Notes under the pieces: generated by a model
The model's input: only the letters and a program-made list of their open reading frames with translations
Told to the model about the DNA's origin: nothing
Databases searched by the model: none
Part shown: positions 1 through 64,000 of the stretch, in pieces
Layout of the letters: the number at the start of each line of letters is the position of its first letter
How positions within the stretch are numbered: the first letter of the stretch is position 1
Position numbers and translations under genes: made by a program
Assembly: GCF_011682045.1 (NCBI RefSeq)
Contig: NZ_VVIW01000013.1
Coordinates: 121,234-185,233 of the forward strand
DNA from: Massilia aquatica
Lineage (GTDB): Bacteria; Pseudomonadota; Gammaproteobacteria; Burkholderiales; Burkholderiaceae_D
Direction: 5' to 3'
Length of the DNA stretch: 64,000 nt

Positions 1-754
1 CAACCTGCTGATTTCCCCGCTCAAAGGGCCGAACGGCAAGGTCTACGCGCTGGCCCAGGGCGCGCTGTTCGTGGGCGGCTATAAATACGACATGAACGGC
101 AGCGTGGCCCAAAAGAACCATCCGACCGTGGGCGCTATTCCTGGCGGCGCCACGGTCGAAGTGGCGGTGCGCGCCAACATCCTCAGTGCCGACAACACCA
201 TGACCTTCACCCTGGCCGAGGCCGACTACACCACCGCCTCGCGCATCGCCGGCGCCATCAATGGCGCGTTCGGGCTTGCGCTGGCCAAGGCGGTCGACGC
301 CGCCGGCATCGAGATCGCGGTACCCGAGAACGCGCGCGCCAACCTGGTCGAATTCATCACCCGCATCGAACGCCTCGGCGTCGAGCCGGACAACCGCGCA
401 CGGGTGGTGGTCGACGAGCGCACCGGAACCGTCGTCTCGGGGGGCGACGTGCGCATCGCGCGCGTGGTGATCTCGCACGGCGACCTGAAACTGTCGATCG
501 TGACCGACAACAGCGTCTCGCAGCCGCTGCTGGTGCGCCAGACCGGTCCCGACGTGCGCACGGAAACGGTAGCCAATTCGCGCATCCGGGTCAGCGAGCG
601 CGATGAAACCGGCTTTGTGAGCGCCTCCAACAATTCCGTGGCCGACCTGATCCAGGCCCTGACCCGCATCAAGACCAGCACCCGCGACATCATCTCGATC
701 CTGCGCGCGGTGAAAGCGGCCGGCGCGCTGCACGCCGACCTCGTCATCCAATAA
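1..754 (+). CDS. flgI: Flagellar P-ring protein FlgI, 3' part (5' end outside window)
   Basis: The reading frame is open from base 2 to a TAA at 752-754, giving about 250 C-terminal residues of a protein that is normally about 370 aa. The first visible residues (LISPLKGPNGKVYALAQG) and the following VGG stretch match the conserved core of FlgI, and the C-terminus has the typical SVADLIQALTRI motif followed by IISILRAVKAAGALHADL. FlgI forms the periplasmic P ring around the flagellar rod and is exported by Sec, so the signal peptide lies outside the window. The GTG at 71 is an internal codon, not the start. It is followed 34 bp later by flgB, an uncommon order because flgI usually follows flgH and precedes flgJ. 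Confidence 0.93.
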   Translation, partial: NLLISPLKGPNGKVYALAQGALFVGGYKYDMNGSVAQKNHPTVGAIPGGATVEVAVRANILSADNTMTFTLAEADYTTASRIAGAINGAFGLALAKAVDAAGIEIAVPENARANLVEFITRIERLGVEPDNRARVVVDERTGTVVSGGDVRIARVVISHGDLKLSIVTDNSVSQPLLVRQTGPDVRTETVANSRIRVSERDETGFVSASNNSVADLIQALTRIKTSTRDIISILRAVKAAGALHADLVIQ

Positions 755-788
755 CCCATGCGCCTCATTTACTACAGGAGTTTCACCC

Positions 789-1172
789 ATGTTCGGTTCC
801 ACTGAAGCCGTCACCGTCGACATGGTGCGGCTGGCCCTCGACGCGGCCAGCCTGCGCCAGCAGACCATCGCGCACAATATCGCCAACGTCAACACGCCGG
901 GCTTCGCGCCGGCGCGCGTCGATTTCGAACAGCAGATGGGCGCCGCGCGCGCCGCGCTGAACCAGGGCGAGCCGGTCACCGCCGCCATGCTCGGTGGTGT
1001 GCGTCCGGTCGTCATGCGCCTGGCGCCATCGGGCGAGGCCGACCGCAGTGCCATGCTCGACCTGGAAGTGGCCGACATGGCCCAGAACACGGTCCACTAC
1101 CAGGCCCTGGTCAAGGCCCTCGGCAAGCATATGTCGATCATGAGCGCAGCCGTCGCGGAAGGAAAACGCTGA
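789..1172 (+). CDS. flgB: Flagellar basal-body rod protein FlgB
   Basis: This 127-aa protein matches the usual length of FlgB. Residues 22-46 carry the rod/hook family N-terminal signature (LRQQTIAHNIANVNTPGF), and the C-terminus ends with an amphipathic helix (NTVHYQALVKALGKH). FlgB is the proximal rod subunit, exported by the flagellar type III apparatus. An AGGAG-like Shine-Dalgarno at 775-779 sits 9 bases before the ATG. The stop overlaps the flgC start (TGATG), indicating translational coupling. Confidence 0.95.
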   Translation: MFGSTEAVTVDMVRLALDAASLRQQTIAHNIANVNTPGFAPARVDFEQQMGAARAALNQGEPVTAAMLGGVRPVVMRLAPSGEADRSAMLDLEVADMAQNTVHYQALVKALGKHMSIMSAAVAEGKR

Positions 1173-1609
1173 TGGATTACCGTAACGCATTCGCCATCAG
1201 CGCCAGCGGCATGACGGTCGAAAAGACGCGTCTCGACACCACCGCCGTCAACCTGGCCAATGTACACAGCACGCGCGGCCCGGATGGCAAGCTGTTCCGT
1301 CCGCTGACGGTCAAGGTGGGCGAAGCCGGCGCCAGTTTCGCCGCCGGTTTCACCCAGCTCCAGGGCGCCGCCCTGCGTGGCGCCGAAGTGGTGCGCATCG
1401 AAGAAGCCAACGTGGCGCCGCGCATGGTGTACGAGCCGGGCAACCCGGACGCCGATGCCAAGGGTTACGTGGCCATGCCGGGGGTGAACCAGGTGACCGA
1501 AATGGTCAACCTGGCCAGCGCCCTGCGCGCCTATGAAGCGAACGTGGTGGCGATGAACGCCGCCAAGACCATGGCCCTGAAAGCACTCGACCTGGGAGGT
1601 CCGCAATGA
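1172..1609 (+). CDS. flgC: Flagellar basal-body rod protein FlgC
   Basis: A 145-aa rod protein. The N-terminus (FAISASGMTVEKTRLDTTAV followed by NLANVHST) is the diagnostic FlgC rod signature, and the C-terminal helix (EMVNLASALRAYEANVVAMN) is equally typical. It polymerises with FlgB and FlgF in the proximal rod and is exported by the flagellar type III apparatus. It overlaps flgB by one base and fliE by four (ATGA), so the three rod/adapter genes are tightly coupled. Confidence 0.96.
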   Translation: MDYRNAFAISASGMTVEKTRLDTTAVNLANVHSTRGPDGKLFRPLTVKVGEAGASFAAGFTQLQGAALRGAEVVRIEEANVAPRMVYEPGNPDADAKGYVAMPGVNQVTEMVNLASALRAYEANVVAMNAAKTMALKALDLGGPQ

Positions 1610-1908
1610 GTATCGACGCCATCACATTCCTGCCGCCGCTGGCCATGCCGGCCGCGCCCGACGCGGCAGGTGCCGCCAAGGCCCCGAGCGGGGAATTCGC
1701 CAGCTGGTTCAGTACCCAGCTGGCCGACGTCAACAGCCAGCTGGTCACGGCCGACCAGGGCATCGGGCAGCTCGCTGCCGGCGACGCCAGCAATCTGCAC
1801 CAGATCATGATCAACCTCGAGCAGGCCAAGCTCTCCATGCAACTCGTAATGCAAGTCCGGAACCATCTGCTGGACGGCTATCGCGAACTCATGCAAATGC
1901 AAATGTAA
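1606..1908 (+). CDS. fliE: Flagellar hook-basal body adapter FliE
   Basis: A 100-aa protein, the usual FliE size. The C-terminal half (INLEQAKLSMQLVMQVRNHL followed by LDGYRELMQMQM) is the conserved FliE helix that links the MS ring to the rod. The N-terminal 30 residues are low-complexity, Ala/Pro-rich. The start overlaps the flgC stop, and fliF begins 12 bases after its stop, the canonical fliE-fliF order. Confidence 0.94.
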   Translation: MSIDAITFLPPLAMPAAPDAAGAAKAPSGEFASWFSTQLADVNSQLVTADQGIGQLAAGDASNLHQIMINLEQAKLSMQLVMQVRNHLLDGYRELMQMQM

Positions 1909-1920
1909 AGGCTGCAACTC

Positions 1921-3369
1921 GTGACCGCTTTTAACGACTACTGGCAACGCGCCGACCAGCGCGCCCGCACCGGACTGGTGATCGGCGTGCTGCTGATCGC
2001 CGCCCTCACCGTGGCGCTCGGCGCCCTGCTGCTGCGCACCGACTACCAGGTCCTGTTCTCCGACCTGGCCCCGCAGGACGCCGCCACCATGACGGCCGAG
2101 CTGGACAAACTGAAAACCCCGTACCGCCTCAGCGGCGACGGCAACACCATCCTGGTCCCGGCCGAGATGGTGCACCGCACGCGCCTGAAGCTGGTGGCCA
2201 AGGAACTGCCGCTGCGCGGGGCGGTCGGCCTGGAACTGTTCAATTCGAGCGAAGTCGGCATGACCGAGTTCACCCAGAAGGTCAACTATCAGCGCGCCCT
2301 GCAGGGCGAACTGACCCGCACCATCCTCTCGCTCGACGAAGTGGCGACCGTGCGGGTGCACCTGGTGATGGCCGAGCAGGCCCTGTTCAAGAAGAACGTC
2401 AAGCAGGCCAAGGCCTCGATCAGCATCGCCATGAAGCCTGGCCGCACGCTCGACACGGCCCAGGTGCAGGGCATCCAGCGCCTGGTCGCGGCCGCCGTGC
2501 CCGACATCAGGGCCAGCGACGTGACTATCGTCGACCATAACGGCGTGGCGCTGACCCGGCGCAGCGGCGCCGAGGGCGACGAGGGCGCGGCAGGCGGCGA
2601 CAGCCTGGACGACAAGCGTGCGCTAGAAACCTATCTGAACAAGAAGATATCGGCCATGCTCGACCGCACCTTCGGCCCCGGCCAGGGCATCGCCAGCGTC
2701 GACGTCACGCTCAACCACAAGCACATCAAGACCACTACCGAAAACGTGCTGGGCAAGGATGCGTCCGGCGAGGGCGAGGGCGCGGGCGCCGGCGTGATGG
2801 TGCGCGAACGCATGACCTCGCGCGACGGTCCTGCCGATGCCTCGGCGCCGGCCGGCGCCGGTCCTGCCAACGGCACGGTCACCAGCGAAACCGACTACCA
2901 GGTCGGGCGCCGGGTGGAACAGGTGGTCGCCTCGGCAGGCGCCATCAGCCGGGTCAACGTGGCCGTGGTGGTCAGCGGCGCGCTCGACCAGGCGCGCCTG
3001 GACCGGGTACGCGATGTGGTCGCGCTGGCGGCCGGCATCGACAAGGCGCGCGGCGACGCCGTCGCGGTGTATTCGATGGACCAGATGGCGACCGTGCCGG
3101 CCGCTGGCGCGGCGCTGGCCCAGGCCGTGCCGGCCCAGGCGGCAGCGCCCGCCGCGATCGGCGCCACCTCCGCCCCCGCCGCCGCATCGGCCAACACGCT
3201 GCTGCTGGCCCTGGGCGCGCTGATCGTGCTGGCCGTGCTGGCCCTGGCCTGGCGCCTGTTCGCGCGCCCGGCCCAGCCGCAACTGACCCTGGAACAGCGG
3301 CGCCTGCTCCTGAACCAGGTCAACGACTGGCTGGACGCGCCAGCGGCTGCGCGCAAGGACCAGTTCTGA
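1921..3369 (+). CDS. fliF: Flagellar MS-ring protein FliF
   Basis: The protein is 482 aa from a GTG start preceded by AAAGG at 1907-1911. Residues about 17-38 form the first membrane helix. The RBM1/RBM2 ring-building modules follow, with conserved YQVLFSDL, EVGMTEFTQKVNYQRALQGE and VRVHLVMAEQALF. Residues about 426-447 form the second membrane helix. FliF makes the inner-membrane MS ring. It is shorter than the typical 550 aa, mainly because of a short Ala/Gly-rich periplasmic linker and a cytoplasmic tail of only about 35 residues. That tail normally binds FliG, and no canonical FliG is encoded next to it here. Confidence 0.95.
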   Translation: MTAFNDYWQRADQRARTGLVIGVLLIAALTVALGALLLRTDYQVLFSDLAPQDAATMTAELDKLKTPYRLSGDGNTILVPAEMVHRTRLKLVAKELPLRGAVGLELFNSSEVGMTEFTQKVNYQRALQGELTRTILSLDEVATVRVHLVMAEQALFKKNVKQAKASISIAMKPGRTLDTAQVQGIQRLVAAAVPDIRASDVTIVDHNGVALTRRSGAEGDEGAAGGDSLDDKRALETYLNKKISAMLDRTFGPGQGIASVDVTLNHKHIKTTTENVLGKDASGEGEGAGAGVMVRERMTSRDGPADASAPAGAGPANGTVTSETDYQVGRRVEQVVASAGAISRVNVAVVVSGALDQARLDRVRDVVALAAGIDKARGDAVAVYSMDQMATVPAAGAALAQAVPAQAAAPAAIGATSAPAAASANTLLLALGALIVLAVLALAWRLFARPAQPQLTLEQRRLLLNQVNDWLDAPAAARKDQF

Positions 3370-3881
3370 TGCCCGCGCACCGCCAATCGGCCCTGCTGCT
3401 ACACGGCCTCGGCCAGGCCGACCAGCGCTGGATCCTGTCCCAGCTGGGTGAGCAAGACCGCCGCATCCTGGCCGGCCACCTGGCCGATCTGAAGGAACTC
3501 GGCATTCCGGCCGATCCCTCGATCGCCCGCCAGGCCGGCGGCGCGCGCGCGGTGGCCGACCAGGGCCCGCTGCACAAGGCGTCGGCGGCCGCCATGCTGC
3601 AGGTGCTGGCCGATGAACCGGTGTGGCTGGTGCGCCAGGTGCTGGCGCTGAGCGACTGGCCATGGCGCCAGGCCTACCTGGAAGCCCACCCGCAGCAGCA
3701 GCGCGCGCGCCTCGGCGGCGACGCCGGTACGCCCCTGCATCCACAAGCGGCGCAGCGCCTGCTGGAACGCCTGGCCGAGCGTGCCGGGCAACACGCCGCC
3801 AGCCCCGCCGGCCCGGCCAGTGGCGCCACCGCGGCCGGCCTGCTGGCGCGCCTGCGCCAGGCCATGCGTCGGAGCGCCTGA
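3369..3881 (+). CDS. Unknown flagellar-operon protein in the fliG position
   Basis: This 170-aa protein overlaps fliF and fliI by one base each, so it is translated as part of the flagellar operon. The first 40 residues (LLLHGLGQADQRWILSQLGE) faintly recall the FliG N-terminal domain that binds FliF, but the middle and C-terminal FliG domains are absent. There is no torque-helix charge pattern and no EHPQ-type motif. The rest is Ala/Gln/Arg-rich with a WLVRQVLALSDWPWRQ segment. It may be a reduced FliG-like C-ring or export component. That idea rests on position and weak N-terminal resemblance only. Confidence 0.5.
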   Translation: MPAHRQSALLLHGLGQADQRWILSQLGEQDRRILAGHLADLKELGIPADPSIARQAGGARAVADQGPLHKASAAAMLQVLADEPVWLVRQVLALSDWPWRQAYLEAHPQQQRARLGGDAGTPLHPQAAQRLLERLAERAGQHAASPAGPASGATAAGLLARLRQAMRRSA

Positions 3882-5224
3882 TGCAGCGCTACCTCGACGC
3901 CATCCGCTCGGCCGATCTGGTGCGAAAAGTCGGGCACGTACGCCAGCTGGCGGGCCTGAGCATCGAGTCGTGCGGGCCGGACGCGCTGGTCGGCGAGATC
4001 TGCGAGATCCGCCCGCGCCGCGGCGGCGCCAGCGTGCGCGCCGAAGTGGTCGGCCTGCGCGACGGCCGCGTCATGCTCATGCCCTACGGCGAAATCCAGG
4101 GCATCGGGGTGGGCAGCGAAGTCGTCGCCACCGGGCGGATGCCGCGCATCGCGGTCGGCCAGGGCTTGCTGGGCCGCGTGATCGACGCCTTTGGCGACCC
4201 ACTCGACGGCGGCGCGCCGATCCACGCCAGCGAGTTTCGTCCCCTCAAGGCCACGCCCCTCAACCCGCTCTCGCGCCCGCGCGTGACGACCGTGTTGGAA
4301 ACCGGCGTGCGCGTGATCGACAGCATGCTGACCATGGGCCACGGCCAGCGCGTCGGCATTTTTGCCGGTAGCGGTGTCGGCAAGAGCACCTTGCTCGGCA
4401 TGATCGCCCGCAATACCCTGGCCGAGGTCAATGTGATTGCCCTGATCGGCGAGCGCGGGCGCGAAGTGCGCGAATTCATCGACAAGCACCTGGGCCCGGA
4501 AGGGCTGGCGCGCTCGGTGGTGGTGGTCGCCACCTCGGACCAGCCGGCGCTGGCGCGCGCGCGCGCGGCCTACGCTGCCACGGCGATTGCCGAATACTTC
4601 CGCGACGCCGGCAAGCAAGTCATGCTCACCATGGATTCGGTGACCCGCTTCGCCATGGCACGCCGCGAAATCGGCCTGTCGATCGGCGAGCCGCCGACCG
4701 CGCGCGGCTACACCCCGTCCGTGTTCGCCGAACTGCCGGAACTGTGCGAGCGCTGCGGCACGGCCGACTCGGGCGGCGCCATTACCGCCTTGTATACAGT
4801 ACTGGTCGAAGGCGACGACTTCAACGAGCCGATCTCGGACATGCTGCGCGCTACCCTGGACGGCCACATCGTGCTGGCGCGGCGCCTGGCGCAACAGGGG
4901 CACTACCCGGCCATCGACGTGCTGCACAGCGTCAGCCGCCTGTTCGGCGACCTGACTACCGAGGACGACCAGACACTGGTGCACGACACGCTCGAATGCC
5001 TGGCGGTGTACGACCGCAACCGCCAGCTGATCGACATGGGCGCTTACCGCGCCGGCAGCAGCGCCGAGATCGACAACGCCATTGCCCTGTGGCCGGCCCT
5101 GACCCGCTTCCTGCGCCAGCGCGAAGCGAGCGGGATCGCCCGCGCCGACGCCATGGCGGCCCTGCGCGAGGTCATGGCCCAGCGTACCGACGCGGCCGGC
5201 GCCGGCGGGGAGCAGACGGCATGA
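3881..5224 (+). CDS. fliI: Flagellar type III export ATPase FliI
   Basis: A 447-aa ATPase powering flagellar protein export at the cytoplasmic face of the export gate. Walker A (GSGVGKST) is at residues 163-170 and Walker B (VMLTMD) at about 247-252. The conserved ERGREV and EPPTARGYTPSVFAELPELCERCG blocks are present. The ATG at 3881 overlaps the preceding stop. An upstream in-frame extension from 3623 overlaps the previous gene and lacks family resemblance, so it was rejected. The product is complete in length and motifs. Confidence 0.97.
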   Translation: MQRYLDAIRSADLVRKVGHVRQLAGLSIESCGPDALVGEICEIRPRRGGASVRAEVVGLRDGRVMLMPYGEIQGIGVGSEVVATGRMPRIAVGQGLLGRVIDAFGDPLDGGAPIHASEFRPLKATPLNPLSRPRVTTVLETGVRVIDSMLTMGHGQRVGIFAGSGVGKSTLLGMIARNTLAEVNVIALIGERGREVREFIDKHLGPEGLARSVVVVATSDQPALARARAAYAATAIAEYFRDAGKQVMLTMDSVTRFAMARREIGLSIGEPPTARGYTPSVFAELPELCERCGTADSGGAITALYTVLVEGDDFNEPISDMLRATLDGHIVLARRLAQQGHYPAIDVLHSVSRLFGDLTTEDDQTLVHDTLECLAVYDRNRQLIDMGAYRAGSSAEIDNAIALWPALTRFLRQREASGIARADAMAALREVMAQRTDAAGAGGEQTA

Positions 5225-5688
5225 GCGGCGACCGCCGCGGCTTCGCTTACGCACTCGAACCGGTGCGCAGCGTGACGGCCTGGGAAATCGACGAGATCGC
5301 CGGCGAGCTCGCCGTATTGAACCAGGCCGCACGCGCGCTGCAGCAAGAGTGCGACGCGCTGGCCGGGCAGTTCGCGGCGGTGCGCGCCGACATCATCGCC
5401 CAGCGCCAGGCCCAGGCTGCGCTCGACATCGCCGGCCAGCGGCGCGCCCACGACTACATGCTGCAGGTGCAGGTGCAGCTGCAGGCCAAGGTGGTCGCGC
5501 TGCGCGCCGCCGAAGAGGAGCGCGACGCCATGTACCTGCGCCTGATCGACGCACGCAAGTTCGCCGAAAGCCTGGACCGCGACAAGGAAGCGCAGGCCGG
5601 CGAGCATGACCAGAAAGTCGCCAAGCAAGGCTACCAGCTGTCCGACGACAACTGGCTGCAACGAATTCATTGGAGGAAAACCACGTGA
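5221..5688 (+). CDS. fliJ: Flagellar export chaperone FliJ
   Basis: A 155-aa predominantly helical, charged protein with heptad-like spacing over residues 20-120, as expected for the FliJ coiled coil that inserts into the FliI hexamer. It starts at an ATG overlapping the fliI stop by four bases (ATGA). Sequence similarity in FliJ proteins is low, so the call rests on position directly after fliI, size and coiled-coil character. Confidence 0.8.
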   Translation: MSGDRRGFAYALEPVRSVTAWEIDEIAGELAVLNQAARALQQECDALAGQFAAVRADIIAQRQAQAALDIAGQRRAHDYMLQVQVQLQAKVVALRAAEEERDAMYLRLIDARKFAESLDRDKEAQAGEHDQKVAKQGYQLSDDNWLQRIHWRKTT

Positions 5689-6734
5689 CAAAAATCAGCG
5701 CCTTTATCCCCGCCCCGGACGACAAGTCCGCCGCGACGCGCCAGGCCGACGCCGCCAATCAGCGCGAGAGCTGGCTGCGCCAGATGGAGCTGGCCCAGTT
5801 GGCCGGCATGGGCAAGGCCGGCGGCGCCCAGGACCGCGCCAGCGCCAAAGCCGCGGCAGCGCCGCCGGCCACCCTGCGCCCGATGCCGCAGGCCGAACGC
5901 AGCGTCGAGCGCGAAGAAGAGCGCGCGCGCGACGCCGCACCCGAAAAGCGCCCCGACGACGCGGGCCAGCAAGGCAGCGACAACGCGCGCCCTGCAGCCG
6001 AACGCGTTCCCGAGGCCAGCCCGCAGGCCACAAGCGCGGCGCCCGCTGCGGCGCCCGCTGCGGCTGCGGCTGCGGCGCAACAGACCGCGCCAGCGGCCAC
6101 GGCGCAAAACGCCAGTGTGATAGCGCACGGGCCAGCGGCCCACGCGCCGCGAGGCCCCGCCATCCTTTCCGCCCCCGCCACCACGAACGCACCGCCCCCC
6201 GACGCGCCCGATAGCGGCATGGCGCTGACGGCGGCAGCGGCGGCCGGGCGCGGCGGCGCGCTCCAGCTGGCGCTCGAGAGCGCCGCGCCGGCTTTGCCGG
6301 CGGTGGCCGCGCGCGAGCCGGTGCGCCTGAGCGCCACGCTGGCCGCCAGCACCGAGGAAGGCGATGCCCAGGAAGCAACGCCCGCGCACCAGGCGGCCGA
6401 CACCGACGCCGAACTGGGCGACAAGCCGGTCTGGGAAAAGCGTCTGATGCACCTGACCGGCAAGGGCAAGGACGTCGACGTTTGGATCCGCGATGGCGAG
6501 CTCGATCCGGCTCAGTCGATGAGCCTGCTCTACCGCCTGGCCGGCGACATGGCCAGCGCCGGCCTGCGCCTGAAAGGCGCCACCGTCAACGGCAAAGCGC
6601 TGCTGCGCGCCGGCGCCGCCCTGCCGGCGTCCACGCGCGCGGATTTTGCACAGGCACTGGACACCGACGAACCGGCCGCGCACGAAAGCGCTGCCCCGAT
6701 CACCCCCACAGGAAACCATCATGGCAATCGATAG
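5685..6734 (+). CDS. fliK: FliK-like protein (hook-length control position)
   Basis: The chosen start is the GTG at 5685, preceded at optimal distance by GGAGG (5672-5676); this overlaps fliJ by four bases. The product is about 349 aa. Residues about 40-230 are strongly Ala/Pro/Arg-rich and probably disordered, as in FliK. The C-terminal about 100 residues form a more ordered domain (VWEKRLMHLTGKGKDVDVWI). The standard hook-length-control motif around LRLxPxxLGxVEV is not evident. The assignment rests on position between fliJ and flgD and on overall architecture, so the symbol is provisional. Confidence 0.55.
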   Translation: MTKISAFIPAPDDKSAATRQADAANQRESWLRQMELAQLAGMGKAGGAQDRASAKAAAAPPATLRPMPQAERSVEREEERARDAAPEKRPDDAGQQGSDNARPAAERVPEASPQATSAAPAAAPAAAAAAAQQTAPAATAQNASVIAHGPAAHAPRGPAILSAPATTNAPPPDAPDSGMALTAAAAAGRGGALQLALESAAPALPAVAAREPVRLSATLAASTEEGDAQEATPAHQAADTDAELGDKPVWEKRLMHLTGKGKDVDVWIRDGELDPAQSMSLLYRLAGDMASAGLRLKGATVNGKALLRAGAALPASTRADFAQALDTDEPAAHESAAPITPTGNHHGNR

Positions 6735-7116
6735 CGTCAACACCGTCAACGCGACGAGCAACAGCTCGGTCAACCAGCAGGATTTCCTGCGCATCCTGCT
6801 GACCCAGCTCAATTCGCAAAACCCGTTGAAGCCGATGGACAACACGGCGTTCGTGGCCCAGCTGGCCCAGTTTTCCCAGCTTGAGCAAACCCAGCAGATG
6901 CTAAGCGGGATCAACCAGCTGGTGTCGGTGCAAACCGCGACCCAGACCGTGGCCCTGCTTGGCAAGACGGTCAGCTTGCTCAACAACAACGCCTACACCA
7001 CGGGCGTGGTCAGCAACGTCTCGTTCAGCGGCACCACGCCGACCCTGTCGGTCAAGCCGGCAGCCGGCGCCGACATCAACAATATCGAGCGCAAGCAGAT
7101 TCTCGACGTTAAATAG
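6721..7116 (+). CDS. flgD: Flagellar hook-capping protein FlgD
   Basis: A 131-aa protein with the diagnostic FlgD N-terminus: QQDFLRILLTQLNSQNPLKP, then FVAQLAQFSQLEQ. It scaffolds assembly of the hook. It is short: most FlgD proteins are about 220 aa and carry C-terminal FLN/Ig and tudor-like domains, which are missing here except for about 45 residues after the N-terminal domain. A CAGGAAA Shine-Dalgarno lies just before the ATG, and the gene overlaps the preceding one by 14 bases. Confidence 0.9.
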   Translation: MAIDSVNTVNATSNSSVNQQDFLRILLTQLNSQNPLKPMDNTAFVAQLAQFSQLEQTQQMLSGINQLVSVQTATQTVALLGKTVSLLNNNAYTTGVVSNVSFSGTTPTLSVKPAAGADINNIERKQILDVK

Positions 7117-7131
7117 ACCCAAGGACATCCC

Positions 7132-8310
7132 ATGCTCAAATCAATCAATATCGGCACCTCGGGTCTGATCGGCTTCTCCAAGGAACTGGAAACCATCAGC
7201 AACAACGTAGCCAACCTGAATACGCCCGGCTTCAAGGGCGCCAACAGCCAGTTCGCCGCCCTGTTTTCGGCCGGCGGCAACAGCGCCGGCGCGGGCGCCG
7301 GCAAGACCGGCACCCACAGCGGCTCGGGGCTGGGCACCCTGCCGACCATGGTCGACTTTACCCAGGGCCCGATCAACCAGACCACCAGCGACCTTGACGT
7401 GGCGATCGACGGCAACGGCTTTTTCGTGCTGCACGACGCCGCCGGCAATACCAGCTACACGCGCGACGGCCGCTTCAACTTCAACAACGACGGCATCCTG
7501 ACCAACGCCGCCGGGGACAAGGTGCAGCAGCTGAGCGCCGAGGGCGCCCTGAAAGACATTACCCTGGAAGGCTCGCGCATCAACGCCGCGCTGCCCAGCA
7601 CCAGCATCAAGCTGGGCGGCAGCCTGTCGCTCGCCGAATCGCCCAAGGTGGTCAGCGGCATCAACGTGATCGACAGCGTCGGCGCCAACCGCGCCTTGTC
7701 GGTCGAGTTCAAGAACAACGGCGCCGTCACCGCCGGCAGCTGGCTGGTGACGATCAAGGATGGCACCACCACCGTGGGCAGCGGCGAAGTGCGCTTCATC
7801 GACGGCAAGCTGGACCCGGCCCGCTCGACCGTGTCGTTCAACTATGCACCGGCGGACGCGGCCAAAATGCCGATGACCTTGACCTTGAACGCGGGCATGA
7901 CGGTGCTGCCGGCCGGGCTGGCCAACATCAGCACGCCAACCGTGGACGGCTACGGTCAGGGCGCCCTGAGCAAGGTCACCTTCGACAAGGCCGGCAAGAT
8001 GGTGATCAACTACTCGAATGGCCAGACCAGCAGCGGCCAGCAGCTGGCGCTGGCGCAGGTCAATACCGCCACCGACCTGGACCAGGTCGGTGGCAACACC
8101 TTCAAGAGCACCAACTCGCAGGCGGTCAAGCTGGGCGTTGCCGGCGAAGACGGCAGCGCCATCAGCGCCAAGTCGGTGGAAGGCTCGAACGTCGACCTGT
8201 CCAAGGCATTTTCGGCGATCATCGTCACCCAGCGCGGCTACCAGGCTTCATCGGAACTGATCAGCACGGCGAACGAGATGCTCGACACCTTGATGCGCAT
8301 GAAAGGCTAA
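7132..8310 (+). CDS. flgE: Flagellar hook protein FlgE
   Basis: A 392-aa hook protein. The N-terminal D0 signature (ISNNVANLNTPGFKG) lies at residues about 22-36, followed by the FlgE-type core (DLDVAIDGNGFFVL, YTRDGRFNFNNDGIL). The C-terminal helix (TQRGYQASSELISTANEMLD) closes D0. It is secreted through the flagellar type III apparatus and polymerises into the hook capped by FlgD. It begins 15 bases after flgD. Confidence 0.95.
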   Translation: MLKSINIGTSGLIGFSKELETISNNVANLNTPGFKGANSQFAALFSAGGNSAGAGAGKTGTHSGSGLGTLPTMVDFTQGPINQTTSDLDVAIDGNGFFVLHDAAGNTSYTRDGRFNFNNDGILTNAAGDKVQQLSAEGALKDITLEGSRINAALPSTSIKLGGSLSLAESPKVVSGINVIDSVGANRALSVEFKNNGAVTAGSWLVTIKDGTTTVGSGEVRFIDGKLDPARSTVSFNYAPADAAKMPMTLTLNAGMTVLPAGLANISTPTVDGYGQGALSKVTFDKAGKMVINYSNGQTSSGQQLALAQVNTATDLDQVGGNTFKSTNSQAVKLGVAGEDGSAISAKSVEGSNVDLSKAFSAIIVTQRGYQASSELISTANEMLDTLMRMKG

Positions 8311-8319
8311 GGCGGACCC

Positions 8320-9102
8320 GTGAACGTTTCTCCTTTTCAGTTGCTAAAGCGCAGCAGCGGCAATGCGCTGGCGGCCTGCGCCAGCGCCGCACTGGCCCAG
8401 TGGGGCGCTGCCTGGACCACCCTGCCCGACCATGCGCTCGGCTGCGCCGCCGCCAGCGACCAGGTTGGCCGGCTGGCGGCGGGCGAGTTGCGCTGCCGCC
8501 AGCTGGACGGCGGCCTGCCAGTGTGGGCCGTTGTTCCTGCGGGCATGGAGCGCTATCTGGAACAGCTGGTGTTCGGCTTGTCGGACCTCGATGCCGCCAG
8601 CGGCCACAACATGGCCTCGCACCTTGGTGGCGGGGTGGCCAAAGACGCGCTGGAAGACTTGCTGCAAACCCTGTTCAGTGCGCTCACCGGACGCACCTCA
8701 CAGTCAGCGCCCGCGCAAGCGCTTCCCGCGCACCTGACCCGCCCGGGCTCCGGCGCGGTGGTGTGCAGCGTGCAGCTGGGCGAGCGCGCCTTGCGCCTGC
8801 TGCTGCCGGCGGCAGTGCTGCCGGCGCCGCCCCCGCTACGCGCGCGCGCCGGCGCCGCTCCCCTGACCAGCCTGCACCGCGCCTTGGCGGCCTTGCCGGT
8901 GCCGCTGAGCGTGGAACTGTGCCGTACCGAACTGACCCTGGGCTACCTGCGCACGCTCGCCGTGGGCGACGTGCTGGCGCTGCCGATGGCCACCGATCAG
9001 GAATTGCGCGTCACCGGGCCGGGCGATACCACCGTCTGCAGCGCCCACCTCGGCGCGCTGGACGGCGCCTACGCCGTCGAACTGATCAAGGCTGCGCGCT
9101 GA
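8320..9102 (+). CDS. Short FliM-like SPOA-domain protein
   Basis: A 260-aa protein starting with GTG after AAGGCGG. The last about 75 residues (PLSVELCRTELTLGYLRTLA ... GDVLALPM ... GAYAVELIKAAR) look like a FliM/FliN-type SPOA (surface presentation of antigens) domain, matching the position of fliM immediately before fliN. It lacks the FliM N-terminal CheY-binding motif (LSQxEIDxLL) and is about 60 residues shorter than FliM. The N-terminal 150 residues are Ala/Leu-rich and not recognised. It probably replaces FliM in the C ring/sorting platform of this system, which would make the switch unable to bind CheY in the normal way. That is inference. Confidence 0.65.
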   Translation: MNVSPFQLLKRSSGNALAACASAALAQWGAAWTTLPDHALGCAAASDQVGRLAAGELRCRQLDGGLPVWAVVPAGMERYLEQLVFGLSDLDAASGHNMASHLGGGVAKDALEDLLQTLFSALTGRTSQSAPAQALPAHLTRPGSGAVVCSVQLGERALRLLLPAAVLPAPPPLRARAGAAPLTSLHRALAALPVPLSVELCRTELTLGYLRTLAVGDVLALPMATDQELRVTGPGDTTVCSAHLGALDGAYAVELIKAAR

Positions 9103-9130
9103 GCGCGGCGATACTCTAAAGGAATGCAAG

Positions 9131-9463
9131 ATGAACGAGCAACAAAGCAACAGCGCACCCCAGCATATCGACTTGCCGGAACTGCAAGCGGGCAGCGGCC
9201 AGGGCCACTCCATCCTCAGCGGCAACCTGGACGTGATCCAGAACGTCAAGGTCAAGCTGTCGGTAAAGATCGGCGATGCGGTGGTCAGTATCGGCGAACT
9301 GATGAACATGAAGGAAGAGCACATCCTCAAGCTGGACGCGGCACTCGACTCGCCGGTGGACGTTCTGCTCGAAGGCAATATCGTCGCGCGCGGCCAGCTG
9401 GTGGCGGTGGACGACAACTTCGGCGTGCGCATCACGGAACTGCCGAAAGTCGGCCAGCCATGA
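9131..9463 (+). CDS. fliN: Flagellar switch/C-ring protein FliN
   Basis: A 110-aa SPOA protein. The motif ILSGNLDVIQNVKVKLSVKI, then LMNMKEEHILKLDAALDSPV and GNIVARGQLVAVDDNFGVRI, is textbook FliN. It forms the base of the C ring and binds FliH to dock the export ATPase. A strong AAAGGA Shine-Dalgarno precedes the ATG. The stop overlaps the fliO start (ATGA). Confidence 0.95.
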   Translation: MNEQQSNSAPQHIDLPELQAGSGQGHSILSGNLDVIQNVKVKLSVKIGDAVVSIGELMNMKEEHILKLDAALDSPVDVLLEGNIVARGQLVAVDDNFGVRITELPKVGQP

Positions 9464-9918
9464 ACGCACTGCGCGCTGCCCTCGGCGTTTTGCTGCTGAG
9501 CCTGACAATGGCGCTGCCGGCGGCCGCGCGCGCCGAGGCGCCGTCCGCGCCTCCGGCGGCGCCGCGTGCTGCGGCGCATACCCCGATTCCGTTCAAGCAG
9601 GACAAGCAAGGCGCCGGATCGCTGGCCTACCAAAGCATGGCCGGCCTGGTGCTGGCGGCGCTGGCGGCGTACGGCGTCATCTTCGCACTGAAGCGCTACT
9701 CGCTCAAGGGCGGCGGACCGCTGCGGCAGGCGCGCCGCCTGCGCACCATCGAATCGATGCGACTGAGCCGGCGCAGCACCTTGCACGTGGTGCACTACGA
9801 CGGCGAAGAACTGCTGCTGGCCGAAAGCGATAACGGCTTGCGCCTGGTGAGCAGCCGCAGCGCCGTGGCGGTCGAGGCCAAGGCGGTCGCGGCCGCGCAA
9901 GGAGACCAACATGCATAA
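9460..9918 (+). CDS. fliO: Flagellar export-gate assembly protein FliO
   Basis: A 152-aa protein with an N-terminal signal-like helix (residues 5-24), a Pro/Ala-rich linker and a membrane helix around residues 57-77 (MAGLVLAALAAYGVIFAL). A small cytoplasmic beta domain follows (STLHVVHYDGEELLLAESD), the standard FliO layout. FliO helps FliP assemble into the export gate. It overlaps fliN by four bases and fliP by eight. Confidence 0.88.
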   Translation: MNALRAALGVLLLSLTMALPAAARAEAPSAPPAAPRAAAHTPIPFKQDKQGAGSLAYQSMAGLVLAALAAYGVIFALKRYSLKGGGPLRQARRLRTIESMRLSRRSTLHVVHYDGEELLLAESDNGLRLVSSRSAVAVEAKAVAAAQGDQHA

Positions 9919-10678
9919 ACCCGTCTTGCGCGCCGCCCTGCTGTGCGCCTTGCTGTGCGGCGTTGCCGCCAGCGCCATGGCGGCCGGCGCACCGGCCGTC
10001 AGCCTGCCCGGCGTCGACATCAACATCAACGGCGCCGGCGGCCAGGCCAGCCAGGTGTCGGCCGCGCTGAAAATCCTGCTCGGCCTGACCGTGCTCAGCC
10101 TGGCGCCGGCGCTGCTGGTGTCGGTCACCTCCTTCATCCGCATCACGGTGGTGCTGTCGATGCTGCGCCACGCCATGGGCATGCAGGAAACCCCGCCGAA
10201 TACCGTGCTGATGAGTCTGGCGCTGTTCTTGACCTTCTTCACGATGGCGCCGGTGCTCACGCAAGTGAACGACCAAGCGTTCCAGCCCTTCATGAACGGC
10301 AAGATGGAAGCCCAGCCGGCGTTCGACACGGCGCTGCGTCCGATCCGCGACTTCATGGTGCGCCAGACGCGCGAGCAGGACTTGCAGTTGATGGTCGAGA
10401 TCGCCAAAGCCCCGACCCCGACCACGGTCGACGACATCTCGACGGTGCAACTGATTCCGGCCTTCATGCTGTCGGAACTGCGCGCGGCCTTCCAGATCGG
10501 CTTCGTGATCTTTTTGCCCTTCGTGCTGATCGACCTGATCGTCTCCACCATATTGATGGCGCTGGGCATGATGATGGTGCCGCCGGTGACCATTTCGCTG
10601 CCGCTCAAGATCTTGATGTTCGTGCTGATCGACGGCTGGAACCTGGTGATCCGCGCCCTGCTCGGCACCTTCAATTAG
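9911..10678 (+). CDS. fliP: Flagellar export-gate protein FliP
   Basis: A 255-aa protein of full family length. It has a cleavable signal peptide (residues 1-25) and then four membrane helices. Conserved blocks are SFIRITVVLSMLRHAMGMQE, PPNTVLMSLALFLTFFTMAP, PAFMLSELRAAFQIGF and MALGMMMVPPVTISLPLKIL. It forms the FliPQR export channel. fliQ and fliR do not follow it here. Instead a sigma factor gene follows, so they must be encoded elsewhere, perhaps upstream of the window. Confidence 0.97.
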   Translation: MHKPVLRAALLCALLCGVAASAMAAGAPAVSLPGVDININGAGGQASQVSAALKILLGLTVLSLAPALLVSVTSFIRITVVLSMLRHAMGMQETPPNTVLMSLALFLTFFTMAPVLTQVNDQAFQPFMNGKMEAQPAFDTALRPIRDFMVRQTREQDLQLMVEIAKAPTPTTVDDISTVQLIPAFMLSELRAAFQIGFVIFLPFVLIDLIVSTILMALGMMMVPPVTISLPLKILMFVLIDGWNLVIRALLGTFN

Positions 10679-10724
10679 CGGGCCTGTGCAACGTCCTGCT
10701 TCACAAGGCGCCGTTGGCGCCCCC

Positions 10725-11447
10725 ATGTCCACCGCGCTGGCCGACGAGCCGGCGCTGTGGAAAGCTGCGCGTGGCGGCGCCGCGGCCGCGCGTACGCGCC
10801 TGATTGAAGCCTACCTGCCCTTCGTGCGCATGCTCGCCGCCAAGATGTTCGCCGGCCGCATCGACCACGACCTCGAATTCAATGAATACCTGCAATTCGG
10901 CACCATCGGTCTGATCGAGGCGGTCGACCGCTTCGACCCGGGCATGGGCAACCAGTTCAAAACGTTTGCCGCGCACCGTATCAACGGCGCCATTCTCGAC
11001 GGCATCGGCCAGATGAGCGAAAAGCGCACCCAGGTGAACACCCGCAGGCGGCTGCAGATCGAGCGGCGCGAATCGGCCCGGGAGGCGCTCGACGCCGGCA
11101 CCGGGGACCTGTTCCAGCAACTGGCCGACGTGGCCATCGGGCTGGCACTCGGTTACGTGCTCGACGATCCGGTGGTGTACTACCATGAAGACGCCACAGT
11201 GGCCGACCAGCATTACACGCGGGTCGAGATGACTCAACTGCGCAGCAAGATACAAGCACTGGTGGGCAACCTGCCTGAGCAGGAACGAATGGTGATAAAG
11301 TACCATTATCTGAACCAGGTGCCGTTTGCCGCCATTGCCCAGACCATGGGCTTGACCAAGGGACGCGTGTCGCAGATTCACAATAAGGCGCTGGGATTGT
11401 TGCGGCGGGCGGCGAATGCGGTGAACGCCTGCGATATGGTGTGGTAG
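10725..11447 (+). CDS. fliA: FliA-type sigma factor (sigma-28 family)
   Basis: A 240-aa alternative sigma factor. Region 2 is seen in FGTIGLIEAVDRFDPGMGNQ and FKTFAAHRINGAILDGI, and region 4 with its helix-turn-helix in LPEQERMVIKYHYLNQVPFA, GLTKGRVSQIHNKAL. It should direct RNA polymerase to late flagellar promoters. Two starts are possible: the ATG at 10725, or a GTG at 10686 that lies 7 bases after the fliP stop. Neither has a clear Shine-Dalgarno; I chose the ATG because the 13-residue extension has no family resemblance. Residues between regions 2 and 4 (about 100-165) diverge from E. coli FliA. Confidence 0.85.
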   Translation: MSTALADEPALWKAARGGAAAARTRLIEAYLPFVRMLAAKMFAGRIDHDLEFNEYLQFGTIGLIEAVDRFDPGMGNQFKTFAAHRINGAILDGIGQMSEKRTQVNTRRRLQIERRESAREALDAGTGDLFQQLADVAIGLALGYVLDDPVVYYHEDATVADQHYTRVEMTQLRSKIQALVGNLPEQERMVIKYHYLNQVPFAAIAQTMGLTKGRVSQIHNKALGLLRRAANAVNACDMVW

Positions 11448-11473
11448 CGATCAACAAGAACGAAAGCGGGTCC

Positions 11474-11866
11474 ATGGCGGGAATAAACAGCGTGCAGCAG
11501 ATCGTCGCGACGATCCGTGCCGAAATGAGCAGCCGGGTCGGCAAAAACGACCGGCGCGGCCTGGCCATGGCCGAGAAACCTCCGCTGCGCTCCAGGCCGG
11601 CGCAGGCGCGCGCGCGCATGAGCGGCCTGCTGCAGCAGCGCGTGGCAGCACTCGACCCGGCCGATCCCGAGCGCGGGCGCAAGGCTTTCCGGATTTTTCT
11701 CGAATCGGTGTTGCTCGCCGAGTTCGGCGAAGAGTTGATCAACGATCCGGCGTTTTACGCCATGGTCGACCAGGTGCAACTGACGATGGAAGACGATCCG
11801 CAGATTGCCGGCGCGATCGCACAGGCTGCGCAGAGCCTGTGCGGCGACGGACGGACAACTTACTGA
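11474..11866 (+). CDS. Unknown small protein at the end of the flagellar operon
   Basis: A protein of 130 aa from the ATG at 11474, or 141 aa from a GTG at 11441 that overlaps the sigma-factor stop. I do not recognise it. The N-terminal half is basic with possible helices; the C-terminal half (FRIFLESVLLAEFGEELIND, then QVQLTMEDDPQIAGAI) is acidic and helical. There is no signal peptide or membrane segment. It is co-directional with the sigma gene, and its last 7 bases overlap the 3' end of the convergent fliH-like gene. Size and helical content would suit an export chaperone or a sigma-factor partner (anti-sigma FlgM-like), but no motif supports a choice. Confidence 0.6.
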   Translation: MAGINSVQQIVATIRAEMSSRVGKNDRRGLAMAEKPPLRSRPAQARARMSGLLQQRVAALDPADPERGRKAFRIFLESVLLAEFGEELINDPAFYAMVDQVQLTMEDDPQIAGAIAQAAQSLCGDGRTTY

Positions 11867-12663
11867 GGATTGGCGCGCGCGCCGACCAGCGTCGCGCGCA
11901 GCCGTTCGAGTTGGGTTTCGAGGCGGGCATCGAGTTCGCCATTTTCGGTTTCCACGATGCAGCCGCCCAGGGCGACCTTCTTGTCGCCGCTCCACGACAC
12001 CAGGGTGCCTGAGGGCAGTGCGTCGTCCAGTGCCCCAACCTCGCGCAAGGCCGCCAGGTCGCCAGGATGCAGGCGGACCACCACCTTTTCGCTGCTGACC
12101 GCGTGCGCCGCCGCCTCGCTCACCAGCGCATGGATGCCCTCGCGCGTGACGGCGGCGCTCCCCATCATCTTGCACACCGCTTCGAAGGCGATGGCGACGG
12201 CCATGTCTTCCAGGCCCTTGAAGCCGGTGGCGGTGGCCTGCTGCAGCGCGTCGGCGATCGAGCGCACCCGGGCCAGCTCGGATTCGAAGGTTTTTTTGGC
12301 TTCCTCGGCGCCGCTCTGGCGCCCTTCCTGCAGGCCGCGCTCGCGGCCCAGTTCGCGTGCTTTGTCGGCTTCGACCTTGAACTCCGCAAGGACCGATTGG
12401 CGCGCCTGGGCGATCAAGACCTTCATGTCGGGCGCGGGCGGCGCCGGCGGGGGCGGCACTGGCGGGGGCGGTGCGGCTGGAGCCGGTGGCCGCAATGCTG
12501 CTGCGGGCAGCGGTGCAAGGGCACTGGCGGCCGGCGCCGTTAGCGCACTGAGCGCTGCCGGTGCGGCAGCAGCAGCGCTACTGGCCTCGCTGGCAACCGT
12601 ACGCCGGCTCTTGAGCTTGCGCCTCTCTTCCGAGATGGCGGGGGAACGAATGATTGAAACCAT
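11860..12663 (-). CDS. fliH: FliH/YscL-like negative regulator of the export ATPase
   Basis: A 267-aa protein on the opposite strand to the rest of the cluster. Residues 24-78 are low-complexity Ala/Pro. Residues about 85-130 (LAEFKVEADKARELGRERGL, with EGRQSGAEEAKK) form the FliH coiled coil with the GxxxG-like pattern. The C-terminal 130 residues (LEDMAVAIAFEAVCKMMG, VVVRLHPGDLAAL, LGGCIVETENGELDARLETQ) match the FliH/YscL/HrpE C-terminal domain that binds FliI. The gene usually sits between fliG and fliI. Here it has been moved and inverted, converging with the + strand operon with a 7-bp overlap. Confidence 0.88.
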   Translation of the reverse strand: MVSIIRSPAISEERRKLKSRRTVASEASSAAAAAPAALSALTAPAASALAPLPAAALRPPAPAAPPPPVPPPPAPPAPDMKVLIAQARQSVLAEFKVEADKARELGRERGLQEGRQSGAEEAKKTFESELARVRSIADALQQATATGFKGLEDMAVAIAFEAVCKMMGSAAVTREGIHALVSEAAAHAVSSEKVVVRLHPGDLAALREVGALDDALPSGTLVSWSGDKKVALGGCIVETENGELDARLETQLERLRATLVGARANPQ

Positions 12664-12804
12664 AACTTCGACGATCTAAAAATAGGGAAGCCACGCTGTT
12701 GCGCGAGTGAGGGAACTGACAGTCTGTACTATGTCAGATCGCCGCTACCTTGGAAAGCAGGTTTTGCCGCGCCGGCGTGCCTGACTCGGCTGGAAGACGG
12801 CGCA

Positions 12805-12827
12805 TTCCACGCATCGCATGCGTGGAA
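12805..12827. terminator. Hairpin between TPR gene and fliH
   Basis: A perfect 9-bp inverted repeat (TTCCACGCA / TGCGTGGAA) with a 5-base loop lies 36 bp downstream of the - strand TPR gene stop and 142 bp upstream of fliH. It has no U-run on the - strand, so termination is uncertain. It could equally be an operator or an mRNA-end stabiliser. Confidence 0.35.
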
Positions 12828-12862
12828 ATGATCAGCCTACCTGTCTTCAAGCCGGCGGCGCC

Positions 12863-14035
12863 TTACTGCTTTGGATGCGCGGCGGGGGATGCGACGTCGA
12901 GAACGCGTTCGGCCACGACCTTAAAGTCGACACCGAACAGGTTCGTGCGGCCGGCTGTCGCTTTGAGCGTGGTGCTGCGGAACTGCTCCAGGTCGCTCAG
13001 CTTGCCGTCGAGCGCCATGCGGGCCATGGTGCCGGTCACGGATTGGGGGTTCAGACGCAGGGCGCGCTGCAAGGCTGCCTCGGCCGCGACGCGCTCACCG
13101 CGCAATGCGGCGACAAACGCAATCGAGCCATGGGTTTCGCTCATGTCGGGGTTGAGTTCAAGGGCACGCGAGAAGGCGGCGTCCGCCTTGGCCGGCTGGT
13201 TGCTCATCACGCGACACCAGCCGAGCGAGGTCCAGTTGGCGATGTTCGATGGCATCAGCTCGGCGGCGCGTTCGAGTTGCTGGCCAGCCGCAGGGAAGTC
13301 GCGCTTGAGCAGGTTGGCCATGCCGAGGCCATTCCAGATGCGGCCTTCCTGGGGATTGAGGGCGAGCGCTTCCTGGAACAGCGCGAGGGCGCCGTCGGCA
13401 TCGGCGTCTTCCAGGCACAAGGTCGCACTGACGACCAGAGCTTCGAGCGGACGCGCGCCGTGCGCGAGTGCGGCTTCGCTCAGTCGGATTGCTTCGGCGC
13501 CTTTGTTGCTGTCTGCATAGGCGAGGCTGGCGGCGGCCAGGAACACTGGATCGGCCGACAAGCGCGCTTCGTGCTGCTCGATCAGTTCGATGGCGCGTGC
13601 GGTATTGCCGATGTGGTGATTCGCACGGACCAGCAAGGTAACCGTTGCCGCAGGCAAGTCGGGAGCGCGTTCGAACGGCGCCATCGTGTCCAGCGCAGCC
13701 TGGTGCTGGCCGAGCCAGAACTGGCAGGTGGCAAGGCTGAAGGCCAGGTCGGGATCGCTGATCTGGCTGAGCAAGGCGGCGTAGATCGGCGCCGCATCGC
13801 TCCAGCGCTGCTGGGCGGCGAAGACGTGGGCTTGCAGGCAGACGATCATCGGATCTTGCGGGAAAGCGGCGACGGCCGCCGCTGCGTGTGGCTCGGCGCC
13901 GGCCGGGTTGGACAGGGCAAGGTTGAGCTCGATTGCGCGGGTAAGCAATTTCTTGTTGGTGGGGTCCGCCGCGAGATACTCCTCGGTGCGGTCGCGCTGG
14001 CGCGTCAGGTCTTCTTGCGATGTCTGTTGTTGCAT
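12863..14035 (-). CDS. Tetratricopeptide-repeat protein
   Basis: A 390-aa protein made almost wholly of TPR helices without signal peptide or membrane segment. The clearest units are ALFQEALALNPQEGRIWNGL, QLERAAELMPSNIANWTSLG, AFSRALELNPDMSETHGSIA and AALQRALRLNPQS. At least eight to nine 34-residue units can be traced between residues 15 and 335. The last 55 residues are non-TPR. TPR arrays are protein-binding scaffolds, and cytoplasmic ones next to flagellar genes can act in secretion or glycosylation. No catalytic domain is present. The neighbouring TPR gene 119 bp upstream, in the same direction, suggests a two-gene unit. Confidence 0.85.
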   Translation of the reverse strand: MQQQTSQEDLTRQRDRTEEYLAADPTNKKLLTRAIELNLALSNPAGAEPHAAAAVAAFPQDPMIVCLQAHVFAAQQRWSDAAPIYAALLSQISDPDLAFSLATCQFWLGQHQAALDTMAPFERAPDLPAATVTLLVRANHHIGNTARAIELIEQHEARLSADPVFLAAASLAYADSNKGAEAIRLSEAALAHGARPLEALVVSATLCLEDADADGALALFQEALALNPQEGRIWNGLGMANLLKRDFPAAGQQLERAAELMPSNIANWTSLGWCRVMSNQPAKADAAFSRALELNPDMSETHGSIAFVAALRGERVAAEAALQRALRLNPQSVTGTMARMALDGKLSDLEQFRSTTLKATAGRTNLFGVDFKVVAERVLDVASPAAHPKQ

Positions 14036-14154
14036 GATTCTAGGTCCGGGAGATGGTGGGTGCGGCGTGGCGGTGCGTTGGGCTGGCGGCGGCAGTGCGG
14101 GTTCTGCCTGGGCAGGTGCCGCATTGCCGCCGATTGTAGCTGATCGTGGGTGAC

Positions 14155-14766
14155 TTACGTCGGTAGCGTGCCACCGTATGCGGACATGAGCAGGTGTCGG
14201 TGGTAGGGGTTGTCTTCAGCAGGCTCGTCGGCCGTTGCCGCCGGGGCGGGGACGGCCGATGGCGCCGGATTATCCGCGATCGCTTTCGCAATATCGTCGA
14301 TGAACATTTGCATGTCCTTGTTAAGCGCAAGATTGGTGTGGTTCAGTTCGATACCTTTTGCCAGCGCGGCACTGGCCTCGGGCAGCTGATTTTGCGCGAG
14401 CAAAATCAAGCCGTGACCGAACAGGCGTAGTGGATCGCTGTCCGTCAGCTCCTGCAATGGGGAGAGTACCGTGACGGCACGCTCGGCATTGCCGTTGGTC
14501 AGCCAAAGCAAGCCTAACTGAAACCGTGCGATCGACAAGCCAGGATCGAGCGCGAGGGCGGACTCCATTTCGCCGACGGCACGGTCGTACATCTGGATCT
14601 GGGCATAATGAGCGCCAAGCAAAAAGTGCGTCGTGCCGGAGGCGTCAGGGCGCGATGCAGCCTCCTTGAAGTAGGCAATTGCCGCGCCATCATCGCCAGA
14701 TGCGCTTGCGTTAACAGCAAGCTGGCATAGTTCGGCGTGATCTAATGTCGAAAATGTAGTTGACAT
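14155..14766 (-). CDS. Small tetratricopeptide-repeat protein
   Basis: A 203-aa protein with about four TPR units (residues 10-150), for example QMYDRAVGEMESALALDPGL and QLPEASAALAKGIELNH, then an Ala/Pro-rich linker and a short C-terminal tail (YHRHLLMSAYGGTLPT). No signal peptide is evident. It lies immediately beyond the toxin/immunity unit and in front of the larger TPR gene, with a perfect 12-bp palindrome 24 bp before its start. The role is unknown. Confidence 0.82.
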   Translation of the reverse strand: MSTTFSTLDHAELCQLAVNASASGDDGAAIAYFKEAASRPDASGTTHFLLGAHYAQIQMYDRAVGEMESALALDPGLSIARFQLGLLWLTNGNAERAVTVLSPLQELTDSDPLRLFGHGLILLAQNQLPEASAALAKGIELNHTNLALNKDMQMFIDDIAKAIADNPAPSAVPAPAATADEPAEDNPYHRHLLMSAYGGTLPT

Positions 14767-14790
14767 AGATGAAATTATTCTTTTAATGTT

Positions 14791-14802
14791 GTTTAGCTAA
14801 AC
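14791..14802. promoter_or_regulatory. 12-bp perfect palindrome upstream of the TPR gene
   Basis: GTTTAGCTAAAC is its own reverse complement and lies 25-36 bases upstream of the - strand TPR start, just downstream of a TAAAAT that could be a -10 element. This suits an operator. Confidence 0.4.
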
Positions 14803-14890
14803 TAGTAGAGATCATTTTATCTGAAAATCAGTGTTAACTAGAGCACTATGGCCGCGAACAAAACTATGCTTTACGTGCCAAAATGCTTAA

Positions 14891-14961
14891 ACCCTACCAA
14901 CTGCGTACGTGATAGCAAATTATTTCTTCCTGTGCCACAAGCACATATTTTTTGGTAGGGT
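14891..14961. repeat. Nested inverted repeats (possible structured RNA or terminator)
   Basis: The outer arms ACCCTACCAA (14891-14900) and TTGGTAGGGT (14952-14961) are exact complements. Inside them TGTGC (14931-14935) and GCACA (14941-14945) form a second hairpin with loop CACAA. On the + strand the inner hairpin is followed by TATTTTTT. On the - strand the element lies downstream of the toxin/immunity operon, where it could end transcription. Confidence 0.45.
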
Positions 14962-15119
14962 AGCCTTGGTTTTTCTCAGCCAAAAGGATCTAAATCTTAT
15001 GATACCGACGCGCACCAGCGTCGAGCTTTCCATATAAAACCCCCTGATTCAATAATTTTCAAAATTAAAAATGCGATCAATATAATATTAAAGCCATACT
15101 ATCCTGGAAACCTTGAGCA

Positions 15120-15509
15120 TCACTCAGTACCATCCAATTCAAATAATATGTCCAAATTCATTTTTTTTGCGCTTGATTCCAAACCACTCAATTCATCTTC
15201 CGAGTAAAAACCAAGGTCCCACCATGGCAATCCAGAAGCAATCTGACGATCTAAATCATCTGGTCGGAAATTTGTCTTCCCGGAAAACACCTTGCGCACC
15301 TTAATTCGCAATTTCGTCACGGCTGTTGGATCAGCAGCGTTAATTTTAGCTTTATATGTCTTAATCCCCAAGGAAATAGGATCATGAACGTAATGAACCC
15401 GAGCATAAAATTCCTTACCGCATTTTTCGCAACGATATAGGCGCACAATCCCAACCTCGCTGACGATAACCGCGTCACCACCGCATTCTATACAACTGAT
15501 CTCACTCAT
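15120..15509 (-). CDS. Candidate immunity protein with N-terminal zinc ribbon
   Basis: A 129-aa cytoplasmic-looking protein with no signal peptide. Residues 6-34 contain two CxxC pairs (CIECGG and CEKCGKEF) that should bind one zinc as a ribbon. The remainder is a mixed domain with a basic middle (TKLRIKVRKVFSGKTNF) and an acidic C-terminus (WWDLGFYSEDELSGLESSAK). The ATG lies two bases after the stop of the giant RHS gene, on the same strand, so the two are surely co-transcribed and probably coupled. Small genes immediately 3' of an RHS gene are characteristically the cognate immunity genes. I do not recognise the family; the function is inferred from position and AT-rich composition shared with the toxin tip. 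Confidence 0.7.
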   Translation of the reverse strand: MSEISCIECGGDAVIVSEVGIVRLYRCEKCGKEFYARVHYVHDPISLGIKTYKAKINAADPTAVTKLRIKVRKVFSGKTNFRPDDLDRQIASGLPWWDLGFYSEDELSGLESSAKKMNLDILFELDGTE

Positions 15510-15511
15510 AA

Positions 15512-16063
15512 TTATTTTATCCGTATTTGGTACTCAGCACCTGATTTAATATACTTATCAACCGTCTTTTGCGTAATATTGGGATAAAGTTTATTATTTT
15601 CAACCAATAATTTCATTACGTGAGCATCGGTTTTTAGCGACGTCGCACTATCAACCACACGTTGCACATTATACGCAGCAAGTTCACTCTTTAAAGCAAC
15701 CATATCATCGGCGTATGACCATGGAGTTAGTTTTTGAAGATAGTGTTCTGCCTCATGAGCAACCACACCAGCTGCTTGTGCGGGACTACCGATATAAGGG
15801 CGCCAAACAATCATTTCGTTTTTGCCGAATGGCATGAGTCCACCTTGAGGTGACTCTAGAATATCGTCCGAAAAATTGATTGTAATTTGTCCTCGCTTCA
15901 ACATTTTCGCAACTGCCAGACCTTCAGCCTTATTGCTTTGCCGCAGCGCTCGCATGACTGAGGGGAGACTAATTCGGTGGCTCCGGCTTGCAAAATAATC
16001 TGAATGCAAACCTATAGCTGCGGCACCGGGTGAGTTCCCTGACGATTTTAGCTCAACATCGGT
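15512..16063 (-). other. Toxin tip: HExxH metallopeptidase-like domain of the RHS protein
   Basis: Residues about 8560-8742 form the AT-rich C-terminal domain. The signature is VVAHEAEHYL, an HExxH zinc-binding/catalytic helix at residues 8662-8666 (DNA 15743-15757). A glutamate in KSELAAY at 8686, 20 residues after the second His, is spaced as the third ligand in gluzincin-type peptidases. Upstream strands (GQITINFSDDI, NEMIVWRPYIG) could form the edge strand of the active-site cleft. Many polymorphic toxins carry such HExxH tips. The exact family and substrate are unknown. Confidence 0.72.
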
Positions 16064-19000
16064 CTCCAACAAGGAAAGTGTTTTAATTTCTTTATCTACA
16101 ATAGCAGATGGAGAAATTAGTTTATTGGTAGCGACAGCCTGTTGCCCTCCAACTACTATAGGTGGGGCCTTTTTTTGAATTACTGGAGAAGGCATTGCCA
16201 GGTTCGAGGGCACGCTAGGTGGTATCAAAGCACCAGTACGATAGCGCAGCCCTGTAACAGCAGAAGATGCGCTAGATCTGAGTGCATTAGCCTCAGCAAA
16301 CCCCAATCCCGCCACCCCACTGTCGTAGGCCGCCTCACCTATTCCCCCTACAAAATATTGACCGGTAACAGTCGTCGGCCGATATGTTAAGTTCGCAGCA
16401 ACTGTACTTGCTAGCTTTTCAGCGTTTCTTACGCCGTCCTGTTCGCCATATGTCTCCCACTTGAATGAGCCCACAACGCCGACGACCGGACCGACAACAG
16501 TTGCGACAGCGCCCGAAATCAATGCAGCCGGTGTTTCGATAACGGCCCCAACTATCATTCCGGGGACGTTGTCACGAGCTTCCATGCCTTGAACGTACTC
16601 CACATCCTGACGTGTGACTGAGCTGCGTCCCTCGAACGGCACCTCAGCCAATTGTACCTCGGGCCCGGATCGCGACGTATTCACGTTCCCAGCGATGGTT
16701 CCTGGCTCCGCAGTTGGAAGGATGATGCAAGCAGTCGAAGTAAGCCAGCAATTGACTAGTTGTCCAGTCTTTGCGTCACGTACAGTTACCGCACTCCCCT
16801 CTCCGAAAACTTCCGGGTAGCTATGTGAGTTAGCTGGATCGGGTGTTGGTGATCCTGACGAATACTGCCCGATTGTTTTTAATCCAAGGTCAAATGGTCG
16901 AACACCTGTACTTTCAGGGGAGACTTCGCGCCGTTCAGATGCGGAGCGCCTGTCAGCTAGAGAATCATTCAAGCCGTAGCCAAATTTCCCGCCGTTCCTT
17001 AAAATTTCTTGCCCGGAAGGGGTATCGAAAAATGCGTCCTCGGCAGCCGCGAAATCAGTAGCATCAGAGTGAACAAACGGCAATTCGCTCAATGATGGGT
17101 TGATTGGCAGCGGGGCAGAGATCGATTCCGCCCTCAACGACGGCGGAATATTAGATTCATTTAAAATGTCTGAGCTATCCCTTCCACCCTGCTTCGAATA
17201 TTGGGTATTGGTGCCATCGCCCGCTTGACGCCCCTCCACCTCTATATATCCTCGCTCCGCATCCCATCCTGTCTTTATGCCGTCACTAATCGCCTCAAGC
17301 GCCACCATTGCATAGCTGACCTTGCCTGGCGACAGCAGAGCCGTGGTCATGCGACCTGCCAACCCGGCCATGGTGCCACGCCTGAACCCCTCTTCGAAAT
17401 CACCATGGATCGTCGGAGACGAACCCGCCGGTGATGTCGGCTTCATATCCTGGTTCACTGCCGAATTGACAGCAGCGCCGGCCACAGCTGCCCAGCTGAA
17501 ACTCTTCTGCATCCCGGTCGCGATCGATAAGCCCTGAACGATGACGTTATTAGCTACCGCATTGCCTACGGCACTGCCCACGGCATTTCCTGTCAGATTC
17601 GACGCGCCGAGGGCGCCAGCGAAAGCGCCCATGCCGACGTTCTTCCACTTGATACCATCCTGCTTCCCTGCCGCTACCGACGTCACTTCCGTAGCCAGGC
17701 TGGTTGCGCCGCCCATGATGGCGCCGGCGACATACGGGGCCGCCGTTGCGTAGCCGGCCGCCGCAAGTTCGGTGGCCGCCATTGCCGCGTACGGCGCGAC
17801 AATGTAGACCACGATCAGCACGATGATGATCAGCAACACCAGAAAGCCATAATCCTTCGGCGTCGGCGGGGCAGGCAGATTCGGCGACAAATTGCCGATC
17901 AGCTTACCATTGTTGAAGGTCAGCTTACTTTCGACATCGGTAGCCGCCGCTGGCGTCACCAGCACCTGCCCGCCTTTCAGCACGCTCCCAAAACCGAGAT
18001 TGTTGGCGTCCGCCAGCAAATGCCAGTCGTCGGCATTGCCGTAAACGCGCAAGGCCACGGAACTCAGCGTCTCGCCTTCCATCGCCTCCACCGCACCGCC
18101 GCTGGCCGCGCTCTCGCCCGATGGACGCAAGCCATGCGGCGTCAGCGCACTCTGGCTGGTGTCCTTGTCATAGATTTTCCAGAAGAAGTCTTTGATCTCG
18201 TCTTCGACATCCTTATGGAAGGAACCCACGTCCCTGCTGTAGCGCAGCTGCAATTCGCCGCCGCTCAGGATCTGGCGCTGCTCCAGGTCGGGCGACTGGT
18301 GGTAGCCCTCGCGGCTGACCAGGATCGCCCCGCGCGCATCGGTAACGAACGATTTCTTCCAGATGCCCGTCGTAGGCTGCAGCCCGTTATTTTTGTACGT
18401 CAGCCCAATCAGCACGCCGTTCGCGTCGTAAATCGAGGTGTTGCTGGACGTGTCTCCCAGTTTGCCGGCCAGGTCGCCCGTGATCATGCGCAAGAAACCC
18501 GAAGACGTGTCGATCACCAGGCCATTGGCCGTCATGCGATACGTGTTGGTATAAGTGCTCAATACATGATCGCCCACCAGCGAGTCAACGTGATAGGTCT
18601 TCACGTTGCCGACGTGGTCGAAGCTGTCGTTCGACACCTGGTTCTTGACGTGCCCGCTGTCCTGCAGCGCCTGCTCCTTGATCAGCCGGCCGAATGAATC
18701 GAACATCCGCAGATGGCGTTCGTAGCCGCTGGCGGCGCGCTGAACCTCGTAAATCGCCTTGTAGATGATCCCCTGCTTCTTGTGATTATCCAGATCCTTC
18801 TCATAGGCTTTCAGCGCAACCTCGTACGCCTTGCGGCTGACCTCATACTGCTGCATCGCCTCTGGCGAACTGCCTGCGGGCGGCGCGGTCGGAGGAAGCG
18901 GCGGCAGCGGTGCAGCCGGCCCCATGTCGATGGTCACTGGTGTATTCGGCTGTTCGGCATCCGCCACAGTGCGGCCCCAGCGGTCGTAACTGGTGTTGAA

Positions 19001-22000
19001 CGCCAGAACGTTGTTCACCTTGGTGGCGACCAGGCGGTTCATCGCATCGTAGTCGTAGCTCTCGGTGCGCGCGCCGATGGTGGACGATGCCAGGTTGCCG
19101 GCGCTGTCGAAGGTGCGCCGGATCGATGTACTGTCCAGCCCGCCGGCGGCATTGGTGGCATTCGTGACGATCGTGCGGTTGAGCGCGTCGAACATGAAGT
19201 AGCCATCTTCATTGTGCTGTTTATCCTTGCCCGGCGCGCTCGAGGTGAAGTGGGTCCGGTTGCCGAAGCCATCGTATTCGTACGACAGGGTCTGATGCAG
19301 TCCCGCGTGATCGTCCGCAACCACGCTCAGCAGGTGACGATACCCATCGAAGCGCTGCAGGTTGTCCTGGAACGTCACGCCGTCAACCATGGTGCGTTCC
19401 ACCGTGCGGTTGCCCGCCAGGTCGTACTCGTAGATGGACAGCTTGCTGTAGGCAGGCGACGCTTTCGGACCGGACACAATCTCGCTGATCACCGTCATCT
19501 GGCCGATCGTGTCGTAGTCATACGTGATGACCTGCCCATTGAATGCTTTGGTTGCGCTGATCAGCTGGCCCGCGTTGTCGTACGCATATACCGTCGTCGA
19601 ATTGTCGCGGTTGTTCGACGTGGCCATCCGGCCAAAGCTGTCATAGGTCCATCCCGCAAACATGCCGTTCGCGTCTTGCTCATAGTACTTCTGGCCGGCA
19701 TTGTTCCAGCGGGTGGTCGCCAGCATCTTGCCGGGCACCTTCATTTGCTCCACATTGCCCCGGATATCATGCAGGTAGGTCGTGATCTCGCCCGCCGTAT
19801 TGGTGGCGCTGACCACGTAGCCCATGGCATCGTAGACGTAGCTCTCGGTAAGCACCTGCTTTCCAAGGCTGACCAGGGCCAGAGGCGGAATGCTCGGCCC
19901 CATGTCCGAGACCCACAATGTAGTGCGCGCAGGCATCACCCCTTCCTTGACGGTGAACACTTCGACCGGCAAGTGGCTGACCGTTGTCACATGACCGAGC
20001 ATGTCGTAGGTGTAGATCGTCATCTTCGACGGATCGAGTTCGTCGGTGCGCAACTGGTCGAAACTGTCGTAGGTGTGACGCTCCTTCATCAAGCCATTGG
20101 TCACCGAGGTGAGCAGCTTGCCGGCCGGCGTGTAGCTGTCGGTCGTCACGCGCCAGAGTGCGCGCATGGCGTCGTTGGCGGACGGACCGGTGACGTTGGC
20201 GCTTTCGCGGTCGACCGTCTGGCGTCCCACCAAGGTGCCCTGGATGCCAAAGGTGTAGGTGTATTCCCGCACCCGCCCGCCCGCACTGCCGTCGGCGCGC
20301 GAATTGCGCTCGCTGGTGACGCGGTCCTGCATGTCGTAGGTGTAGGCCGTGGTCGGCCCCGCCGCAGCGGTCGGACCCGGCTCGGTCTTGCTGAGCAGGT
20401 TGCCCCAGCGGTCGAACTGCTGCGTCACGCGCGCGCGGCCGGCCGGCGTCTCCGGCATCAGGGTCTCGATCATGCGCCCGGCAGCGTCGTAGCGGTACTC
20501 GATGCGGCGCAGGTCGGCGTGCTGCAAGGCGTCGGCAGCGCTGGCGATGGTGGTCAGGTCGCGGTCGCCATGGCCCTTGCCGCCGCTGTTAATCGCCTGG
20601 ACCATGCGGCCTTGCAGATCGTACAGGCGGATCTGGTAGGCCCCCTTTTCATTGGTGCGCCACATGTGGCCGGCGTTGTCGTACTCGTAGGTGGTGACAT
20701 GGTTGCCCACCGTTTTGCGCACTACTTCGCCGAACGCGTTGTAATCGAGCTGTTCGCCCGTTTCATTGTCGACGGACAAGCGGCCAAACAGGTCGTAACC
20801 GTTGCCGGCGCCGTACTGAGGGTAGGTCGCCTCGCTGCCCGGAGCGGGCTTCTTCATGTGCACGTGCGAACTAAGATTGCCGCGCGAATCATAGGTAAAG
20901 TCGTGCCGGTTACCTTCGGCATCGATCACGCGGATCGGCTTGCCCTGCTGGTTGTACTCGCTACGGGTGATGCGGTCTTCCGGACCCGGCTCCGCCGGCA
21001 CCGGACTGATGCGGCTTTGCGAACCCTTCGCAAACCGGGTTTCCAGCGTGACGTTGCCATACATATCGTACTGGTAGGTGGTCAGGCCGAGCCCGTCACC
21101 GATCACGCGGCTGCCATCAAGCACTGCCGTCACGCGCCCGAGCACATCGTAGAACATGCGCGACGGCGAATCCGAATCGCCGGCGCCCGGCCCCCACGAT
21201 TTGACCGAGGTGACCTGGCCAAGGGTGTTGTAATCGTTGACGCTGACGTGCGCGTTACCGGCGCCGTCGGCCCTGGTCTCGCGCAGCACCAGGTTGGCCT
21301 TGTTGTAGGTGTTGGTAACGATGCGGTCGCGCGCATCAAGCTGGGCCTGCGGCGCCTTTACTTCATTGCCGGTCCAGCCGGCCACTGCGACGGCCGACTC
21401 CACCGTCGTCGTCAGATTGCCGGCGAAATCGTAGGTGTGCGTGGTCAGGTAGCCGCTGGCGTCGACGGTGGCGAGCAGCTGACCGCGCTGGTCGTAGTAG
21501 TTGTTCACCACGCTCCACTGGCCGCTCACAGGATTGACCAGGGTGGCGATACGCGTGGCTTCGCCGAAGCTGTTGTAGGTATTGCGCGTGACCGCGCCGG
21601 CGACGAAGCTGCGCTGGGCAGGGTCGCTGGCGGCCGCATCGATCACATACGCGGAGGGCTGGGTCACTTCCAGTACACGGCCGGCGTGATCGTAACGGGT
21701 GACGATGCTGCGGTCCTGGCTGTGATCGCGGCCGGCCAGCAGCGCTTCCATGTCGGCAAGGCTGGTCCGTAAGTCCTGGTAGAACGTGATCGGCTGGGCG
21801 TAGCGTGTCAGGCGCGTCACCTCGCCGAACGCATTGCGCTCGTAGCCGGTGACGTAGCCCTTGACATCGATCTCGAAGCGCAGCATGCCGCTGGCGTCAT
21901 ACATGCTGTTGCTGACCGAATTGAGGATATCGGTCTTCTTGATCGCCAGGCCCAGGCCGTTATACTCGATCTTGCTCTTGCCGACCGGATCGTTCTGCTT

Positions 22001-25000
22001 TTCAACCGAGGTGACATACCTCATGCTGCCGCCGAAACTGATCTCGACCTGTCGCCCGAAATTGTCGTAGGTATAGCGCGTATCGCGCGGCGCACCGCCG
22101 CCGGACTCCAGGCGGTACAGCAGACGACCCTGGCCATCGTAGATGGTCCTCACGACGCGCTTGTAAGGCCCGTCCGGTCCCGCTACGGTTGGCCCTGTTT
22201 CGGTGTCCAGATTGCCATTGCCATCCCAGGTATAGGTCCACAGAGCGCCATGCTTGTCGACCAGGGTGGCCTTTTGGCCGGAGCTGTTGTAGGTCGTCGT
22301 TTCGGTGGCTCCCAGCGCATCCTGGCGCCATACCACGCCGCCCATCGGGCCATAGCGGAACAGTTCGGTGCGATCGTTTGCCGCGTCGGCGACCACGAGC
22401 TTGTCCAGCGCCGCCTGGCTGAAATCGTTGCCCTTGTAGGGCGTGGCGAACTGGGTGGTCGATTCCAGGTTGCCGAACAGGCCGTAGGTATTTTTCTGCA
22501 CATGGCCGAGCGCATCGATGCTGTAGGCAAGCCGGTTGCGCGCGTCGAAGGCCTGGTGGCTGCTGCGGTCCTCGGCCGGGTTGGCCAGGGCTTGCGCTTT
22601 CTGGGCCACGCTGCCCAGGTCGTAGTCGCCCGCCAGCGCCAGGGCCGCCACGTCGATCCGCTTGGCAAACAGCGTCACGCCGGTCATGTTGCCGTAGGCG
22701 TCGAACTGCTGGTGACGCAGCACGCCTTCCGGGTCGATCGAATAGATCAGCTGCCTGTCCTGGTTGTAGGCCATCAGGCTGATGCGGTCGTCCGCACTGG
22801 CGACCACATTGGCCGGGTCGGCGCCCGGGGCGATTCTGTTGGCGTACTGGATCTGCTTGGCCAGGTTGCCGGCGCCATCGTAGCCGTAGCCGGTGACGAT
22901 GCCACCGCCGTCCACGCTGGAGATGAGGTTGTTCAGCTCATCGTATACATAGCGCACACGCAAGTTATTGTGTTTTGCAGCTTGCACGGTAAAGGCAACC
23001 AGGGCCTTTTCGTTGATCGGCGTATTGGCCGGGAAAGGCCGTTCATAAGTGATGCGTTCAATCACGTTGCCGCGCGCGTCGAAGCGCTGCTCGACCACGT
23101 TCTCGTAGTTGTCGATCGTAAAAATCGGACGATAAGCGGCGTCGAAGATTGTCTTCAAACCGACATCGCTATCCTGCCCCCCATCCGGGGCGTTGTACCA
23201 GTTGGATGCGAAAGCGTTGGACGGCCGGTTTATTGTAACGATGACCTTGCCATTGGCATCGTAGCTGACGGCACTGTCCGCGCCGCGCGAGCTGTGCGTG
23301 GTTGTCAGGCGTCCGTCGGTATCGTAGGCCTGCAAGACATGGTTGCCATCCGGCATGATGCGTTCGATCTGGTTGCCGTGCGGATCGTAGGTGTAGCGCG
23401 TGACGCCGCCGTTGGCATTGGTCGAGGTGGCCATGCGGCCGCTGCCGTCGTAGGTTTCGCGCACGTAGTTGTCGCGCGTCACATCGGCCACCTTGGCCGC
23501 AGCCTCGCTCAGCGCGGCCACCGTCAGCGCGGTATCGGCGCCGATGGCGACTGCGTAGGCGATCCGTTCGACCACATTGTCCTTGTAGCGCCAGGCGATC
23601 AGGGCGCCGTTCTGGTCCAGGCGGAACAGTTCGCGCCCGAAGTTGTCGAACACGCTGCGCACCAGCTTGTCGCGGGCGGCATCGGCGGCCGGCATCGCAA
23701 AATCGGCGCCCAGCGCGGCGCTGCGGGCGTGCGGACGCGCCACGCGGTTGGCGTAGCTGGTCTGCTCGACCAGGCGGCCGCGTGCGTCGTAGACCATGCG
23801 GCTGACGTAGCCGTCGCCATCGACCGTGAGCACCGGACGGCGCTCGGCATCGTAGGCGGTCAGGGTGACCCGGTCCAGTGCCGATTCGGCTACGCTTTGC
23901 GGCGCGGCGCCGATCGCCACAGGAATGCCGTAGCGTACCTGCTTGATCAGGTTACCCTCGGCGTCGTAGCTGTAGGAGCTGACCATGCCGGCGGTATCGG
24001 TCTCCCAGGCCAGGCGGTTAAACGCGTCGAAGGCGCGCACGCTGCGGGCATCGCGCCTGGCGTCGGCACGCACGGCGGCGCTGACCGCGGCCGTGGTGGG
24101 CGCGGTCGCCGGATCGATCGGCTTGGCATACGCCAGGCGTTCGATCACGTTGTCGTACATATCGTACTTCAGCGCCACCACGTTACCGTTGTTGTCGATG
24201 GTGAACACCGGCCGGTTGCGCGCGTCGTACACGGTCTGCAGGATGCTGTCGCTGTCGAAATCGGGAGTAAACGCCGTGCTGGCCTGACTTGGCGCGTTCC
24301 ACTGAGGATCTTGCCGGTAGTGCCAGGCCGTTGCCATGTGGCCGTTACTGACCACTTTACCGGCCAGGTTACCCTTGCCGTCGTACTGGTATTCCATGAT
24401 CAGGCCGGTACCGTCGACGGTCACGGCAAGGCGGTTGGCGGCATCGTAGACGTAGTCGTAGCGGGCGTCGTACACCTTCTGGAACAGAATGCTGCTGAGC
24501 TTGTCGCTTGTCAGCTCGACGCCCGGCTCGACCTTGCGCATGTACGTCAGCAGCGTGGACAGCTTGCCTGCCGACGTGTAGGCGTAACTGTTCACATCGC
24601 CCGCCGCGTTCACGCTCCACTCGAGCAAGCCGGACGCATTGTAAGCATAACGCACATGGTCGTCGCTGGCTGCGTTGGCGACCAGCGCCACCGCCGCCGC
24701 GACCGATGCCGTATCCGGCACGGCAGGCACGGTGATGCCGGCTGCATAGACAATCTTGTCGGTCATGTTGCCGCGCGCATCGTACTGGCGCACGGTGGTG
24801 CGGCCCAGCGCATCGATGCTGACGGTTTCTCGGTCGGCTGCGTCGTACAGGCTGAACGACACCTGGTCGTTGGCGCCGTCGGGCTTGACCAGGGCGGCGA
24901 TAGCCGCGCCGGTGGCGCTGCTGCCGGCCACCGGCCGCGCGGCCAGCTGGTGGTAGCTGATGCGCTTGGTCACATTGTCGTGCGCGTCGTAGAACAGCTG

Positions 25001-28000
25001 GGTGATCTGGCCATGCTCGTCCACCTTGTATTTCAGGCGATTGTCGGCATCGTAGCTCATCAGGCTGACGCGGTCGGAGGCGCTGGTCTTGACAGACTCG
25101 AGCGCGGCGCCGGCGGCGATCGGCGCGCTGTAGCGCACCTGGCGCACCAGGTTGCCCTGCACATCGTACAGATAACCTTCGACGAAGCCGAAGCTGTCCG
25201 CTTGCAGCGCCACCCGTCCGGCGCTGTCGTAGGCATAGCGTTCATGCAGATCGCGCACGCTGTCCGGCTTCAATGCGGCCTCGATCGCCGCCGCCGTGCT
25301 GGCGCTCGAGAGCGCAATCGGTTCGGCGTAGCGCAGCTTGTCGCTGACCTTGCCGTTGCTGGCATAGGCGTAGCGCACCACCATGCCGGCGCCGTCCACG
25401 CTGAGCACAACCCTTCCGGCGGCGTCGTAGACGCTGCGCTGCACGCTGTCGCGCGCGGCGTCGGCCACTACCGCCGGGGCGGAACCGATGGCCCACTTGC
25501 TCCGGTCGATGCGGTTGGCGTAGCTGGTCTGCTCGATGACGTTGCCGTTGCCGTCGTAGCCGAAATGCACCACGCCGCCGTTGCCGTCGATGGTCCATTC
25601 CAGGCGACTGGCGCCGTCGTAGATGCGATAGCTGGCGATATCGCGGTCGTACGTGTACGTCGATGGCACGAACTTGCCTTGGAAGCGCGACAGGTCGAGG
25701 CGTTTGTTCGACAACACACTCGAGGTCAGGTTGCCCTTCACGTCGTAGTGGAACTCGGTCAGCGCGCCGCTGCCGTCGTAGGTCCAAAGTAGATGATTCT
25801 GCTTGTCGTAGACGCGCACTTCCTTGCCGTCGGCGCCGGTGGTGGCGGCCAGCGCCGCAGCGCTCAAGGTCATGTTGTTGTACTGCGACAGGTCGGCCGG
25901 AATGGCCTTGGCGTACACGGTGCGGCCAAGCAGCTCGCCTATGTGGCCGTAGCTGTAAGCGGTGAGGTTGCCCTCGCCTTCCACGCTCCATTGCAACAGC
26001 CCGTTGGCGTCGTACACGAAACGCGCGTGATTGTCGCGTTTGGCATCCTTGAGCAGCGCCACCGCAGCACCGAGATCGGCGGCGGTCATCTTGACCGAGG
26101 CCGCCACTTGTGTCGCGTAGACAATGCGCTCGGTCACATGGCCGCTGGCGTCGTAATGCTGTTCAGTGACGGCGCCCACGCTGTCGACGCGGTACAGTTC
26201 GCGGCCGATGGCGTCGTACACGCTCCGTAGGGTCTGGTCGCGCGCCGCGTCGGGGACGACGGTGGCGGCCAGCGTCACTGCATCGGCCGGGACCTTGCCC
26301 GCCGCCGGCATGGCGACGCTGTTGGCGTAAATGGTGCGGCTGACCACCTTGCCAGCGCGGTCGACGCTCTGGCGCGTGACTTGCCCGGCCTGGTCGATCT
26401 GCACCACCATGCGGTGGGCGGCATCGTAACCCATTAGGGTGACGCGGTCGCCCGCGCCGCCCTGCACCGCCGCTGGCAAGGCGCCGGCGGCCAGCGGTTT
26501 CGCATAGCGGACCTGGCGCAGCAGGTTACCGGCGCGGTCGTAACTGTAGCCGGTGACCTGGCCCACGCCGTCGACTTCCCAGGCCAGGCGCCCGGCCTTG
26601 TCGTAGGTGTAGCGCACATGGATGTCGCGCGCGGCATCGGCGCGCGTCAGCAAGGCCTCGCGCACGCCGGTGGCGGTGAGCGCGACGAACGACGGCATCG
26701 CAGTGGCATACCCGATCCGCTCGCTGACCTGGCCGTTGGCGTCATAGCGCAGTTCGCTAACCCCACCGGTGCCGTCGATCGTAAACATCGGGCGGTTCGA
26801 GCTGTCGTAGACCGTGCGCAGGCTCTGGTCACGCAGTGCATCGACGACCACGGGCGGTACCGTGCCCGGCACCCACTTCGACATCACGATGCGGGTGGCA
26901 TAGGTGGTACGCTGCCCGACGTTGCCGTTGGCATCGTAGGCGAAGGCGGTCACGCCGCCCAGGCCGTCGACGTCGAACGCCAGGCGCCCGTCCTTGTCGT
27001 ACAGGTGGTGCACCAGTGTATCTTCGGCGGGCAAGGCTACCTTCTCGACCAGGGTCTTGATGGCCTCCAGGCTGGCATCGCTGCCGAGTTTGATCGGTTT
27101 CACGTAGTTCACGGTGCGCGTGAGCCGTCCTTCGGCGTCGTAGCTCTGCTGGGTGACGTAGCCGAGCGGATCGACCGTGTACACCGGACGGTCCAGCTTG
27201 TCGTAGGCAACTTGCGTGCGGTTGCCGCCGGTATCGACTTTGGCGACCACATTGTCGTTGCTGTCGTACTGATAGGTTTCGGTCAGCTTCAGCCCGTCAG
27301 GATCGACGACGGTGGACGTACGGCGGCCCAGGGCATCGTAGGTATGCACGGTGACCACGCCGGCGGCGTCGGTGACACTCAGGGTGGCGCCGCGCGCGTC
27401 GTGGGTGTAGCGGGTGACCAGCTTGAGCCCTTGCGGGTCCAAGGTCTGGGTCAGTACCTGGCCGAGCAGGTCGAACTCGGTGAGCGTCACGGTGCCGGCG
27501 GCATCGGTGGCGCTCACGCGCTGGCCCTTGGCGTCGTAGCTGTAGCGGGTCACCAGCGCCAGGCCATCCTGGTCCTGGGTGCGGGTAAGGATACGGTTGA
27601 CGGCGTCGTAGGTGTAGTTGACCTCGTTGCCTGCGGCATCCTTGGTGTGCGCCAGGCGCCCGGCGGTGTCGTAGTCGCGCGTGCTGTGGCCAAGCGGCGT
27701 GACGGTGTCGACCAGGTTGCCGTCGGCGTCGTAATGGAAGCTGGTGGTATTGCCCCTGCCATCGGTCAGGCTGTGCACCTGGCCATGCGCGTTCTGGCGC
27801 GTGACCGACGCGACCTTTTCGGCGGTGCGCACGGTGGTGCTGCGCGTCGCCGTGTCGTAGCTGTACTCGGTGACGTTGCCCAGCGCATCGGTGACCGTCA
27901 ATCGACGCCCGAACGCATCGTAGGACTGCTTGCGCACGCCATTGGCGGCGTCGGTGGTCGTGACGACCTGGCCCATGCGGTCGTAGGTAAGCGTGGTGAC

Positions 28001-31000
28001 GTTGCCGTTGCCGTCCACCGAACGGACCAGGCGCCCTAACACGTCGTAGGCCTGGCGCTCCTGGACATACAGCTTGTCGCCGCTGCGCGCCACGGTCAGC
28101 TGGCGGCCCATGTGGTCGTAGGTCGTGGTAGTGACGGTCGCGCCGTGCTCGGCGGTCGCCGGCGCGGTGACGCTGGCCACGGCGCCGAAGGCGTCGTAGC
28201 TAGCGCGCGTGGCGGCGCCGAGAGCGTCGGTCGTTTCCACGACCTGGCCGCGCGCGTCGTAGCGCATGCGCGTGATGCTGTTGTCAGCAGGCCGGGTGTT
28301 GGCTGCCGTGACCAGCGCCGCCACGTCCGCCATGTTCGCCACCGAGGCGATCAGGCCGCCGCGCAGGGCGGCGCGCGCTGCGGGCGGGATCGCCGTGGCG
28401 TAGCGCAGCACGGCGTCGAGCCGGCCCTGGGTGTCGTACTGGTTTTCGGTCACGCCGCCTTCGGCATCGACCGTGTAGCGCACCCGGCCGGCCTCGTCGT
28501 GGAAGAACACGGTACGGTGACCGAGCGCATCGGTGCTGCTGGTGCGCTGGCCCAGCGCGTCGTAGGTTAAGGTGGTGGCGTGGGCGGCCCAGATGGCGTC
28601 GACCTCGGCGGCGCTCTGCTCGCCCGTGATCAGGGCGCTGCCCATGCCGTTCAGCTCGGCCTTGACGCGGCCCTGGACGTCGAAGCGGCGCAACACCGTG
28701 CGCGCTTCGCTGGTGTCGCGCGCGCTGATGCTGGCGACCATGCGCCCTTCGCTGTCGTAGGTGTAGGACGTGACGGTGCCGTCGGCACCGGTCTGGCTCA
28801 GCAGGCGGTCCTTCAGGTCCCAGCTGCGGCTGGTGCTCTGGTCGGCCGGATGAACGGCGGGACGCAACGCCGCGAGGCTCGATTGCGCCGTGACCGGGGT
28901 GCGCGCGGGCGTGGCGTAACGGGTCGTGCCGACCAGGCGGCCGCCTGCATCGTAGGCATACTCGGACAGGTAGCCTTCGCCATTGACCTCGCCGATTTTC
29001 TGGCCCAGGCTATCGTAGTAGATATAGGTATGCACATCGGCGGCGGAGGGAAGCGGCATCCAGCTGGTGATGTTGGCGTGCTTGTTCGCCTCGCCATTGG
29101 CTTCACTCGAGAGCACTGTCAGCATGCCTCGAATGGGGCTGGCAGATGCAATCGTGTGCACCAGCCGGCCGGCGGCATCGTAGATGTACTCGATATAGCT
29201 GCCCTCGGCGTCGAGGGTGGCGCGCACGTTGCCGTCGCTGTCCATGAACTGGCGCGTCTTGCGATCGGCGTCGCTATGCCCGACGACGACCGATTTGACG
29301 CCGGTCCGAACGATCTGCTGGAGCGGCGCCGAGAGTGCGGGCGGATTGTCCGCATCGCCGGCAAACGAGGCGACGATGGCCAGCGTGCCGATGTCGAAGG
29401 CGTTGCTCGCCAAGGTCAGGGTCGCAACGCCATCGGTCACGCGCTCGGTCCCCAGCACAATTTTTCCGTTCAGGAAAGTCACCACCCCGCTTGGCAGCTT
29501 GCCGCTGACCGTCGCCCGGTAAGTGATCGGCGCACCCTGGCGTACCGGTCCCGGCCCGCTCAGTGCGACGCCGACCACGGTGCCTGCCATGTCCTGGTGC
29601 ACCACCGCCGACATGCTCGACGCCGACAGGGCATCGCCCAGATAGACCGCCACCAGGCGGTTGGCCCCGGCGGGCAACGACATCAGCTTGAGCGAGGCGC
29701 TGCCGTTGACCGTATCGACGGTGCCAAGCAGTACCGAGCCGCTGTAGAAAGCCACCTTGCCGGGTGACTGGCCCGTACCGGCAACGGTTGCCGCCAGCAC
29801 GATGCCGTCGGCACTGCTGCTCACGGCCAGTCCCGTGCCGGTCGGGGCGAGCGGCGCCGCCACGGCGTGTTTGGTAATGCGCGCGCTGTTCTTGGCATCG
29901 CCGGCATACTCGGCGCTGACGCCAGCCAGGCCACCGGCCGGATCGGCTACGGTCAGGCTGGCGCGTCCGGCCAGCATCACGCCCACGCCAAGAATGTTTC
30001 CGTAGCTATCCTTGAAAGTGATGCTGCCATCCGGGTTGTTGCCATTGACGACCGCCTGCAAGGTCACCATGCCGGCTGCGGCCGGGCTGCTGGTCAGGCT
30101 CAGCGTGGCGGCCTCCGGTGCGATGACATCGACGCCGGTAAGGTTAGGAAGACTGAACATGAGCGGTGCACCCGCTGCGTTGTAGGCGTCGCCGGAATAC
30201 ACGACCCTTACCGTATTGGAGCCGGAGCGCAACGAGCTTAGCGGTACGAGGATGACGGCGACGCCGTCGACCACCGTGCCGGAGCCGAAGCGCAGGCTGG
30301 GGTCGGCACCGAACAAGGCGACGGTACCGGAGGGCGCCGTGCCGTTGACCTTGATGCTGATCCGGGCAAAGCGCGCCAGCTTGGCCTGCTGTTCCGTCAG
30401 TTCCTTGCCTGCCGCATCGACCAGCACGCTCTTACCTTCAAGAATTGCGGGGGGATTGTTGACTGTGTAGAGAAGCACTTCCGAGCTCGACGCTGCGATC
30501 GCGCTGCCCGGGTTATCCGAGTATTCGGCACGGAACTGGTGCGTTCCGGCAGGCAGGAAATCGAGCACCAGTTTGGCGCCATCAATATCGGGATCCACGC
30601 TGCCAAGCAAGACGCTTCCGTCAAAGAAGCTGATGGTACCGTCCGCCGTCCGCCAAGGAAAGGAATTTCCCGGGACGTTAGCGGTCAGGGTCACGGGCAG
30701 CCCGCCCGGTGTCTTCGCGCTGCTGGTCAGAATCAGCGGCAAGGTGGAACTGTCGGGCACAGTAACGGCCTGTCCTACCGAAGTACCGCTCGCCTTGACG
30801 TAACCGGCGGCATCGTAAACCGCCGTGAGGGTGCCGCTCATCAGATTTTCGTTGTGGAAGCCCGTGAGCATCGCCATGCCATCGATGACTACAGCGCGCT
30901 CCAGCCGTTTGCCATTCAGATAGAAATTGACGTAGGTATTGCGGGAACCGTCCAACAGCTTGGACAGATTTCCAGGAGGATATTTAACGATCGCCATCAG

Positions 31001-34000
31001 ATCGATCACCGGCTTGTTGCCCACCATGCGCACCACTGCCGAGACCAGCGGATCGATGATGATGTCTTCGAACACAACAGGCAGCATAGTCACGTTGACC
31101 ATGCTGGTCGGCGCATTGGCGTCATCTCCCGAGTAGACCGCGTATACGTTCTCCTCGAACGGCGAGCGGTTCGACCAGTCGAGGGTCGCGACGCCGTCGA
31201 TCAGTTGGGCGCTGCCCAGCAAGTCGCGGTCGTTATAGAAAATCACCGCCCCGCGCGGTGCCGGGGCGCCGGGCACTCCCTTTACCGCCGCCGTAAGACG
31301 AATGGCGTCGCCGAATGCGACCTTCGGCGGCGTGGCCGACAGCGACAGGCTCGATGGCGTGGCGACCGGCACCGGCACCGGTGGTGCGGCCGGATTTTCC
31401 GACACGCTCAGTGTCAATCGGGTGCGCAGGCCGCTCGTGCCGGCGTTGCGTTCGTCGCCCGAATACACCGCATATACCTCGACATTGCTTGTGGTAGGAA
31501 CCCGGTAGGTCAGCCGGGCCATGCCGTCGACTAACATCGCGGTGCCGAGCACGCCCTTGTCGTTGACGAACGTGACCAACCCGCCAGGGCCAGCGCCGGC
31601 GTCGCCGGTAACACGGGCGGTAAAGGTCACCTCGTCGCCGCGGCGCGCGCTGGTGCTCGACATCGACAGCGCAATGCTGGTCGGAAGCGGCGCTTGCAGC
31701 ACGGTCTGGACAATCGCGTCAGAGCGTGCCGCGCGGTTATTGGCGTCGCCATCGTAACGCGCGCTGAGCGCATGGCCGCCAGTGGCAAGATTTTTCAACG
31801 CGAGCACTGCCACCCCGTTAAACAGGGTGGCAGTGCCGATGGCGGTGGCGCCGTCATAGAAGGTGACCGTGCCGCCAGGATAGCCGCGGCCAAGGTGCTC
31901 GACCCTGGCCGTCAGGATCAGGGGCGTGCCTTCATCGACCGTAGCGCCGTTGGTGCTGAGCGTGGTCGCGGTCTGCGCCTGCGCCACGTCCTGCACCATG
32001 CTGGCCACTTGCATGGCATGGCCCAGGTCACCCTGATAAACTGCGGAAATGGTGCGCTGGCCGGGTGGGAGGTCGTCCACAACCAAGCGCGCGACCCCAT
32101 CGACAACCTCGGCCGAACCCAGGAATTTGCCGGCATCGCTGAAGTACCTGACCACGCCCCGTGCCTGGCTGTCGCCGAGCGTCGCGCTCAGCGTCAGCGC
32201 GGTGCCGAACGACACCGAGGCGGGCGAACCGGCCAGGGCCAGCGAGGTGCGCTGGCCCGGCACGGCGGCCGGGCCAGCAACGCTAACGGCGTTATTGGCA
32301 TCGCCACTATAACTGGCCATGACAGCTCCCCTGCCCTCGACATAGCTATCCAACGTCAGGACGGCCCGGCCCAGGCTGAGCGAATCGCTGTCGCTGATAG
32401 TGGCGATCCCCAGCACGTTGCCGAACTGGTCGAGGAAGGTGACGCGTCCACCGGGACGAACCCCGGTGACGGTGGCGGTGACGATCTGGCTGGCGCCGCC
32501 CGCGCCCTGCACGATGCGACTCTCCAGCGCCGTGGTGGTGGCAACGGCAACCGTACGGCCGTTCGGGCTATCGCTGGTGGCCGAGACATCCTTCGATTCA
32601 TTGTTATTGGCGTCTCCCGAATAATACGCGCGTACTAGGCGATTGCCCTGGATGGTGCTGCGCGTCAACAGGGTGGCGACCCCGTCGACAACCAGTGCCG
32701 ATCCGAGCAACGCGCCGTTTTCGTAGAATTCCACCACGCCCCCAGGATGGTCGCCGTTCACGCTGGCAATGAGCGCGACCTCGGTGCCGATTAGCGCTAC
32801 CGGCGGCTCGGAGCGCACGACCGTGGTGGTCTTCGCTGCGGACCGTACCACCACTGCATTACTGGCCCTCCTGGCCAAGTCGTTTTCGGCCACGAATTGG
32901 GCTTCGAACCGATGTGGGCCCGAGGTCATGACCGGAGTGTTCCAGGTGAATGTGCCAATGCCGCCGGAGGAGTAAGAGCGTCCGACGTTGACGCCGTCAC
33001 AGAACACCTCGACCATGCCGGTGCGGTACGCGCCGTGGACCGTAAATTTGATGGTGAGCTGCTCGCCACTGACAAAGCTTTCAGGCACGCTCAGCAGCAC
33101 CTCGGCATCGGCATACGGCGCCTGCGCTGCCAGCGATCCGCCGCTCGATGGTGCATGCAGCGCGTCGCCGGAGTAACTAGCGGACAAGCTTGCAAGACGA
33201 CTACTCGGCACCGGCACGCTCAACTCGGCGACACCATTGACGACCCTTGCACTGCCGAGCAGGACTTGTTTATCATAAAAGCTGATGGTACCCGATGCGG
33301 CCGGATCGCCGATCCTGGCACGGATGACCAGTCGATTGCCGAAGGCCGTCGCCAGCGTCGAGGTGCTAAGCACCGGCAAGCTCACCGGCCGGGTATCGGA
33401 GGCACGCACGCCGTCGGCATTAATGTACGGTCCATTAATTTGGACCGAAGGCGCGTTGGCGGCGTCGCCCGAATAGCTCAGGCTGACGTAGCCGGTTGCC
33501 TTGCCGATGTCGTTGCCCGACAGAACCAAGGTCGCCACGCCATTGAGCACGTTGGCCGTCCCCAGCGTGCGCAAGCTGTTGCCCAGCATGAAGCTGACGA
33601 CGCCGGAGGGATTGCTGCCACCGGCTACGGTTGCAGTAAGTGTGATGCTGCCGCTGCCATTGGCGTTAAGCGTCCCGCCGCTTGGCGCCACTGCCAGGGT
33701 GGTGGCCTGGAGCTGGGGCGGAACCACAACATTGAACGCCACCGGCGTGGCCGATGGGCTGTGGTAAGAATCGCCGGCATAGCGCGCGCTGAGGCTATGG
33801 GCGCCTGCGGACAGGCGGGTAAGCAGACGCGCCGAGCCATCGACGCCGAGTTCGCTCGTGCCAATCAAGGTCGTGCCTTCGTACCACTCCACCTTGCCGC
33901 CGACGGGCGCATTGCCGTTCGGCGTGACCTGGGCCGAAAGGATGATATTGCTACCGCTGGAGACAATGGTCTGCGCGGCATTGACCTGCAAGCTTGCCTG

Positions 34001-37000
34001 ACCGGACGACACCTTGTGGAGGATGGCCGGGGCCACCGCCGGGGCATTAAAGCCATCGCCTAAGTAGCTTGCGCGAATGTAGTAGGTCTGGGGAGTAAGT
34101 GCAAACGGCAGCACCAGGGTAGCGACGCCGTCGACCACCGGTACCGGGATCAGCTTGTTGAAGTCGGGGTCAACCCGAGAGACGGAAAAGACTACCATGC
34201 CGCCAGGCTGATTGCCGCCGACCTCGACCCGCACGGTCAGCGGGTCGCCATAGGTGGTGGCCGGGGTTGCACTCATGCTGATGCTGGTGTTGACCGCCAC
34301 CAGTTTCAGTGCGACGGTCGCGGAGAACGTGGCTGCGGCCTTGCCGTCGCCCTCGTACACGGCACGCACATCGCCGGTGGTGGCGACCAGGCGATCGAGG
34401 CTGAGCGAAGCTTGTCCATCGACCAGGGTGGCAGTTCCGATCAGCAGATTGCCGCTCATAAACTTGACCGTGCCGGTAGCGCCCGGCTCGGCCATGGTCA
34501 CGTTCAGGCGCAACGGCGAGGCGATATTGCCCTGGCCTCCGTTCGAAATCAGCACCATGCCGCTGGCGGGACGGGTGACCGCCTGCGCCAGGACGGCGGA
34601 GGCAGCCTGGCGATTGTTGACATCGCCGCAATACAGCGCGGTCAAGCGGCGCGCGCCGACCTGAACATTGTCGACTTGCAATGTCGCAATGCCATCGATC
34701 ACATTCGCGCTGCCGAGCAACAGCTCGCCATCGAAGAAACTGACCGTGCCATGCGGGGTGGAACCGCTCACCCGGGCGCTGAGCAGCAGCGGTACGCCAA
34801 CGACGCTGGCGGCGGCGGCGGAGCTCAGGTCGACCGTAACGGAGTCGTTGAACACCAGCGCGGCCAGGTGGGCCGAAATACTCGCGGCACTGGCGGCGTC
34901 GCCGGCATACTCCGCACGCAGGATGGCGGGACCACCAGCCAGGGTGGCATCGAGCCTGGCGACACCATTGACCAGCGCAGCCTGCCCGACCAGGGCGTTG
35001 CCATTGTAGAACTTGACGATGCCGGTGGTGAGCAAGTTGCCGGTCACCTGGGCGATCAGGGCGTAGCGGTCCTTGGCTGCGCCCGGCAAAGGCTGTGCGC
35101 TCAGCAAGGTGGTGCTGGCTGCGGCGCTGACGCTCACCCCGTGTGCGACCGACTCGCTCTGGCCCGCCGTGCCGTAGCCGGAGTAGACCGCGCTGAAGGA
35201 ATAATCTCCCACCGGCAGTTTGCCCAATTGAAGATAGGCCTCGCCGGAGCGGAAGTCGGCCACGCCGATCAGCTGGCTGCCGCTGTAAAACGACACAGTG
35301 CCGTACTGGACGCCCTCGCCGCTGACCTTCACGTGCAGGGTCAATGGCTGGTCGGTGCCGGCAAGGTTCGTATCGACGCTGCCGCGCTCCAGCAAGAGCA
35401 CGGTCTTGCTCGGCTTGCCCTGCTTGATGGCAGGCGGATTGCTCACCGCAGTGACGTTGACGGCCACCGTATTGGTCGCAGCCTGGTTGTCCACCTGCCC
35501 GGAGTACGCGCTGGAGCGAACGAAAACCGCTTGCACCGGCGTCATGCCTACGCTGGCGAGGCTGGTCGCCAGCGTGGCCACCCCCGCCACCGTACTGGCG
35601 TAACCCAGGTAGGTCTTGCCGCTATAAAAATACACGTTACCATTGAGCAGTTCCGGCTTGTTCAGGCCGTCTGCAGTGCCGATCCTGACTGTCAGGGTCA
35701 GGCTCGTCCCCTGGGCTGCTGTGGCGGCGCTGGCCGTGATCTGGGCGACAGGAATCGACCCCGGTGCCTGATTGACGGTCAGATAGGTGCCGTTCGTCGA
35801 GGCGGCGTAAAGCTGGTCGCCTTTGTAGCGCGCCACGATCGACATCATGCTGAAGGATGTGTCGAATTGCGCACCCAACGACGCCACGCCATTGACCAGC
35901 TTGGCCGTGCCGATGATCTTTCCGGTGGCCGATTCGACAAACTCGACCTCGCCGCTTGGCGTCACGCCGGGATTGCCGGTCACTTTCGTCGTCAGTTCCA
36001 CGGTCTGGCCGGTCAACACCTTCCCGTCTGTAATGTTGTTCAGTGTCAGTACCGTGGTGCTATTGGCTGGCGTTACCTTGAGCACCACTTGCGACGCTGC
36101 GGCCGCATTCGTGGCGTCCCCCGAGTACAGCACGGTCAGGGTGTTGGCGCCGGCTGGGAGAGGATAATCCTTGATGTTGAACGTGATCGATTTCGCTGCC
36201 GGCACCTGGCGGATCAGCCGGCCCTGCGCATCGATCAGCGAAACCGTTCCGCCCGGATTGACACCCTCGAGGGTGTAGTTGACCTGCGCCTCGCCAAACG
36301 CGACCATTTCCTTGGTGGCACTGGTGAGCGCCAGGCTTGCCGCCTGACGCGGGTACGGAAACACGCGCGCGACACTGTCGGCATTATTGGCATCGCCCGC
36401 ATACACGGCCAGCACCTGCTCGCTGGTCACCGTCGGATTGACCAGATACAAGGTGGCCAAGCCCTGCACCACGGTCGCGCTGCCGAGTAGTCCATTGTTC
36501 GCATCGAAAAAGTTGACTTGGCCGGTCGGGCTGAAACCACGCACTTCCGCGACCAGGCTGAGCGCCGTGGCAGTCCCGCTGGTGGTGGTGCTGGCAAACA
36601 GGGTGGTCTGGCTCAGCGCGCCGGTGACTGGCGCCGACAACACCGCCGAGGTGCTGCCCGCATTGTTCGGGTCGCCCGAGTACACGGCTTTCAGTTCCGC
36701 CGTGCCGGAGGCAAGGTTGCGCACCACCAGGGTTGCAACGCCATTGATGACCATCGCGCTGCCGAGCAACTGGGCGTTGCGGTCGTAGAAGCTGACCGTG
36801 CCGCCAGGGCGGTAAGCCTGGACCGTCGCCGTGAGCGTGACCTGATCGCCGGCGCTCGGGTGCAGATCCGACGCACTGAGCACGACCGAGGTCGGCGCGA
36901 TCGCGACCGCCTGCTCCAGCACCGCCGAGCTGCTGGCGGCGTTGGCATCGTCGCCCAGGTAAGCCACGCTCAGGCGGTTGGCGCCAAGCGGCAACGACGG

Positions 37001-40000
37001 CAAGGCCAGGGTGGCCACGCCATTGACGACCGACGCATGGCCAAGCAGGCTCGTGCCGTTATAGAAGGCGACCATGCCGGACGGATTGACCCCACTGACG
37101 CTGGCGCGCAGGGTGGCGGCGGCGCCGTACACCGGCTTGGCCAGGTCGAGCGCCAGGGTAACCGTGCTCGGAGCGCCCGCCAGCACGTCGGCGCCGATCT
37201 CGTTCGAATTGCTGCCGACATTGGCGGCGTCGCCCGAGTACACGGCCGTGATCTGGTGATGTCCGGCGAGCATGCTGCCGGTGGTGAAACTGGCGGTATT
37301 GTTGACCAGGGCCGCACTGCCTAACAACACGCCGTCGGCAAAGAAACTGATGGTGCCGCTGAGCGCGCGCGCGGCATCAGCGGCGCTGGCCACCGCCACG
37401 AAGGTGCGCGGACTGTGCGGACCGGCCGGGATGCCGCTTTCGCTCAGCCGCACCGTGGTGCTGCTGCCGGCCAGGCGCAGCATGACCGCGCTGCCGTCGC
37501 CCAGCAAGGCAGTGTCGAGCGGGGTGGCCAGGCGATTGGTGGCGTACTGCTTGCCGGTGGCGTCATACAGGGTCTGGGTGGCGTAGCCGAGCGCATCGAC
37601 CTGCCACACAGGACGCCCGGCGGCGTCGTAGATGGTCCAGGTCCTGGCGTCCTGCGCGCTGGCGGCCGGACGCAGTGAGTCCAGGCTCAGCTCCAGCATG
37701 CTTTGCAGGAAGGCGGCATTGTCGGCCGCGCCCAGGTCGCGCGAGGCGCTCATGGCCACGCCCGGATCGACCCGGGTCGCGTAGGCGATGCTCTGGGTAC
37801 GGCGGCCATTGAGGTCGTAGCGATACTCGCGCAAGGCACCGCTGGAATCGACCTCGCCGATCTGGTTGCCGGCGCCGTCGTACCACCGCATGGTTTTGGC
37901 GCCGTTGGCGTTTTGCGTCAGACGCAGGCGTCCGCCGGCGTCGTACCAGAAGCGGGTCTCACCCAGCACCGCGCCTGCGCCGGTGTCGATCCTGGCGATC
38001 AGTTCACCTGCTCGATTAAACACCGTGGTACTGACCATGCCGCTGCTGAGGGTGGTGCGCACGGCATTGCCCGCATCGTCATAAACACTGGTCGCCGCCA
38101 TGCCGGTATTGTCGTGGACATTGAGCGTGCGTCCCAGGCCGTCATAGGCGTAGCTGGTCGCCAGGCCGGCGGCGCTGATGCTTTGCAGCAGTTGTCCACT
38201 CTGGTCATACACCATGCTGGTCACCTGTTGCAGTCCGTCGGCGACACCGGCGCCGCTGCTGTCGAGCGTCTTCCAGCTGGTTGTCTTGCTGACCTGCCCG
38301 CGGAAATCGTAGCTGATATCGGTGCGCTGGTTGCGCGACTTGTCGGCGATGCCCGCAGCCCAGCTCATGAAAGCCGCTTCGCTGTTGGTGCCGCTGAACC
38401 CATCGGCGCTGTAGTCGATCACGCTGGTACGGTTGCCGAAGCCATCGTAGCGGTACTCGGTGACCCTGCCATCCGGGCTTTTGGTAAAGCGCAGGCGTCC
38501 CGCGCTGTCGTACGCGTGCAGCGTATCACGGGTAAAACGCAAGTTCGACTGGGTGTTACTCCACGCCGCCGTTTCCCTGATCAGCTGATTGTTCTCGCTG
38601 AAGTCGTGGTTGACGATAAAACCAAGCTCATCATAAATCTTGATCAGATTGCCGCGTGCATCGTATTCGTAGGTGCTGGTATTACCGGCGCCATCGGTAC
38701 GCGATTTCAGGTTGCCGCTCGCGTCGTAGGTGAAGCGCATGCCGGCCGACACGCCGCCGGCGGCCGGGCCGTAAGCCTCCGTCAGGCGGCCGGTGCTGTC
38801 GCTGGTCAGGGTCGTGACATTACCGAGCGCATCCGTAATGCGGGTTTGCGCACCGGTCGCCGGCGCCTGGGCATAGTGCAAGGTAGACGGGACGTTGGCG
38901 AGCTGGGCGCCCGCCAGCAGTGCCTGGTTACCGAGCAAGGTACGCAGCGCCTCGGCGGCGCCGGCATCGCTGGTGCCGTACAGGGCCGCCGTGACGCTGG
39001 CCCAGGTATCACCTTCGCGCACCCGGTAGTAAGGTGCTACCGGCACGCCGGTGGCGGTGACGTCGTAGCGCAGGGTGGCGGGCACGCCGGCCAGCTTGAC
39101 CCCGGCGGCGAGAACTGGATTGCCGAGCGCGCCGCGCAGAGCGGCGACGGCGTTGCGGTCTTCCGTACCGAACAGGAACAGCGCGATGGCGGCCCAGGTG
39201 TCGCCCGTCTTGACCACATACGTGGCATTGAGCGTGACGGTGGTGCTGGTGCTGTAGTTAACGGTTGCCGGCAGATTGCGCAGCGTCTTGCCCGGCGTCA
39301 GCGCATCGGCCGCGTAGCCGCTCTTGACGCGCTGGACCAGGCCGGCATCGTCGCTACGGTACAGCGCCAGTACAATGCTGCTCCAGGTGTCGCCGCTGCG
39401 CACCACGTAATACGGCGCGACCGGCGTGACGACGTCGAAGGCGAGCTTGGCCGGCAGACCGGTCAGCTTGGCGCCAGGCACCAGTTCTGGATTGCCGAGC
39501 GCAAGGCGCAAAGCCTCGCCGCTCGCCGGCTCGTTGGTATTGTAAAGAAAGGTCGCGATGGAGAACCATGTCGCGCCTTGAGGAATGCGGTAGTAGGCCG
39601 GTACAGTTACCGCACCGATGGTGTAATTGATCCCGCCCGGAAGCGATTCGAGCTTGGCGCCGGGAACCAGCGCCACATTGGCCATGGCCGACTGCAAGGC
39701 CTTGGCGCCTTCGACTTCGGTCTTGCCGAACAGGGCGGCAAAGATGCTGGCCCAGGTATCACCGCTCTGGACGCGGTAGTACGGCGTTACCGCCACGGTG
39801 GTTGTGGTGTAGGCCAGGCTGGACGGCAGGTCCGTCAGCTTGGCGCCCGGGACCAGCGCCGGGTCGCCCAGCAGGGCCCGCAGCGCGGCCCCCGCTTCCG
39901 GCGCGCTGGTGCCGTACAGCGTCTGCGCGATGCGGGTCCAGGTATCGCCGCTGCGGATCGCATAATAGGCCGGCACCGCCACTGTCACCTGGTAATCGAG

Positions 40001-41740
40001 TGTTGCGGGCAGCTTGCCCAGGGTGGCATCGGTCAGCAAGGTCGGGTTGCCCATGGCCGCACGCAGCGCGGCGACCGCATCGGCATCGCTGGTGCCGTAC
40101 AGTTTCTGGGCAATTGCGCTCCAGCTGTCGCCCAGCACGATACGGTAGTACGGCGCTACCGTCAGCGTTGTCTTGACGTCATAGCCGAGCGTGGCCGGCA
40201 GACCGGACAGGGTCGCGCCTGCGCTCAGGGCCGCATTGCCCATCGCCGCCTGCAGCGCCAGCGCCGCCTCGGGGTAGGCGCTGCCGTACAGGCGGCTCGT
40301 CAGGCTGGTCCAGGTGTCGCCCGCTTTCACCATATACGTGGCCGGACTCTGCGTGGTCAGCGCGGAGCTGACCAACCCGGCGCTGCGGCGGTCGACCTGG
40401 GTGATCGTGGTCGACAGTCTGGCGGCATCGAGCGCCAGGCTGTTGGTGTCGCCCTGCGCTTCCCGCAAATCCAGCGCCGCGCTATTGATGGCGGCCTTGT
40501 GATCGGCAATCAGCGCTTCCGTACTGGTCAGTTTCGAGTGGTTAAGCGACGCGTAGCCGGCGCTGGTTGGCGTTTCGCTGGTGGAGAGGCGGTCGGTTAA
40601 TACGCTGGCGCCGCGCGCCTCGGTCAGCGTATCGGTCGTCACCAGCTTGCCGTTATCGATGCTGGCATTGTTGTTCGTGACAACCGTCTCGCTGGTGGTC
40701 AGGCGCGACGGATCGAGCGGCGCGCTGGTGCCGACCACCTTGTCGCCGATGGTATCGAGCTTGCTTTCATCGACCTGCGCACTGGCGGGCAAGGCATTGT
40801 TCAGGTCGGCGTAATCGAAGCGTGTGGTGCGCGCTACGCCATCGACCGTCTGGCTCATGCTGGCGATCTGCCAGCTCGCGCCAAGCTGCTTGTAAGTGAA
40901 GGTCGCGTGGGTGCCGTCGCTCTCGAGAACGCTGGCGAGGCGTTTGCTGTCGCCATCGTAGCCATAGGTGGTGACGTAGCTGCGGCCGTCGGCGATGCTG
41001 TTGTCTTCCGGGCTCAGATCGACCGTCACGCTGCTCAGGCGGCCAAGGGCGTCGTAACCGTAGCGGGTGCGGGTCTGGATGGCGCCGCCGCGCGCTTCGG
41101 TATGAATCTGGCGCAGCCTGCCATCGGCATAGTCGAGCACCATTTTCTCGCCATCCTGGTCGGTCAGCGCGATCAGGCGCTCGCCGTCATAGGTGAAGTC
41201 GACGAAATTGCCGCTGCGGTCGGCCTGGCGGATCATCTTGCCCTTGCCGGATGTCCAATCATAGGTCTCGACCGCCTGGGTATCCCCATCGATCCAGGTG
41301 AGCTGCTTGCTGGTTTCATCGTATTTGAGCAGGTCGTAGGCGCCCGCACCCTCGCGATGGACGTAGGCCCTGAGATGGACGTCGTACACATACACCAACT
41401 GGGCGCCGTCGCCGTCGGTGCGCGTGATCGTGCCTTCGGAGTTGAATTTCCCGGTCACGTTGCCGACGCTGCGATAGAAGCCGAGGCGCCAGTTATCGGC
41501 GCTGCCTTCGCCCTGGAAATTGCCCTGGCTGTTATAGCTGCGCAGGACTGTTGCATCCAGTCCCTGCCCCATCAGGCGATCGTCGCGGTTCTGCAGCACC
41601 AGATTGCCGTTGGCGCTGTTCACATACACCTGCTGGCCGTTACGGCCGAGCGCGGAGGACCCGCTGGCGCCGTTCTGGCCCAGGGTCGACAGTGAGGTAA
41701 GGCTCAAACCCAGAGTGTTGCCGCTGACGATCGCTACCAT
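15512..41740 (-). CDS. Giant RHS/YD-repeat polymorphic toxin with LysM and Ig-like arrays
   Basis: An 8,742-aa uninterrupted protein. Approximate layout by residue: 1-322 N-terminal segment with DUF6531-like start (NGNLVLQNRDDRL ... VLRSYNSQG) and YD repeats; 323-455 seven 19-residue repeats; 468-955 eight LysM repeats; 960-1420 YD repeats; 1426-4146 twenty-eight Ig-like domains; 4150-7860 long YD-repeat region; about 7887-7935 a ninth LysM; 7966-7985 hydrophobic membrane segment; about 8000-8550 Gly/Ala-rich pretoxin region; about 8560-8742 toxin tip with HEAEH at 8662-8666. No Sec signal peptide or PAAR domain is seen at the N-terminus, and I find no canonical RHS core (the DPxGL-type motif) before the tip. 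The start ATG has a weak AAGG 11 bases upstream. The export route is not evident. An immunity candidate follows directly. Confidence 0.9.
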   Translation of the reverse strand: MVAIVSGNTLGLSLTSLSTLGQNGASGSSALGRNGQQVYVNSANGNLVLQNRDDRLMGQGLDATVLRSYNSQGNFQGEGSADNWRLGFYRSVGNVTGKFNSEGTITRTDGDGAQLVYVYDVHLRAYVHREGAGAYDLLKYDETSKQLTWIDGDTQAVETYDWTSGKGKMIRQADRSGNFVDFTYDGERLIALTDQDGEKMVLDYADGRLRQIHTEARGGAIQTRTRYGYDALGRLSSVTVDLSPEDNSIADGRSYVTTYGYDGDSKRLASVLESDGTHATFTYKQLGASWQIASMSQTVDGVARTTRFDYADLNNALPASAQVDESKLDTIGDKVVGTSAPLDPSRLTTSETVVTNNNASIDNGKLVTTDTLTEARGASVLTDRLSTSETPTSAGYASLNHSKLTSTEALIADHKAAINSAALDLREAQGDTNSLALDAARLSTTITQVDRRSAGLVSSALTTQSPATYMVKAGDTWTSLTSRLYGSAYPEAALALQAAMGNAALSAGATLSGLPATLGYDVKTTLTVAPYYRIVLGDSWSAIAQKLYGTSDADAVAALRAAMGNPTLLTDATLGKLPATLDYQVTVAVPAYYAIRSGDTWTRIAQTLYGTSAPEAGAALRALLGDPALVPGAKLTDLPSSLAYTTTTVAVTPYYRVQSGDTWASIFAALFGKTEVEGAKALQSAMANVALVPGAKLESLPGGINYTIGAVTVPAYYRIPQGATWFSIATFLYNTNEPASGEALRLALGNPELVPGAKLTGLPAKLAFDVVTPVAPYYVVRSGDTWSSIVLALYRSDDAGLVQRVKSGYAADALTPGKTLRNLPATVNYSTSTTVTLNATYVVKTGDTWAAIALFLFGTEDRNAVAALRGALGNPVLAAGVKLAGVPATLRYDVTATGVPVAPYYRVREGDTWASVTAALYGTSDAGAAEALRTLLGNQALLAGAQLANVPSTLHYAQAPATGAQTRITDALGNVTTLTSDSTGRLTEAYGPAAGGVSAGMRFTYDASGNLKSRTDGAGNTSTYEYDARGNLIKIYDELGFIVNHDFSENNQLIRETAAWSNTQSNLRFTRDTLHAYDSAGRLRFTKSPDGRVTEYRYDGFGNRTSVIDYSADGFSGTNSEAAFMSWAAGIADKSRNQRTDISYDFRGQVSKTTSWKTLDSSGAGVADGLQQVTSMVYDQSGQLLQSISAAGLATSYAYDGLGRTLNVHDNTGMAATSVYDDAGNAVRTTLSSGMVSTTVFNRAGELIARIDTGAGAVLGETRFWYDAGGRLRLTQNANGAKTMRWYDGAGNQIGEVDSSGALREYRYDLNGRRTQSIAYATRVDPGVAMSASRDLGAADNAAFLQSMLELSLDSLRPAASAQDARTWTIYDAAGRPVWQVDALGYATQTLYDATGKQYATNRLATPLDTALLGDGSAVMLRLAGSSTTVRLSESGIPAGPHSPRTFVAVASAADAARALSGTISFFADGVLLGSAALVNNTASFTTGSMLAGHHQITAVYSGDAANVGSNSNEIGADVLAGAPSTVTLALDLAKPVYGAAATLRASVSGVNPSGMVAFYNGTSLLGHASVVNGVATLALPSLPLGANRLSVAYLGDDANAASSSAVLEQAVAIAPTSVVLSASDLHPSAGDQVTLTATVQAYRPGGTVSFYDRNAQLLGSAMVINGVATLVVRNLASGTAELKAVYSGDPNNAGSTSAVLSAPVTGALSQTTLFASTTTSGTATALSLVAEVRGFSPTGQVNFFDANNGLLGSATVVQGLATLYLVNPTVTSEQVLAVYAGDANNADSVARVFPYPRQAASLALTSATKEMVAFGEAQVNYTLEGVNPGGTVSLIDAQGRLIRQVPAAKSITFNIKDYPLPAGANTLTVLYSGDATNAAAASQVVLKVTPANSTTVLTLNNITDGKVLTGQTVELTTKVTGNPGVTPSGEVEFVESATGKIIGTAKLVNGVASLGAQFDTSFSMMSIVARYKGDQLYAASTNGTYLTVNQAPGSIPVAQITASAATAAQGTSLTLTVRIGTADGLNKPELLNGNVYFYSGKTYLGYASTVAGVATLATSLASVGMTPVQAVFVRSSAYSGQVDNQAATNTVAVNVTAVSNPPAIKQGKPSKTVLLLERGSVDTNLAGTDQPLTLHVKVSGEGVQYGTVSFYSGSQLIGVADFRSGEAYLQLGKLPVGDYSFSAVYSGYGTAGQSESVAHGVSVSAAASTTLLSAQPLPGAAKDRYALIAQVTGNLLTTGIVKFYNGNALVGQAALVNGVARLDATLAGGPAILRAEYAGDAASAASISAHLAALVFNDSVTVDLSSAAAASVVGVPLLLSARVSGSTPHGTVSFFDGELLLGSANVIDGIATLQVDNVQVGARRLTALYCGDVNNRQAASAVLAQAVTRPASGMVLISNGGQGNIASPLRLNVTMAEPGATGTVKFMSGNLLIGTATLVDGQASLSLDRLVATTGDVRAVYEGDGKAAATFSATVALKLVAVNTSISMSATPATTYGDPLTVRVEVGGNQPGGMVVFSVSRVDPDFNKLIPVPVVDGVATLVLPFALTPQTYYIRASYLGDGFNAPAVAPAILHKVSSGQASLQVNAAQTIVSSGSNIILSAQVTPNGNAPVGGKVEWYEGTTLIGTSELGVDGSARLLTRLSAGAHSLSARYAGDSYHSPSATPVAFNVVVPPQLQATTLAVAPSGGTLNANGSGSITLTATVAGGSNPSGVVSFMLGNSLRTLGTANVLNGVATLVLSGNDIGKATGYVSLSYSGDAANAPSVQINGPYINADGVRASDTRPVSLPVLSTSTLATAFGNRLVIRARIGDPAASGTISFYDKQVLLGSARVVNGVAELSVPVPSSRLASLSASYSGDALHAPSSGGSLAAQAPYADAEVLLSVPESFVSGEQLTIKFTVHGAYRTGMVEVFCDGVNVGRSYSSGGIGTFTWNTPVMTSGPHRFEAQFVAENDLARRASNAVVVRSAAKTTTVVRSEPPVALIGTEVALIASVNGDHPGGVVEFYENGALLGSALVVDGVATLLTRSTIQGNRLVRAYYSGDANNNESKDVSATSDSPNGRTVAVATTTALESRIVQGAGGASQIVTATVTGVRPGGRVTFLDQFGNVLGIATISDSDSLSLGRAVLTLDSYVEGRGAVMASYSGDANNAVSVAGPAAVPGQRTSLALAGSPASVSFGTALTLSATLGDSQARGVVRYFSDAGKFLGSAEVVDGVARLVVDDLPPGQRTISAVYQGDLGHAMQVASMVQDVAQAQTATTLSTNGATVDEGTPLILTARVEHLGRGYPGGTVTFYDGATAIGTATLFNGVAVLALKNLATGGHALSARYDGDANNRAARSDAIVQTVLQAPLPTSIALSMSSTSARRGDEVTFTARVTGDAGAGPGGLVTFVNDKGVLGTAMLVDGMARLTYRVPTTSNVEVYAVYSGDERNAGTSGLRTRLTLSVSENPAAPPVPVPVATPSSLSLSATPPKVAFGDAIRLTAAVKGVPGAPAPRGAVIFYNDRDLLGSAQLIDGVATLDWSNRSPFEENVYAVYSGDDANAPTSMVNVTMLPVVFEDIIIDPLVSAVVRMVGNKPVIDLMAIVKYPPGNLSKLLDGSRNTYVNFYLNGKRLERAVVIDGMAMLTGFHNENLMSGTLTAVYDAAGYVKASGTSVGQAVTVPDSSTLPLILTSSAKTPGGLPVTLTANVPGNSFPWRTADGTISFFDGSVLLGSVDPDIDGAKLVLDFLPAGTHQFRAEYSDNPGSAIAASSSEVLLYTVNNPPAILEGKSVLVDAAGKELTEQQAKLARFARISIKVNGTAPSGTVALFGADPSLRFGSGTVVDGVAVILVPLSSLRSGSNTVRVVYSGDAYNAAGAPLMFSLPNLTGVDVIAPEAATLSLTSSPAAAGMVTLQAVVNGNNPDGSITFKDSYGNILGVGVMLAGRASLTVADPAGGLAGVSAEYAGDAKNSARITKHAVAAPLAPTGTGLAVSSSADGIVLAATVAGTGQSPGKVAFYSGSVLLGTVDTVNGSASLKLMSLPAGANRLVAVYLGDALSASSMSAVVHQDMAGTVVGVALSGPGPVRQGAPITYRATVSGKLPSGVVTFLNGKIVLGTERVTDGVATLTLASNAFDIGTLAIVASFAGDADNPPALSAPLQQIVRTGVKSVVVGHSDADRKTRQFMDSDGNVRATLDAEGSYIEYIYDAAGRLVHTIASASPIRGMLTVLSSEANGEANKHANITSWMPLPSAADVHTYIYYDSLGQKIGEVNGEGYLSEYAYDAGGRLVGTTRYATPARTPVTAQSSLAALRPAVHPADQSTSRSWDLKDRLLSQTGADGTVTSYTYDSEGRMVASISARDTSEARTVLRRFDVQGRVKAELNGMGSALITGEQSAAEVDAIWAAHATTLTYDALGQRTSSTDALGHRTVFFHDEAGRVRYTVDAEGGVTENQYDTQGRLDAVLRYATAIPPAARAALRGGLIASVANMADVAALVTAANTRPADNSITRMRYDARGQVVETTDALGAATRASYDAFGAVASVTAPATAEHGATVTTTTYDHMGRQLTVARSGDKLYVQERQAYDVLGRLVRSVDGNGNVTTLTYDRMGQVVTTTDAANGVRKQSYDAFGRRLTVTDALGNVTEYSYDTATRSTTVRTAEKVASVTRQNAHGQVHSLTDGRGNTTSFHYDADGNLVDTVTPLGHSTRDYDTAGRLAHTKDAAGNEVNYTYDAVNRILTRTQDQDGLALVTRYSYDAKGQRVSATDAAGTVTLTEFDLLGQVLTQTLDPQGLKLVTRYTHDARGATLSVTDAAGVVTVHTYDALGRRTSTVVDPDGLKLTETYQYDSNDNVVAKVDTGGNRTQVAYDKLDRPVYTVDPLGYVTQQSYDAEGRLTRTVNYVKPIKLGSDASLEAIKTLVEKVALPAEDTLVHHLYDKDGRLAFDVDGLGGVTAFAYDANGNVGQRTTYATRIVMSKWVPGTVPPVVVDALRDQSLRTVYDSSNRPMFTIDGTGGVSELRYDANGQVSERIGYATAMPSFVALTATGVREALLTRADAARDIHVRYTYDKAGRLAWEVDGVGQVTGYSYDRAGNLLRQVRYAKPLAAGALPAAVQGGAGDRVTLMGYDAAHRMVVQIDQAGQVTRQSVDRAGKVVSRTIYANSVAMPAAGKVPADAVTLAATVVPDAARDQTLRSVYDAIGRELYRVDSVGAVTEQHYDASGHVTERIVYATQVAASVKMTAADLGAAVALLKDAKRDNHARFVYDANGLLQWSVEGEGNLTAYSYGHIGELLGRTVYAKAIPADLSQYNNMTLSAAALAATTGADGKEVRVYDKQNHLLWTYDGSGALTEFHYDVKGNLTSSVLSNKRLDLSRFQGKFVPSTYTYDRDIASYRIYDGASRLEWTIDGNGGVVHFGYDGNGNVIEQTSYANRIDRSKWAIGSAPAVVADAARDSVQRSVYDAAGRVVLSVDGAGMVVRYAYASNGKVSDKLRYAEPIALSSASTAAAIEAALKPDSVRDLHERYAYDSAGRVALQADSFGFVEGYLYDVQGNLVRQVRYSAPIAAGAALESVKTSASDRVSLMSYDADNRLKYKVDEHGQITQLFYDAHDNVTKRISYHQLAARPVAGSSATGAAIAALVKPDGANDQVSFSLYDAADRETVSIDALGRTTVRQYDARGNMTDKIVYAAGITVPAVPDTASVAAAVALVANAASDDHVRYAYNASGLLEWSVNAAGDVNSYAYTSAGKLSTLLTYMRKVEPGVELTSDKLSSILFQKVYDARYDYVYDAANRLAVTVDGTGLIMEYQYDGKGNLAGKVVSNGHMATAWHYRQDPQWNAPSQASTAFTPDFDSDSILQTVYDARNRPVFTIDNNGNVVALKYDMYDNVIERLAYAKPIDPATAPTTAAVSAAVRADARRDARSVRAFDAFNRLAWETDTAGMVSSYSYDAEGNLIKQVRYGIPVAIGAAPQSVAESALDRVTLTAYDAERRPVLTVDGDGYVSRMVYDARGRLVEQTSYANRVARPHARSAALGADFAMPAADAARDKLVRSVFDNFGRELFRLDQNGALIAWRYKDNVVERIAYAVAIGADTALTVAALSEAAAKVADVTRDNYVRETYDGSGRMATSTNANGGVTRYTYDPHGNQIERIMPDGNHVLQAYDTDGRLTTTHSSRGADSAVSYDANGKVIVTINRPSNAFASNWYNAPDGGQDSDVGLKTIFDAAYRPIFTIDNYENVVEQRFDARGNVIERITYERPFPANTPINEKALVAFTVQAAKHNNLRVRYVYDELNNLISSVDGGGIVTGYGYDGAGNLAKQIQYANRIAPGADPANVVASADDRISLMAYNQDRQLIYSIDPEGVLRHQQFDAYGNMTGVTLFAKRIDVAALALAGDYDLGSVAQKAQALANPAEDRSSHQAFDARNRLAYSIDALGHVQKNTYGLFGNLESTTQFATPYKGNDFSQAALDKLVVADAANDRTELFRYGPMGGVVWRQDALGATETTTYNSSGQKATLVDKHGALWTYTWDGNGNLDTETGPTVAGPDGPYKRVVRTIYDGQGRLLYRLESGGGAPRDTRYTYDNFGRQVEISFGGSMRYVTSVEKQNDPVGKSKIEYNGLGLAIKKTDILNSVSNSMYDASGMLRFEIDVKGYVTGYERNAFGEVTRLTRYAQPITFYQDLRTSLADMEALLAGRDHSQDRSIVTRYDHAGRVLEVTQPSAYVIDAAASDPAQRSFVAGAVTRNTYNSFGEATRIATLVNPVSGQWSVVNNYYDQRGQLLATVDASGYLTTHTYDFAGNLTTTVESAVAVAGWTGNEVKAPQAQLDARDRIVTNTYNKANLVLRETRADGAGNAHVSVNDYNTLGQVTSVKSWGPGAGDSDSPSRMFYDVLGRVTAVLDGSRVIGDGLGLTTYQYDMYGNVTLETRFAKGSQSRISPVPAEPGPEDRITRSEYNQQGKPIRVIDAEGNRHDFTYDSRGNLSSHVHMKKPAPGSEATYPQYGAGNGYDLFGRLSVDNETGEQLDYNAFGEVVRKTVGNHVTTYEYDNAGHMWRTNEKGAYQIRLYDLQGRMVQAINSGGKGHGDRDLTTIASAADALQHADLRRIEYRYDAAGRMIETLMPETPAGRARVTQQFDRWGNLLSKTEPGPTAAAGPTTAYTYDMQDRVTSERNSRADGSAGGRVREYTYTFGIQGTLVGRQTVDRESANVTGPSANDAMRALWRVTTDSYTPAGKLLTSVTNGLMKERHTYDSFDQLRTDELDPSKMTIYTYDMLGHVTTVSHLPVEVFTVKEGVMPARTTLWVSDMGPSIPPLALVSLGKQVLTESYVYDAMGYVVSATNTAGEITTYLHDIRGNVEQMKVPGKMLATTRWNNAGQKYYEQDANGMFAGWTYDSFGRMATSNNRDNSTTVYAYDNAGQLISATKAFNGQVITYDYDTIGQMTVISEIVSGPKASPAYSKLSIYEYDLAGNRTVERTMVDGVTFQDNLQRFDGYRHLLSVVADDHAGLHQTLSYEYDGFGNRTHFTSSAPGKDKQHNEDGYFMFDALNRTIVTNATNAAGGLDSTSIRRTFDSAGNLASSTIGARTESYDYDAMNRLVATKVNNVLAFNTSYDRWGRTVADAEQPNTPVTIDMGPAAPLPPLPPTAPPAGSSPEAMQQYEVSRKAYEVALKAYEKDLDNHKKQGIIYKAIYEVQRAASGYERHLRMFDSFGRLIKEQALQDSGHVKNQVSNDSFDHVGNVKTYHVDSLVGDHVLSTYTNTYRMTANGLVIDTSSGFLRMITGDLAGKLGDTSSNTSIYDANGVLIGLTYKNNGLQPTTGIWKKSFVTDARGAILVSREGYHQSPDLEQRQILSGGELQLRYSRDVGSFHKDVEDEIKDFFWKIYDKDTSQSALTPHGLRPSGESAASGGAVEAMEGETLSSVALRVYGNADDWHLLADANNLGFGSVLKGGQVLVTPAAATDVESKLTFNNGKLIGNLSPNLPAPPTPKDYGFLVLLIIIVLIVVYIVAPYAAMAATELAAAGYATAAPYVAGAIMGGATSLATEVTSVAAGKQDGIKWKNVGMGAFAGALGASNLTGNAVGSAVGNAVANNVIVQGLSIATGMQKSFSWAAVAGAAVNSAVNQDMKPTSPAGSSPTIHGDFEEGFRRGTMAGLAGRMTTALLSPGKVSYAMVALEAISDGIKTGWDAERGYIEVEGRQAGDGTNTQYSKQGGRDSSDILNESNIPPSLRAESISAPLPINPSLSELPFVHSDATDFAAAEDAFFDTPSGQEILRNGGKFGYGLNDSLADRRSASERREVSPESTGVRPFDLGLKTIGQYSSGSPTPDPANSHSYPEVFGEGSAVTVRDAKTGQLVNCWLTSTACIILPTAEPGTIAGNVNTSRSGPEVQLAEVPFEGRSSVTRQDVEYVQGMEARDNVPGMIVGAVIETPAALISGAVATVVGPVVGVVGSFKWETYGEQDGVRNAEKLASTVAANLTYRPTTVTGQYFVGGIGEAAYDSGVAGLGFAEANALRSSASSAVTGLRYRTGALIPPSVPSNLAMPSPVIQKKAPPIVVGGQQAVATNKLISPSAIVDKEIKTLSLLETDVELKSSGNSPGAAAIGLHSDYFASRSHRISLPSVMRALRQSNKAEGLAVAKMLKRGQITINFSDDILESPQGGLMPFGKNEMIVWRPYIGSPAQAAGVVAHEAEHYLQKLTPWSYADDMVALKSELAAYNVQRVVDSATSLKTDAHVMKLLVENNKLYPNITQKTVDKYIKSGAEYQIRIK
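18150..29302 (-). repeat. Long YD (RHS) repeat region
   Basis: About 3,700 residues of YD repeats of the type YDxxGRLxxxxDxxGxVTxYxYDxxGN. Between about 21.8 and 29 kb they are organised into longer units of roughly 80-100 residues. Each unit runs from an RxVYDAxGR block to a YA(K/N/T)xI block followed by a short Ala/Val-rich spacer. From about 21 kb down the units become classic short YD repeats, as if approaching a core. Such repeats build the hollow RHS shell that encloses the toxin. Confidence 0.85.
29303..37465 (-). repeat. 28 tandem Ig-like domains inside the RHS protein
   Basis: Counting the recurring pair of strands (pattern VxFYxGxxLLGxAxVVxGVATLxL then LxAVYSGDxNNxxSxS) gives 28 units over residues 1426-4146, averaging about 97 residues each. 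They resemble bacterial Ig-like domain 3 (Big_3_5) found in surface adhesins. The units are divergent at DNA level, so an assembly artefact is unlikely. They sit as an insertion between two YD-repeat blocks and would form an extended stalk. Confidence 0.88.
38876..40339 (-). repeat. Eight tandem LysM repeats inside the RHS protein
   Basis: Eight units with consensus YYxVxSGDTWxxIAxxLYGT start at residue 468 and recur about every 62 residues. Each is followed by a linker of the type AxxALRxALGNPxLxPGAKLxxLPATLxY. LysM modules bind N-acetylglucosamine polymers such as peptidoglycan or chitin. The fifth unit has IPQGATW in place of the SGDTW core. The linkers are as conserved as the LysM cores, so the duplicated unit is the whole 62-residue module. 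Confidence 0.88.
40376..40774 (-). repeat. Seven 19-residue repeats between YD and LysM segments
   Basis: Residues 323-455 divide exactly into seven 19-residue units, for example LDPSRLTTSETVVTNNNAS, IDNGKLVTTDTLTEARGAS and LNHSKLTSTEALIADHKAA. The consensus is [LIV]xx[SG][KR]LxTxExxxxxxxxA[SA]. A partial eighth unit leads into the first LysM at residue 468. I do not recognise it as a named repeat. Confidence 0.8.
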
Positions 41741-42278
41741 ATAGATGTATACCTTGCGTTTGGATGGCTATCACTGGACAGCCAAATATTTTGGACGGAG
41801 GCGGTCGTTTGGATTGCCAAAAAATCAGTGCGCGGGACGGACTGCCCTGATCGCGCGTATTGACAAACTTTCGACCTGCGGCTCAACAGGCCGCTTCTAC
41901 CAATACATCTGGGAAATGGCGCGGAAGTTTAGAGCTTTTTAGAAATATTCTTAATTCGTAACAAGTCGACGCGGCTGGCACGCTTTACCTGGCGCCGGGA
42001 CTCAGCGAATGCAGCTTCGAATCTGCGAGAAGCGCTGTCAATGACGATATGCCGAGCCGTGTACGCCGATTGCATTAAGAACGCGATGGGAAACTTGCGC
42101 TATAGCTGTTTTTCTTGGTCAAGCGGTTTTCCCAAAGGGACTTCGCCGGTAAAAACCCGCGCCACAACAGTCAGCATCCGCCATTGCGGCTGCGCTCCGC
42201 ACAAGCGAACGGTGGAGTTGCGCTGGCCGATGGCATCCTTTCCCGGCCAGTGAGCGCACGTGGATCTGGCTTCGGCGG
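41741..42278. other. Intergenic region before the giant RHS gene
   Basis: This region holds no gene I can support: the short open frames here (for example 41745-41942) have no recognisable features or ribosome sites. It must carry the promoter of the RHS gene on the - strand, but I cannot pick a convincing -35/-10 pair. It is noticeably richer in A/T than the efflux operon beyond it. Confidence 0.6.
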
Positions 42279-42315
42279 AAAAAATCCCGCTGGCGGCAGT
42301 TGCCGCAGCGGGATT
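42279..42315 (-). terminator. Rho-independent terminator of the efflux operon
   Basis: Arms 42283-42298 and 42301-42315 pair over 15 bp with one bulged G and a two-base loop. On the - strand the hairpin is followed directly by six U (A-run at 42279-42284). It lies 32 bp after the outer-membrane channel gene stop. Confidence 0.85.
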
Positions 42316-42347
42316 GTCGACATTCAGTGCACGCGATCAAATTCCTG

Positions 42348-43805
42348 TCATGGCATTTTCCCGGTCGCAGCATCGCTCGCCTGCCAGCCGCCGCCAAGCA
42401 CCTTGTACAAGGTGACCCGACTGGTCTGCTCGGCCAGCCGCACCGAGATCAGGCCCTGCTGCGCCGCGTACAGCGCGCGCTGGGCGATCAGCGCATTCTG
42501 GAACGTATCGGCGCCGTTTTTATAGCGCGCCTCGTAGATCCGATAACTCTTGTCGGACGCTTGCACCAGTTGCTGCTGGGCGTTCAGGCGCTCGTCCACC
42601 GTGCCGCGCTGGGCCAGGGCGTCGGCCACTTCGCGAAACGCCACCTGGATGGTTTTCTCGTACTGCGCCACGCCGATGTCGCGGCTGACCTTGGCCACTT
42701 CCAGATTGGCGCGGTTGGCGCCGCCATTGAAGATCGGCAGGCTGATCGAGGGCGCAAAACTCCACGCTCCCGAGCCGCTTTCGAACAGGCTAGATAAGCT
42801 GTTGCTGGCCGTGCCGGCCTGCCCGGTCAGGGTGATGCGCGGGAAGAATGCCGCGCGCGCCGCGCCGATGTTGGCGTTGCTCGCCTGCAGGGTGCGCTCG
42901 GCGGCCAGTACGTCCGGACGGCGGTACAGCAAGTCGGACGGCAAGCCGGCTGCCACTTCGGTCAGCGCGGTCACGCCGGCCAGGCCGGCCGGCGGCAGCA
43001 GGTCGGCCGGGACGGCGGCCCCGGCCAGCAGGCTCAAGGCGTTCTGGCCCTGCGCCACCTGGGCCGTGTAGGCGGCGGCATCGGCGCGCGCCGTTTCCAC
43101 GGTGGTACGCGCCTGGTACAGGTCCAGCCCGGCAGCGGCGCCGGCCTTGACCCGGCTTTCGCTCAGTTCGAGCGACCGCTGCTGGCTCGACAGGGTCTGG
43201 CGCGCCAGGGCCAGCCGTTCCTGGCCGGCCATCAGGGTCAGGTAGGCGTTGGCCACCTCGGCCACCAGCGCAATCTGCACGCTGGCGCGCGCTTCCTCGG
43301 TGCCCAGGTAGGTTTGCAGCGCCACCTCCGACAGGCTGCGCACGCGCCCGAACAGGTCGACTTCCCAAGCGGCCACGCCCAGGTTCACGCCATATTGCCG
43401 GCTCACGCCGCCCTGCCCGCCCACGCTCAGCTTATCGGCCGTGCGCTGGGCGTTCTGGCTGGCGCCGGCCGCAACAGACGGCAGCAGCGCCGCGCGTTCG
43501 ATGCGGTACTGGGCGCGCGCCTTGTCGATGTTGAGCGCCGCTACACGCAGATCGCGGTTGTTGGCCAGGGTCAGGGCGATCAGTTTTTTCAGGCGTTCAT
43601 CGGCGAAGTAATCGCGCCAGGCGACGTCCGCCGCTGGCGTCCCCTGCGCGCCCTGCGCCGGGTACGCCGTGCCGGCAGGCCAAGCCGCAGCGACCGGGCT
43701 TACCGGCTGCTGGTACTTGGGCATCATTGTGCAGCCGCTGATCAGGGCTGCGAGTACGGTCAGTTTCAGGGTCGAACCCATCACATTCATCATTTTCTTG
43801 TTCAT
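42348..43805 (-). CDS. RND efflux outer-membrane channel lipoprotein (OprM/NodT family)
   Basis: A 485-aa protein with a lipoprotein signal peptide (lipobox ISGC, Cys25) followed by MMPKYQQP. The outer membrane efflux (TolC/OprM) repeats include WEVDLFGRVR, AEVANAYLTLMAGQERLALA, LLYRRPDVLAAERTLQASNA and SFAPSISLPIFNGGANRANL. It forms the trimeric outer-membrane duct of a tripartite pump. It starts one base after the pump gene stop and is the last gene before the terminator. Confidence 0.95.
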   Translation of the reverse strand: MNKKMMNVMGSTLKLTVLAALISGCTMMPKYQQPVSPVAAAWPAGTAYPAQGAQGTPAADVAWRDYFADERLKKLIALTLANNRDLRVAALNIDKARAQYRIERAALLPSVAAGASQNAQRTADKLSVGGQGGVSRQYGVNLGVAAWEVDLFGRVRSLSEVALQTYLGTEEARASVQIALVAEVANAYLTLMAGQERLALARQTLSSQQRSLELSESRVKAGAAAGLDLYQARTTVETARADAAAYTAQVAQGQNALSLLAGAAVPADLLPPAGLAGVTALTEVAAGLPSDLLYRRPDVLAAERTLQASNANIGAARAAFFPRITLTGQAGTASNSLSSLFESGSGAWSFAPSISLPIFNGGANRANLEVAKVSRDIGVAQYEKTIQVAFREVADALAQRGTVDERLNAQQQLVQASDKSYRIYEARYKNGADTFQNALIAQRALYAAQQGLISVRLAEQTSRVTLYKVLGGGWQASDAATGKMP

Positions 43806-43806
43806 C

Positions 43807-46800
43807 TTAATGGCCTTCCACGGTAGCGGCGGCAGGCACGCTTGCCGCCTTGTTTTTGCGGACCACGAAGGCGCGTACCACCACGAAGAACACCGGCACG
43901 AAGAAGATGCCCAGGAAGGTCGCCGTCAGCATCCCGCCCAGCACGCCGATGCCGATGGCGTTCTGGCTGGCCGAACCGGCCCCGCTGCTGATCGCCAGCG
44001 GCAACACGCCGAGGCCGAAGGCAATCGAGGTCATCAGGATCGGACGCAGGCGCAGGTGCACCGCTTCCAGCGTCGCTTTCTTCACATCCATGCCGCCGTC
44101 TTCCAGTTCCTTGGCAAACTCGACAATCAAAATCGCGTTCTTGGCGGCAAGACCCACCACCGTCAGCAGCGCGACCTGGAAATACACGTCGTTCGACATG
44201 CCGAACACCATCGTGCCGAGCACGGTACCGAGCACGCCCAGCGGCACGACCAGCAGCACCGAGAACGGAATCGACCAGCTTTCATACAGCGCGGCCAGGC
44301 ACAGGAACACGATCAGCAGCGACATGGCGTACAGCTCGGTGGTCTGCGAACCGGCGGCGCGCTCTTCGATCGAGACGCCGCTCCACTCGAAGCCGATGCC
44401 CGGCGGCAGCTGGGCCACCAGTTTTTCCATTTCCAGCATGGCGTCGCCCGAGCTGAAACCCGGCGCGGCCACGCCCTGGATGTTGACCGATGGCGTGCCG
44501 TTATAGCGTTCCAGGCGCGGCGAGGCGTAGATCCACTTGCCGGTGGCAAAGGTCGAGAACGAGACCATCTCGCCATTGGCATTGCGGGCGTACCACTTGC
44601 CGATGTCTTCCGGCGCCATGCGCGCATCCGACGCGCCCTGCATGTAGACCTTCTTCACACGGCCGCGGTCGATGAAGTCGTTCACGTACGCGCCGCCCCA
44701 CGAGGTGGAGAGCACGCTGTTGATGTCGGCCAGTGACAGGCCGAGCGCGCTGGCTTTCTCCTGGTCGATCTCCAGCTTGTATTGCGGCGAATCTTCCTGG
44801 CCGTTGGGACGGACCTGCACCAGCATCTTGTTCTGCGCAGCCATGCCCAGCAACTGGTTACGCGCACCCATCAGCGCTTCGTGGCCGAGGCCGCCTTCAT
44901 CCTTGAGCATCAAGTCGAAACCGTTGGCATTGCCCAGTTCCAGCACCGCAGGCGGGGCAATGGCGAACACCATCGCATCCTTGATCTGCATGAAGCGGCC
45001 CATGGCCTTGCCGACCACGGCGGGCGCGCGCAGGCTGTCGTTGTTGCGCTCGTCGAAATCCTTGAGCTTCACAAACGCCATGGCCGCGTTCTGGCCGTTA
45101 CCGGCAAAGCTGAAGCCGGCCACCGAGAACACCGAGGCAACCGCATCCTTCTGGTCGTTCAAATAATGCTGCTCGACCTGCTCGACCACCTTGAGCGTGC
45201 GCTCCTGGGTGGCGCCGACCGGCAACTGCACCAGGGTGAACAGGATGCCCTGGTCTTCCGCCGGCAGGAACGAGGTTGGCAGGCGCAGGAAGGCAAGCGC
45301 CATCACCACCACCAGGATGCCGTACACGACCAGGGTGCGGCCGGTGCGGGTGATCAAGGTACCGACCCAGCCCTGGTAGCGGCGGCTGTTTTTGTCGAAA
45401 CCGCGGTTGAACCAGCCGAAGAAACCGGTGGAGGCCGCCTTGTGGCCTTTTTCGACCGGTTTGAGCAAGGTGGCGCACAGCGCCGGGGTGAACACCATCG
45501 CCACCAGCACCGACAGCACCATGGCCGAGACGATCGTGATCGAGAACTGGCGGTAAATGACGCCGGTGGAACCGCTGAAAAACGCCATCGGCACGAACAC
45601 GGCCGACAGGACCAGCGCGATACCGACCAGTGCGCCGGTGATCTGGGTCATCGACTTGCGGGTCGCTTCGACCGGCGACAAACCTTCTTCGCTCATGATG
45701 CGCTCGACGTTCTCGACCACGACGATGGCGTCATCGACCAGCAGGCCGATCGCCAGCACCATGGCGAACATGGTGAGCGTATTGATGGAGTAACCAAGCA
45801 TGCTGAGCACGCCAAAGGTGCCGAGCAGCACGACCGGCACGGCCATGGTCGGAATCAAGGTGGCGCGGAAATTCTGCAGGAACAGGTACATCACCAGGAA
45901 CACCAGCACGATCGCTTCGACCAGGGTCTTGACGACTTCCTCGATCGAGAGCTTGACGAAGGGCGAGGTATCGAAGGCAATCACGGCCTTCATACCGGCC
46001 GGGAAGTTCTTTTGCAGCTGTTCGACCTTGGCCTTGACGTTGTTGGCCGTATCGAGCGCGTTGCCGCCGGTGGCGAGCTTGATCGCCACGCCGGCCGCCG
46101 GCTTGCCGTTAAAGCGCGCCACGATGTTGTAGCTTTCGCTGCCCAGTTCCATCGATGCCACGTCGCGCAGGCGCACCACGGCGCCGTCGGCACGGGTTTT
46201 CAGCAGAATGGCGCCGAACTGTTCCTTGGTTTGCAGGCGGCTCTGGGCCGACACGGTGGCGTTCAGTTGCTGGCCGGGACGCGATGGCGCGCCGCCCAGT
46301 TCACCGGCCGACACTTCCGCATTCTGGGCGCGGATCGCCGTGCTCACGTCGGCCGGGGTCAGCTGGTAGCTGAGCAGCTTGGCCGGATCGAGCCAGATCC
46401 GCATGGCGTACTGCGAGCCGAACTGCTGCACATCGCCCACGCCTTCCACGCGGCTGAGCGAATCGACCACGCTCGACGCGACATAATCGCCCAGGTCGGC
46501 CTGCTGCATGCTGCCGTCTTCCGACACGAAACCGAGCACCATCAGGAAGTTCTTGGTGGCCTTGCTGACCACCAGGCCCTGCTGGGTGACGGCGGTCGGC
46601 AGCAAGGGCGTTGCCAGTTGCAGCTTGTTCTGCACCTGCACCTGGGCGATGTCCGGATCGGTACCGTTGCTGAAGGTCAAGGTGATGCCGATCGAACCGC
46701 TCGAATCGCTGCTCGACGACATGTACTGCAAACCGTCGATGCCTTTCATCTTTTGTTCGATGACCTGGGTCACGGCGTCTTCCACCGTCTTGGCGGAGGC

Positions 46801-46953
46801 GCCCGGATAATTGCCGCTGATCGAAATCGACGGCGGCGCAATGCTCGGATACTGCGAAATCGGCAAGCCCAGAATGGCCAGCACGCCGCCCAGCATGATC
46901 ACCAGCGCGATCACCCACGCGAAGATCGGACGATCAATAAAGAAACGGGCCAT
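43807..46953 (-). CDS. RND multidrug efflux pump, HAE1 family (AcrB/MexB type)
   Basis: A 1,048-aa inner-membrane transporter of full length. The N-terminus [20 protein letters not shown] is the standard HAE1 start. The proton-relay aspartates are in TM4 ([19 protein letters not shown]), and the relay lysine is in TM10 ([18 protein letters not shown]). Porter-domain motifs such as [17 protein letters not shown] and the hydrophobic trap region are present. It extrudes amphiphilic compounds by proton antiport. It starts two bases before the adaptor gene stop region, so the three pump genes form one operon. Confidence 0.96.
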
Positions 46954-46955
46954 GG

Positions 46956-48176
46956 TTATGCTCCTGCCGGGGTCGGACGGGCGGCGGGCGCGCCCGCAAC
47001 ACCCGGTGCGCCAGGGGCCGGCGCCGCTGGAACCGCCACGGCGGGCGCGCCCGGACGCACTTTCTGCAAGCCTTCGACGATCACGCGTTCACCCGGCACC
47101 AGGCCGGCGTTGACCACCCACTGGTCGCCCACGGCGGCGCCGGTGCTCAGCACGCGCTGCTCGACCTTGTTTTCCTTGGTTAATACCAGCGCGGTCGCCT
47201 CGCCGCGCTGGTTGCGCGTGACGCCGACCTGCGGCACGGTGATGGCCTTGTCGTCCAGCCCGCTGTCGAGCACGGCGCGCACATACATGCCGGGCATCAG
47301 TTCGCCTTTCGGATTCGGGAACAGCGCGCGCAAGGTCACGTTGCCGGTGCCGGCATCGACGCTCACGTCGGCGAACTGCAGCTTGCCCTGGGCCGCATAC
47401 TTGCTGCCGTCGGCCAGCAGCAGGCTGACCGAGGCCTGGCCGCCATTTGCCTGCTTCAGTTTGCCGGAGTCGAACCGGCGGCGCAGCGCCAGCAGTTCGG
47501 TGCTGGACTGGGTCACGTCCACATAGATCGGGTCGAGCTGCTGCACGGTGGTGAGCGGGTCGGCCTGGCCGGCGGTCACCAGGGCGCCGGCGGTCACGTT
47601 CGAGCGACTGATGTGGCCGCTGATCGGCGCGTACACATTGGTGTACTTCAGATTGATATTGGCGACGTCCAGCGCGGCCTGGGCCGATTCGACTTCGGCG
47701 CGCGCCTGGGCGGCGGTGGCCAGCGCATCTTCGACATCCTGCTTGCTCACGCCTTCGATGGCCAGCAATTCCTTGTAGCGTTTCGCTTTCGGCTCGGCCG
47801 CCAGTGCGCGCGCCTTCGCGCTGGCCAGGGTGGCCTTGGCCGAACTGACCGAGGCCACATAGCTGGCCGCATCGATCTGGTACAGCGCCGTGCCGGCCTT
47901 GACGGTGGAGCCTTCGACGAACAGGCGTTTCAGGATCAGGCCGCCGACCTGGGGCCGTACTTCGGCCACCTGGAACGCCGAGGTACGCCCGGCCAGCTCA
48001 GTGGTCACTGTCATCGGCCGGGCCGCGACGGTGTGCACCACGACCTGCGCGGGACCTGGCGGCGGCGGTGCGGGAGGGGCTTTCTTGCCGCAGGCGGCGA
48101 GCAGGATGGCAATGCCAAGGGCGATGGCGGCGCCGGCGGCCGGCTTGGCGCTGCGGAAAATTCGGTTCGATTGCAT
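46956..48176 (-). CDS. RND efflux periplasmic adaptor (AcrA/MexA type)
   Basis: The start is the ATG at 48176, preceded by GAAGG at good distance; a longer in-frame extension to 48245 lacks a ribosome site and would place codons over an operator. The product is 406 aa with a lipoprotein signal ([13 protein letters not shown], Cys29), a Pro-rich tether, the barrel-sandwich lipoyl motif ([20 protein letters not shown]) and the coiled-coil hairpin (residues about 100-170). A beta-barrel domain and an Ala/Pro-rich tail follow. It bridges pump and channel. Its gene is first in the operon and divergent from the tandem TetR genes. Confidence 0.94.
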
Positions 48177-48243
48177 GGTGACCTTCGTTAGTTGAACGGT
48201 GGGTGCCTGTCGCGGCAAGCCTGGACTTGCCGCTGACGGCGCC

Positions 48244-48268
48244 AAACAAGTGTTTCAAACAAGCGTTT
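48244..48268. promoter_or_regulatory. Two tandem operator-like sites before the efflux operon
   Basis: The sites AAACA-AG-TGTTT (48244-48255) and AAACA-AG-CGTTT (48257-48268) share the geometry of the palindrome in front of the TetR gene. They lie 68-92 bases upstream of the adaptor start, where a TetR repressor would block the pump promoter. Confidence 0.6.
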
Positions 48269-48398
48269 AATACAACTGTATCAAACACCTTTTTAGTTGT
48301 CAACCAGAAATCCCGAGTTGATAATGTGGCATTGCCCGCACGCCAGCCAAAACGCATGGACAAGCCATGGGCTGCTATGTACAATTCAAAAATCAGAA

Positions 48399-48416
48399 AT
48401 TAAACACATGTTTAAT
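48399..48416. promoter_or_regulatory. TetR-type operator before the first regulator gene
   Basis: ATTAAACA-CA-TGTTTAAT has perfect 8-bp arms with a 2-base centre, 27 bases upstream of the regulator ATG at 48443. Its core AAACA-NN-TGTTT recurs on the efflux side, implying autoregulation plus repression of the pump. Confidence 0.65.
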
Positions 48417-48442
48417 TCGCATAAAACAGGAGTATCTTGAAG

Positions 48443-49084
48443 ATGAAGGCTGACGACAACGATGTCCGCAACCGCATCATCACTGCGGCCACCGAGTGCT
48501 TTGCCGAGAATGGCTTCAAGGCAACCTCGGTGCGCAAGATCTGCGAGCGCGCCGGGGCCAACCTGGCAATGGTCAACTATTACTTCGGCAGCAAGGATGG
48601 GCTGTACCTGGCGATCATCGACCGCGAAGGCGGCAGCGAGGAGATGGAAGAACTGACCGGGCCGGCCGGCGACAAGAGCGTCCCGCCCGCGGAGCGCCTG
48701 GGGTGGCTGATCGAGCGCCTGCTGACCGACATGATGATCAGCGGACCGCATTCGCTCATTTCACGGCTGATCAGCTGGGAACTGGTGGAGCCGACCGCGG
48801 CGCTGCGGCATATCGTCGACACCCTGATCCTTCCGTTGCAGGAATCGATGACGGCCCTGGTGCGCGAACTGGCGCCGCCCGGCACCAGCGGAATGGAGAT
48901 CCGCAACAGCCTGTTCAGCATTTTGGGGCAGATGCTGTACTACAGCCATTCGCGCCCGGTGAACGAAATACTGGCGCCGGACATCGTCTACGACGACGCC
49001 GGCATCCGCGAGATTGCGCGCCACGTGACCGCGTTTTCGCTGCGCGCGCTGGGCGTGGCCGATGGGGATCATGGAACGCCTTGA
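48443..49084 (+). CDS. TetR-family regulator, probable repressor of the efflux operon
   Basis: A 213-aa protein from the ATG at 48443, which has AGGAG 9 bases upstream; a TTG at 48437 is too close to that site. The N-terminal TetR helix-turn-helix is at residues about 10-55 (SVRKICERAGANLAMVNYYF, then GSKDGLYLAI). The C-terminal domain resembles the CerR/CecR (DUF1956) ligand-binding fold. It is divergent from the RND operon, with operators of one geometry at both ends of the intergenic region. It overlaps the next TetR gene. Confidence 0.88.
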   Translation: MKADDNDVRNRIITAATECFAENGFKATSVRKICERAGANLAMVNYYFGSKDGLYLAIIDREGGSEEMEELTGPAGDKSVPPAERLGWLIERLLTDMMISGPHSLISRLISWELVEPTAALRHIVDTLILPLQESMTALVRELAPPGTSGMEIRNSLFSILGQMLYYSHSRPVNEILAPDIVYDDAGIREIARHVTAFSLRALGVADGDHGTP

Positions 49085-49808
49085 TGGCGCCACGCTGCGG
49101 CAGCCGACGGCGCCCGCCGCCGAGACGCGCCAGACGCATGCCGCGCCGGCCGATCTGCGCAAGCCGCACGCCACCGGCTCGCACACGCGCAAGCGCCTGC
49201 TGCTGGTCGCGCTCAAGCTGTTCGGCGAGCGCGGCTACGCCAACACCTCCACCCGCGCCATCGCGCAGGCGGCGCGCGTGAACATCGCCTCGATCAGCTA
49301 CTACTTCGACAGCAAGGAAGGCCTGTACTGCGCCGCACTCGACCAGCTGGTGTCCGCATCGCGGCTGGACGTGTCGGCGTTCACCGCGCCCGGCCAGCCC
49401 ATCGGCACCCTGCTGCACGACTTGTTTTCATCGCTGCTTGCTCCCTTGCGCAAAGGCCGCACGGCCGGCTTTGCCGTGCGACTGTGCCTGCACGAACTGA
49501 TCGCGCCGACCCCGATGTGCCGCGACAAGATCGCCCCCGTGATCCGCGACATCCACCAGGCACTGGTGGGCGTGCTGTGCAGCCATCTCGGCCCCAGCGC
49601 TGCGCACGAGGACGTGTCGCGCCTGGCGTTTACGATCCTGGGCATGGCGCTGCAACCCGTGATGATGCGCGATGTCATCGACGGGATTCATCCCGGTCTG
49701 TTGCAATCGGATGCGGCACTCGATACCTGGATCACGCGCATGGTGGAAGGTTCCACGGCGATGATCGCTGCCGAACAGCGCCGGCTGGCGTCGTCTGCGG
49801 CGCGCTGA
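49062..49808 (+). CDS. Second TetR-family regulator (CecR/DUF1956-like)
   Basis: A 248-aa protein starting at ATG 49062 (or 49071), overlapping the previous TetR gene by 23 bases. It has a 40-residue unstructured N-terminal extension rich in Thr/Ala/His before the TetR helix-turn-helix (STRAIAQAARVNIASISYYF, then DSKEGLYCAAL). The C-terminal ligand domain (CLHELIAPTPMCRDKIAPVI) is CecR-like. Two tandem overlapping TetR regulators beside one pump suggest either heterodimer formation or response to two inducers. Confidence 0.87.
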   Translation: MGIMERLDGATLRQPTAPAAETRQTHAAPADLRKPHATGSHTRKRLLLVALKLFGERGYANTSTRAIAQAARVNIASISYYFDSKEGLYCAALDQLVSASRLDVSAFTAPGQPIGTLLHDLFSSLLAPLRKGRTAGFAVRLCLHELIAPTPMCRDKIAPVIRDIHQALVGVLCSHLGPSAAHEDVSRLAFTILGMALQPVMMRDVIDGIHPGLLQSDAALDTWITRMVEGSTAMIAAEQRRLASSAAR

Positions 49809-49840
49809 CAGCGGCGCTTTGGCCCTTCTCTTGTTACGCC

Positions 49841-50470
49841 TCAGAGCAGTTGGTCGGACCCAAGCACATGGACGCCTGGCGTGGCACGGATGGCCGCCTC
49901 CAGCAAGGCTGCGGCAATCGCCGGCGCCGGATTGAGGCGCCAGCGGCGCGGCAGCACGGGGCCGAGCAGCGCCAGCGATTGCATCATCAGCCACTCGCCG
50001 GTGCGCACCGTCTCGCGCGCGCCGCCGATCAGGCCGGGACGCGCGCAGGTCAGCGAAGCGAAGCCCAGGCTGGCCAGATCGCGCTCGAGCTCCCCTTTGA
50101 CCCGGTTGTAGAAAAAGCGCGACGCCGGGTCCGCGCCGATCGCCGAGTTCAACACATACGTGCGCGTGCCCGCCCCGGCAGCCAGGCGCGCCACAGCCAG
50201 CGGATAGTCGTAGTCCACGCGCCGGAACGCGTCCTCGCTGCCGGCCTGCTTCATGGTGGTGCCGAGCGTGCAGATGACGGCGTCGGCGCGCCACCACGGT
50301 GCGTCCGGCGGCAACTGGGCAAAATCAACCAGCGGCGCCACCAGTTTGGGATGCGCGGCCACGGCCCGTCGCGTTGGCGCCAGCACGGACGCAACGCGCG
50401 CATCGTCCAGCGCCAGCCGCAGCACATGGCTGCCGACCAATCCGGTTGCACCGGCAAGTATGAGTTTCAC
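49841..50470 (-). CDS. Rossmann-fold NAD(P)H-binding protein (atypical SDR)
   Basis: 209 aa from the GTG at 50470, which has AGGA in front; the reading frame extends further upstream without family resemblance. The dinucleotide motif GATGLVG is at residues 7-13 in the first beta-alpha-beta unit. ICTLGTTMKQAGSEDAFRRV, DYDYPLAVARLA, then SAIGADPASRFFYNRVKGEL are typical of the HTATIP2/YbjT-like atypical SDR group with a YxxxK-like site. These bind NADPH, and the substrate is unknown. Confidence 0.82.
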   Translation of the reverse strand: MKLILAGATGLVGSHVLRLALDDARVASVLAPTRRAVAAHPKLVAPLVDFAQLPPDAPWWRADAVICTLGTTMKQAGSEDAFRRVDYDYPLAVARLAAGAGTRTYVLNSAIGADPASRFFYNRVKGELERDLASLGFASLTCARPGLIGGARETVRTGEWLMMQSLALLGPVLPRRWRLNPAPAIAAALLEAAIRATPGVHVLGSDQLL

Positions 50471-50526
50471 ATTCGGTTCCTGGTGATTAAGGCACGCCCG
50501 CTGCCCGCCACGGTATTTCGAGATTG

Positions 50527-51213
50527 CTACCGTCGATCGGATGCGTCGCGCGCGAGGAGCTTGGTCGCCGCATGCCACAAAAACACGAGCAACATGAGGA
50601 ACGCGATGGCCAGACTTACCCCGCCCTGGTAAGACGACGCGCGCGACCGTCCCCGCCACCTGCGCGATGTTGTGTGCTCGTACTCGACCATCTGGTTCCC
50701 GAGCGCTTCCCAGCTCCAGTCGAACAAGGGATAGTAGACGAAACGCCCCAACAGGATCAAAACATTGATGTAAATCAGACCGATCCCGACCACCGCCACG
50801 TAACCGGAAAAGTTGGGCCCGATCGCGCTGAACGCGTCGTTTTCACATCGCCGCAGAAAATCCCAAAACAGAAAGCAGCCAATCACCACAAGTCCGATGG
50901 TATGCATGAAGCCTGCGGTACGGTGCGCAGACTTGTACTGCTCGACTTCCCGATGCCGGAACTCGCGCTCCTCATGAGGGAGCAAGTTTGCCGGCATGGG
51001 CGCGGGCGCGGCCTGCGTGTTGACCGCCGTGACGCTTCGCAGCATCTTGCGCAGTTCGACCCGGTTGACCATCAGAAAGACGGTCAGGACCGTCAGCAGC
51101 ACGCCCACCAGCAGCACCAGCCTGGTATGACCGAACGTCTTGGGTGGCTCGACATACGGGACATAGGCGGGAGAATGCGCAGGATTCGGGCGCTTGCGAC
51201 GAGGCCGCTTCAT
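50527..51213 (-). CDS. Membrane protein of unknown function, four helices
   Basis: 228 aa with a basic Pro-rich N-terminus (residues 1-28). It has four hydrophobic segments: about 30-49 (VLLVGVLLTVLTVFLMV), 102-120 (IGLVVIGCFLFWDFL), 136-157 (YVAVVGIGLIYINVLILLG) and 200-218 (GVSLAIAFLMLLVFLWHA). Between the first and second lies an acidic/basic loop (LLPHEEREFRHREVEQYKSA). No named family is recognised. The start of the preceding reductase gene lies 57 bp downstream, in the same direction. Confidence 0.7.
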   Translation of the reverse strand: MKRPRRKRPNPAHSPAYVPYVEPPKTFGHTRLVLLVGVLLTVLTVFLMVNRVELRKMLRSVTAVNTQAAPAPMPANLLPHEEREFRHREVEQYKSAHRTAGFMHTIGLVVIGCFLFWDFLRRCENDAFSAIGPNFSGYVAVVGIGLIYINVLILLGRFVYYPLFDWSWEALGNQMVEYEHTTSRRWRGRSRASSYQGGVSLAIAFLMLLVFLWHAATKLLARDASDRR

Positions 51214-51355
51214 CGGATCGGCCTTGCAGCAAAGCGCCGCCGTGCGGCGGCGCAGTATCCGATACTCATGCTTATTCTCCCGGGTGAAAGACCTGCATGT
51301 TACCGCCTTGCGCGCAAAGCGACAAAGGCGGTCGATCGCGGCGGGAGAAAAGCGA

Positions 51356-51778
51356 TTACTTCAGCAGGATCGCCTTGCGGTACGGCGCCATTGGCGGACG
51401 CGGGAACTGCACGCCGGTGTAGGCGCTGCGGAAGCACGCGGCCTTGGCGTTTTCGACGTCGGTCATGGTTTTGGTGACTTTGCCTTCGGCGTCGAGCACC
51501 AGCACGATCGTGACCGGATATTTCGACTTGCCGTGGCAATTGCCTTTCTGGTCGAGTTTGCGCTCGTTGTTAAAGGCAATCGACTCGTTTTCGTATTTGG
51601 TCGCCTTGGCGTTCGGGAACTGGGCGTCGAACTTGGACATCTCGCCGGCGAAATCGGGATTCTTCGGCGACGGCGCTTCCACCGCGTTCGGATCGGCCTC
51701 TTTGGTGCCGGTGGTTTCGCAACCTGCCATCAGTACCGCGGCGCACAGCATTGAAATTTTGATTAAGTGATTACGCAA
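51356..51778 (-). CDS. Lipoprotein of unknown function, TonB C-terminal-like
   Basis: 140 aa with a clear lipoprotein signal (ISMLCAAVLMAGC, Cys20). A charged linker is followed by a compact domain containing YPVTIVLVLDAEGKVTKTMT, a conserved cysteine pair (GNCHGK, KAACFRSAY) and VQFPRPPMAPYRKAILLK. That beta-alpha-beta pattern resembles energy-transducer TonB C-terminal-like domains found in outer-membrane lipoproteins. It is a single-gene unit. Confidence 0.72.
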   Translation of the reverse strand: MRNHLIKISMLCAAVLMAGCETTGTKEADPNAVEAPSPKNPDFAGEMSKFDAQFPNAKATKYENESIAFNNERKLDQKGNCHGKSKYPVTIVLVLDAEGKVTKTMTDVENAKAACFRSAYTGVQFPRPPMAPYRKAILLK

Positions 51779-51890
51779 GTTGTTTCTCCGGTGGTGTTAG
51801 TGGAATCAACTCGGCTATGCAGCCGCATGTTGTCGAATCACCATTGTAGCCGTAAGTCATTTTTTACTTATTTTGATTCCCGCACGGAAA

Positions 51891-52440
51891 CTATTCAGAA
51901 GCCACCCTGCCCTGCTGCGCGGTCGCCAGCCGCGCCCGCATCGGCGCCGTCGTGGGCACCTGTCCCTGGGCGTCGATCAGCATCACCTCGGCCAGGCCCA
52001 TTTGCGCGGCCATCGCCTGCCAGCCGGCCGGGCCGGTGATGAACATCGGTTTCGAGTTGCCGTCCGAACGCAATCCGGCATCAAGCCCGCCCGCCGTGAT
52101 GATGGTGACCGAAGCCACCAGATCGATCGGATAGCCGCTGCGCGGGTCCTTGATGCCGACCCGCCATGGCCGTTCGCCCGGCTGGCCGATGGCGATCAGG
52201 TTGCCGCCCACATTCACCAGTGCCGCCTCGACCCCGCTGCGGCGCAGGATCAGCGCGGCGCGGTCGAGCGCGTAGCCCTTGGCGTAGCCGCCCAGGTCGA
52301 TCATGACCGCCTTGTTGGTGCTCGCCACCGTGTTGTCCTGGTAGCGCAGGTCCGCCATGCGCGGACGCGCGTCCAGCCAGCGCCGGATTAATAACCTGGG
52401 CAGTATCCAGTCCGCGATGGGCAAACACGCGCTGGCCGAA
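51891..52440 (-). pseudogene. apbE: Remnant of apbE (FAD:protein FMN transferase)
   Basis: About 150 codons match the ApbE core: MIDLGGYAKGYALDRAAL, VNVGGNLIAIGQPGERPWRV, DPRSGYPIDLVASV and MFITGPAGWQAMAAQMGLAE. The 5' half is missing or frameshifted: VINPALAG, resembling the upstream xFNPxLG motif, is in another frame near 52400. GIKDPR is joined directly to DPRSGYP, skipping the segment that normally carries the His of HIxDP and about 40 residues. With no good start and the catalytic region cut out, this cannot make an active flavin transferase. The frame is open upstream to 52778 but without family resemblance. Confidence 0.75.
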
Positions 52441-52961
52441 CAATCACTTTTACGCTCGATCCGGATTGGCAGCGTCTTGCCCCCGGCGGCGCCCATTGCC
52501 AAGCGTAGCAGGGAACTCCTGCGCGCTCTGTAGCGCAAAACCAACCGCCCTGATGCCGCCGCCAGGTTTGACGAAGGCACCGGGTAACAAGGCATTGCCC
52601 GGCTTCGCGTGCCCATGATCTCGCTGCTGGGCGCGCGCAACATTAAAGGCGCGGTTTTCACGCCTAAGAAAGCCGGTATGAAAGACTGTTTCGCTTTTAC
52701 GTACTCGTAGAAGGTCCCGGTCGGCACAGGCATGGTATGGCCGGCCCCGAACGTCGGCATTGGGGCGTAAGCTGCCATTCAACGCGCAGGCTTCCTTTAC
52801 AGTTAGCGCGAGCACATCGTCGTCGAATGCGAGCCAGCTCGGTCGATTGCAAGCACGTTTGCAAATAGCATAAGCACGGCCATACCGTCAGTCGCAATTA
52901 ATTCGAGCCGGAAAACACGTTAAATGCGAGCAAGGCCCTTTTCAGACGCAAGCCGCTACAA
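52441..52961. other. Region without an intact gene
   Basis: This region upstream of the apbE remnant shows only short, conflicting open frames on both strands and no recognisable protein motif. It probably contains decayed 5' apbE sequence and the promoter of what was once an intact gene. Confidence 0.5.
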
Positions 52962-53408
52962 CTAATGATAGCCGAGCGCCTGGCCCGGTGCGGCCGGCGG
53001 TACCCGATTCGCCGCGACCATATTGAAGTGCAGCAGGATGTTGTTTGGCGTCTCTTGCGAGAGGACGGAACTGACCCAGCCGATTGGATTGGTCGAGAGG
53101 CTATTGTCGGCGGGCAGCACGCAGACGAAATAGTTGTCGTCATCACCATCATCCTCATGGTTGACGTGCGCCCAGTGCCAGCCGAATTCGCGCACATATT
53201 GTTCCCCGAGCAGCACGCCCAGAGCAACGGTCGCATCCTCGTCCAGCACCTGGCCTTCGGCGCGCACGTGTGCGGCCTTTTCCTTGATCATGCGGACGAT
53301 CTCGGCCGGCGCCGCGCCTTGGTCGATTCCAATGGCGTCGGCACCGATCTGTTGAAACTCCTTGATTTCGCTGGCCAGTTCAAGTGGCAATGGGCGGATT
53401 TGAGGCAT
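52962..53408 (-). CDS. Unknown cytoplasmic protein, DUF3806-like
   Basis: 148 aa from the ATG at 53408; the frame extends upstream to 53528 but the extra residues look like non-coding sequence. The central VALGVLLGEQYVREFGWHWA, a strongly acidic loop (NHEDDGDDDNYF) and VCVLPADNSLSTNPIGWVSS resemble the DUF3806 pattern (small domain with GxxxGxxxxxxxGWxW). No signal peptide or membrane segment is present. The function is unknown; some related genes accompany toxin-immunity loci. Confidence 0.55.
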   Translation of the reverse strand: MPQIRPLPLELASEIKEFQQIGADAIGIDQGAAPAEIVRMIKEKAAHVRAEGQVLDEDATVALGVLLGEQYVREFGWHWAHVNHEDDGDDDNYFVCVLPADNSLSTNPIGWVSSVLSQETPNNILLHFNMVAANRVPPAAPGQALGYH

Positions 53409-53528
53409 GGGTTGAGGTACTACGTTGATGGAAAACCAGTATTGTAATGCCGTCAACTCAGTCGGGCCCGTATTGTTAGCACGTAAGCGACCACGCGGCG
53501 GCGCAGTTGCGTCGACCGCCGAGCTCAT

Positions 53529-53860
53529 GCAAGTCCAACCTGAGCGGATTCGCGGGGAACATCTTCTTCCAGATCCGTGGCGTGAGCTGATTCACTAGTG
53601 ACGCCGGGTGCTCGCCACCCCCTCTGTGCCAGAAGCGGTCGGTCGTGACCCAGCTCAATCTTAAACCACACTTCGGATGAGCTTTGTAAAATTTCGCATG
53701 TCCGGTTCGGGGCGAAACCCGCCGCCCGTCTGACGCAATTTATCAGATGAAGTTTGAGCTGCTACAGCTAACCCCACCCTATGGCAAGGCCTTACTGCCA
53801 GCTCAAATCGGAACTACTACAATTTATGCATGAGGGCGGCGAAATGGTTAGACAAGCCGG
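53529..53860. other. Non-coding stretch with intron-like hairpin
   Basis: This stretch holds no gene I can support. The part at 53672-53720 contains CGGATG ... CATGTCCGGTTC followed by GGGGCGA, similar in pairing and sequence to the hairpin found in the leader of group II intron reverse-transcriptase genes. No reverse transcriptase frame is present. Confidence 0.4.
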
Positions 53861-54307
53861 CTACCAACCGCTCCACACCGCCACCGCATTGCGCTGGATG
53901 CCGGCAAAGCCCGAGCGCGGCAAAATCAGCTGGCGCGTACCGGGCTGGTCGCGATTGAGGCCGTCGATCAGCGCCTGCGTGTGCGGCAGGCTGTAGGTGT
54001 TGCAGGCGATCTCGCCGGCGCCATGCACGGTCGGCCCGATCGCAAAGGTCACGCCGCAGGCCTTGATCGCTTGCAGGTCGCTAGGGGCCAGCAGGCGCGT
54101 GCCTTCGGTATTTTTTGCGTTGGCCAGCAGCCCGGCCAACGTGCCAATCGCATCGCCGGGAGCGCCGTGGGCGGTCTCGGGCGCGTCGGCGCGCTCCAGC
54201 AGCTCGGCCATGGTGGCGGCGTGCGCGCTGATGTCGATGATCTGGCCGCCGCGCACCACCACCAGCGACGGGCCCGCGCCGGCGCGCCAGGCGCGGCCGA
54301 CCAGCAA
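53861..54307 (-). pseudogene. In-frame chimera of FAH-family and GH31 fragments
   Basis: A 148-codon open frame with two unrelated parts. Residues 1-89 (LVGRAWRAGAGPSLVVVRGG, LLAPSDLQAIKACGVTF) match the N-terminal domain of fumarylacetoacetate hydrolase-family proteins. From about residue 100 (NTYSLPHTQALIDGLNRDQP, ILPRSGFAGIQRNAVAVWSG) it matches the catalytic core of glycoside hydrolase family 31. Both parts are far too short to work, and the GH31 part ends just before its conserved WSGD aspartate. It is best read as two decayed genes joined by a deletion. Confidence 0.7.
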
Positions 54308-54568
54308 GGCCCGGCATCACGAGATAGATGGCGCACGTAGTGTCAGGTTTTTTCTATTATGAAATCCACCAAGGGCGATCATGATTATCAGCAGCACTGC
54401 CTGCCTTCAGTGTTGCTTATTGACCCGGACAGGCGTGCAGCGTTGACAGAAGTTTCTTACAGGCATAATCTTCCAGAGCGCCCATACTGGCGCAAGGGGA
54501 CGACGTTCAGGTATCCCGTGCGTTGGACGCACCTCACACCAGCAGTCAATTCACTCCAGAGGACCGCC

Positions 54569-56482
54569 TTGAACGACTACTTCCGCTCCAGCCAATCGCG
54601 CTTCACGCTCCTGTTTTCCGCCATTTTCGTCGCCTTGCTGATCATTACGCTGGCGGCGATTGCCGTGTTCATCACGCCGGAGCTGAAACGCGCCGAAGGC
54701 CAGCTGATCGGCGACGATGTCAACAACATTGCCGTCAAGATCACCGAGCAGCTCAAGCAGGTCGAAGCGCAGCAGCGCGCCATCACCCAGACCGTGGCGC
54801 TGATGGACAGCGCCGCCATCGACACCCTGCTGCCCGGCCTGGTCGACCAGTACGGCGACGTGAACGTGTTCGGCGGCGGCATCTGGCCGGTGCCCAAAAA
54901 GCGCGATCCGGAAAAGGAAAAATTCAGCACCTTTTACGCGCGCGACGCCGGCGGCAAGCTGCAGGTCAATACCCACTGGAATTCGCCGGAGTCGCTCAAG
55001 TATTTCGAGCAGCCATGGTGGCAGGGCGGCGCCAAGGCGCCCAAGGGCCAGTGCGCCTGGGCCAAGGCCTACAAGGACGACGCCAGCCCGCAGCCGCGCA
55101 CCAACTGCGCCATGGCGATCTACAAGGGCGACGAGCTGTTCGGCGTCTCGACGGTCGACGTCACGCTGGGTTTTTTCAACCGCCTGGTGGCCGATATGGA
55201 AGCGGCCGTGCACGGCCAGATCCTGATCCTGGAACATGACGGCAAGGTGGTCAGCAACAGCAGCTATATCAAGAGCGAGATCGTGCTCAAGAACATCAGC
55301 GACCTGGCCGCGACCTCGCCTTTTGCGGCGCAGGTAGCCAAGGTCCTGCCGGAACTGGGCGACAAACCCCGCCTGGAATCGTCCTACAGCAGCGACGGCA
55401 GCGGCCATACCCTGTTCCTCGCCACCATTCCGGGCAGCCCATGGCTGCTGGCCACCGGCCTGCCGAATCATCTGCTGAGCCAGCAGAGCGACCGTATCCT
55501 GCACACCTTGGGGGCGGTGCAGATTCCGATCGCTATCGCCATGCTGGTGTTGATCGTGTTCGGCATCCGCATGATCATGCGCCGCCTGGCCGTTTTGAAG
55601 GGCAACATCGACGCCCTCTCGGCCGGCGACGCCGACCTGACCCGGCGCCTGCCGGCCGGCGGCGGCATGGAGTTCGATGCCGTCTCGAGCAGCGTCAATG
55701 GCTTTATCGCGCGCCTGCAAAGCATGATGCAGCAAATCGGCATGAGCACCCAGTCGATCGCCCTGGCCTCGCGCGAGATCGCAGCCGGCAACCAGGACCT
55801 GTCGGCGCGCACCGAGGCGCAGGCCAGTTCGCTCGAAGAAACGGCGGCCTCGATGGAAGAACTGACCAGCACCGTCAAGAACAACGAAGACAACGCCAGC
55901 GAAGCCAACCGGCTGGCGCGCGAAGCCTCCAGCGTGGCCGCGCAGGGCGGCAGTATTGTCTCGAGCGTGGTGACGACCATGGGCGCGATCGAGCAATCGT
56001 CGCGCAAGATTGTCGACATCATCAGCGTGATCGACGGCATCGCCTTCCAGACCAACATTCTGGCGCTGAACGCAGCCGTGGAGGCGGCACGCGCCGGCGA
56101 GCAGGGACGCGGCTTTGCCGTGGTCGCTTCCGAGGTGCGCAACCTGGCGCAGCGCTCGGCGGCGGCGGCCAAGGAAATCAATGCGCTGATCGGCGAGTCG
56201 GTGGCCGGGGTCGACAAGGGCGCCGCGCTGGTGGCCGAGGCCGGCACCACGATGCAGCAGATCGTCGCCAGCACCGACAAGGTGGCCAGCATCATCGGCG
56301 CCATCATGGGTGCCAGCGCCGAGCAGAACCTGGGCATCGGCCAGGTCAACCAGGCGATCACCGAGCTGGACGACACCACCCAGCAGAATGCCGCCCTGGT
56401 CGAGCAAGCGGCGGCGGCGGCCTTGTCATTGCAGCAGCAGGCCGCCAATCTGGAACAGATCGTCGGCGGATTCAAGGTGTGA
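54569..56482 (+). CDS. Methyl-accepting chemotaxis protein with periplasmic Cache-like sensor
   Basis: 637 aa from a TTG at 54569, chosen because AGAGGA lies just upstream and the first membrane helix then starts at residue 12 as usual; the frame is open back to 54359. The layout is TM1 (12-34), a long periplasmic sensor of about 280 residues with a Cache-like pattern ([17 protein letters not shown]), TM2 (about 316-338) and HAMP. The methyl-accepting domain has the CheA/CheW-binding tip ([40 protein letters not shown]). The C-terminus ends in GGFKV without the NWETF-type CheR/CheB tether. The chimeric pseudogene lies immediately upstream. Confidence 0.93.
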
Positions 56483-56508
56483 ATGCAAGCGGCTGACAGC
56501 GATCCTGA

Positions 56509-57252
56509 TCAGCGGCATTCCTGCTTGCATGGATTATCGGCTACCGGCACGCCGTTCAACGCCCAACGCGCGGCAAAACCCTGTGCGCGGGTAGTTTTGC
56601 CCAGCTCGTAGATTTGCGCCGCAGTGGTGACGGCCAGTGGCGTCCAGCTCTTGCCGTTATCGCCGGATGTGCTCTGGACCACGCCGACGACCTTGCCGCG
56701 CGACTTGTCGGCAACACTGGTGAGAGCAATTTCATACACCAGGCGGGCGCCGCGCGGAACCAGGAAACCGTGATCTTCACTCGCTTCGGCGTGCAGCGCC
56801 ACGATCTGCCCGTACAGTGCGGGGGCATTCTTTTCCGGCATATGGAGCGAGAATGCTTCGGGCAGGGTTGCGCTGTCGAACCAGGTGCGATTGGGTTTCA
56901 GGTAACTCTTGTTGACTACCGGCGTACCGTCGATCACACCGAGCTGGTGGCAGTGTGCTTCATTTAAGGAATGCCGCTTCAAATAGCCCGGCACCTTGAT
57001 CTTGTCGTACCACTTGGTCTGGTAACGGATTTGCCAGTTCTGCTGCTGCACGGTGAGGGCACGCTTGTCCGCCATGAACGAGGTTCCCCACGCGCCACCG
57101 TTGCGGGTTTCGGTCTGAAGGTAAAATCGCTCGCCCGCCGGCCCCGCGCATTCGAGCTTGTATGTGTTGGCAAAAGCGGTAACGGGCCAGAGCGCACCTG
57201 CGGCGGCGAGGAGGACGGCGAACGATAGGCGCATGCTGGCGAGGTTGATCAT
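56509..57252 (-). CDS. Exported protein of unknown function
   Basis: 247 aa from the ATG at 57252 (or 57234). A signal peptide (MRLSFAVLLAAAGALWPVTA) is followed by a mature region beginning NTYKLECAGPAGERFYLQTE. Other visible stretches are IRYQTKWYDKIKVPGYLKRH, LPEAFSLHMPEKNAPALYGQ and a C-terminus with two cysteines (NPCKQECR). It has no recognised domain. The mature part looks beta-rich, consistent with a soluble periplasmic protein. Confidence 0.65.
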   Translation of the reverse strand: MINLASMRLSFAVLLAAAGALWPVTAFANTYKLECAGPAGERFYLQTETRNGGAWGTSFMADKRALTVQQQNWQIRYQTKWYDKIKVPGYLKRHSLNEAHCHQLGVIDGTPVVNKSYLKPNRTWFDSATLPEAFSLHMPEKNAPALYGQIVALHAEASEDHGFLVPRGARLVYEIALTSVADKSRGKVVGVVQSTSGDNGKSWTPLAVTTAAQIYELGKTTRAQGFAARWALNGVPVADNPCKQECR

Positions 57253-57413
57253 TGTTCTTTTCAATAAATTAACAAACCGCATACTACACCTACTGCCGGA
57301 GCCGGGTTCAGTCACAAATCCTCCCGCAGCGTCATCCCAACAGCCACTGCTTTTCGAGCACGCCTGGCGTCTTCTGCGCGCAGCCTCCGGGGATATGTTC
57401 TCCGGCGAGACGG

Positions 57414-57686
57414 TTAATCCGCGGGCGAGAAAAGCGAGGTGCCGGTCATGCGCACCGGCCGGCCCTGGGCGTCGTTGATGCCAACCAGGGTGGCGTACGA
57501 CGGCAGGTTGATCGAACCGCCGCAGTTCTGGTCCGCGTCACTGGTGGACTCGCGCAGCACCATGTTGTTCTCGCTCCAGCGCACATCGATATGACCGACC
57601 GTGCAAATGATTTTCGGCACGTTGCAGGCTTGCCTGATGGCGGCGACCAGCCTGGGTGCGGCCAGATCATGGGTAGGGAAAAACAA
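57414..57686 (-). CDS. Unknown short reading frame, probably truncated
   Basis: 90 codons from a TTG with no ribosome site. The sequence has coherent protein-like content (CNVPKIICTVGHIDVRWSEN, CGGSINLPSYATLVGINDAQ) with three cysteines, so it is likely the 3' end of a decayed secreted protein. The + 1 frame upstream (57700-57817) also looks protein-like, consistent with a frameshift. Confidence 0.35.
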   Translation of the reverse strand: MFFPTHDLAAPRLVAAIRQACNVPKIICTVGHIDVRWSENNMVLRESTSDADQNCGGSINLPSYATLVGINDAQGRPVRMTGTSLFSPAD

Positions 57687-57933
57687 TCAGCATCCGACAG
57701 CGATGTCTGAGACAGATACCTCGCGTACCTGTCGCCATTGCCAGCACGGTGGGGAACCGGGTCGCGCAGGCCGGGATCGGCGTCAGCAACCCCAAGCGGG
57801 GCTGTAACGGCAAGCAAGCGATACTACGCTTGAAAAAATGATTAAACAATCAGCAAGTTGTATGATGTGTGGTTTTCGCGGCAGCGCAGCGCTGCCCCCT
57901 TCGTGCAAACACGTTTTTCAGGAGAATGTTCCT

Positions 57934-58482
57934 ATGCCTCAAGCAGGGCAAGAGCGCCCCAGGCCACATGTGCTGCTTCGCCTCGCCGGCTACTTCGCCA
58001 TCGCCTGGCTCATCGCAATGCCATTCGGCGGCATGTTCGGCGCGGCCTTGCCGGTCGTCCTGATCTTGTGGGGGGGCGCCGGGTGCGTGCACTTTGCGGC
58101 CGATATCGTCGATCTGTTTCCGGCGATACGGCACGCCGCGCGCCGCTCGGTAGCCGAAAAATGGAACGGGCGTTACTACGCTTACTACGGCGCACAGATC
58201 CGCCTGTGCCTGGTCGACGGGATGGTCTGGATCGTGGAAAAAGATGTGCGCGCAATCATGTCTCCGCCCGTCACCGAACGCGAACAACGCCTGCTGGGCG
58301 CCGACTACGCCATCGTGGGCGGAACCGGCCTGCATGGCTACAGCGAACAAGGTTTATTGCGGCTGATTCAAGTGCGGCTGATGCGCCGCGGCGGCGAAGC
58401 GGAGATGAAAAAATTCATTTCCTGGCTTCAGAACGAAGCCCTGCCAAACGTGAAACGCGTTCCCGCCTCCTCCGCCATCTGA
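57934..58482 (+). CDS. Membrane protein of unknown function, two helices
   Basis: 182 aa from the ATG at 57934, which has CAGGAG 9 bases upstream; a longer frame from 57838 lacks one. Two adjacent membrane helices (about residues 16-32 and 36-56, FGAALPVVLILWGGAGCVHF) are followed by a cytoplasmic domain (KWNGRYYAYYGAQIRLCLVD, VWIVEKDVRAIM, ADYAIVGGTGLHGYSEQGLL). No named family is recognised. It is 125 bp upstream of, and co-directional with, the SLT-LysM gene and may belong to that unit. Confidence 0.68.
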   Translation: MPQAGQERPRPHVLLRLAGYFAIAWLIAMPFGGMFGAALPVVLILWGGAGCVHFAADIVDLFPAIRHAARRSVAEKWNGRYYAYYGAQIRLCLVDGMVWIVEKDVRAIMSPPVTEREQRLLGADYAIVGGTGLHGYSEQGLLRLIQVRLMRRGGEAEMKKFISWLQNEALPNVKRVPASSAI

Positions 58483-58607
58483 GGCGTTCCGGGGAGCGCC
58501 GGGCGCCGGGCGCAGCAAGGGTCGTCGCCGGATTCGAATATTGGCATTTTTATCACATAAATGATACCCTAGCACCTGCACTAGCGCATAAACAATATTC
58601 TGTGGGA

Positions 58608-59333
58608 ATGACAATGACCGATTTCGAAAAGTGGAAGCAAGGGCTCGTACTTCATAGCGGCAAGCCACACTGGCAAATGTACGACTGCGAGGTGAAAGCC
58701 GCGTTAGGGGATTACAACCGCCACCTGAGCGGCACGCCGGGATATATCGCAATGGACTGGATGCTCATCAAGGCAATGCTGTGGACCGAGTCCGGCGGCG
58801 AGAACCCGCAATGGAAAATCAAGCCGCTGCAGATCGGCGTGGGGACGGACGCGGGCATGAACGCTGTGCTCGGAGACAAGGAAGGCGGCGACCTGATCAT
58901 GCCTCCGGCATTGCGCTCCAGCATCAACACCCACACCATCCGCAGCAATCCCGCCCACAATATTCGCGGCGGCATCGGCTATCTGCTCATGCGGATGGCG
59001 AACTTCGCGCACAAGAGCATTCGCGAGCCGAATGCGCCCATTGAACAGACCAAAGTCGGGCCGGGTGAGTCGCTCGAAAAAATCGCCAGGCGCGTGGGCA
59101 GCACGGTCGAGGTGATGCGCGAGCTGAACCCCCGCGCGAACATCCTGCATATTGGCGATGTGGTCAGGTTCCAGAAGGCCAAGGTAGAGAAGGTCATCAC
59201 CGGCTGGAGTCCGATCAACCTTGCCAGCATTGCGAAAAATTACAACGGCAACGGCGACGCCCGCTATCTGACCAAGCTGGAGTTTGCAATAGGCCTGGTG
59301 CGCAAGCAGCAGGGTGCCAAGTGCGAGCAATAA
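58608..59333 (+). CDS. Leaderless SLT-type murein hydrolase with LysM (candidate effector)
   Basis: 241 aa from the ATG at 58608; a second ATG at 58614 has a better-spaced GGGAA. Residues 46-125 resemble a soluble lytic transglycosylase: MLIKAMLWTESGGENPQW with candidate catalytic Glu61, then KPLQIGVGTDAG and AHNIRGGIGYLLMRMA. Residues about 147-185 form a LysM (VGPGESLEKIARRVGSTVEV, RANILHIGDVVRFQ). There is no signal peptide, although its substrate would be periplasmic, so it needs a dedicated export route or acts on neighbouring cells. The overlapping downstream gene encodes a periplasmic protein of the lysozyme-inhibitor type. Confidence 0.75.
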   Translation: MTMTDFEKWKQGLVLHSGKPHWQMYDCEVKAALGDYNRHLSGTPGYIAMDWMLIKAMLWTESGGENPQWKIKPLQIGVGTDAGMNAVLGDKEGGDLIMPPALRSSINTHTIRSNPAHNIRGGIGYLLMRMANFAHKSIREPNAPIEQTKVGPGESLEKIARRVGSTVEVMRELNPRANILHIGDVVRFQKAKVEKVITGWSPINLASIAKNYNGNGDARYLTKLEFAIGLVRKQQGAKCEQ

Positions 59334-59764
59334 GCCTGTTATCTGTCGCACTGCTGGCCGCTGCGCCGGCGTTTGCGGCGCAGGCCGGCGCCGCCAAGGC
59401 GGTACCGCAGTTCGACGCGGCCGAAAAATGCGACCAGTTCTCGCAGGCCGACCGGCATGCATGCCTGACCAAGATGGCGGCCGACAGTGCCGTCACGCTC
59501 AAACAGGCCGAAGCCAAGGCAGTCGAGATGATCAACCAGTGGTTCGAGAACCCCAATTTCAAGAATCTGGCAAAATCGAAATTGCGGGGATCGATCACGG
59601 CCTTTGCCGCGTATCGCGAGGCCAAATGCGCATTCCACGACGAGCTGGTGGGGGGCGGGATCGGCAACGCGCACGAAATCATCCGCCTGGCCTGCATCGC
59701 CGATACCAATCACCAGCGTGCACTGGAATTGATCTACGCTACCAAAAACCTGGCGCCGCCCTGA
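59321..59764 (+). CDS. Exported LprI/DUF1311-like protein (candidate immunity protein)
   Basis: 147 aa from a GTG at 59321 inside the previous gene (13-base overlap), with AGGG 6 bases upstream. A signal peptide (residues 1-19, ISLLSVALLAAAPAFA) precedes a helical domain with four cysteines. Its FAAYREAKCAFHDELVGGGI and IIRLACIADTNHQRALELIY match the LprI-type lysozyme-inhibitor pattern (YRxxxC ... CxxxxTxxRxxxL). A periplasmic murein-hydrolase inhibitor overlapping a leaderless murein hydrolase is the arrangement of an effector and its immunity protein. Confidence 0.75.
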   Translation: MRAISLLSVALLAAAPAFAAQAGAAKAVPQFDAAEKCDQFSQADRHACLTKMAADSAVTLKQAEAKAVEMINQWFENPNFKNLAKSKLRGSITAFAAYREAKCAFHDELVGGGIGNAHEIIRLACIADTNHQRALELIYATKNLAPP

Positions 59765-59815
59765 TTGCACCCCAGAGTGCAGGAGCGCCGGTGTTGTACA
59801 GCCGGCGCGCCAGCT

Positions 59816-60276
59816 TCAGGCCTGCAAGGACAGCCGGTACACCGTGGTCTGCCGGTACACCTGCCCCGGCCGCAAAATCACCGCCGAGGCGCACTGCCCG
59901 TTCAACTGATCCGGATAGGCGTGCGCCTCCAGGCAAAACCCATCGTGCCGCGCATACGGACGCCCCGCCCTGTCCTGCACCCCCTCGAGTAAATTGCCGC
60001 TATAAAACTGCCATCCCGGCTCGGTGGTCGATACCTGCAAACGCCGGCCCGGTCCTGCCCATCGCATGCGGCTTGACGCAGTAACAATGGTCGAAGCCGC
60101 CCACCAGGCGAATCTGCGCATCCGGCCAGCCCAGGCGCGGTCCGATCGCGGCCGGCGGGCGGAAGTCGAAGGGCGTGCCGGCCACCGCCGCCGTGCAGGC
60201 GGTTGCCGCAGTCGTTGACGGTGGCCTGCACCGGCGCGCCGTCGAGCATGAAACGGCGGTTTTTCGAGGTCCCCAT
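59816..60276 (-). pseudogene. Remnant of aldose 1-epimerase (mutarotase)
   Basis: Pieces of a GalM-like protein occur in order but in three frames. The first is VNDCGNRLHGGGG, the active-site NxxNHLHGG region with Cys-Gly changes. It is followed by FDFRPPAAIGPRLGWPDAQI, RLVGGFDHCYCVK, then in another frame GRRLQVSTTEPGWQFYSGNL, GFCLEAHAYPDQLN and ILRPGQVYRQTTVYRLSLQA. The segment between the first and second pieces, with more than a hundred residues and a catalytic His, is missing. At least one frameshift lies near 60080. Confidence 0.8.
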
Positions 60277-60461
60277 ATTTATTGTATTATTAAAATTAAT
60301 TGCTTTAGTATCAATGGACAGGTGCGAGGCTGTGGCTTATTCTGCAAGCCACGGGAAGTAAGTTCAATTATGAAAATCACCAAGGAGCGGTGCGATTCTG
60401 GGGGAGCAATTGCCTCCTGGCAGGGCACAGTCGACCAACCAAGCTAACAACGAAAGCCAAC

Positions 60462-61550
60462 ATGCTCAAGCACGGCCCGATCCGCATTCTCGGCGCAATC
60501 GCCCTCCTCGCCGGCGCCATTGCCGCGCCGCTGTACGCCAGCGATCAACCCAGGCGCCCGCAGGCGCCCGCCGCCGCCGTTCCCTACACCGAGACCGCGG
60601 TCACCTTTGCCAACCCGCTCGGTCCCAGCCATCTGGCCGGCACCTTGAGCACGCCACCCGGCCCCGGCCCATTCCCTGCCATCGTCATCGTGCCTGGCTC
60701 CGGCCCGGTCAACCGCGATGGCGAGCTGTTCGGCCACCAGTTCTACCGCGTGCTGGCCGACGACCTGACCCGGCGCGGCTTTGTGGTCCTGCGCAGCGAC
60801 AAGCGCGGCCTGGGCCAGTCGAACGGCAACTTCGACACCGCCACCACCGCCGACTTCGCCAGCGATATCGAGGCCGGCGTGGCTTTCCTGCGCACGCGCA
60901 AGGACATCGACCCGCAACGCATCGGCCTGATCGGCCACAGCGAAGGCGGCATCATCGCGCCGATGGTGGCCGGCAAGGACCCGCGCATCGTGTTCGTGGT
61001 GATGATGGCCGGCAACGGCATTCGCGGCGACCAGATGCTGCTCGATCGCGCCCGCAAGCAGCGCCTGGCCGGCAAGAGCGCCGCCGACACCGAACGCGAG
61101 CTGACCCTGCAAAAGGCCGTGTTCGGCGCCGTCACCGCCGACGCGTCGCCGGCCGAGCGCGAACGGCGCGCCCGCCAGGTCTATCTGGATGCCGAGAAAA
61201 CCCACGGCCGCCCCTGGTCGCCGGACGAACTGGCGCCCCTGCTCACGCCGTGGATGCGCAGTTTCCTGGCGTCGGACCCGGTGCCGGTGCTGCAGCGCCC
61301 GCGTTGCGCGGTGCTGGCCCTGGTCGGCGAGAAGGACCAGGTGGTGATGGCGGAAGAAAATATCCCTGCGCTCACGCGCGCATTGGCCGCCAATCCGAAC
61401 GCCAGCGTGCGGCGCATGGCGGGCCTGAACCACTTTTTCCAGAGCGCGTCGACGGGCGCCTTCTCGGAAGTGGCCGGCATCAAGGAAACCATCGCCCCGG
61501 AAGCACTCGAGCTGATCGGTTCGTGGGCCAGCGCCCATTCCCGGCCCTGA
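60462..61550 (+). CDS. Exported alpha/beta hydrolase (S33-like)
   Basis: 362 aa from the ATG at 60462 with a signal peptide (residues 1-25, LGAIALLAGAIAAPLYA). The alpha/beta fold is shown by VIVPGSGPVNRDGE (oxyanion loop), RGFVVLRSDKRGLGQSNG, the nucleophile elbow GHSEGG (Ser160), the acid in LVGEKDQVV, and the catalytic His in GLNHFFQ. This matches the BAAT/serine aminopeptidase-like esterase group. It probably acts in the periplasm on ester substrates; the specificity is unknown. The region upstream holds only the decayed mutarotase and its own promoter. Confidence 0.85.
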   Translation: MLKHGPIRILGAIALLAGAIAAPLYASDQPRRPQAPAAAVPYTETAVTFANPLGPSHLAGTLSTPPGPGPFPAIVIVPGSGPVNRDGELFGHQFYRVLADDLTRRGFVVLRSDKRGLGQSNGNFDTATTADFASDIEAGVAFLRTRKDIDPQRIGLIGHSEGGIIAPMVAGKDPRIVFVVMMAGNGIRGDQMLLDRARKQRLAGKSAADTERELTLQKAVFGAVTADASPAERERRARQVYLDAEKTHGRPWSPDELAPLLTPWMRSFLASDPVPVLQRPRCAVLALVGEKDQVVMAEENIPALTRALAANPNASVRRMAGLNHFFQSASTGAFSEVAGIKETIAPEALELIGSWASAHSRP

Positions 61551-61553
61551 GCA

Positions 61554-62477
61554 TCAGGCCCGGCCGGCCAGGGCCAGATCGGGATCGCTGTCGAACAGCG
61601 CCATCAGCCAGCCGGCAAAGGCGGCCAGCTTGGGCGCCGCCATCCGTCCTTGCGGATACAGCAGCGAGACCGGCATCGGCGTCGGTGGCGTGCCGGCCAG
61701 CACCTGCACCAGCGCGCCGCCGGCCAGGTGCTGGCGGACCTGATAGGTGGCCACTTGCGTCAGCCCCAGCCCCTGCAGTGCGCAGCTGAGGTTGGCGTCG
61801 GCATCGTTGACCGCGATCGGCCCGCTGATGGCCACCTTGACCACCGCCTCGCCCACCACGAAGTCCCAGTCGAACGGGCGCCCCGTGCGCGCCGAAAAAT
61901 GCACCACGCTGCGGTGCGCGTGCAAGTCGTCGATGCTGTGCGGCACGCCATGGCGCGCAAAGTAGGATGGCGCGGCGCAGGTGACAAAGCGCATCTGGCC
62001 GATCTGGCGCCCGATCATCGACGAATCCTGCAACTGCCCGACCCGCACCGCGCAATCGATGCCGTCCTGGATCAGGTCGACCAGGCGGTCGGTGATGCTG
62101 ATGCTCAGCTCGACCTCGGGATACGCCGCATGAAAGGCGGCGATGTGCGGCAGGATCAGGTGGCGCGCCAGCGCCGACGGCAGGTCGATGCGCAGCTTGC
62201 CCCTGGGCCGGGCCGATTCCGCGCCAAAAAACGGTTGCTCGGAAGCGTCGATGGCGGCCAGGATCCCGGTGCAGTGCGCGTAATACTGGGCGCCGTCGGG
62301 CGTGAGCGAGAGCTTGCGCGTGGTGCGCTGAAGCAACTGGCGGCCTAAAAAAGCTTCCAGGTTCTTCATGGTGGCCGTGAGCGAGGCGCGCGGCAGGTGC
62401 AGGCTTTCGGCCGCGCGCGAAAAGCTGTTGGCCTCCACGATGCGCACGAATGTCTGCATTGCCTTGACCTTGTCCAT
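61554..62477 (-). CDS. LysR-family transcriptional regulator
   Basis: 307 aa, the family's usual length. The winged helix-turn-helix is at residues about 5-62 (FSRAAESLHLPRASLTATMK, then NLEAFLGRQLLQR), and a periplasmic-binding-protein-like effector domain follows (GKLRIDLPSALARHLILPHI, CAVRVGQL, SMIGRQIGQMRFVTCAAPSY). It is divergent from the MFS transporter gene with a 127-bp shared promoter region, so it most likely controls that transporter. It ends 3 bp after the stop of the convergent hydrolase gene. Confidence 0.93.
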   Translation of the reverse strand: MDKVKAMQTFVRIVEANSFSRAAESLHLPRASLTATMKNLEAFLGRQLLQRTTRKLSLTPDGAQYYAHCTGILAAIDASEQPFFGAESARPRGKLRIDLPSALARHLILPHIAAFHAAYPEVELSISITDRLVDLIQDGIDCAVRVGQLQDSSMIGRQIGQMRFVTCAAPSYFARHGVPHSIDDLHAHRSVVHFSARTGRPFDWDFVVGEAVVKVAISGPIAVNDADANLSCALQGLGLTQVATYQVRQHLAGGALVQVLAGTPPTPMPVSLLYPQGRMAAPKLAAFAGWLMALFDSDPDLALAGRA

Positions 62478-62604
62478 GCGTGTTTCCCCAATGATTGTTC
62501 ATATTATGCGAAAAGTATAGGCGCATTATGAGCATATAATCGCCCGACCGCTTTTGTCTACAATGGCATCACTTCAACGCAAGTTGATTAACAGAGGATG
62601 CAAT
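62478..62604. promoter_or_regulatory. Divergent promoter region of LysR and MFS genes
   Basis: AT-rich region with TATAAT at 62535-62540, a candidate -10 for the transporter. Imperfect inverted repeats (ATTATGCG ... CGCATTAT around 62503-62528) have the spacing of a LysR binding site. Confidence 0.5.
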
Positions 62605-63819
62605 ATGAAACCGAACACCGAACAATCCGCCGATATCTCGTCCGGCATGGTGCTGCTGCTGGCAGTGGCGGCCGGCCTGATCGTGGCCAATCTGTACTAC
62701 GCACAAACCCTGGTCGGACCGATCAGCCGCGCCACCGGCCTGTCCGCCGCGGCCGCCGGGCTGATCGTCACCCTGACCCAGGTCGGCTACACCATCGGCC
62801 TGCTGTTCATCGTGCCGCTCGGCGATGTGCTGGAAAACCGGCGCCTGGTGATCGGCGCCCTGCTGCTGACCGCCGTGGCGCTGCTCACGGCGGCGTTCAG
62901 CACCAGCGGCTGGGTGTTCCTGGCGGCGGCGCTGGCGATCGGCCTCGGTTCCGTGGCGGCGCAGATCCTGGTGCCGATCGCGGCCCACCTGTCGCGCGAA
63001 GCGACGCGCGGCAAGGTGGTGGGCCAGGTGGTCAGCGGTTTGCTCATGGGAATCATGCTGGCGCGTCCGGTCGCCAGCCTGGTGGCCGACGCCAGCAACT
63101 GGCACGTGGTGTTCGGCGGCGCGGCCGTGCTGACCCTGATGCTGGCCGCCCTGCTGCGCCTGAAGCTGCCGCAGCGCATGCCGACCGCCTCGATTCCGTA
63201 TGCACGCCTGATCGGCTCGATGTGGACCTTGTTCAAGACCACTCCGGTGCTGCGCCGCCGCGCCGCTTACCAGGCCGGCCTGTTCGGCGCCTTCAGCCTG
63301 TTCTGGACCGTCACGCCGATGATGTTGTCCGGGCCACAGTTCCACATGTCGCAAACCGGCATCGCGATTTTCGCGCTGGTCGGCATGGCCGGCGCAATTG
63401 CCTCGCCGGTCGCCGGGCGCCTGGCCGATGCCGGCAAAACCTTGCCCGCCACCGGCGTGGCGCTGACCCTGGGCGTGGTGGCGTTTGCCCTGCCGCTACT
63501 CATTCCCGGTTCGCGCGAGGTGGCGCTGGGCGTGCTGGTGCTGGCCTCGATCATCCTCGACATGGGCGTGGCCGCCAGCCTGGTGCTGGGCCAGCGCGCC
63601 ATTTTCGGCATGGCGCCGGAAGTGCGCAGCCGCCTGAACTCGGTGTATATCGCGCTGTTCTTCGCCGGCGGCGCGCTCGGCTCGGCGCTGGGCGGGTGGG
63701 TCTTCGCCACCTGGGGCTGGCATGCGGTGTTGCTGGCGGGGATGGCGTTTCCCGCGCTGGGACTGGCGCTGTGGCTGTCGGAACCGCGCCCGGTGGCGGC
63801 CGTTGAAGCGCGCAGTTAA
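62605..63819 (+). CDS. MFS transporter, 12 membrane helices
   Basis: 404 aa from the ATG at 62605, which has AGAGGA 8 bases upstream; a longer frame from 62554 lacks a site. It has twelve hydrophobic segments, with the first carrying NLYYAQTLVGPISRATGLSA and the conserved loop 2-3 motif in PLGDVLENRRLV. A ten-residue LPATGVALTL segment starts the second half. The sequence resembles the YnfM/arabinose-efflux group of drug/sugar exporters. It is divergent from the LysR gene. Substrates are not predictable. Confidence 0.9.
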   Translation: MKPNTEQSADISSGMVLLLAVAAGLIVANLYYAQTLVGPISRATGLSAAAAGLIVTLTQVGYTIGLLFIVPLGDVLENRRLVIGALLLTAVALLTAAFSTSGWVFLAAALAIGLGSVAAQILVPIAAHLSREATRGKVVGQVVSGLLMGIMLARPVASLVADASNWHVVFGGAAVLTLMLAALLRLKLPQRMPTASIPYARLIGSMWTLFKTTPVLRRRAAYQAGLFGAFSLFWTVTPMMLSGPQFHMSQTGIAIFALVGMAGAIASPVAGRLADAGKTLPATGVALTLGVVAFALPLLIPGSREVALGVLVLASIILDMGVAASLVLGQRAIFGMAPEVRSRLNSVYIALFFAGGALGSALGGWVFATWGWHAVLLAGMAFPALGLALWLSEPRPVAAVEARS

Positions 63820-63877
63820 GTAACGGGCGGATATTTCTCCCATCTGCCTACCACAACCCCGGCGCGCACGCGAGCTA

Positions 63878-64000
63878 GGAGTCTGCGCGGCAGAAACTGA
63901 TGCAATCCGAATGGTGACGAGGTAAACTTGTCAAATGACGACGAGCTACCTTCCATACGATCAGCATCAGCAAATGCTGCTTCCCCATGCTTTGCAAGAC
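63878..64000 (+). mobile_element. Left end of an IS1182-type insertion sequence (cut by window edge)
   Basis: A short non-coding leader containing AGTCTGCGCGGCAGAAACTG, plausible as a terminal inverted repeat, precedes the transposase start at 63935. The outer boundary is uncertain by about 30 bases, and the other end is outside the window. Confidence 0.5.
63935..64000 (+). CDS. IS1182-type transposase, first 22 codons
   Basis: The visible N-terminus (MTTSYLPYDQHQQMLLPHAL, then QD) matches the conserved start of IS1182/IS5-group transposases, whose N-terminal pattern is YxPYxxxQxxLLPxxLxDWLP. GACGAGG lies 12-18 bases before the ATG. The rest of the DDE transposase lies beyond the window, so whether it is intact cannot be told. 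Confidence 0.75.
   Translation, partial: MTTSYLPYDQHQQMLLPHALQD

Follow-up and report, generated by a model that had tools for sequence, protein, structure and literature searches.

A flagellar-type locus without detected filament genes is co-inherited with giant YD-repeat proteins that resemble polymorphic toxins

What is a protein of 8,742 residues for, and what might its gene have to do with the flagellar-type locus that lies near it? Both questions arise from a stretch of 64,000 nucleotides of Massilia aquatica (contig NZ_VVIW01000013.1, positions 121,234 to 185,233 of the forward strand; hereafter the window), in which a first-pass annotation had proposed a giant RHS polymorphic toxin with an adjacent zinc-ribbon immunity candidate. 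From sequence comparison, we favor the view that a flagellum-derived export machine without a filament takes giant YD-repeat polymorphic toxins, in the place of flagellin, as its late cargo, and that the giant of the window has a zinc-protease tip matched by a zinc-ribbon immunity protein. This view builds on the observed co-inheritance of giant and locus, gene content, a separate FliP group, a shared promoter-like site, tip swapping, and the pairing of tip and partner gene.

The giant is encoded by one open frame on the minus strand (15512..41740) that starts with ATG, has no internal stop, and yields 8742 aa beginning with MVAIVSG. Pfam finds LysM, 27 Ig-like (Big_3_5) stretches, and 4 + 35 RHS_repeat stretches along it, confirming the YD repeats and the LysM and Ig arrays previously read from the sequence. 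The LysM array covers residues ~451-1000 (38741..40390, minus strand), with eight LysM-like units readable by eye in residues ~466-1000 and one more near 8100; the 27 Ig-like stretches span residues ~1450-4230 (29051..37393, minus), and the main YD-repeat region residues ~4230-8050 (17591..29053, minus). In two congeners the orthologous frames stay open for 8,303 aa (to the contig end) and 9,065 aa, with N termini 92% and 86% identical to that of the window giant and an alignment that holds up to the tip. Since these orthologues keep long open frames and align that far, the giant is a real gene and not an assembly artefact, and the annotation of a single uninterrupted 8,742-aa gene was correct. 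ARAGORN calls a tRNA-Pro within the coding frame (21134-21207, minus), most likely a false positive.

The same N terminus recurs in 33 of 245 genomes of the family. The largest open frame in the survey that begins with it has 15,898 aa (about 47.7 kb; G107:C5:162263), and 42 of the 61 N-terminus matches fall in frames of more than 3,000 aa. Each of the 21 starts that we examined has the pattern MV, four residues, G; the fetched frames outside this set are L073, which has the promoter-like motif described below, and L072, whose N terminus does not align from residue 1. Massilia antarctica, a member of the same genus with a single-contig genome, encodes giants of 10,887 and 9,723 aa. By coordinates, the latter ends in PT-HINT and Ntox15, and the ends of ten further giant frames have PT-HINT in two cases and no Pfam match in eight.

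Calling the window protein a giant RHS protein holds for its YD/RHS repeats and fails for the canonical caps: neither the DUF6531 N-cap nor the RHS C-cap PF03527 was found in it by Pfam (E ≤ 1e-3 in the first half, E ≤ 1 in the second), and M. antarctica has two canonical RHS proteins of ~1500 aa in which DUF6531 and an RHS cap are both present. We therefore file it as a polymorphic-toxin-like YD giant and not as a canonical RHS protein. It is like the RHS/YD polymorphic toxins (T6SS PAAR-Rhs and the CDI/Rhs class, as described in the available text of PMC3482391, and Tse15, PMC11461821) in its YD repeats, its variable C-terminal tip, its downstream partner gene, and the PT-HINT and Ntox15 domains on sister proteins. 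It differs from them in that giants of its class are mostly 3,000-16,000 aa long, in the LysM and Ig arrays of the window giant, in that no DUF6531, PF03527, or PAAR match was found in it, and in its link to a flagellar-type locus.

A sign that the giant is a modular carrier comes from its last 200 residues, the tip domain (15515..16114, minus). Compared with the two orthologues in blocks of 200 residues, the giant is 78-98% (G170) and 50-90% (G111) identical up to residue 8000 and 82% and 59% identical over residues 8001-8200; beyond that point identity is 30-50% over fewer columns. This collapse after residue ~8200 shows a conserved carrier with a replaced tip, and because the G170 frame leaves its contig near residue 8267, the complete exchange is visible only in G111. 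A step in GC content coincides with the boundary, the last 200 codons having 0.43 and the partner gene 0.42 compared with ~0.64 in the carrier, which supports a foreign origin of tip and partner as a cassette. Together, the tip and the zinc-ribbon gene likely form a swappable toxin/immunity cassette. The replacement tip in G111 looked lysozyme-like by eye, an assignment that we dropped when Pfam gave no match of any kind.

The tip contains the motif HEAEH (residues 8662-8666; 15743..15757, minus), which extends to HEAEH-x2-Q at residues 8662-8669 (window 15734-15757) and is followed by a conserved Glu 20 residues past the last His. The two His, the motif Glu, the Gln, and the later Glu are invariant in four of four aligned tips, and HExxHxxQ with a later Glu is the signature given for PVC-metallopeptidases in the available text of PMC3482391. 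The tip resembles in this signature the PVC-metallopeptidase/Tox-MPTase zincin toxins treated there, which likewise have HExxHxxQ-E at a C-terminal tip behind RHS repeats; it differs in having a dedicated zinc-ribbon partner and no convincing profile match. On the strength of the motif, we predict a zinc protease of the HExxHxxQ-E zincin type. The earlier description of the tip as metallopeptidase-like is thus sustained by the motif but not by profiles: no library profile matches the window tip, a PDB sequence search returned no zincin for it, the best profile match in the tip family (MPTase-PolyVal, E 0.089) arises in one of four members, and a structure model from a three-row alignment is poor (pLDDT 47.6).

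A search for the tip matched six of the 245 family genomes, that of M. aquatica included, and three of the matches are weak (G124, G137, and G158; E 8e-4 to 0.01). A protein search with a 1500-aa frame as a length guide gave 0 matches, viral contigs gave none, a tip profile found nothing in 399 genomes of the order besides the window's own tip, and neither tip nor partner matched anything in 72,556 plasmid records.

Two bases past the stop of the giant begins the gene of a 129-aa protein with a CxxC/CxxC arrangement (15120..15509, minus), as the first-pass annotation had noted. Zinc-ribbon profiles match this protein below threshold when it is searched singly and better across its family, which comprises two subfamilies with four cysteines in common. 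Its structure model (pLDDT 86) has a zinc ribbon and a beta-alpha-alpha-beta-alpha-beta domain; for residues 46-129 the nearest structure is ClpS, at a Z score that is not diagnostic. Judged by eye the protein has no signal peptide, so an immunity protein of this kind would act in the cytoplasm. Wide occurrence away from toxin genes, which would speak against a dedicated immunity role, was not what we found: in 5.8 billion proteins the family has just 16 members, the query among them, and the genomic context was seen for two of the 16 and for two relatives off that list (BJB404 and Rugamonas rubra).

Relatives of the tip, with 30-53% identity, occur at three further loci, and the next gene in each is a zinc-ribbon relative that overlaps the tip's stop. 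The M. antarctica relative (49% identity) sits on a displaced carrier copy, that of Rugamonas rubra ATCC 43154 (31-33%) is a free-standing 173-aa gene, and that of Oxalobacteraceae BJB404 (53%), recovered from a scan of 84,980 species genomes, is placed by its coordinates at the end of a giant frame of 6,265 aa. With the window, the zinc-ribbon gene is next to the tip at all four tip loci read, a count that leaves the three weak matches aside, and the pair is thereby found on other carriers as well, a positive outcome for the check that the first-pass annotation had suggested. The pairing very probably reflects a toxin and its immunity protein. Around the M. antarctica relative (L008 17-18260), the end of the giant with PT-HINT and Ntox15 is accompanied by a second carrier copy and a transposase-derived frame; this last frame ends in the HExxH tip with the zinc-ribbon gene next to it, an arrangement that resembles an orphan-tip array.

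An alternative reading of the same pair is that the zincin is a toxin against eukaryotes such as amoebae or fungi and that the zinc-ribbon protein is its chaperone or regulator instead of an immunity protein. Plants and animals are indeed the targets of HopH1-like zincins, which are T3SS effectors, and PMC3482391 tabulates no immunity gene for Tox-MPTase1-5, although one other zincin class in the available text of that source does have one listed. A partner that is retained even beside a free-standing tip, with a GC content as low as the tip's, is what would be expected of toxin/immunity cassettes, and we consider the eukaryotic reading improbable. As a toxin/immunity pair, the tip and its partner would provide a zincin-type tip with a dedicated immunity candidate, whereas the table in PMC3482391 lists none for Tox-MPTase1-5.

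A different objection is that the giant is no toxin and instead serves the machine described below as a structural part, either an adhesive fibre or a substitute for the filament. The tip would then be a protease for processing or anchoring, regulated by the zinc-ribbon protein. The 27 Ig-like stretches and the LysM units would suit a fibre bound to the cell wall, and the giant appears to occupy the regulatory slot of flagellin (see below). A structural tip, however, should not be exchanged between orthologues, Ntox15 or PT-HINT would be unexpected on sister carriers, and the R. rubra tip is free-standing with the same partner. The swapping of tips between orthologues and the Ntox15 and PT-HINT domains of sister carriers fit a polymorphic toxin, and the structural account seems to us very doubtful.

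If the giant is a polymorphic toxin, its route out of the cell has to be found, and the candidate lies in the same window, beyond the coordinates of the first-pass finding, which makes no mention of it. A flagellar-type system fills the left 12.7 kb and continues for ~9 kb before the window start. Most of its genes in the window are on the plus strand: FlgI, cut by the window start (2..754); FlgB (789..1172) and FlgC (1172..1609), both identified by tblastn to the primary flagellar locus of M. antarctica; FliE, named by place and size (1606..1908); FliF (1921..3369); a 170-aa protein at the expected place of FliG with no flagellar Pfam match (3369..3881); the FliI ATPase, whose true start is probably later in the frame (3623..5224); FlgD, whose true start is probably inside the frame (6646..7116); a FlgE-type hook protein (7132..8310); a short FliM-like protein for which the Pfam match is to the FliMN_C domain only (8320..9102); FliN (9131..9463); a frame with a FliO match in its C-terminal part (9124..9918); FliP of the clade that we call RHS-linked (9911..10678); a FliA/WhiG-type sigma factor (10686..11447); and a 141-aa protein with the core RGRKAFRIFLE and no Pfam match (11441..11866), whose relatives occur in 16 of 18 RHS-linked loci. 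The minus strand follows with FliH, which has a Pfam FliH match (11860..12663), and two TPR proteins of 390 aa (12863..14035) and 203 aa (14155..14766), each with relatives in 15 of the 18 loci. Outward beyond the window start (locus L074) lie FlgH, FlgA, FlgG, FlgF, FlhA, FlhB, FliR, and FliQ. Gene order and sequence features are the basis on which we take the respective genes to be FlhA, FlhB, FliR, FliQ, FlgF, FlgG, FlgH, and FliE. The 141-aa protein was also considered as FlgM, for which comparison gave no support.

The 18 RHS-linked loci examined come from 17 of the 28 FliP-positive genomes (see below) and from BJB404; those of G111 and G170 are cut by contig or fetch ends. They have in common most of 25 genes, namely FliQ, FliR, FlhB, FlhA, FlgF, FlgG, FlgA, FlgH, FlgI, FlgB, FlgC, FliE, FliF, the 170-aa protein, FliH, FliI, FlgD, FlgE, FliM, FliN, FliP, the sigma factor, the 141-aa protein, and the two TPR proteins. 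Export gate, ATPase, MS-ring, rod, ring, and hook genes are thus represented, several of them named by gene order only. No TPR gene was found within the stretches examined in G062 and G227.

The genes expected beyond the hook were sought with M. antarctica primary-locus queries, one per protein (tblastn, E ≤ 1e-3). FliG, FlgL, FlgJ, FliS, FliC, and FliD gave no match in any of the 18 loci, and FlgK gave weak matches of 57-66 residues in three. The FliG, FlgK, FlgL, FlgJ, FliS, and FliD queries are presumed to be these proteins from gene order and sequence features. As controls of sensitivity, primary queries recovered FlgG, FlgE, and FliP in 18 of 18 loci (FlgG and FlgE queries can cross-match), FliF, FliI, and FlgC in 17, FlgH in 15, and FliH in six. 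The locus's own FliH finds its relatives in all 18, and since the primary FliH query finds just six, small divergent genes, or a very divergent FliG or FlgK, could be missed. All 54 flagellin-family profile matches, from seven genomes, fall in other loci, none in the RHS-linked locus. The 170-aa protein aligns weakly with FliG residues 5-182 (hhalign probability 8.7%).

RHS-linked FliP and the giant N terminus are inherited together. FliP was counted in the 245 family genomes at E ≤ 1e-75, a cut-off set after a search of the genus; it falls in a gap between the weakest counted match (1.3e-84) and the best match seen of another class (4.1e-66). By this measure, 28 genomes have an RHS-linked FliP, and the giant N terminus is present in 28/28 of them, compared with five of the 217 genomes without one (G031, G034, G079, G088, and G240). 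Fisher's test gives 4.6e-32, a value that is overstated because the genomes are related. Several genera are mixed yet concordant; in the genus of M. aquatica itself, six of 17 genomes have both and 11 have neither. Among the five exceptions, G079 and G240 have short frames only (401 and 657 aa), and the FliP pieces of G088, with 63% and 53% identity, lie on separate contigs. G031 (giant frames of 4282 and 5329 aa) and G034 (3403 and 4217 aa), both draft genomes, have no FliP match at all, and these two are a real count against co-inheritance. Giant and FliP share a contig in 20 of the 28 genomes, and in 17 the two are within 30 kb of each other. Three genomes in which more than 90 kb separates them, and the remaining eight, in which they are on different contigs, count against the link.

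A tree of 42 FliP sequences from 14 genomes, built without the three G088 pieces, groups the 12 RHS-linked sequences apart from the primary, lateral, and injectisome groups, with support of 90/97 that falls short of the tool's star mark. FliP of the locus lies outside the injectisome clade, which is represented by five grouped rows elsewhere in the tree. As a check of specificity, a lateral-like FliP (37-40% identity) is present in four congeners that have no giants. One genome (G062) has the RHS-linked FliP as its sole FliP match.

Most of the giants also share a promoter-like site. TAAAC-N16-AGATGT stands 191 bp before the giant's ATG (41905..41931, minus) with sigma28 spacing, and the generalized motif TAAAC-N16-RGATRY, noticed first by eye and then counted, hence post hoc, occurs within 350 bp upstream of 19 of the 21 giants, at a shuffle rate of 0.0008. 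The two without the strict motif are L133, one base off, and L141. The spacing TAAA-N18-GAT is that of sigma28 promoters. Across 1.32 Mb of overlapping loci, 28 of 32 matches precede a giant start. Three others stand before the gene of the 390-aa TPR protein, two of them at a distance of ~220 bp and the third at ~790 bp, and the last, on the minus strand of L057 at 3151, precedes neither a giant start nor a recognized TPR gene and has no explanation. With overlapping loci counted once, there are 24 sites: 20 before giants, three before genes of the 390-aa TPR protein, and the unexplained one. A scan with the E. coli FliA consensus did no better than shuffles in 20 of the 21 giant upstream regions (p > 0.05), and three of the primary flagellin genes of M. 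antarctica have TAAACTTTCC and CCGTTAYATA at the same spacing as the giant motif. We infer that the FliA-type factor of the locus itself reads TAAAC-N16-RGATRY.

These data can be set against the proposal that the giant, though a polymorphic toxin paired with an immunity gene, leaves the cell by some other exit, the flagellar locus being a mere neighbour in one genomic island. Enterobacterales flag-2 loci gather cargo genes, one cargo being a set of VgrG, a 1556-aa Rhs protein, and Imm26 (available text of PMC6993521), and G031 and G034 have giants with no FliP match. Two canonical ~1500-aa RHS proteins also lie within the primary flagellar locus of M. antarctica. On the other side stand the co-occurrence in all 28 FliP-positive genomes, the division of several genera into members with and without the pair, the sigma28-spaced motif before giants far from the locus (M. 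antarctica at 3.95 and 6.62 Mb, BJB404 on C51), and the failure to find PAAR or any other T6SS domain in the first 4,300 residues of the giant (Pfam and NCBIfam, E ≤ 1e-3). Coincidental neighbourhood is in our judgment unlikely, and export of the giant by the RHS-linked flagellar-type machine is the more probable course. It would be an extreme case for a flagellar-type channel to pass a chain of ~900 kDa, which weighs against export, and giant and flagellar genes are convergent in the window and form no single operon. Elsewhere, the giant lies 3' of the locus on the same strand in eight genomes (G062, G219, G107, G060, G018, G228, G153, and G175) and diverges from it in two (G148 and G631).

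Under the export reading, completion of the hook would let the FliA-type sigma factor of the locus switch on the giant, which would replace flagellin as the late substrate of the machine. The TPR proteins of the locus would perhaps hold the giant unfolded, and entry would be by way of the conserved MVAIVSG-type N terminus. Outside the cell, the Ig and YD regions may make up a long, tip-capped stalk that reaches a neighbouring cell, in which the HExxHxxQ-E zincin would cleave a cytoplasmic target. The cytoplasmic zinc-ribbon protein would bind the tip and so protect the producer and its kin. More broadly, and by a narrower margin of belief, we lean toward a third flagellum-derived exporter besides the motile flagellum and the injectisome, one that would keep rings, rod, and hook, lack flagellin, cap, hook-junction proteins, and a recognizable FliG, and export YD-repeat polymorphic toxins of 3,000-16,000 residues under its own sigma28-type promoter code, its hook tipped with a toxin-bearing stalk.

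The locus resembles a flagellum in its FliPQR-FlhAB gate, FliHI, FliF, rod, P- and L-ring, hook, FliA-type sigma factor, and sigma28 promoter spacing. It differs in that no flagellin, FliD, FlgL, or FliG was detected and FlgK is seen as weak short matches only, in the 170-aa protein in the place of FliG, in giants in the apparent late-gene slot, and in its own FliP group. The basal bodies of Buchnera are not known to bear a filament. Basal-body and export genes are common to them (available text of PMC8109811) and the present locus, but Buchnera is a reduced symbiont, and here we find an extra system that is linked to giant toxins and, in most of the genomes examined, accompanies other flagellar systems. 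Flag-2 loci are likewise secondary flagellar loci, one of which has an Rhs and immunity pair as cargo; according to the available text of PMC6993521, however, flag-2 keeps the flagellin LafA and Rhs is a sporadic cargo beside VgrG, whereas the giant is a near-constant companion here.

Known in print are the flagellar export of virulence factors, with flagellar type III export reported for YplA, XlpA, and xenocin, and the single Rhs cargo in a flag-2 locus (available text of PMC6993521). In the literature that we searched, which did not take in preprints or most subscription journals, we found no description of a flagellar locus with giant RHS proteins as its constant companions. If correct, the proposed system would be a dedicated flagellar-type delivery route for polymorphic toxins and a new way for giant toxins to be delivered, would explain why several genomes of the family, besides having other flagellar systems, retain a flagellar gene set that lacks a filament, and would offer a natural example of what a flagellum can become.

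Two features of the surrounding genomes deserve mention in their own right. The canonical ~1500-aa RHS proteins of the M. antarctica primary flagellar locus (L126 8011-12546 and L127 1482-6125) have DUF6861 and DUF6531, one with a TNT-family tip, and in the genome of M. aquatica an RHS frame of 1522 aa lies close to the primary FliP (G000 C26, ~62.6-64 kb). About 600 bp upstream of the giant, the window also contains an RND efflux operon (42348-48245, minus; OEP, AcrB-type, and HlyD-type genes), which we considered and rejected as the giant's exporter: among 27 loci it lies beside giants only in G170 and G111, both close relatives. The operon adjoins a different giant in G111, which suggests exchange between giant loci.
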